Assembly (NCBI GenBank): GCA_003132865.1
Contig: PKYZ01000307.1
Coordinates: 1 to 23,426 of the forward strand
Direction: 5' to 3'
Source: Bryobacterales bacterium
Lineage (GTDB): Bacteria; Acidobacteriota; Terriglobia; Bryobacterales; Bryobacteraceae
DNA length: 23,426 nucleotides
The translations under genes and the position numbers were made by a program. The notes beneath the pieces are model-generated. The model was not told the DNA's origin and did not search any database. It saw only the letters and a list, made by a program, of their open reading frames with translations. Of the stretch, positions 1-23,426 are shown in pieces. How positions within the stretch are numbered: position 1 is the first letter of the stretch; every line of letters begins with the position of its first letter.

Positions 1-102
1 CACTAATCGGCAAGATTCACCAGTGGACTTGGAGAAACACCCGCCCGGCTTCCCCTCCTTACGCCCATTGTCCACCAGCATCAGGAGCGCTACCATTCGG
101 AC

Positions 103-459
103 ATGGGAGATAACGTCTTGTTCCAAGCCTACGCCCGGCTAAACTCGCTGAAGGTCAACCTGCCGGAACATTACGAGGTTCACGAGAAATGGGTGATGGA
201 GTTTCACGCGATTCTCGATCTCCTGCAAGCTGAGACAGGCCACGACCTTCTCAGCTTTCGGGTTCCGGCGCCCGAAGTGCGCCCGCGGGTTGAGGCCGTC
301 CAAATGGCCACGATGCGGCGGCCCGCCAAGGTGTACCACTCTAGCGACAACTACTGCGAACGCCCTTTCCTGGTGATGAAGATCGACGGGGTGTTGAACT
401 ACTTCTCCCATCAGAAACAGCCAGATCGGCGAATCGGGTTTCAGCCACCATCCGAGTAA
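103..459 (+). CDS. Unrecognised small protein, 118 aa
   Basis: I do not recognise this protein. It is a soluble-looking 118-residue product with no signal peptide or membrane segment. Its amphipathic N-terminal half contains a His/Glu-rich stretch (HYEVHEKW, about residues 23-30). The C-terminal half carries YHSSDNYCERPFLVMKIDG, which looks like an ordered beta segment. The ATG at 103 is the first start after an in-frame stop at 4-6, and AGGAG at 83-87 lies upstream at a long spacing (15 nt). An antisense ORF covers the same stretch, but the plus frame has the more protein-like composition. It converges with the minus-strand DUF4177-like gene about 70 bp downstream. Function unknown; that it is a gene at all is only moderately sure. 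Confidence 0.5.
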   Translation: MGDNVLFQAYARLNSLKVNLPEHYEVHEKWVMEFHAILDLLQAETGHDLLSFRVPAPEVRPRVEAVQMATMRRPAKVYHSSDNYCERPFLVMKIDGVLNYFSHQKQPDRRIGFQPPSE

Positions 460-526
460 GAAAACGGCTCCATGCGCCCTGGTTTCGCCCTGGTGACAAG
501 CCGCGTCGGGAGGCTGCGGAGCCCCC

Positions 527-820
527 CTACATCCGGGATTCGGCTTCCGTCAACTCGGGCGCATCACCCGGTGAAGCTCCCTGCTCGTCCTCCGCTGGGG
601 CCATCGGGCGCTTGAGTATAAGCAGCGAACCGGTACTCTCGCTAACAGCGCCACATACCTCCCATCCGTCATATCCGGTTCTGTTGAGAATCTTCGCCAA
701 TTCTCCATAGCTGCCTCGTGAGGCATAGTCTTTTTGCGTAAGATCCCAGGGCATCTCTGAAATGTCGCCAGTCGGTGCCCCTTGGTTGATGACAAACACG
801 CGATATTCCCATTTCTGCAT
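527..820 (-). CDS. DUF4177-like small protein
   Basis: This 97-residue protein opens with MQKWEYRVFV, continues with LAKILNRTGYDGWEV (residues about 42-56) and has a strand ending in LLILKRP (about 66-72). That pattern of a short strand, a helix with GxDGWE and a final ILKR strand is characteristic of the DUF4177 family of small proteins of unknown function. The C-terminal 25 residues are an acidic, Gly/Ala/Glu-rich tail. The frame stays open upstream to 928, but I chose the ATG at 820 because the family begins with this KWEY motif and because the start lies 5 bp after the stop of the RRM gene, an operon-like spacing. No catalytic residues are known for the family. Confidence 0.65.
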   Translation of the reverse strand: MQKWEYRVFVINQGAPTGDISEMPWDLTQKDYASRGSYGELAKILNRTGYDGWEVCGAVSESTGSLLILKRPMAPAEDEQGASPGDAPELTEAESRM

Positions 821-825
821 CCTGT

Positions 826-1215
826 TCAGCGTAACACTGGGCTCCGGCGCCAACCGCCCCCATTCACACGTCGCCACAAGTTTACCTCGGGTTTTACTTC
901 TCTCATCGCTGCCCTCCTGGAATGCCACACCATTTCGGGATTCACGCGAATCGTCCGCTCGCCCAGCAGGGTCCCGTCAAACTGCAGGGCGCGCTCCGCA
1001 GCCGCAGCCGAACCGAGGGTCACGAACGCGATGCCGGTGGGTGCCCCCTGCGCGTTCAAGTGCAAGCGGATTTCGTGCGTCGGCCCAACGCGCCCAAACA
1101 GCTCCCGTAGTTCGTCCTCGGTTGTCTCGTAAGTCAGATTTTTGACGCACACGGCCCGATAGCCAGCTTCCGGCCCTGGCAGGGGAAGGGGCCGTGAGTT
1201 GTCGGCCACATTCAC
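826..1215 (-). CDS. RRM-domain RNA-binding protein, probably 5'-truncated
   Basis: The product contains one clear RNA-recognition motif at about residues 20-91. RNP2 is seen as VCVKNL (22-27), helix 1 as TEDELRELFGRVG (32-44), and RNP1 as GIAFVTL (61-67), followed by AAAERAL and a final GERTIRV strand. Small bacterial RRM proteins bind single-stranded RNA. The annotated start is a GTG at 1215. However, the same frame is open back to a TAA at 1276-1278 and encodes DALHGCEIDGSTLTVNVA, which matches the last helix and strand of another RRM. The gene was therefore probably a tandem-RRM protein that lost its promoter, its start and most of RRM1 at a breakpoint near 1262-1276. Whether the surviving part is translated from the GTG is unknown. 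The DUF4177-like gene follows 5 bp downstream. Confidence 0.75.
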   Translation of the reverse strand: MNVADNSRPLPLPGPEAGYRAVCVKNLTYETTEDELRELFGRVGPTHEIRLHLNAQGAPTGIAFVTLGSAAAAERALQFDGTLLGERTIRVNPEMVWHSRRAAMREVKPEVNLWRRVNGGGWRRSPVLR

Positions 1216-1274
1216 CGTGAGCGTACTGCCGTCGATTTCGCAGCCGTGCAGCGCGTCGACCCACCGGGGCCGGT

Positions 1275-1592
1275 TTTAAGCCCCGCGGCCGTGTTTTTAT
1301 CGACGGCCGCAGCGACTTTTACGGCGCGGAGTTCTCCGGCAAGTACATGAAGGCCATGGGCGTGCAGGCAGGCTGGGAGCAATATCTGAGCCGCTACGGC
1401 GTCGAGACCGTCCTGTTGCCGCCGGATGCGCCGTTGGCCGGCGCGCTGAAGCAATCCAGCGCGTGGCATTTGGTCTATGACGATGGCGTGGCCCTGATCT
1501 TCCGGTCGGTGCGGGCCGCACCATTGCCGTTGCAGCAAGCCTCCGCCGACCGGCCTAGCGCCTGCGCGGCTCCGGCGAAATCTCCGCGCTGA
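1275..1592 (+). pseudogene. Orphan C-terminus of a membrane glycosyltransferase-like protein
   Basis: The plus frame reads FKPRGRVFIDGRSDFYG, then WEQYLSRYGVETVLLPPDAPLA, then WHLVYDDGVALIFR. From memory, this resembles the periplasmic C-terminal part of large polytopic ArnT/GT39-like or uncharacterised acidobacterial membrane proteins, where a FIDGRSDFYG segment follows the last membrane helices. No transmembrane part precedes it. The recognisable sequence starts at about 1275, exactly where the opposite-strand RRM gene breaks off. After about 1535 the frame runs into low-complexity Ala/Pro sequence to a stop at 1590-1592, because it is joined to another gene fragment. There is no plausible start except internal ATGs (1347, 1356). 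I treat it as a dead fragment; the family name is tentative. Confidence 0.6.
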
Positions 1593-1696
1593 AACTTTGC
1601 GACGCCTTCTTCCAGTGCGGTGTTGTCGCGCGCGGCGGCTAGCGCCAAAGCGATGCCCATGCACAGGATTCCGGCCGTCGAACGCATCCAGATCAT
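1540..1696 (-). pseudogene. Orphan N-terminus of an exported TPR-like protein
   Basis: From an ATG at 1696 (or 1687) the minus strand encodes a signal peptide (RSTAGILCMGIALALAAA). It is followed by NTALEEGVAKFQRGDFAGAA, a pattern typical of the first tetratricopeptide repeat of exported acidobacterial TPR proteins. After about 45-50 residues the homology stops. The frame continues as antisense of the glycosyltransferase fragment (CCNGNGAARTD) without further repeats. The break is at about 1535-1545. The gene has lost everything after its first repeat, so it is non-functional unless a very short exported peptide is made. Confidence 0.5.
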
Positions 1697-1790
1697 TCTA
1701 AACCGGCGCTTCGGCTGACACCCGTCATCAGGGCCGGGCTGATAGGAGAATGAGGCCTTGACATCGGCATCGTGCTCGTTACGGCGAGTG

Positions 1791-1867
1791 CAAGGTCCCT
1801 TCGTGTGCGGCAAAGGTCCAATGTTCGCAGAGCCAACCGCGACTGCGGTACGCGGGGCAGCGCAGCG
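1791..1867. repeat. Long direct repeat, copy A
   Basis: This 77-bp segment begins CAAGGTCCCT, contains GGTCCAATGTTCGCAGAGCC and ends CAGCGCAGCGA. It is nearly identical to 2058-2143, with a few substitutions and a 6-bp expansion in the other copy. On the plus strand it can be read as VCGKGPMFAEPTATAVRG, but there is no gene context, so I treat it as an interspersed non-coding repeat. Confidence 0.8.
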
Positions 1868-2057
1868 ACCCGGTCGGCGCGGGCGAGACCGAAGCAGACC
1901 GGCAACACGTCTTTGGATTCGTCCGGCGGCCCACCGGGACCACTGATCCTCGCCTGGAGGACCTGAAGTCACATCTGCGCGTCCACGAATTCGACGCGGG
2001 CGACATGACTGTGCTATGCGGCCTGGTCTGCGGTGGCATGGCAGGCCCTTCGCAGGG

Positions 2058-2143
2058 CAAGGTCCCTTTGGTGTGCGGCAACGGTCCAATGTTCGCAGAG
2101 CCAACCGCGACCGCGACTGCGGTACGCGGGCGCAGCGCAGCGA
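2058..2143. repeat. Long direct repeat, copy B
   Basis: Second copy of the repeat at 1791-1867, in the same orientation, about 190 bp downstream. It differs by a few substitutions and a short ACCGCG expansion (CCGCGACCGCGACTGCGG against CCGCGACTGCGG). Its right end runs directly into the 28-bp repeat described separately. Confidence 0.8.
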
Positions 2144-2270
2144 GCGAATCGCTGCACGCGCGGAAGCCCGTCCTGGACGCATTGCGAGCGCGTGAGGATG
2201 TCCGAGACTCCCCCGCCAGGTGCGGCCTAAAGCGGCCTAAAACAGCGAGCGAATCGCTGCACGCGCGGAA
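2138..2270. repeat. Pair of perfect 28-bp direct repeats
   Basis: Positions 2138-2165 and 2243-2270 are identical. The unit begins CAGCGAGCGAATCGCTGC and ends ACGCGCGGAA, and it contains the small palindrome AGCGA-A-TCGCT. The 77 bp between the copies are unrelated apart from a tandem GCGGCCTAAA. With only two units this is not a CRISPR array. Confidence 0.8.
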
Positions 2271-2412
2271 ACAGTTCCGCGGTAAATGAGCACGGCGAAC
2301 TGAAGCTCGCCGGGCCCAGAGGGCACCCCCGCTGAAGCGTGCGCCACAAGGGGCCCCCGGCCTTCATCAAAGTCTCGCCGGAATTTAGACATAATCGGGT
2401 GCGTTACGCTTA

Positions 2413-2820
2413 ATGATGATGATACGAATCCGGCTGTGCGGCATGGCGCTCTCCGCGCTCCTGGCAACTGCGGCGGGGGCGCAGCCGCCGTACGAGTTCT
2501 TCGCCATGGACACTGCCATGGTGAAGAAACTGGGGACGCCGCTCGAACGCTCCGACGTGGAGATGCTTGCTGCGCTCGGCTATCGCGGCGTGGCGCCGAT
2601 CGCGTCCGATCAGGCGGCCTGGGAACACCTGACTGAAAAGCTCATCCCGCTGCTTGACGAGAAGAACGGCCGCCTTCGGTGCGCACAAAATGCAACAGTT
2701 TTGGCCCCTCCAGCAAACCAGTCTCCGTCCCGCGCAAAGCCCATGAAAGCGGCCCTGGGCAGGGGTTCTAGAGAGCGCGTCTGTCCCAAAAGGGGGTGCG
2801 CGAGGCGTCCGCCCGCCTGA
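2413..2820 (+). pseudogene. Truncated sugar-phosphate isomerase/epimerase-like protein
   Basis: The frame starts at a run of three ATGs (2413, 2416, 2419) and encodes a signal peptide (LCGMALSALLATAAGA, cleavage near AGA-QPP). It then reads FFAMDTAM, MLAALGYRGVAPIA and WEHLTEKLIPLLDEKNGRL. This resembles the N-terminal beta1-alpha1 part of exported xylose-isomerase-like TIM-barrel (AP endonuclease family 2) proteins, which are normally about 280-300 aa. Recognisable sequence ends at about 2676. The remaining 48 codons are Arg/Pro-rich and unrelated, running into the mobile-element remnant that begins at 2782. At least two thirds of the barrel is missing. No clear Shine-Dalgarno sequence is seen. 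The family call is tentative; the truncation is convincing. Confidence 0.55.
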
Positions 2821-3177
2821 CGGCTATCCACTTGACTCAGGTGAAAAGCCACGCCGGCGGAGCCCGCGGCGGGCCGCAGTCCGGAAAAAGTCCCGATTCA
2901 GTCCGGTTTTGGAGCTAACTCTTTCATTTTGCGGAGATATTGTTCAGCCAGCCGGCGCGCCCGCTTGCCCCCGCGTCCCGCCTTGAACCTCATGGAGGCG
3001 CGCGCCCAGATCTGGCGCCCCTGCCGGCAACCGCTCCCGCCAGGCGGCGGTTTCCTCGCGGAACAAGAAGGCGTTCTGCTCGCCGCGCCACACCCAATAG
3101 CGGCCCACCCGTTCGGGTGACCCAGAATGTTCCGGTCGGAGGCCAGTCATGTCCCAAAAGCGTATATTTTGGGGACA
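2782..3177. mobile_element. Probable insertion-sequence or MITE remnant
   Basis: The left end TGTCCCAAAA (2782-2791) and the right end TTTTGGGGACA (3167-3177) are inverted copies bounding 396 bp. The right end is itself a palindrome: TGTCCCAAAA (3150-3159), seven bases, then TTTTGGGGACA. Inside is a broken minus-strand ORF (2898-3150). No target duplication is visible at the two ends (GCGTC against AGAAT). The element begins about 105 bp after the point where the isomerase-like gene loses its homology. TGT...ACA ends are common in several IS families; I cannot assign one. Confidence 0.4.
2898..3150 (-). pseudogene. Frame-disrupted small ORF inside the element
   Basis: From the ATG at 3150 one frame reads PERVGRYWVWRGEQNAFLFR and then EETAAWRERL before losing its protein-like character. 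A second frame then reads RFKAGRGGKRARRLAEQYLR KMKELAPKPD to a TGA at 2898-2900. Both parts look genuinely coding (aromatic-rich start, basic helical tail) but lie in different frames, with the switch between about 2990 and 3040. The simplest reading is one small protein inactivated by a frameshift, perhaps an IS accessory protein. I recognise no family. Confidence 0.35.
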
Positions 3178-3338
3178 AGAATTTGTGCAGACGTCAGCTT
3201 ACGGCCAACAGGCGAAGAACTGAAGAAAATCCTCCTGCTCGCCTGCTGCTACCAGGAGGCCTGCGCACGTAGCCGGCCACATCGAAGGCCTGCCGGAAGC
3301 CTGACCGGGTTTTTCGCCGCCCATCAAGTAAACTCCCG

Positions 3339-4112
3339 CTAGGCCGCAGGTGGTAAACCCGAACCGAAGCCGCCGTCCACCACCAGTGCGGCCCCTGTGA
3401 CAAAAGATGCGTCGTCGCTTGCCAAGTATACCGCGGCGCGCGCGACTTCCTCGGCGCGGCCGATGCGCCACAACGCGTGCAGTTTCCCGGCCGAGGCACG
3501 CGCTGCCGCCGGGTCGGGCTGTGCTTGAAAATAGCCCTCCGCCAAACCGGCATCGATGTATCCAGGACAGATGCAATTCACGCGAATGCCATCCTTTCCG
3601 TGGTCAATCGCCATGGCCTTGGTCAGCCCGATGATCGCAGCTTTGGTAGCGCAATAGCCCGCGCAACCAGGCTCCACAAAGTAGGCGTTCACCGAAGACA
3701 GGCTCACGATGTTGCCACGCGTCTTGCGCAAGTGCGGCAGGAAGTACTTCGAACACAAAAAGACGCCGCCCAGGTTAATGGCGATCTCCCGGGTCCATTC
3801 CTCGACCGTGGTGTCTTCCACGGTTTTGTTGACCTGAATCGCGGCATCGTTTAACAGCACGTGAACCTCGGAGAAGCGCCGCAAAGTCTCGCTCACCAGC
3901 CGTCCTACAGCGGCCGGATCCGCCACGTCTGCTTCGACGGCGTGAGCCGTTCCGCCGGCCGCCTCGATCACTTGCGCAGTCTCCTGGGCCCCCGCCAGAT
4001 TCACATCCGCGAGCACCACGCGGGCGCCCTCATTCGCGAACTCTATCGCACATGCCCGCCCAATACCCGAGGCCGCACCGGTGATGACCGCAACGCGATT
4101 CTTCAGTTTCAT
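3339..4112 (-). CDS. Short-chain dehydrogenase/reductase (classical SDR)
   Basis: This 257-residue NAD(P)-dependent oxidoreductase probably oxidises or reduces a sugar or sugar-acid hydroxyl in the cytoplasm. Classical SDR features are all present: TGAASGIG (11-18) for cofactor binding, DV at 63-64, NDAA (88-91, usually NNAG), catalytic Ser140, and Tyr153-x3-Lys157 (YCATK), then CPGYIDAG and the C-terminal GAALVVDGGF strand. Asp36 after the second strand (VVLAD) suggests NAD preference. The frame is open upstream to 4502, but the ATG at 4112 has GGAGG just upstream and overlaps the stop of the mutarotase-like gene by 4 bp (ATGA). It is the last gene of the minus operon and was probably translated by coupling. 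The exact substrate is unknown. Confidence 0.9.
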   Translation of the reverse strand: MKLKNRVAVITGAASGIGRACAIEFANEGARVVLADVNLAGAQETAQVIEAAGGTAHAVEADVADPAAVGRLVSETLRRFSEVHVLLNDAAIQVNKTVEDTTVEEWTREIAINLGGVFLCSKYFLPHLRKTRGNIVSLSSVNAYFVEPGCAGYCATKAAIIGLTKAMAIDHGKDGIRVNCICPGYIDAGLAEGYFQAQPDPAAARASAGKLHALWRIGRAEEVARAAVYLASDDASFVTGAALVVDGGFGSGLPPAA

Positions 4113-5095
4113 GACTCCTCCATCCTTCTCAAAGCCTGTTCCAACGTTTCGCCCGCGCCATAGATCGTGGCTCGGATCCGTACGGAGAACGCGCCGCCCG
4201 GCTCCAGGCGCCTGCTGGTCTTCTGACGAACAGCCTCGGAGAGTTGCACGGGGTAGCTGCTCCAAGGCTCCACAATTACGTGATGATAACCGCGCCAGCC
4301 TCCGTAAACCAGCCACATCCAGAGATACGGCAAATCGTCTTTTGGGAACTGCAGAAGGAAACCCTCGCCCGTTCCCTGGTGCTCTATGGCGTACCAGCCG
4401 GCTTGGAGGTCCGTCGCGCAATGGCCGCAAAATAGCTTGGCGTCCATACCACGTACGCGGCTCATGTCTGTCGGGCCACTCGGCGTATCCAGGACCGGCC
4501 ATACGTAGCGCTGGCTGGGCTGGCCGAAGGTCGCGCCGGATGAGAGGCCCACGATTCCGGTGCGGGCAGGTATCCTCAGCACGGTGTCGGGCCCCGCCGC
4601 GAGCGCCGGGTGCGTCCCCCAGATGAAATCCAGCGGGAGCGTTCCGACATGTTCAACGCTGTAATCGATGGTGATTACCGGCGCGCTGGCTGCAAGCGTC
4701 ACGGTTTTCTCCGCTCGCACCGGGCTGATCGGTCCGAATGAGGACAAGCGTGCCACCGCATCGCCATTTCGCGTGCCGGCCTCATCGACCTGCCACGCGA
4801 GGCTGCGCAGTTCGCCCAGGTTCGGGTAGTTTTCGCCCTGATGCTCGCAAGCGTCACAGGTTGGAAAACCGTCGTCCCAGCCCCCGCACCAGTAATTGTC
4901 GAAGTTCGCTTCGATCGGAAACGTTTGCGGCTTGATGCGCGGATTGTGCCAGAGAAAGCCGCGGCCTGACGGCTTCCAGATCAAATCGTACAGCTTCGCG
5001 CCGGGGTCCGGCAGAATGCTGACGAAGAGCCACTCGTTCTCCAAACTCAACGCCCGTTGCGAATGAACCGCTGTTTCATTCAGAGTTGCGGACAT
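4109..5095 (-). CDS. Galactose-mutarotase-like (aldose 1-epimerase fold) protein
   Basis: The 328-residue product is beta-strand rich with no signal peptide and resembles the aldose 1-epimerase/DUF4432-type superfamily. Recognisable segments are NEWLFVSILPDPGAKLYDLI (the usual 'gG.i..l.d' opening strands), FLWHNP, DFIWGTHPAL, and the C-terminal HHVIVEPWSSYP. Family members interconvert anomers of a sugar, or bind sugar or sugar-acid at the same site. Two starts are possible: GTG at 5098 and ATG at 5095. I chose the ATG because AAGG lies 7 nt upstream and because TGATG couples it to the aldolase stop. It overlaps the downstream SDR by 4 bp. In context it would present the right anomer to the dehydrogenase. 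The exact subfamily is unsure. Confidence 0.75.
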   Translation of the reverse strand: MSATLNETAVHSQRALSLENEWLFVSILPDPGAKLYDLIWKPSGRGFLWHNPRIKPQTFPIEANFDNYWCGGWDDGFPTCDACEHQGENYPNLGELRSLAWQVDEAGTRNGDAVARLSSFGPISPVRAEKTVTLAASAPVITIDYSVEHVGTLPLDFIWGTHPALAAGPDTVLRIPARTGIVGLSSGATFGQPSQRYVWPVLDTPSGPTDMSRVRGMDAKLFCGHCATDLQAGWYAIEHQGTGEGFLLQFPKDDLPYLWMWLVYGGWRGYHHVIVEPWSSYPVQLSEAVRQKTSRRLEPGGAFSVRIRATIYGAGETLEQALRRMEES

Positions 5096-6042
5096 CACAG
5101 AGCCTTGACCGGCAACGGCGGATTATAAGGCATATGGAGCCTGTCGAGCAGGGCGAGCACGCGCTGGTTCAGAAAGTCCACATGCGCGCGGTCGATCTCG
5201 TCGGGGGTCATGGTCACGTCCCGCACGGTGGCTTCGCGCAAGATACCACGCATCGCCAGCAACCGCTTCTCGGCATGGTGGAAGAACTCCATATTCTGCA
5301 GGCTGAACACGATTTGTGGCAGAACATCGGCGAGGATTTCATAGGCGTCCTGCTTTGCGCCGGCAACTGCGCGTTGGTAGACCTGGGCCAGCAGATCCGA
5401 GATTGCCAGGCCGGGCATAACTCCGCAAATTCCGGCCTCGATGAGCTCCAGCATGTACATTCCACCCCATCCTTCCAGAACGCCCACGCCGCCGCCGGTG
5501 GCATCCAGAATGGCCTTAACTTTTGCCGCCATCAGGGGCTCTTCCAGCTTGATATAGCGGAAGTGAGGGTGAATCCGATGCAGGTCGGCCACAAACTGCG
5601 GGCTCACGGTGGGACCTCCCGGATTGTAATCCTGAATCAGCAACGGAATTTGAATGGCCGAAAGAATCGTATCGAAGTACCGGAACAAATCTCTTTCCGG
5701 CAGGCTAAACAGGCGCGGCACGGCTACCGCGATCGCATCCGCGCCAGCCGCCTCCACAGCGCGCGCGGATCTGGCCGCCAGACGGGCAGAAGCATGATTC
5801 GCCTGCCCAATTACCGGAATGCGGCCCTTTGCGGCCGTCACCGCGTGGCGCACCACTTCGAGCCGCTCCTCGTCGGAGAGCTTGTAGAACTCGCTCGCGT
5901 AAGCCGGCAGGCAGATCGCACTACACCGCCCCGCAACGGCGAAATCGACGAGCGGCGCGAAGGCCGCGGAGTCTATAGTCTCATCGTTTTGAAATGGCGT
6001 CGGAATGATGGGAACGACACCATCGATCCGGAAAAAGGACAT
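5095..6042 (-). CDS. DapA/NanA-family aldolase or lyase
   Basis: This 315-residue protein belongs to the dihydrodipicolinate synthase/N-acetylneuraminate lyase superfamily of (beta/alpha)8 class I aldolases. The opening GVVPIIPTPFQND is typical. Tyr139 in QDYNP and the Schiff-base Lys165 in RYIKLEEP are both present. The usual pyruvate carboxylate-binding GTTGE loop is replaced by LPAYASEFYKL (45-55), which argues against true DapA. Members with such changes act as 2-keto-3-deoxy-sugar-acid aldolases or dehydratases, fitting its place between a mutarotase-like protein and exported sugar enzymes. The start ATG has GGGAG upstream and lies 15 bp after the P1 stop. It overlaps the next gene by 1 bp. 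Substrate is inferred only. Confidence 0.85.
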   Translation of the reverse strand: MSFFRIDGVVPIIPTPFQNDETIDSAAFAPLVDFAVAGRCSAICLPAYASEFYKLSDEERLEVVRHAVTAAKGRIPVIGQANHASARLAARSARAVEAAGADAIAVAVPRLFSLPERDLFRYFDTILSAIQIPLLIQDYNPGGPTVSPQFVADLHRIHPHFRYIKLEEPLMAAKVKAILDATGGGVGVLEGWGGMYMLELIEAGICGVMPGLAISDLLAQVYQRAVAGAKQDAYEILADVLPQIVFSLQNMEFFHHAEKRLLAMRGILREATVRDVTMTPDEIDRAHVDFLNQRVLALLDRLHMPYNPPLPVKAL

Positions 6043-6057
6043 ATCTTTGCGCTCCCG

Positions 6058-7584
6058 TCAGCGCGTGATGCGGACGGTCGTTTCCTTCGCGTGGAGGGTC
6101 AGCACTTTCGTCTTAGGCTCCCACTCGATGTCGCCGCCGGTGACCGACTTCGGGCTCCAGGCGCCCAGCTTCAGCCGTTCGGTGGAGACGCTGTCGAATT
6201 TGGTATAGGCGATCGCGTCGCCTCCGTATTCGATGCGCTGGATCACCGAGGTCGTCCGCAGCAGATGATTCTGGTCGTCGGGCGCGAGTTCGGGGAATGA
6301 CGCCATGGCGCGCAGGTAATGCCGGACGTAATCGCCGTAGCCATCGGTGAGCCAGTTGTCGTCGCGTGGATAACGGTTCTTGCCGTCCGTATCCACCATG
6401 TACGTGGCCCAGTTCAAGCGGCGTATGGCGGCATCCTTCAGTGTCGAATCCCCGGTTTTCTCGCAGTAGAGCAGCTCCACGGACGCATGGCGCGAAGTGT
6501 GACTGTTGCCGGGCACTTTGTATGCCGTTTGCTCGTTGATCGGGATCACGCCGAACTTTTCCCATTCGTGGTTGGCGAAGGATTGATAGCTCCAATCCAG
6601 GATGAAGGCCGCATCCTTCTTTCCCTGGGCGTCCCAGGCAGGATGTTCGAGGATGTATCGCGCCAGAGTGTCGGCGTTAATCTCGGTATCCGACCAGGCT
6701 TCGGTCGGAACGTCTTCGAAGAACGGGCCCCACTTGTTGGTCTTTATGGGGTAAGCCTTGAGCCAGGCGCTAACTATATCGCGGGCCTGGGCATATTTCG
6801 CGGCGTTGCCCCCATCGAGAGCGATCAGATCGTCGAACAGCAGCAGCGCTCCGGTATAGTTGCTGGTGTAAGTGGCGGCGAAAGTCTTGCCGTTCTTGAC
6901 CACCTTGTGGACTTCGCCGGTTTGGGCGTGGACGCGGAATGGCCAGGGCGAGTTGTCGCCGTCGCCCGGCTTCACTCGGGCTGCCAGAGTGCCGGCGATG
7001 CCCAGGGCCGCATCGAGGTACTTGCGGTTGCCAGTCATCTTGTACAGCCCTACCAGCTCCGCTCCGAAACTGGCGGCCTTGTCGGGTTGCAGGAAGCCCT
7101 TGCCGGCGCGCATGTCTCCGTCGTAGACGCCCGAGTGGAGCACAGTGTTGTAAGGATACGGGAGGCTGCCCCACAGGTCGTTCTTCGCGGAGAAGCCGTG
7201 GGCCAGCCAGTAGTCGGCCATGTACGTCATGTTGTCGCGTACGCTGGTGTCGCCTAGGTAGCCGTACAGCAGGTTCCACGACGAAAGCGCCATGTTGATC
7301 TGGTCGCCTCCGAGACCGCGCGGATCTTCCTCGTTGGGTTTCCAGACCTGATGCTGCATGTACATGGGGACGCCGTTGGGGCACTGGCGCATGTCCTTCC
7401 AGAAGTTGAAGAGCAACCGGATCACATGGTCGTAGGCCTGCGAAGGACCGGTCCCATACCAGGGTACGATCTTTCCGGAAGCATCGGCCTGGATGTCGTG
7501 ATAGCCGAGTTTTTCGGCGCGTGCCGCGACGCCCGGCGCCACCAGCAGCGCCACTGCGACAAAGAATTGGGAGTACGGTTTCAT
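6058..7584 (-). CDS. Secreted hydrolase-like protein, paralog P1
   Basis: P1 has 508 residues and a signal peptide (residues 1-23, cleavage near ARA-EK). The body is helical, with paired repeats such as LYKMTGNRKYLDAALGIAGT, which suggest an (alpha/alpha)-barrel like six-hairpin glycosidases. The motifs PGDGDNSPWPFRV, PFFEDVP, INEQ, SHTSRHASVELLY and LTDGYGDYVRHY recur in the other three copies in this window. A C-terminal beta-rich region of about 90 aa, starting near LLRTTSVIQRIEYG, is shared with P2 and P4. It is probably periplasmic and acts on a glycan. No family signature allows a substrate call. It starts 3 bp after P2, with GAAGG before the ATG, so the two are co-translated. Confidence 0.7.
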   Translation of the reverse strand: MKPYSQFFVAVALLVAPGVAARAEKLGYHDIQADASGKIVPWYGTGPSQAYDHVIRLLFNFWKDMRQCPNGVPMYMQHQVWKPNEEDPRGLGGDQINMALSSWNLLYGYLGDTSVRDNMTYMADYWLAHGFSAKNDLWGSLPYPYNTVLHSGVYDGDMRAGKGFLQPDKAASFGAELVGLYKMTGNRKYLDAALGIAGTLAARVKPGDGDNSPWPFRVHAQTGEVHKVVKNGKTFAATYTSNYTGALLLFDDLIALDGGNAAKYAQARDIVSAWLKAYPIKTNKWGPFFEDVPTEAWSDTEINADTLARYILEHPAWDAQGKKDAAFILDWSYQSFANHEWEKFGVIPINEQTAYKVPGNSHTSRHASVELLYCEKTGDSTLKDAAIRRLNWATYMVDTDGKNRYPRDDNWLTDGYGDYVRHYLRAMASFPELAPDDQNHLLRTTSVIQRIEYGGDAIAYTKFDSVSTERLKLGAWSPKSVTGGDIEWEPKTKVLTLHAKETTVRITR

Positions 7585-7587
7585 TGT

Positions 7588-9237
7588 TCAACCTTCAATG
7601 ATGATCTCGCCGGAGCTCACGTGCCGGATCTGCAGTACCCAGTCGCCTCCGCCCAGGGGCCGGAGCGTGTAGCCCTCCGGTTTGGCGCTGCCATCCTCGG
7701 CAAGAGCCGCCCCGCCCGCGGTGATCATGGACGGCTTAAAGCTCAGCCGTAGAACTTCCGTGGCGGCGCCATCGAAGGTCCGGTACTCGACGCTGTGTTC
7801 GCCGTATCTTACCGTCTGCACCACGGAAGTGGAGCGCAAAATATGGTCCTGGCCGGCGGGGGCGAATTCCGGAATGGCTCCCATGGCCCATTGGAAGTGG
7901 CGCAGGTAATCGGAATAGCCGTCGCTGAACCAGTACGAATCGTTGTAGTCCAGGCCGCAGCAGGCGATCCGGCCGTCCGGCGCAGCGAAGTACGTGCCGT
8001 AATTCAGGCCGCGGAAGGCGTCTTCGCGGGCCTGCCCATCGCGCGTTTTTTCGAAGTACATGGAGCTGATGGCGGCCCAGCGGGCGGTGTGGTCTCCCTG
8101 ACCGGCGCGCGAGCAGCAGCCGAACGTGGCATCCGGCGTGGATTGTTCGTCGATGGCCTGCGCGCCGAAAAACGGTCCGCGGCCGAAGCGGAATTTCACC
8201 CAGTCGAGAAGCCGGCCGACGTGACTCACCCACTGCGGATCGACTTCGGCGGGGTCGTTGCGCGCCAGGATGTAGTACGCCGCCGCCATAGGGGTGAGTT
8301 GATTGACGTCGTCGGGGTGGCGGGGGACATCCTCGAAATAGCCGCTCCATTTGTTCCAGGCCGGGCTCTCCCGGTTCAGCGGGTGATCCACCATCCAGCG
8401 CCAAGCCGTGTGGCGGGCCTTGCGGAAGGCCTCTACGTCGCCGGCATTCAAGCGGATCAGCTCCTCAAAAAGGCGGAGCGAGCCGGCCACATCGCCTCCA
8501 TATTCTTCGAGCGCCAGAGTCACGCCGCTGCGCGCATCTACGCGGAACGGCCAGGGGGTGTGTTGGGCGTCGCCGGGGCGAACATGGCTGGCAAGAGCGC
8601 GGGCGCAGCGGATCGCGGCATCCAGGTACTTGCGGTCGCCTGTCAGCTTATAGAAGAGCGCGTAGCCGGTGCCCAGTTCGCCGACCTTGTCGGTCTCGAT
8701 TCCGCCGTAGAACTCGTGCGGCATGTCCTGAATGCAGTGGCCGTAGTCCGGCTGGTCGTCGCAGTTGGTGGCAAACGGAACGCCAGGCCAGTCCCAATCC
8801 GCCGGGGTGGTGCCGTGGGCGAGTTGGTGGTCCAGCATCTCCCGCACGGCCGCGACCGCCTCCTGGTCGCCCGAGTAGGGATACCAGCCCATCAACGAAT
8901 CGACAAAGGAGGCGAACACCATCGCCGGGTTGTGCTGCCAGTTGGCTCCTTGCAGGGTCTTGCCGTCGAAAACCGAGTTGATGAGGTAGATCTTCAGGCC
9001 CGTGCCATGGCGCGTATCGCGAGGCACCTTGTGCTCAATAAAATCCCACCCGAGATGCAGCACTTTGTCATAACCGAGGTTCTTATCGGGCTGATACCAG
9101 GCCAGCAGGCGGCCCTGCGCGTCGAGGACGGCCGGATGCCACGGCACCTGGGCATTGACGTAGACGTCTTCGGCGGCGAGCGCCGCGGGCAGGACCAGGC
9201 TCAACAGAAAAAACACGCCAAAGGTGGAACGCAGCAT
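7588..9237 (-). CDS. Secreted hydrolase-like protein, paralog P2
   Basis: P2 (549 aa from this start) has a signal peptide (STFGVFFLLSLVLPAALA) and the same architecture as P1: helical repeats (FYKLTGDRKYLDAAIRCARA), PGDAQHTPWPFRV, YFEDVP, IDEQ, GDHTARWAAI, FSDGYSDYLRHF, then a beta-rich tail (ILRSTSVVQTVRYG). It has extra Cys pairs (FGCCSR, ACCGLD). The sequence allows an ATG at 9249, but that codon lies inside the best -10 box (TATGAT). I therefore prefer the ATG at 9237, at or next to the predicted transcription start. First gene of the minus operon; divergent from the GntR gene. A role in glycan breakdown is inferred from export, fold type and context. Confidence 0.7.
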   Translation of the reverse strand: MLRSTFGVFFLLSLVLPAALAAEDVYVNAQVPWHPAVLDAQGRLLAWYQPDKNLGYDKVLHLGWDFIEHKVPRDTRHGTGLKIYLINSVFDGKTLQGANWQHNPAMVFASFVDSLMGWYPYSGDQEAVAAVREMLDHQLAHGTTPADWDWPGVPFATNCDDQPDYGHCIQDMPHEFYGGIETDKVGELGTGYALFYKLTGDRKYLDAAIRCARALASHVRPGDAQHTPWPFRVDARSGVTLALEEYGGDVAGSLRLFEELIRLNAGDVEAFRKARHTAWRWMVDHPLNRESPAWNKWSGYFEDVPRHPDDVNQLTPMAAAYYILARNDPAEVDPQWVSHVGRLLDWVKFRFGRGPFFGAQAIDEQSTPDATFGCCSRAGQGDHTARWAAISSMYFEKTRDGQAREDAFRGLNYGTYFAAPDGRIACCGLDYNDSYWFSDGYSDYLRHFQWAMGAIPEFAPAGQDHILRSTSVVQTVRYGEHSVEYRTFDGAATEVLRLSFKPSMITAGGAALAEDGSAKPEGYTLRPLGGGDWVLQIRHVSSGEIIIEG

Positions 9238-9244
9238 ACTGAAG

Positions 9245-9273
9245 ATCATACCTTTTCATGGCCGGGTTTTCAA
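9245..9273 (-). promoter_or_regulatory. Predicted sigma70 promoter of the minus operon
   Basis: Reading the minus strand, TTGAAA (9268-9273) and TATGAT (9245-9250) are separated by exactly 17 bp. Both boxes are close to consensus. Transcription would begin at about 9238, one base before the ATG at 9237, so the message would be leaderless or nearly so. The same 12-mer AGGTATGATCTT surrounds the -10 box upstream of the plus operon (13807-13818). Confidence 0.5.
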
Positions 9274-9279
9274 TTTGCC

Positions 9280-9312
9280 GCATTTCGATGTAATGTGGGG
9301 ACTGGGAAATGC
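9280..9312. promoter_or_regulatory. Inverted repeat over the GntR start, possible operator
   Basis: GCATTTC (9280-9286) and GAAATGC (9306-9312) are perfect inverted 7-bp arms 19 bp apart; the second arm contains the GntR start codon. In the RNA this could be a hairpin enclosing the ribosome site. In DNA it could be a binding site for autoregulation, since FadR-type GntR proteins usually bind palindromes in their own promoter. Evidence is positional only. Confidence 0.25.
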
Positions 9313-10019
9313 ACACGCGCACCTTCCGGAGCGGCCGATTGAGCGAACTGGCGCTCCACGAGATTGAACGCATGGTTGCCGAGGAATTCCGGGCGCCGGG
9401 TTCCAGGCTGCCCAAAGAAGCCGAACTGGCGGACCGGCTTCATGTCAGCCGCATCGTGATCCGTGAGGCGATGAAGATCCTGGAAGACCGCGGCTTGGTG
9501 GAAGTACGCGCCGGCCGGGGCAGCTTCACCGTGGCCCCCAAGCCGGATCGAGTCAAGGAGTCGTTGATGCGGCTGTTCCGCGATCAGCCCATGCCCACGG
9601 CCGAAGAAATGGAGCGCTTGCTCGAGTTGCGCCAGGTGCTGGAGGAGACCACCGCCAGTCTGGCGGCCGTGCGGGCCACCGAAGAGGATCTGACGGAGAT
9701 GGAAGCCGCCTTGCGCCAAATGAAGGAAGACGGCCTGGGCCTGGATGAAACCATTGCCGCGGACCTGCGTTTCCACCGGGCCGTGATGCGCGCGGCGCAC
9801 AACCGGTATTTCGAGATCGTCCTCGATCCGCTGACGGAGGTATTCCAGCAGCAGATCAAGCTCACCAACAGCTATGACACCGGTTGGGAGTTGCATCGCA
9901 GTATTTTCCAGGAGATCCGGGCGCGCAATCCAATCGGAGCGCGGCAGGCGGTGCGCCGCCTGATGAAGCAGACACTATCGGATTCGCGCAAGGCGCTGAA
10001 AGAGTTCAGCCAGGATTGA
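9309..10019 (+). CDS. GntR-family regulator, FadR/FCD subfamily
   Basis: This 236-residue transcriptional regulator has an N-terminal winged helix-turn-helix (about 10-75), with PGSRLPKEAELADRLHVSRI and REAMKILEDRGLVEVRAGRG typical of GntR proteins. The all-helical C-terminal FCD effector domain (about 95-225) contains ADLRFHRAVMRAAHN and ELHRSIFQEIRARN, holding the Asp/His residues that commonly bind a metal and a small acid. Family members usually repress sugar-acid or organic-acid catabolic genes until the ligand binds. It is transcribed away from the minus operon, with about 70 bp between start codons, and sits between the two halves of the cluster. It is therefore the likely local regulator, with a sugar acid as the likely effector (inference). 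Confidence 0.92.
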   Translation: MHTRTFRSGRLSELALHEIERMVAEEFRAPGSRLPKEAELADRLHVSRIVIREAMKILEDRGLVEVRAGRGSFTVAPKPDRVKESLMRLFRDQPMPTAEEMERLLELRQVLEETTASLAAVRATEEDLTEMEAALRQMKEDGLGLDETIAADLRFHRAVMRAAHNRYFEIVLDPLTEVFQQQIKLTNSYDTGWELHRSIFQEIRARNPIGARQAVRRLMKQTLSDSRKALKEFSQD

Positions 10020-10030
10020 GCGCATCCCGA

Positions 10031-10285
10031 AGATGGGTATGTGCTTCACTCAGGTAATAGCTCCTGTAGATGATTGGTGGGGCGGACCCCCATAAGCGCT
10101 AACTTAAGGGCTGCAACATCCTTGAGGGCCGCAAGAGCTTGTGACGGCGGAAATCGAGTTTCCAACATTTTGTGGCCAAAATGTTTTAAGTTAGCGCCTA
10201 TGGGGCGGACCCCCTGGTCCGAGGCGCCCGCCCCACGTCTCGCTCCTGGTAGTGGCGTCTACCTGAGCCAAGCACATACCCATCT
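10031..10285. repeat. Outer inverted-repeat element with 26-bp arms
   Basis: The left arm (10031-10056, beginning AGATGGGTATGTGCTT) and the right arm (10260-10285, ending AAGCACATACCCATCT) are inverted copies matching at 24 of 26 bases. CCCGA precedes the left arm (10026-10030) and recurs just after the right arm (10287-10291), a possible 5-bp target duplication offset by one base. With no ORF inside, this looks like a miniature transposable element of about 255 bp or a large palindromic repeat of the REP/BIME type. Confidence 0.65.
10078..10214. mobile_element. Nested MITE-like element flanked by 14-bp direct repeats
   Basis: TGGGGCGGACCCCC is present at both ends (10078-10091 and 10201-10214), consistent with a target duplication. 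Inside lie inverted arms CCCCATAAGCGCTAACTTAA (10088-10107) and its inverse TTAAGTTAGCGCCTATGGGG (10186-10205), with one mismatch in 20. Next to the right arm is a second hairpin, AACATTTTG-TGGC-CAAAATGTT (10164-10185). No coding sequence. It sits within the outer inverted repeat and so probably inserted later. Confidence 0.65.
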
Positions 10286-10325
10286 CCCCGAATTCCCAAT
10301 TCCCCCTTTTTTCCCCCGGGACTCC

Positions 10326-10355
10326 TTGACAGCCTCCCCAAACATATGATATTTA
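10326..10355 (+). promoter_or_regulatory. Predicted promoter of the TonB receptor gene
   Basis: A perfect -35 hexamer TTGACA (10326-10331) is followed after 18 bp by TATTTA (10350-10355); TATGAT at 10345 is too close to pair with it. A start of transcription near 10362 leaves a leader of about 20 nt containing a strong GGGAGGAG (10371-10378) before the ATG at 10383. Only hexamer matching supports it. Confidence 0.4.
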
Positions 10356-10382
10356 CGAATGATCGGTTCAGGGAGGAGTTCA

Positions 10383-13300
10383 ATGTCGCATCGTTCTATA
10401 TCCGGCTTCTCGCGGACGGGCCTGACGAGGAGCTTTTTTCTCGCTCTGGCATGCGTTTGCCTGGCGAGCTTCGTCAACGCACAAATCAACACGGGCCGCA
10501 TCGACGGCACGGTCCGGGACGCCAGCGGCGGGGTGGTTCCCGAAGCGCGGGTCTCGGCCACCAACGACGCCACCGGCGCCGTCACATCCACCGAGAGCTC
10601 CGCGGCGGGCGACTACGTGGTGAACTTTCTGGTGCCCGGAACATATCGCGTATCGATCGAAAAACAGGGTTTCCAGCGCAACGTGACGTCCGGCGTGGTC
10701 GTGAACGCCGGCGGGATCACGCGCGTGGACTCCAACTTGACGCTGGGCCAAATGCAGCAGGCCGTGCAGGTGGCGGCCAATCCGCTGGCCGTGGCCACGG
10801 AGACTTCCGAACTGTCCAAGACATTCGACTTCAAGCAGATCGATGATCTGCCCAACATCGATCGCAATCCGCTTTATCAGATGAACCTGCTGCCGGGCGC
10901 CAACAACGACGTGGGCAGCGGCAATTACGGCACAAACGGGGGCGAGAACGGCTCAGCCGTGGGATTGACCCGCTCGCAAACGGTCTCGCTGGGAGGCATA
11001 GACGCCAACGCCAATAGCGTCTTCATCGAAGGCATCTTCAACCGCGAACCGCAGAACGCTTACATCGGGCTGGTCCCGCCGATTGAAGCCATCCAGGAAG
11101 TGCAGGTCTACACCGGCAAATACAATGCGGAATTCGGGTTTTCGGGCAGCGCGGTCATCAACGTGGTGACCAAGAGCGGCACCAACGAACTTCACGGAGC
11201 GCTGTTCGAATACCTGCGGAACAACGCTGCCGATGCCAAGAATTTCTTTGCTCAACAGGCCACGCCTTTCCGCCGCAACCAGTTCGGCGGCGCTGTGGGC
11301 GGACCGATCGAAAAGAACAAGCTCTTCTTCTTCGGCGACTATCAGGGTACCCGGTTCGTCACCAGTTCGCCAGGCTTTACCACCGCTCCGACCGCCAAGA
11401 TGTACAACGGCGATTTTTCCGAGTTGTACGATCTCACGCAGCCTCTGGACGCGGCTGGGAACACCTACGGCCAGATCTACGATCCGTTTTCGCGCGTAAC
11501 CGACGCGAACGGAAACGTGACGTCGGCGACGCCCTTTCCGGGGAACATCATTCCAAAATCTCGCTGGGATGCGGTGGCGGCGAAGATGAACAACGACCAG
11601 GTCTTCGGCGTAGCGAATCTGCCCGGCATCAGCAACAATCTCTACTACCTATACAGCAACCAGCAGAACGTGAATCAGGGCGACGGGCGCGGGGATTATT
11701 ACCTGACCGATCGCGACCGCTTTTTCTACCGTTACTCCCAAATGGATTCGACCAGCAACAACGCCACTTCGGTCAACCAGTTCTGGCAGGCCGGCCAAGC
11801 CGACTCGAACAGCGTGAACCGGAACATGCAGCTTACCTACCTGCGCACCATTGGAGCCAGCATGTCGAACGAACTGCGGCTGGGCTACAACCGGACGCAC
11901 GTCAACACCAGCAACAAGACCATGAGCAAGGCCTGGAACAATTATTACGGGCTTCCGAACGGCAACCTGGGCGACCCCATCACGCAGGGTATCTTTGAAG
12001 TCGATCTCTCGCCAATTCACAACATCGGCGATCCGGACTGGGTGGCATTCATCGTGAGCAACACGCTGGCTCTCACGGAAAACTTCACATGGGTCAAGGG
12101 AAGGCACACCATCAAGTTCGGCACGAGCCTGAACCATGTGGAGGATACTTCCGCCGACACGATTGGCGGCGACGACCCGCGCGGCAGGATCAGCTTCGAT
12201 CCGGCCATGACTTCGTACAGCGGAACCGCGGCGCCGTACGCCTATCCCAGCTTCCTGCTGGGCACGCCGACCTCCATTGCCCGAGCGCGTTTCGTGGGCG
12301 GCTGGCCTTATCAGACTTACTGGCAGAACGCCTGGTATGCGCAGGACGATTTCAAAGTCCTGCCGTCATTGACGCTGAACCTTGGCCTGCGCTACGACAT
12401 GTTCACGCGGCCGATCGAACGCTACAACCGGCAGTCCAACTGGGACTCCCAAACGAACCAGCTCGTGGTAGCCACCAACAGCGATCGCAGCCCGGGACTC
12501 AACCTGGATAAGGGTGACTGGGGGCCGCGTCTGGGCTTCGCCTGGAGCCCGGACCGGGGCAAGACCAGCGTTCGCGGCGGATACGGAATCTCGTATTGGC
12601 AAGCTTACTGGTCCGGCCCGCTGACGATTCTCGGGTTGACTTATCCGAGCTATGTGAAGCAGCAGTTCTTGACGCCGAACAACCTGACACCGTCCTTGAC
12701 CCTTGCTCAGAACGGACTTCCCCTCGCGAGCGCGCAGTACGACAGCTCGGGAAACCTGATCATCCCCGACAATGCGGTCATCCGCGGAACTGCCATCAAC
12801 TGGAAGAATCAGCGAGTGGACCAGGGCACCATCAACTTGGCGCGCGAGCTCCGGCCCGGCATGATTCTCGACGTGGGATATGTGCACGTCCAGGGCATCC
12901 ACAACAATCACACGGTAAACATCAACCAAGCGCCTCCGCAGCCGGCCGGAGCCGACTACAACCTGGCCCGGCCGCTGTACAGCCAGTATCCGCAGTTGGG
13001 AGACGTTCCCGTACAGTTCGCCACGGCCGGCAGTTGGTACGACGCTCTGACCGCCAGTTTCACGGCCAGCCTGACAAAGTACGTCAATGTGTACGCGACG
13101 TACGCGCATGCGCGCAGTTTTTCGAACGGGAACAACATCAACCCGGCCGACATTTGGCAGTATTACGGGCCCACGCCGGAGGATATTGCGCATACGCTCA
13201 ACGCGCAGGTAGTTGTGCAGCTCCCGTTCGGGCGCGGCCGGGCCTATTTCTCCAACATGAGCCGCTTGCAGGATGCGGTTTTCGGCGGCTGGCAATACGC

Positions 13301-13721
13301 AGGACTGATTCACGTCCGCAGTGGCACGCGTTTCGACGTTTATTCCGGAGTGAGCCTGCTGAACAACGGTCAGGGCAACCGGCCGAACCGGATTTGCAGC
13401 GGAGCGATCTCCAACCCGACCCCGAACATGTGGTTCAACCCGAGTTGCTTCATCGATGACACCATCCCCCAAACTTACGGGAATGCGGGCATCAACCCGC
13501 TGTACGCGGATGGCTTGCAACAGCTCGATTCTTCGCTTTCGAAGACCTTCAATGTTACCGAGCGCGCCAACTTGCAGCTTCGGATTGACGTTTTCAATAC
13601 TTTCAATCACACGAACTTCGCCGCGCCGGACTCGACGGTTGGCGATGCCACGGTCGGGCAGGTTTTCAGCACGTCGGTCGACCCGCGACGCATGCAGTTC
13701 GGCTTGCGGCTGCATTTTTGA
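10383..13721 (+). CDS. Oar-like TonB-dependent outer-membrane receptor
   Basis: This 1112-residue outer-membrane transporter has a signal peptide (LTRSFFLALACVCLASFVNA). A carboxypeptidase-regulatory-like beta-sandwich follows (about 35-115: GRIDGTVRDASGGVVPEARV ... GTYRVSIEKQGF). A plug domain follows (about 120-270, with GIDANANSVFIEGI, VPPIEAIQEVQVYTGKYNAE and SGSAVINVVTKSGTNELHG). The rest is a long beta-barrel ending in FGLRLHF, with the terminal aromatic residue expected for barrel assembly. The length is normal for the acidobacterial Oar/CarboxypepD_reg type. I chose the ATG at 10383 over the one at 10359 because GGAGG lies 6 nt upstream. It probably imports an oligosaccharide, energised by TonB/ExbBD encoded elsewhere. 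No SusD partner is present. Substrate is unknown. Confidence 0.93.
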   Translation: MSHRSISGFSRTGLTRSFFLALACVCLASFVNAQINTGRIDGTVRDASGGVVPEARVSATNDATGAVTSTESSAAGDYVVNFLVPGTYRVSIEKQGFQRNVTSGVVVNAGGITRVDSNLTLGQMQQAVQVAANPLAVATETSELSKTFDFKQIDDLPNIDRNPLYQMNLLPGANNDVGSGNYGTNGGENGSAVGLTRSQTVSLGGIDANANSVFIEGIFNREPQNAYIGLVPPIEAIQEVQVYTGKYNAEFGFSGSAVINVVTKSGTNELHGALFEYLRNNAADAKNFFAQQATPFRRNQFGGAVGGPIEKNKLFFFGDYQGTRFVTSSPGFTTAPTAKMYNGDFSELYDLTQPLDAAGNTYGQIYDPFSRVTDANGNVTSATPFPGNIIPKSRWDAVAAKMNNDQVFGVANLPGISNNLYYLYSNQQNVNQGDGRGDYYLTDRDRFFYRYSQMDSTSNNATSVNQFWQAGQADSNSVNRNMQLTYLRTIGASMSNELRLGYNRTHVNTSNKTMSKAWNNYYGLPNGNLGDPITQGIFEVDLSPIHNIGDPDWVAFIVSNTLALTENFTWVKGRHTIKFGTSLNHVEDTSADTIGGDDPRGRISFDPAMTSYSGTAAPYAYPSFLLGTPTSIARARFVGGWPYQTYWQNAWYAQDDFKVLPSLTLNLGLRYDMFTRPIERYNRQSNWDSQTNQLVVATNSDRSPGLNLDKGDWGPRLGFAWSPDRGKTSVRGGYGISYWQAYWSGPLTILGLTYPSYVKQQFLTPNNLTPSLTLAQNGLPLASAQYDSSGNLIIPDNAVIRGTAINWKNQRVDQGTINLARELRPGMILDVGYVHVQGIHNNHTVNINQAPPQPAGADYNLARPLYSQYPQLGDVPVQFATAGSWYDALTASFTASLTKYVNVYATYAHARSFSNGNNINPADIWQYYGPTPEDIAHTLNAQVVVQLPFGRGRAYFSNMSRLQDAVFGGWQYAGLIHVRSGTRFDVYSGVSLLNNGQGNRPNRICSGAISNPTPNMWFNPSCFIDDTIPQTYGNAGINPLYADGLQQLDSSLSKTFNVTERANLQLRIDVFNTFNHTNFAAPDSTVGDATVGQVFSTSVDPRRMQFGLRLHF

Positions 13722-13785
13722 GGTCGCCGGTGCCCGCGTGGGAAAGCGCCGCGCGCCGCCCCACCCCGCGCGCAATCGCCCTTTG

Positions 13786-13815
13786 TTGCTTTTCGCGCAT
13801 GCGAATAGGTATGAT
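13786..13815 (+). promoter_or_regulatory. Predicted promoter of the plus operon
   Basis: TTGCTT (13786-13791) and TATGAT (13810-13815) are 18 bp apart. A perfect palindrome, TTCGC-GCAT-GCGAA (13792-13805), lies in the spacer and is a candidate operator because a bound protein there would block polymerase. The string AGGTATGATCTT (13807-13818) is also present at the minus-operon promoter, suggesting the two operons share regulation. Confidence 0.45.
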
Positions 13816-13840
13816 CTTTTACGAGTAACCGGAGAGCCGA

Positions 13841-15136
13841 GTGCGCTTTTGGCTGACCCTAACCGTTGTTGGTCCCCTCTTTCTGGCAAGGCCCGCCCGG
13901 CTTGCCGCTGAAAACCCGGTAATCGGCAATCACCGCGCCGTCTACGATTCCAAGGGGATGTTGCTGCCATGGACGTCCTGGAGGGATGCCCTGGCGCGAG
14001 AAATGAATTGGTATCTGCAGTGTCCCGTGGAAAGCGGGTATCCCCGCTTCGTCTACGTGACGTTCATGCGCGGCGACTACCAGCCGGTGGTTTCACGGTC
14101 CGACATCATCCCCTCCATGCAGAACGGCATGGGGATCGTTTCTTACCTGAAATATTACGCCTGGAGCGGCAAGAAGAACCCGAAGGTCCTTGAATTTGCC
14201 CGGTACATGGGCGACTACCTGATCAAAGAGAGCCTGACGCCGGATGCCGGCAAATTTCCCCGGTTTACGCGTTCGACCGGCAAGCGCGCGCAATTTCCGC
14301 AGCCTCCGGATAGCGGCACACAAGCCGACAGGCCCTACGAAATCGAGCCTGACAAAGGCGGCATCGCCGGTTATGCGCTGGCCCTGCTCTATGAAGAGAC
14401 GCAGGACCAACGGTACCTGGAACAAGCTCTGCAAAACGGCCGGGTTCTGGCCGCCAATATGGGTCCCGGCGATGATGAGCACTCGCCGTGGCCGTTCCGC
14501 GTGGATTACCGCACGGGCGAGTCCCGCGGTCCCGTTTCCGCCAACATGTCGTTCAACCTGCGGTTGTTCGACAAGCTCATCGAAAACGGGCACACGGAGT
14601 TCAACGATCCGCGGGCAAAGCTATGGGACTGGATCAAGAAACACCAGATACCAAACCTGGCCAAGAGCGGCTCGCTGTGGGTGCAGTTCTTCGAGGACCA
14701 CCAGGAGCCGGACAACCGCAATGCCTGGTCGCCGCTGAACCTGGCCCGCTATCTGATCGAGAAGAAAGAAACGCTCGATCCCGAGTGGAAGCCGGATGCC
14801 CGCGCAATGATTGAGTTTGCCATTCACAACTTCACCAGCATCCGGTATGGCGTGCCGGTCTGCGGAGAACAGACCTACGACAAGGAACCGTGGGGAGGCG
14901 TGCTTTCCACTTATGGCGCAGTGCTCGCCATGTACTCGGCGGCCACCGGCGACGGCGAATACAAGGCGCTGGCCAACCAGGCCTTGAACTTTGTTCTGTA
15001 CGCAGTCAACGAAGATGGCTGCCCTCGGGAAAGCGCGGTGCGCCCGGGACGCGGGGGCTGGCAGGAAGATGCGCACACTGATAAGATTCACAACTTCGTT
15101 GATGCCATGACGGCCTTTCCAGAGTGGGCAAATTGA
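13841..15136 (+). CDS. Secreted hydrolase-like protein, paralog P3
   Basis: P3 (431 aa) is the shortest of the four paralogs. It starts at a GTG with GGAG 6 nt upstream and has a signal peptide (LTLTVVGPLFLARPARLAA). Shared motifs are DSKGMLLPW near the N-terminus, YEETQDQRYLEQALQNGRVL, MGPGDDEHSPWPFRVDYRTG, QFFEDH, GEQTYD and a final AMTAFPEW. It lacks the C-terminal beta-rich region of P1, P2 and P4, ending where that region would begin, and HTSR is replaced by LSTYG. Helix repeats suggest the same (alpha/alpha) fold. First gene of the plus operon; its stop overlaps the start of the epimerase gene. Periplasmic glycan processing is inferred. Confidence 0.7.
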   Translation: MRFWLTLTVVGPLFLARPARLAAENPVIGNHRAVYDSKGMLLPWTSWRDALAREMNWYLQCPVESGYPRFVYVTFMRGDYQPVVSRSDIIPSMQNGMGIVSYLKYYAWSGKKNPKVLEFARYMGDYLIKESLTPDAGKFPRFTRSTGKRAQFPQPPDSGTQADRPYEIEPDKGGIAGYALALLYEETQDQRYLEQALQNGRVLAANMGPGDDEHSPWPFRVDYRTGESRGPVSANMSFNLRLFDKLIENGHTEFNDPRAKLWDWIKKHQIPNLAKSGSLWVQFFEDHQEPDNRNAWSPLNLARYLIEKKETLDPEWKPDARAMIEFAIHNFTSIRYGVPVCGEQTYDKEPWGGVLSTYGAVLAMYSAATGDGEYKALANQALNFVLYAVNEDGCPRESAVRPGRGGWQEDAHTDKIHNFVDAMTAFPEWAN

Positions 15137-16029
15137 GCAATCCACGATTATTGATCGTCGGCGCCAGCGGATTCCTGGGGCAGCACATCGGGCGGAAGGC
15201 CGCTTCCGCCTTCGATGTGTACGAAGCCGATATTGCAACTCCCCCAGGCAAGCGTGGTCTCGCCATGGATATTACGTCGGCCGCCAGCGTGAATGCCGGC
15301 TTCGAGTGGGCCGCGCCGGATGCGGCGATCCTGTTGGCCGCCATTTCCGACATCGACGAGTGCGAACGCCGCCCGGAACTCGCCCAGGCGGTCAATGTGC
15401 GCGGAGCCGAACATGTTGCCGAGGCCTGCGCGCGCAGCAGAGCCAGGCTCGTGTTCACGTCCTCGGCAGCGGTTTTCAACGGTACCCGGCACGGCTACAA
15501 CGAGTCCGACCCACCCACTCCGATGAGCGTCTACGGGACTACCAAGGCGCTGGCTGAAGACACGATCTCGCGGAAGCTTCCGTCAGCCCTGATTCTCCGC
15601 CTGGCGCTGGCGATCGGTTTCGCGGAAGGGTCGGGCACCAATGCGATGTTGAATAAGTTCGCCGCCAGGCTGCGTGCCGGCGAGTCCGTTTCGCTCCCCG
15701 ATTACGAATACCGCAATCCCATCGATGCGGAAACGCTGAGCTGTTTCCTGCTGGAGTTGTTGAACTGCGGCGGCGCGGCCGGCATCTTTCATGTGGGCGC
15801 AACAGAGTCCATCTCGCGGTTCGAACTGGGCGTGAGACTGGCTGAAAAAATGGGCCTCTCCCCACGTCTGGTCCATCCTCAAACCCAGCCGCTGCCCGGG
15901 CGAGCCCCCCGCGGTCCGGACCATTTCCTCCTTACCGGCAGGCTCCGCGCCACTTGCCGGACGCCTGTCCCCAGTTGCAGCGAAATCATAGAAAGAGCCA
16001 TCCATGGATCTCCCCAAAGCAATTCATGA
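15124..16029 (+). CDS. RmlD-like NAD-dependent epimerase/reductase (extended SDR)
   Basis: The 301-residue protein has a Rossmann opening LLIVGASGFLGQHIG (GxSGFLG), a family-typical VNVRGAEHVAEAC, and the catalytic YGTTK (Tyr-x3-Lys) preceded by FTSSAAVFNG. The C-terminal part is shorter than in UDP-glucose epimerases. This is the pattern of dTDP-4-dehydrorhamnose reductase-like extended SDRs that act on nucleotide-linked or free deoxysugars. Two starts are possible: GTG at 15124 (13-bp overlap with P3) and TTG at 15133, whose TTGA overlaps the P3 stop by 4 bp. Neither has a good ribosome site, so translation is probably coupled. It overlaps the downstream aminotransferase by 26 bp. Confidence 0.82.
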   Translation: MGKLSNPRLLIVGASGFLGQHIGRKAASAFDVYEADIATPPGKRGLAMDITSAASVNAGFEWAAPDAAILLAAISDIDECERRPELAQAVNVRGAEHVAEACARSRARLVFTSSAAVFNGTRHGYNESDPPTPMSVYGTTKALAEDTISRKLPSALILRLALAIGFAEGSGTNAMLNKFAARLRAGESVSLPDYEYRNPIDAETLSCFLLELLNCGGAAGIFHVGATESISRFELGVRLAEKMGLSPRLVHPQTQPLPGRAPRGPDHFLLTGRLRATCRTPVPSCSEIIERAIHGSPQSNS

Positions 16030-17194
16030 ACTCGAATACGGCCAAGGCTCGGTATACGGGCCGGAAGAAGAGGCAGCCCTCGGCGAGGTGCTGCGAGCCA
16101 ACGCGCCTTCCTGCGGGCCGCAGGTCAAGAAATTCGAAGAAACGTTCGCCAGCTATTGCGGTGTGCGATACGGGCTGGCGGTCACCTCCGGCACGGCTGG
16201 GCTGCAGCTTGCGGCCATCGCCGCCCGCCTGGAGCCGGGCGATGAAGTGATCACTACTCCGATCAGTTGGATCTCCACCGCCAACGCGGCGGCTGTGCTG
16301 GGTCCGAAGATTGTTTTCGCGGATGTCGATCCGCGGACGCTGAATCTCAATCCGGCCTCGGTGATCGAAAAGATCACCGAGAGGACTAAGGCGATTATCG
16401 TCGTCCACCTGTACGGCCAGTGCTGCGATATGGACCCGATCATGGAAGTGGCGCGCGAGCGAAACATCCTGGTGATCGAAGACTGTGCGCACGCCGCCGG
16501 GGCCGAATACAAAGGCCGCCGGGCCGGATCGCTGGCCGATATCGGGGTCTTCAGCTTCCACCAGCAGAAGAACATGGTGACGCTGGGCGAAGGCGGGATG
16601 CTCACGGCAAACCGGAAAGATCTCTACGAGCGCATGCTGTCGTTCCGGTCGCTGTGCTGCCTGACCTACGATCCCAAGGGCAAGTATCTGCCCCTCGACG
16701 AATCCAAGTTCCCCATGGGCAAGCGCTACTGGTATCTGGACTTCGACGATATCGGCTTCAACTTCCGCATGACGGACGCGCAGGCCGCGGTGGGCCTGGC
16801 CCAGTTCCAAAAGCTGGAGAGCTTCAACGCCCGCCGCATCGAGATCGCCAATCAGTACTGCGAGCGCCTGCGCGGCATCAATGGCCTGACCACGCCACAC
16901 GTCTCTCCGGATGTAAAACATGTCTTCCACATTTACTGTGTCCTGGTGGAGCCCGATTTCCGCCTGAACAAAGAAGACTTCATGTGGGAGCTCTACACCG
17001 CCAAGCGCATCAAGGTTTGGTCCCATTACATGCCTATCCACCTGACCACGGCGTACCGAAAGTTAGGCCACGGCGAAGGGGAGTGCCCGGTGGCGGAGGC
17101 TCTGTTTCACAAGTACGTCAGCCTGCCCATCCATCCGCGGATGACGGACGCATCCATTGCTTACGTGACTGACAGTATCCGGGCACTGGCATGA
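16004..17194 (+). CDS. DegT/DnrJ/EryC1/StrS-family PLP aminotransferase
   Basis: This 396-residue sugar aminotransferase-type enzyme has all family landmarks: CGPQVKKFEETFASYCG (37-53), TSGTAG phosphate-binding loop (61-66), Asp160 in VIEDCAHA for the PLP ring nitrogen, Lys189 in FSFHQQKNMVTLGEGGM as Schiff-base lysine, and FNFRMTDAQAA. Members transfer an amino group to or from a keto-sugar, usually nucleotide-linked. An insert around GKYLPLDESKFPMGKRYWYL is longer than in typical members. The gene lies between an RmlD-like reductase (26-bp overlap) and a GHMP kinase (ATGA overlap), which supports a sugar rather than an amino-acid substrate. Whether it builds or degrades an aminosugar cannot be told. 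Confidence 0.9.
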   Translation: MDLPKAIHELEYGQGSVYGPEEEAALGEVLRANAPSCGPQVKKFEETFASYCGVRYGLAVTSGTAGLQLAAIAARLEPGDEVITTPISWISTANAAAVLGPKIVFADVDPRTLNLNPASVIEKITERTKAIIVVHLYGQCCDMDPIMEVARERNILVIEDCAHAAGAEYKGRRAGSLADIGVFSFHQQKNMVTLGEGGMLTANRKDLYERMLSFRSLCCLTYDPKGKYLPLDESKFPMGKRYWYLDFDDIGFNFRMTDAQAAVGLAQFQKLESFNARRIEIANQYCERLRGINGLTTPHVSPDVKHVFHIYCVLVEPDFRLNKEDFMWELYTAKRIKVWSHYMPIHLTTAYRKLGHGEGECPVAEALFHKYVSLPIHPRMTDASIAYVTDSIRALA

Positions 17195-18591
17195 TGGATT
17201 TCGAGAAACAAGTAAGCGAGTTCCGCGCCGGCAGCCATTTCTTTGCGCGCGGCCGTCCTGTCTTTATCGGCAGGTCTCCCGGGCGCCTGGACCTGATGGG
17301 CGGCAACGTGGACTATACCGGCGGCCTGGTATTCGAGGCGACCATCCGCGAAGCCACGTGGGCCGCTGTACAGTTGCGTCCCGACCGGCGAGTCGGCTTC
17401 TGGAACCCGCAGGTGGCGGCGCAAGGCTGGCGGGAACGGCCCGAGTTCGAGTTGGACGATCTGGTGGATGAGGAAACCGTCCGCCGCATGGTCAACCGGG
17501 ACCCGTCGCTTCGCTGGACCGCGTATGTCCTGGGCATCTTCTACCTGCTGCGGCTCCGCTATCCTGAGGCGGTGACGAGCGGGGCGAACGTGTACATTTA
17601 CTCCGAGGTTCCGCTGAACAAAGGAGTCAGCTCTTCGGCGGCGGTGGAGGTGGCCGTCATGAAGCCGGCGGCGCGCGCCTATGGGCTCGATCTGCACGGC
17701 ATTGAACTGGCGGAAGCCTGCCAGTGGGTTGAGAATGTCATTGCGGAGTCCGCCTGCGGCATCATGGACCAGGCCGCGGCCGTGCTGGGCGATGAAGGGT
17801 ATGTCCTCCCGCTTCTGTGCCAGCCCTGCCAGTGTCGTCCGCTAGTGCGGCTGCCTGCGGGCCTGTGTTGCTGGGCCGTGGATTCCGGGGTCAGCCACGC
17901 CGTCACCGGAATCGAGTACGAAGCCGCGCGGGCGGCCGCCTTCATGGGCTACAAGCTCATTTGCGATTGGGAAGGATTGACGGTGGCTCGCGATCCGAAC
18001 AGCCGCATCCCGCGCTTCACCGATCCACGCTGGCGCGGTTATCTCTCGGAGGTGACGCCGTCCCTCTACCGCTCGAAATACGAACAACGCCTTCCTGAAA
18101 TCATGCCGGGCGCCGAGTTTCCGCAGGCCGGGCAGTTTCACGCGGACCCCTTCACGGCGGTGCGTCCGGAGATCCGTTACCGCGTCCGCAACTGCACGCG
18201 CTACGCCTGCGAGGAGAACCAACGCATTCAACTATTTGCTGAACTGGCGCGCGGCTCAGCGGAGCAAGCCAGCGAGGACGCCTGGCGCCTGATGGGCGAT
18301 CTGATGTATCAATCGCACTACTCCTACACCGAATGCGGGCTGGGGAACGAGGCCACGGACCTGCTGGTCGATCTGGTCCGCGAACGAGGCGCCGACCGCG
18401 GTCTCTACGGCGCGAAGGTGACGGGGGGCGGGGCCGGCGGGACCGTGGCGGTGCTGGGCCGTCGAGATGCGTACGAAGCCTTCCGCGACGTGGTAAGTCG
18501 CTATGGCGAGCTGCGCCAAATGCAACCTTATGTATTCGAGGGCAGTTCCATGGGCGCCGATCGCTTCGGCGTGGTTGTGCAGGAGGGATAA
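17191..18591 (+). CDS. GHMP sugar kinase, L-arabinokinase/galactokinase-like
   Basis: The 466-residue kinase carries the three GHMP motifs: PGRLDLMGGNVDYTGG (30-45, replacing galactokinase PGRVNLIGEHTDYNGG), VPLNKGVSSSAAVEVA (140-155, ATP loop) and AKVTGGGAGGTVAVLG (408-423). CGIMDQ (189-194) holds the catalytic Asp193. The MGG-x-x-DY-x-G-x-LV form of motif 1, the IREATWAAVQ after it, VDSGVSHAVTG and FMGYKLI match, from memory, the kinase half of plant L-arabinokinase rather than galactokinase. It would phosphorylate a free sugar at C1, with arabinose, galactose or a uronic acid as candidates. The ATG at 17191 overlaps the aminotransferase stop by 4 bp (17194 is an equally possible start). 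Confidence 0.85.
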   Translation: MMDFEKQVSEFRAGSHFFARGRPVFIGRSPGRLDLMGGNVDYTGGLVFEATIREATWAAVQLRPDRRVGFWNPQVAAQGWRERPEFELDDLVDEETVRRMVNRDPSLRWTAYVLGIFYLLRLRYPEAVTSGANVYIYSEVPLNKGVSSSAAVEVAVMKPAARAYGLDLHGIELAEACQWVENVIAESACGIMDQAAAVLGDEGYVLPLLCQPCQCRPLVRLPAGLCCWAVDSGVSHAVTGIEYEAARAAAFMGYKLICDWEGLTVARDPNSRIPRFTDPRWRGYLSEVTPSLYRSKYEQRLPEIMPGAEFPQAGQFHADPFTAVRPEIRYRVRNCTRYACEENQRIQLFAELARGSAEQASEDAWRLMGDLMYQSHYSYTECGLGNEATDLLVDLVRERGADRGLYGAKVTGGGAGGTVAVLGRRDAYEAFRDVVSRYGELRQMQPYVFEGSSMGADRFGVVVQEG

Positions 18592-19538
18592 TGGCGAGCG
18601 CCGCTGAAACCAGTACGCAGACTCACAAGGGACGGATGCTGGGGTACTTCACCCTGCTGGCGATGGCCTCTCTCATCTGGTCCGCCCAGGGCACGGCCGT
18701 GAAATTCCTGGACCGGCACATGGGCCCCATCGCCATCACCTTTGTACCCTTCTACATCACCACGCTGTTGTTCGTGCCGCTGCTCATTCGCAAGCGGCGC
18801 GCCAATCCCCAGGCCTCGCGGCCCACTTGGTCCGACTGGGGCAAGTTCGCCCTGGCAGGCGTGCTCGGGCAGGTGCTGGCCCAGTTGGGCATGACTTGGG
18901 GTATCTCCAAGTCGCTGGCATCCAACGGCGCCGTCCTGAACCTGATGATCCCCGTGATTACAGCCGTGCTGGCGTCCTTCATGCTGCGCGAGAAGCTCAC
19001 CAAGCTCCGCATCGTTTCTCTGGCGGTCGGACTAGTGGGCGTGTTGCTGATGTCGGTTCAGGATCTGCGCGAAAGCTCGTTTTTGGAAATGAAATATATT
19101 GTGGGCAACGGCCTCATCCTGGTCGGCTGCTTCGGGTCGTCTTTTTACAATACCTACTGCAAGGGGCTGATGCGGCGTTTTCAGGAAATTGAGATTCTGA
19201 TCTTCAGCTATATCACGGCTTCGCTGGCCAGCCTGCCGTTGCTGATTTGGGCGGAGCCCTTCCACTGGAGCGTATTCGCCGCTTTCGACTGGAAGTCATG
19301 GGCCGCGTTTGCGTTCCTGGCGATTCTAATGTACGGAGCGTCCATGCTGTTCTTCTTTGCCGCGTTAGAGCACCTGGACGTGACCGTAGCTTCCGTTTCG
19401 CTATACTTGGTCCCGATTTTCGGCGTGCTTTTGGCGGCGCTGCTGCTAGGCGAGCGCCTCAGCATGCTAGCCATGGTGGGCTCCGGGACCGTGCTGGTAG
19501 CCACGGTTCTGATCATGAAGTATGACACCAGTTATTAA
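18591..19538 (+). CDS. EamA/DMT-superfamily inner-membrane transporter
   Basis: The 315-residue product has about ten hydrophobic segments arranged as two EamA repeats. The first starts at GYFTLLAMASLIWSAQGTAV and ends near VGVLLMSVQD. The second starts at GNGLILVGCFGSSFYNTYCK and ends at GTVLVATVLIMKYD. The LREKLT and LGERLS segments before the last helix of each half are typical. Family members move small metabolites (amino acids, nucleotide sugars, sugars) across the inner membrane. The open frame extends upstream to 18333, but the ATG at 18591 has AGGAGG at 5 nt and shares one base with the kinase stop (TAATG). Substrate is presumably the sugar handled by the neighbouring enzymes. Confidence 0.88.
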   Translation: MASAAETSTQTHKGRMLGYFTLLAMASLIWSAQGTAVKFLDRHMGPIAITFVPFYITTLLFVPLLIRKRRANPQASRPTWSDWGKFALAGVLGQVLAQLGMTWGISKSLASNGAVLNLMIPVITAVLASFMLREKLTKLRIVSLAVGLVGVLLMSVQDLRESSFLEMKYIVGNGLILVGCFGSSFYNTYCKGLMRRFQEIEILIFSYITASLASLPLLIWAEPFHWSVFAAFDWKSWAAFAFLAILMYGASMLFFFAALEHLDVTVASVSLYLVPIFGVLLAALLLGERLSMLAMVGSGTVLVATVLIMKYDTSY

Positions 19539-19548
19539 AGGATCTCTC

Positions 19549-21609
19549 ATGAAACTAAGTCTGTGCGCTCTGCTCCTCTGCGCCGCTGCAGCCTGGGGCG
19601 ACGATAAGCCATTCCCGGTCATTTCCAAGGTGGATGCTACCGACATTGCGGGCCGCCCCGTCCAACTGGATGCCGAGGGCAAACTGCTTCCCTGGCCCAT
19701 GCCCGACGACATCGGGTACTCATACAGCTCACACTTCCTCACGCAGTGGACCATTCTTTGGGATCAGTACAACCGGCAACGCACCCACTACTTCTTCTGC
19801 TGCTTCGACTTCGACCGCACGACCTTCGAAATGCAGCCGGACTGGCACTGGGCCAACTCCACCGCCTACTTGCGCGCCATGATGCAGGGTTTCATCGAGC
19901 GGCTCTATCCGTACACCGGCGATGCAAATACCATCGCCTTTCTCCAGGATTTCATCGACTACGAGCTCGAAAACGGCCTCACCCCCGAGAACTACGCATG
20001 GGCGCGCGTGCCATATACGTCGGCCAATCCGGGCGACCGCCGCTACACCGGCTGGAGTCACCACGGCGAGGATTACCTGGAACCGCACGTGGTCGGCGAA
20101 GATGGCTATGCTTACCTGCGTCTTTACGAGATGACCGGCAACACCAAATATCTGCAGGCCGCTATTCGGTGCGCCGCCGCCCTGGTGAAGAACTACAAGG
20201 CCGGCGACGCGCAGAACTCGCCTTGGCCGGTGCGCTGCTATGCCCGCGACGGCAAAGTCGAGGGCCGCGGCATGGGCACTTACTCCGCAAACGTGGTCGA
20301 GCCCATCATGCTCTTCGACGAGTTGATCCGGCTCGATCAAGGCGACGTCACGCAATACCGGCAGGTGCGGCAGGCGGCCTGGGAGTGGCTGCATAAGTAC
20401 CCCATGAAGAATAACGTCTGGGTCGGCTACTTTGAGGATGTTACGCCCAGCATGGCGAACATGAACCAGGTCATTCCACTGGAATACGCTCGCTACGTCC
20501 TGCTGAATCCGGATAAAGACCTGGAATGGCGCGAGAATGCACGCAAGCTGATCGAGTGGGTGAAGACCACGCCGAAGTGGCCCAAGCACATCGTGCATGG
20601 CGCCACCATCACGAACGAACAGGGCGATGGGAAAAACTTCTGCTGCAATCTGCCGAACCAGTGCTGCGATAGCCACACGTCGCGCCTGGCAGCGGTGGAG
20701 GCGCTCTACTACGCGCGCACCGGCGATCCGGCGTACAAAGAACAAGCCTTCCGGTCGTATAACTGGGTGACGTATTTCCAGGGCATGCCTCCCGACGCGC
20801 ATGCGCCGTGGGGCGATTATCAATGGTGGTTCACCGACGAGTTCTCCGACGGCCCCAGGCGGTTGATGGATGCATTTTGGGCGGTTCCCGAATGGGCGCC
20901 GGCGGATGAGTCGCACCTGCTTGGGTCGCATTCGGTAGTTACCAAGATCGCCTACGGCAAAGGTTCGGTCACGTATTCGACGTTCGATCCTTCATCGACC
21001 GATGTCCTACGCCTGAACTTCGTGCCGGACGCGGTATACGCCGGCGGCCGTAAACTGGCGCGCAACGGCGATCTGAAGCAGGAAGGTTATACCTTCGGCG
21101 ACACTACCCACGTGCTGCGCATTCGGCACGACCACGCGCGCGATCTGGATATTCAGGGCGCCGCGTCCGAGCCCATTCCGTTGGTCGTCGATTTCGACAA
21201 TCCGCACGTGGGCGCGAACGTCGCGTTGCGCGGCCAGTATCCTTCCGGCGTCATCGACTGGGGCAGAAACCAGTGGAAGGTATGCGCGCCGCAAGGACGG
21301 ATGAGCACGTTTTCGCTCTGCGCCGCCGGGCCTGACAAGAAAGCCCAATTCCATTTCGCTTATGAGCGCATGCTCATGCGGCTGGATGTTTACAATCCCT
21401 TGAGCACGGACGCTAAAGTGACAATCCACGCGCCCGAGACGCATGATGTGACCTTCACGGTAAAGGCGCATCAGCTCAAGCGCGTCAAGACCGGATGGAC
21501 GGACCGCGTTTCGTCCGTAACCCTGGAATCCGACGTTTTGCCGTCTCTTTTATTCGACAACCTGGCTTACTCTCCCTACCTTTGGGGCGCGCCTGCCCGG
21601 TCCGAATAG
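19549..21609 (+). CDS. Secreted hydrolase-like protein, paralog P4, with extra C-terminal domain
   Basis: P4 (686 aa) is the largest paralog. It has a signal peptide (LSLCALLLCAAAAWG) and shared motifs LDAEGKLLPWP, LYEMTGNTKYLQAAIRCAAA, AGDAQNSPWPVRC, GYFEDV, TNEQ, SHTSRLAAVEALYYARTGD, FTDEFSDGPRR and the beta-rich tail starting SHSVVTKIAYG. About 135 further residues (from about 550: PLVVDFDNPHVGANVALRGQ) are absent from P1-P3 and look like a beta-sandwich, possibly carbohydrate-binding. It is Cys-rich (FFCCFDFD, FCCNLPNQCCDSH), so disulfides or metal binding are possible. I chose the ATG at 19549, with AAAGGA upstream, over 19522, which overlaps the transporter. It probably works outside the inner membrane on a glycan. 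Confidence 0.7.
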   Translation: MKLSLCALLLCAAAAWGDDKPFPVISKVDATDIAGRPVQLDAEGKLLPWPMPDDIGYSYSSHFLTQWTILWDQYNRQRTHYFFCCFDFDRTTFEMQPDWHWANSTAYLRAMMQGFIERLYPYTGDANTIAFLQDFIDYELENGLTPENYAWARVPYTSANPGDRRYTGWSHHGEDYLEPHVVGEDGYAYLRLYEMTGNTKYLQAAIRCAAALVKNYKAGDAQNSPWPVRCYARDGKVEGRGMGTYSANVVEPIMLFDELIRLDQGDVTQYRQVRQAAWEWLHKYPMKNNVWVGYFEDVTPSMANMNQVIPLEYARYVLLNPDKDLEWRENARKLIEWVKTTPKWPKHIVHGATITNEQGDGKNFCCNLPNQCCDSHTSRLAAVEALYYARTGDPAYKEQAFRSYNWVTYFQGMPPDAHAPWGDYQWWFTDEFSDGPRRLMDAFWAVPEWAPADESHLLGSHSVVTKIAYGKGSVTYSTFDPSSTDVLRLNFVPDAVYAGGRKLARNGDLKQEGYTFGDTTHVLRIRHDHARDLDIQGAASEPIPLVVDFDNPHVGANVALRGQYPSGVIDWGRNQWKVCAPQGRMSTFSLCAAGPDKKAQFHFAYERMLMRLDVYNPLSTDAKVTIHAPETHDVTFTVKAHQLKRVKTGWTDRVSSVTLESDVLPSLLFDNLAYSPYLWGAPARSE

Positions 21610-21629
21610 CGGCGCATCATGAGAAGGCT

Positions 21630-23012
21630 ATGAACACTACTCCCCGACAACAAGAGCTGCTGAAGCGCACTTTCGTCGATTATCAACCGATGGCGGATTT
21701 TGCGCGCGACCCGTTGATCATGGAACGGGCCCAAGGGCTCTATTACTGGGACATCGAAGGAAAGCGGTACTTCGACGCCATAGGTGGCATCTTCGTGGCC
21801 ACGCTAGGACACGGCCATCCGCGCCTGCTCGCGGCCATGCGGCAGCAGATGGAGAAGTTGACGTTTGCCCCGCCGTTGCACGCCATCGCGGATGTGACGC
21901 TCGAGTTCATCGGCCGGCTGGGCGAGGTCACGCCCGGCAATCTCAAATACGTGAAAGGATTCAGCGGCGGCTCGGAATCCACCGAATCCGCCATGAAGTT
22001 CGCCCGCCAATACTTCAAGCAGACGGGCCACCCGGGCAAATATAAGTTCATCAGCCGGTACCACGGTTATCACGGCGGCACTGCCGGCGCCATGGCGGCC
22101 AGCGGCACCGGGCCGCGTAAGACCAAGTTCGAACCGCAGATGGCCGGGTTCCTAAAGGTCTTCCCGCCGACTCACTACCGTGACCAGTTCACCACTTGGG
22201 ACGAGTGCAACCGCTTCGCCGCCAGGACGGTGGAGGACGTCGTCGTCAACGAAGATCCCGAGACGGTGGCCGGCGTGATCGTGGAGCCGGTCGGTAACAC
22301 CGGCGGGATCATCACACCCACCGCGGAGTACTTCCAAATCCTTCGTGAGATCTGCGACCGCTACAACATCATCCTGATCTTCGATGAAGTCATCACGGGC
22401 TTCGGCAAGACCGGCGCTATGTTCGCCGCCCAGACTTACGGCGTCACTCCGGACATTATTTGCTGCGGCAAAGGCCTGTCCAGCGGCATGTTTCCGATTG
22501 GAGCGATGATCGCACGGGAAGACATGGCTACGGCCTTTTGGGGCACAGCGGCGGACGATGTGCAGTTCGCTCACGGCCACACGTTTGCCGGCAATCCACT
22601 GGCTTGCGCGGTGGGCATGGCAGTGATCGACGAGATCGTTGAGAATCGCCTCGACGCGAAGGCGCTCAGCATGGGTGAGTACCTGCGTGCCCGCCTGGAG
22701 GGACTGAAGAAATACGGTGTCGTTCGGGAGGTCCGCGGAAAGGGCATTCTTCTGGGGGTCGAGTTTGTCAAAGATACCACAACGCTGGAGCCTTTCCCCG
22801 AACTCGGTACCGCGCTCAAGAAGACCGCTTTGAAGAACGGCGTGATCCTCCGCATCGACCCATGCTGGTTCGCGGTGGCGCCGGCTTTGATCGCGAGCGA
22901 ATCCGAGCTTGACGAGATGTGCGGCCTGATCGAAAAGAGCCTGGTGGAGGCGATGGAGCAGGTAGCTCAGTTGTGCGGCCACCTGGATTATGCACGACCT
23001 GGGCGCGGATAG
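21630..23012 (+). CDS. Class III (omega) PLP aminotransferase
   Basis: The 460-residue enzyme belongs to the acetylornithine/4-aminobutyrate/omega-aminotransferase family. Landmarks are FDAIGGIFVATLGHGHP (48-64), GGSESTESAMKFARQY (113-128), YHGYHGGT (144-151), IFDEVITGFGKTG with Asp252 (250-262) for the pyridine nitrogen, and Schiff-base Lys281 in CCGKGLSSGMFPIGAM. Members move amino groups between omega-amines or beta-amino acids and pyruvate, glyoxylate or 2-oxoglutarate. The ATG at 21630 has AGAAGG close upstream; the open frame reaches 21495 but that would overlap P4. It is the last gene of the plus operon, 20 bp after P4, and ends in a hairpin. In this sugar context it may dispose of, or supply, the amino group handled by the DegT enzyme (inference). 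Confidence 0.9.
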   Translation: MNTTPRQQELLKRTFVDYQPMADFARDPLIMERAQGLYYWDIEGKRYFDAIGGIFVATLGHGHPRLLAAMRQQMEKLTFAPPLHAIADVTLEFIGRLGEVTPGNLKYVKGFSGGSESTESAMKFARQYFKQTGHPGKYKFISRYHGYHGGTAGAMAASGTGPRKTKFEPQMAGFLKVFPPTHYRDQFTTWDECNRFAARTVEDVVVNEDPETVAGVIVEPVGNTGGIITPTAEYFQILREICDRYNIILIFDEVITGFGKTGAMFAAQTYGVTPDIICCGKGLSSGMFPIGAMIAREDMATAFWGTAADDVQFAHGHTFAGNPLACAVGMAVIDEIVENRLDAKALSMGEYLRARLEGLKKYGVVREVRGKGILLGVEFVKDTTTLEPFPELGTALKKTALKNGVILRIDPCWFAVAPALIASESELDEMCGLIEKSLVEAMEQVAQLCGHLDYARPGRG

Positions 23013-23050
23013 CACGTTTGGCTCGGTGACCCGAAGATCGATCCGCGCCC
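23001..23050. terminator. Hairpin at the end of the plus operon
   Basis: GGGCGCGGAT (23001-23010) and ATCCGCGCCC (23041-23050) are perfect inverted 10-bp arms around a 30-nt loop, with a smaller TCGG-TGAC-CCGA stem inside. The left arm includes the last codons and first stop base of the aminotransferase. No U-run follows, so it is not a standard intrinsic terminator. It may still end transcription or stabilise the 3' end. Confidence 0.35.
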
Positions 23051-23426
23051 CTGCAGGCTGCTTGACCCCGATAAAGCCGCGCAGCACTTCACAAAGGTCC
23101 TTCCGAAGGACCGGCCGCGCGTAATACCGGCGGTTCTTGATGAAACATACCATAAGGGAGGCATAGCTCTTCGTATCAACATCTGGCTCGCCGAGGGCTG
23201 TACCATCGTGCAGCGGGATCATGCCATCGATTTGTTGAAAACTGACATGGAATTGTTTGGCGATACGGCCGCTCACCGATGCGCCTTCGGGCGGCTGGTC
23301 TTCGTACTCGCCTTCCCCTTCGAGGGCGCGCCCTTGGGCGACCGTGCGCCACGTTTGGCCTTACGTTCCGCCTTCGGCTTTTCGGGCTGATCCGCCCTCG
23401 GCTGCTCGGGCTCGCCCAGGCCCTGG
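23013..23426. other. Right edge, no convincing complete gene
   Basis: Apart from the hairpin, this 414-bp stretch has no clear gene. The minus strand stays open from 23276 (GTG) through the end of the aminotransferase, but most of that ORF (to 22152) is antisense to the aminotransferase. Its first 88 codons (KNRRYYARPVLRKDLCEVLR region) could be a remnant of a real protein, which I do not recognise. A possible minus-strand gene end at the window edge is listed separately. Confidence 0.4.
23273..23426 (-). CDS. Possible C-terminal end of a Lys/Ala/Pro-rich protein (partial)
   Basis: Entering from the right edge, one minus frame encodes 50 residues rich in Lys, Ala, Pro, Arg and Ser (EKPKAERKAKRGARSPKG, then STKTSRPKAHR) before a TGA at 23273-23275. 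Such basic tails occur on histone-H1-like, ribosomal or DNA-binding bacterial proteins. It may also be chance in GC-rich DNA; the neighbouring minus frame is open from 23360. The rest of the gene would lie outside the window. Confidence 0.3.
   Translation of the reverse strand, partial: QGLGEPEQPRADQPEKPKAERKAKRGARSPKGAPSKGKASTKTSRPKAHR

What the first reader, a model, noticed from the sequence alone, without database searches (positions are those of the whole stretch)
6058..21609. Four divergent paralogs of an exported, uncharacterised protein family in one cluster
P1 (6058-7584), P2 (7588-9237), P3 (13841-15136) and P4 (19549-21609) share GD-x3-[ST]PWP-x-R, FFEDV-like, [IT]NEQ and repeated TGDxKYLxxA motifs but differ strongly in length and in the presence of C-terminal domains. 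Retaining four copies around one TonB receptor suggests each acts on a different linkage of one glycan. I know no characterised family with this motif set, so this is the strongest candidate for a new enzyme system.
Basis: partly seen in the sequence, partly recalled or inferred. Interest (0 to 1): 0.8.

Follow-up and report, generated by a model that had tools for sequence, protein, structure and literature searches.

The report
Four unnamed exported glycan-enzyme relatives
A soil-bacterium gene cluster carries four distant relatives of an unnamed exported protein family that folds like known sugar-processing enzymes and keeps the same acidic residues throughout, so it is probably a new family of glycan-degrading enzymes whose substrate is still unknown.

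Summary
In detail: P1-P4 are homologous (six pairwise BLASTP E-values 1.4e-31 to 1.6e-93; best shuffled control 0.007) and carry the stated motifs in relaxed form. None reaches a Pfam cut-off or an NCBIfam family; the 360 listed relatives are 'hypothetical protein' or unnamed. AlphaFold models of P2 and P4 are confident (pLDDT 90, 87): a twelve-helix (alpha/alpha)6 toroid plus beta domains, structurally nearest sugar 2-epimerases, then GH76 and GH105-type enzymes. Profile comparison with five such families gave no convincing placement. D307 and E368 (P2 numbering) are kept in 91/91 and 90/90 family members and 360/360 listed proteins. The paralogs are four old subfamilies, each found elsewhere too; some of those loci hold GH3, GH127, GH39, GH2 or arabinofuranosidase-type genes. 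Best reading: exported glycan hydrolases of an unassigned family, feeding an outer-membrane receptor and a sugar-acid plus kinase/aminotransferase pathway. Activity, substrate and 'one linkage each' are untested. CAZy/dbCAN could not be searched.

The parts
6058..7584 (-). P1, 508 aa, exported-looking protein of the family, toroid plus C-terminal beta domain by alignment (not modelled itself)
   Evidence: no Pfam family at E<=1, no NCBIfam at E<=0.01
7588..9249 (-). P2, 553 aa, toroid plus C-terminal beta sandwich; ATG at 9237 also possible
   Evidence: AlphaFold2 on a 58-row alignment, pLDDT 89.7, pTM 0.91; fold searches; tree
13841..15136 (+). P3, 431 aa, toroid only by alignment (not modelled itself)
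   Evidence: Pfam hits below cut-off to C5-epim_C, GH88, GH127
19522..21609 (+). P4, 695 aa, toroid, beta sandwich and an additional C-terminal beta domain; likely start 19549
   Evidence: AlphaFold2 on a 38-row alignment, pLDDT 87.4, pTM 0.89; fold searches; tree
10359..13721 (+). outer-membrane receptor (OMP_b-brl_4 with CarboxypepD_reg), proposed importer of the products
   Evidence: role inferred
9309..10019 (+). GntR/FCD regulator
5095..6042 (-). DHDPS-family protein; nearest solved relative L-2-keto-3-deoxyarabonate dehydratase (E 6e-27)
4109..5098 (-). mutarotase-like protein (DUF5107 and DUF4432 hits, both below Pfam cut-offs)
3339..4112 (-). SDR oxidoreductase (the reading frame is open to 4502; likely start 4112)
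15124..16029 (+). RmlD-like NAD-dependent reductase
16004..17194 (+). DegT/DnrJ aminotransferase; nearest solved relatives perosamine synthase, then glutamine-scyllo-inositol transaminase
17191..18591 (+). galactokinase-like GHMP kinase, nearest solved relative AbGHMP (9ulx)
18591..19538 (+). EamA transporter
21630..23012 (+). class III aminotransferase

Best explanation
P1-P4 are exported glycan hydrolases of a family not yet in Pfam, each an (alpha/alpha)6 toroid whose active site lies on the long-loop face and uses conserved carboxylates (E368 and D307, with D443, Y420 and W440; P2 numbering). They cut a glycan or oligosaccharide outside the inner membrane; the products enter through the receptor at 10359-13721 and are handled inside by the mutarotase-like protein, SDR and DHDPS-family enzyme (oxidation of a sugar and dehydration through a 2-keto-3-deoxy acid) and, on a second branch, by the kinase, the DegT and class III aminotransferases and the RmlD-like reductase. 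Shown: homology, predicted fold, invariant residues, conserved neighbourhoods. Inferred: export, hydrolysis, which residue does what, the order of steps, the substrate.
For: Confident toroid models whose 50 listed structural matches are mostly sugar epimerases, GH76, GH105-type and other glycosidases. D307 in 91/91, E368 in 90/90, Y420 in 89/89 and W440 in 89/90 family members, 4 of 4 outlying sequences included; D443 in 86/90, but only 2 of 4 outlying sequences; D307, E368, Q369, Y420, W440 and D443 in 360/360 listed proteins, which come from searches with P2, P3 and P4 only. These positions lie in, or at the edge of, the long connections between helix pairs (DSSP); that these form one face is inferred from the alternation of short and long connections. 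Hydrophobic N-termini. Of 40 proteins from other loci of the family that I chose to scan, 8 carry a carbohydrate-active domain: GH39, GH3, PF10091, GH127, GH2, GH125, CBM96, arabinofuranosidase C-terminal; the Pedobacter locus has SusD before its P1-type gene. One of 58 members each matches Malectin (E 4e-4) and CBM_4_9 (E 0.005, weak).
Against: No member has a known activity. The 40 scanned proteins were picked for conservation or closeness, not at random; 8 of them had no match and the rest include peptidases, TPR proteins and regulators; no random control was run. The toroid also serves epimerases and lyases, and the match lists hold a squalene-hopene cyclase and a DsbH-domain protein; for P4 the top Foldseek row is a virus tail protein, 7xdi_F, E 5e-7, TM 0.28/0.40. 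No profile comparison placed the family with a hydrolase family. E306, the other acid of the FED motif, is not universal (80/91). Among the 18 window ORFs scanned with Pfam there is no known glycosidase.
Confidence: 0.55

Rival explanations
1. They are exported polysaccharide lyases: the same toroid, with an invariant Tyr and acids doing beta-elimination on a uronate-containing glycan, and the SDR plus DHDPS-family genes taking the unsaturated product.
Against: The DHDPS-family gene scores far below the equivalog cut-offs; none of the 18 window ORFs scanned matches GH88 above cut-off or a KduI/KdgF-type family; known toroid lyases rely on His or Arg as well (recalled), and no toroid His is universal here.
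Confidence: 0.15
2. They are exported epimerases or isomerases of the N-acylglucosamine 2-epimerase type that modify a glycan or its sugars.
Against: That superfamily works with histidines (recalled); no His of the toroid is conserved across the subfamilies (position 387 is His in 238 of 360, mostly other residues in P3). The known enzymes are cytoplasmic (recalled), these look exported and P1, P2, P4 have beta domains. Profile match probability 53.7% or less.
Confidence: 0.1
3. They belong to a family already in CAZy that Pfam and NCBIfam do not model, so the cluster is an ordinary known system (this can be true together with the best explanation).
For: CAZy/dbCAN could not be searched here; Pfam does not model every CAZy family. 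By eye one C-terminal hairpin resembles GH127 (TGDxxY...R..YN).
Against: No PDB sequence matches beyond one helical hairpin (best E 8e-5 over 30 profile positions); names in the lists are 'hypothetical protein' or absent; profile alignment of the catalytic half to GH127 gave 0.8%.
Confidence: 0.15
4. They are non-catalytic surface glycan-binding proteins that feed the receptor.
For: Export-like, near an outer-membrane receptor, beta domains present.
Against: Strictly invariant acids and Tyr across 360 proteins are more typical of catalysis than of binding.
Confidence: 0.05

Closest known systems
N-acylglucosamine/cellobiose 2-epimerase superfamily (PF07221)
   Same: (alpha/alpha)6 toroid, closest structural match of both models
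   Different: no universal toroid His, looks exported, extra beta domains in three of four, profile probability 53.7% or less
GH127 beta-L-arabinofuranosidase (PF07944)
   Same: toroid followed by beta domains, Foldseek E 5.2e-7 for P2 and 1.1e-5 for P4; Pfam hint in 3 of 58 members, best E 1.1e-4
   Different: the Glu-x-Cys and Cys-Cys set kept in at least 90% of 19 GH127 relatives is not shared: the listed P3 set has a gap at the first CC column in 120 of 120, and P1 of the window has no CC
GH76 alpha-1,6-mannanase (PF03663)
   Different: the Asp-Asp pair kept in at least 90% of 11 GH76 relatives has no counterpart among P invariants; profile probability 22.9% or less
GH88/GH105 uronyl hydrolases (PF07470)
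   Different: the alignment that I looked at (71.6%) is long, gappy and runs into the C-terminal parts; no conserved Asp was matched to a P invariant
SusCD/TonB-linked polysaccharide utilisation loci
   Same: outer-membrane receptor, regulator, exported-looking proteins and sugar genes in one cluster
   Different: no SusD and no known glycosidase among the 18 window ORFs scanned; the depolymerase role would fall to P1-P4; the kinase/aminotransferase branch is unusual

Membership tests
(alpha/alpha)6 six-hairpin toroid superfamily | twelve helices in a toroid | tested here: met
GH127 | Pfam PF07944 match over the curated cut-off | tested here: not met
   14.2 bits for P3 and 12.8 for P4, cut-off 24.9; no hit for P1, P2
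GH127 | Glu-x-Cys plus Cys-Cys zinc/nucleophile set | tested here: not met
   kept in at least 90% of 19 GH127 relatives; no CC in P1 or P3; role of these residues recalled
N-acylglucosamine 2-epimerase | catalytic histidines | tested here: not met
   no universal His in the toroid; the role of His is recalled
N-acylglucosamine 2-epimerase | Pfam PF07221 match | tested here: not met
   no hit for P1-P4 at E<=1; not among the 14 families that any of 58 members matched at E<=0.01
GH76 | adjacent catalytic Asp-Asp | tested here: not met
   kept in at least 90% of 11 GH76 relatives; no such pair among P invariants; one of 58 members matches PF03663 at E 8.1e-5
GH88/GH105 | Pfam PF07470 match over cut-off | tested here: not met
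   14.4 bits for P3, cut-off 26.6; one of 58 members at E 0.005
any CAZy family | match in CAZy/dbCAN | not testable with these tools
   no such library here
glycoside hydrolase (function) | hydrolytic activity on a glycoside | not testable with these tools
   needs biochemistry
polysaccharide utilisation locus | outer-membrane receptor and exported glycan enzymes clustered with sugar catabolism | tested here: inconclusive
   receptor, regulator and sugar genes present; that P1-P4 are the glycan enzymes is the open point

The most novel reading that the evidence does not exclude
The island degrades a glycan that carries an amino sugar or aminocyclitol: P3 and P4 release it, the GHMP kinase phosphorylates it, the DegT and class III aminotransferases remove the nitrogen and the RmlD-like enzyme reduces the keto product, a catabolic use of enzymes known mainly from biosynthesis, with a new hydrolase family at its head. 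RmlD directly follows P3 in 4 of 10 P3-type members, and genomes with the near form of the kinase carry P genes in 6 of 8 cases against 39 of 299 overall.
Probability: 0.15. Interest if true: 0.75.

Novelty: new member of a known kind. Interest (0 to 1): 0.5.

Why it matters
The family is large (1196, 1702 and 1434 database proteins at E<=0.001 for P2, P3 and P4; overlap between the three sets not checked), was found in 39 of 299 sampled genomes of one class, and carries no Pfam domain or informative name in the lists seen, so scans that rely on Pfam or NCBIfam miss it. With named candidate catalytic residues and a compact single-domain member (P3), the claim is directly testable. If the kinase/aminotransferase branch is catabolic, it would also reveal an unrecognised way to use nitrogen-bearing sugars in soil.

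Tried and rejected
Placement by profile: Pfam, NCBIfam and PDB sequences gave only sub-cut-off or short hits. hhalign of the family and of subfamilies P1, P3, P4 against relatives of GH127, AGE, GH88, GH76 and C5-epimerase reached at most 79.5% (whole family, GH88), 77.9% (GH127; 72.5% with the larger set); the two alignments that I looked at in full were long, gappy and out of register. The comparison sets were shallow (4 to 19 sequences), so this is weak evidence of absence.

A by-eye idea that E368 matches the GH127 acid/base and D443 its nucleophile Cys was tested: the catalytic halves gave 0.8% (local) and 0.1% (global), a longer stretch 42.5% but in another register. Dropped.

C5-epimerase: P3 hits PF06662 at E 0.011, below cut-off; profile comparison 5.1% for P3, 55.5% for the whole family. 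Not adopted.

Substrate by context: loci differ by subfamily, and no single glycan fits all. P4-type loci: GH3, PF10091, GH2, GH39, GH127, GH125, CBM96. The nine-row group: RraA-like, enolase-superfamily, SDR and an unclassified family. P3: RmlD-DegT-GHMP-EamA. I first took the conserved neighbour family at L125 7553-9043 for GH30 by eye; it had no Pfam match at 1e-6, so that is withdrawn. Kinase loci fetched (annotated) did not reveal a substrate.

Literature: searches on AbGHMP, arabinokinase/GHMP, DegT-GHMP-EamA clusters, new glycosidase families in Acidobacteria, acidobacterial utilisation loci and DUF4432 (with no paper; with listings) showed nothing on this family in titles or abstract beginnings; I opened no paper. 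Absence holds only for that open-access library and those terms.

Not done: no random-region control for carbohydrate genes; no correction of the co-occurrence counts for relatedness, and their identity limits were set after seeing the lists; P1 and P3 were not modelled (two folding jobs per session); the extra C-terminal domain of P4 was not searched by itself; no signal-peptide predictor.
Full report
What was checked. The four ORFs exist as described, with two start codons in question. They are homologous beyond doubt: the six pairwise BLASTP comparisons give E 1.4e-31 to 1.6e-93 over 394-527 aligned columns, against 0.007 for the best of 30 rounds of shuffled controls.

Family and conservation. 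A scan of representative genomes returned 60 loci. With further genomes I collected 91 members of at least 330 residues. The tree (short search, SH-aLRT support only, with a warning about long branches) shows P1 (16 rows), P2 (16), P3 (10) and P4 (31) on branches with support 100, plus two further groups (9 rows, support 100; 5 rows, support 92) and four outlying rows labelled Planctomycetota, Armatimonadota, Chloroflexota and uncultured. Members occur in Acidobacteriota, Verrucomicrobiota, Pseudomonadota, Actinomycetota and Bacteroidota as labelled in the records, most of them MAGs. So the window unites one member of each of four old subfamilies; this is not recent duplication. The set P1-P2-GntR-receptor-P3-RmlD-DegT-GHMP-EamA recurs in a Terriglobia MAG (L001 and L032, one contig).

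Residues. In the 91-member alignment D307 (91/91), E368 (90/90), Y420 (89/89), W440 (89/90), Q369 (88/90) and D443 (86/90) are kept (P2 numbering); the outlying rows keep the first four in 4 of 4 but D443 in 2 of 4. All six are kept in 360 of 360 listed proteins (added to the existing alignment, and found by searches with P2, P3 and P4 only). By the secondary structure they lie in the long connections 289-317, 356-384 and 422-440 or at the helix ends bordering them. E306 is not universal (80/91), and the Cys-Cys of P2 and P4 and the His at 387 are missing in the P3 set.

Membership. Profile comparison with relatives of GH127, AGE, GH88, GH76 and C5-epimerase placed the family in none (best 79.5%, GH88); the GH127 cysteines, GH76 Asp-Asp and epimerase histidines are not met. 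Single members give weak Pfam hits to GH127 (3 of 58, best E 1.1e-4), GH76 (1, E 8.1e-5), GH47, GH88 and C5-epimerase (1 each, E 0.003 to 0.006). The PDB sequence search with the 58-member profile found 20-30 residue hairpin matches at best E 8e-5.

Surroundings in the window. Outer-membrane receptor, GntR regulator, SDR, mutarotase-like protein, DHDPS-family enzyme, RmlD-like reductase, DegT and class III aminotransferases, GHMP kinase and EamA transporter. Nearest solved relatives: L-2-keto-3-deoxyarabonate dehydratase for the DHDPS-family gene (E 6e-27), perosamine synthase for DegT (2.5e-70), AbGHMP for the kinase (2.7e-112), for which I found no paper.

Surroundings elsewhere. Of 40 proteins from the family's loci (within about 10 kb) that I chose to scan, 8 carry a carbohydrate-active domain (GH39, GH3, PF10091, GH127, GH2, CBM96, GH125, arabinofuranosidase C-terminal), one is SusD, one is an OprB porin, one a class III aminotransferase, and seven are sugar-acid or oxidoreductase/aldolase types (UxuA, enolase-superfamily, IlvD/Edd, DHDPS, RraA, two GFO/IDH/MocA); 8 had no match and the rest are peptidases, TPR proteins, regulators and others. 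The choice was not random. RmlD follows P3 directly in 4 of 10 P3-type members (window, L001, L096, L098). Two more P3 contigs end just after the gene (L056/L095 and L097), and their genomes G171 and G077 carry RmlD and GHMP on another contig that begins there. A class III aminotransferase lies near P genes in 6 of 84 loci by clustering, including Pedobacter, where it is a distant one (25% identity); L026 has another.

Co-occurrence in 299 genomes of one class: the P family is in 39 (E<=1e-20, at most four candidates scored per genome). Genomes with a full-length mutarotase-like homologue at 51% identity or more have P in 10 of 11 cases (Fisher p 5e-9); the other homologues, one broken 52% match among them, in 7 of 34 (p 0.13). 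Genomes with the kinase at 61% identity or more have P in 6 of 8 (p 8e-5); with the 43-52% form in 0 of 11. The limits were set after seeing the lists, and relatedness of the genomes was not corrected for.

Mechanism. My reading is exported hydrolases that cut a glycan, import through the receptor, and two intracellular branches. The first step rests on fold, export-like N-termini, invariant acids and the content of related loci; the rest is inference. I put 0.55 on hydrolases of an unassigned family, 0.15 on lyases, 0.1 on epimerases, 0.05 on binding proteins, and 0.15 on a family that CAZy already knows but Pfam does not.

Novelty. A new, unannotated family of a known kind, widespread in soil bacteria.

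Noticed in passing
P0122, P0132, P0161, P0208 (database proteins): Some P3-type proteins (625-742 aa) hold one P3 toroid plus part of a second in the same chain.
   Followed up: partly
L043 2-1579 and 1623-3472: A GH127 gene ends 43 bases before a P4-type gene on the same strand.
   Followed up: no
L034, L041, L044, L047, L054: P4-type genes share loci with a GH3 family (L034, L041, L044, L054) and a PF10091 family (L041, L044, L047, L054), by clustering with one Pfam-scanned example each. PF10091 holds endo-beta-1,2-glucanases as I recall, so beta-1,2-glucan is worth a test.
   Followed up: partly
L017, L119, L121, L123, L125, L127, L128 (e.g. L125 7553-9043): A neighbour family of about 480 aa is found in 7 loci of the family; the one member scanned has no Pfam match at 1e-6. 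Possibly another unannotated family.
   Followed up: partly
L024 7639-10164 and L055 9026-11473: Two members of the 58-row alignment match Peptidase_S9/esterase models (best E 9e-7); from length and N-terminus these are probably L024 and L055, i.e. esterase-toroid fusions.
   Followed up: no
L280 4287-5042, L282 14836-15675: Kinase loci without P genes in the stretch have ORFs that read like glycerophosphodiester phosphodiesterases (by eye), a possible hint at the kinase's substrate.
   Followed up: no
window 2413-2820: Short ORF with a hydrophobic start that reads by eye like the beginning of a sugar-isomerase-like protein cut short; no Pfam match at 0.01.
   Followed up: no
window 826-1215 (-): RRM-type RNA-binding protein.
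   Followed up: no
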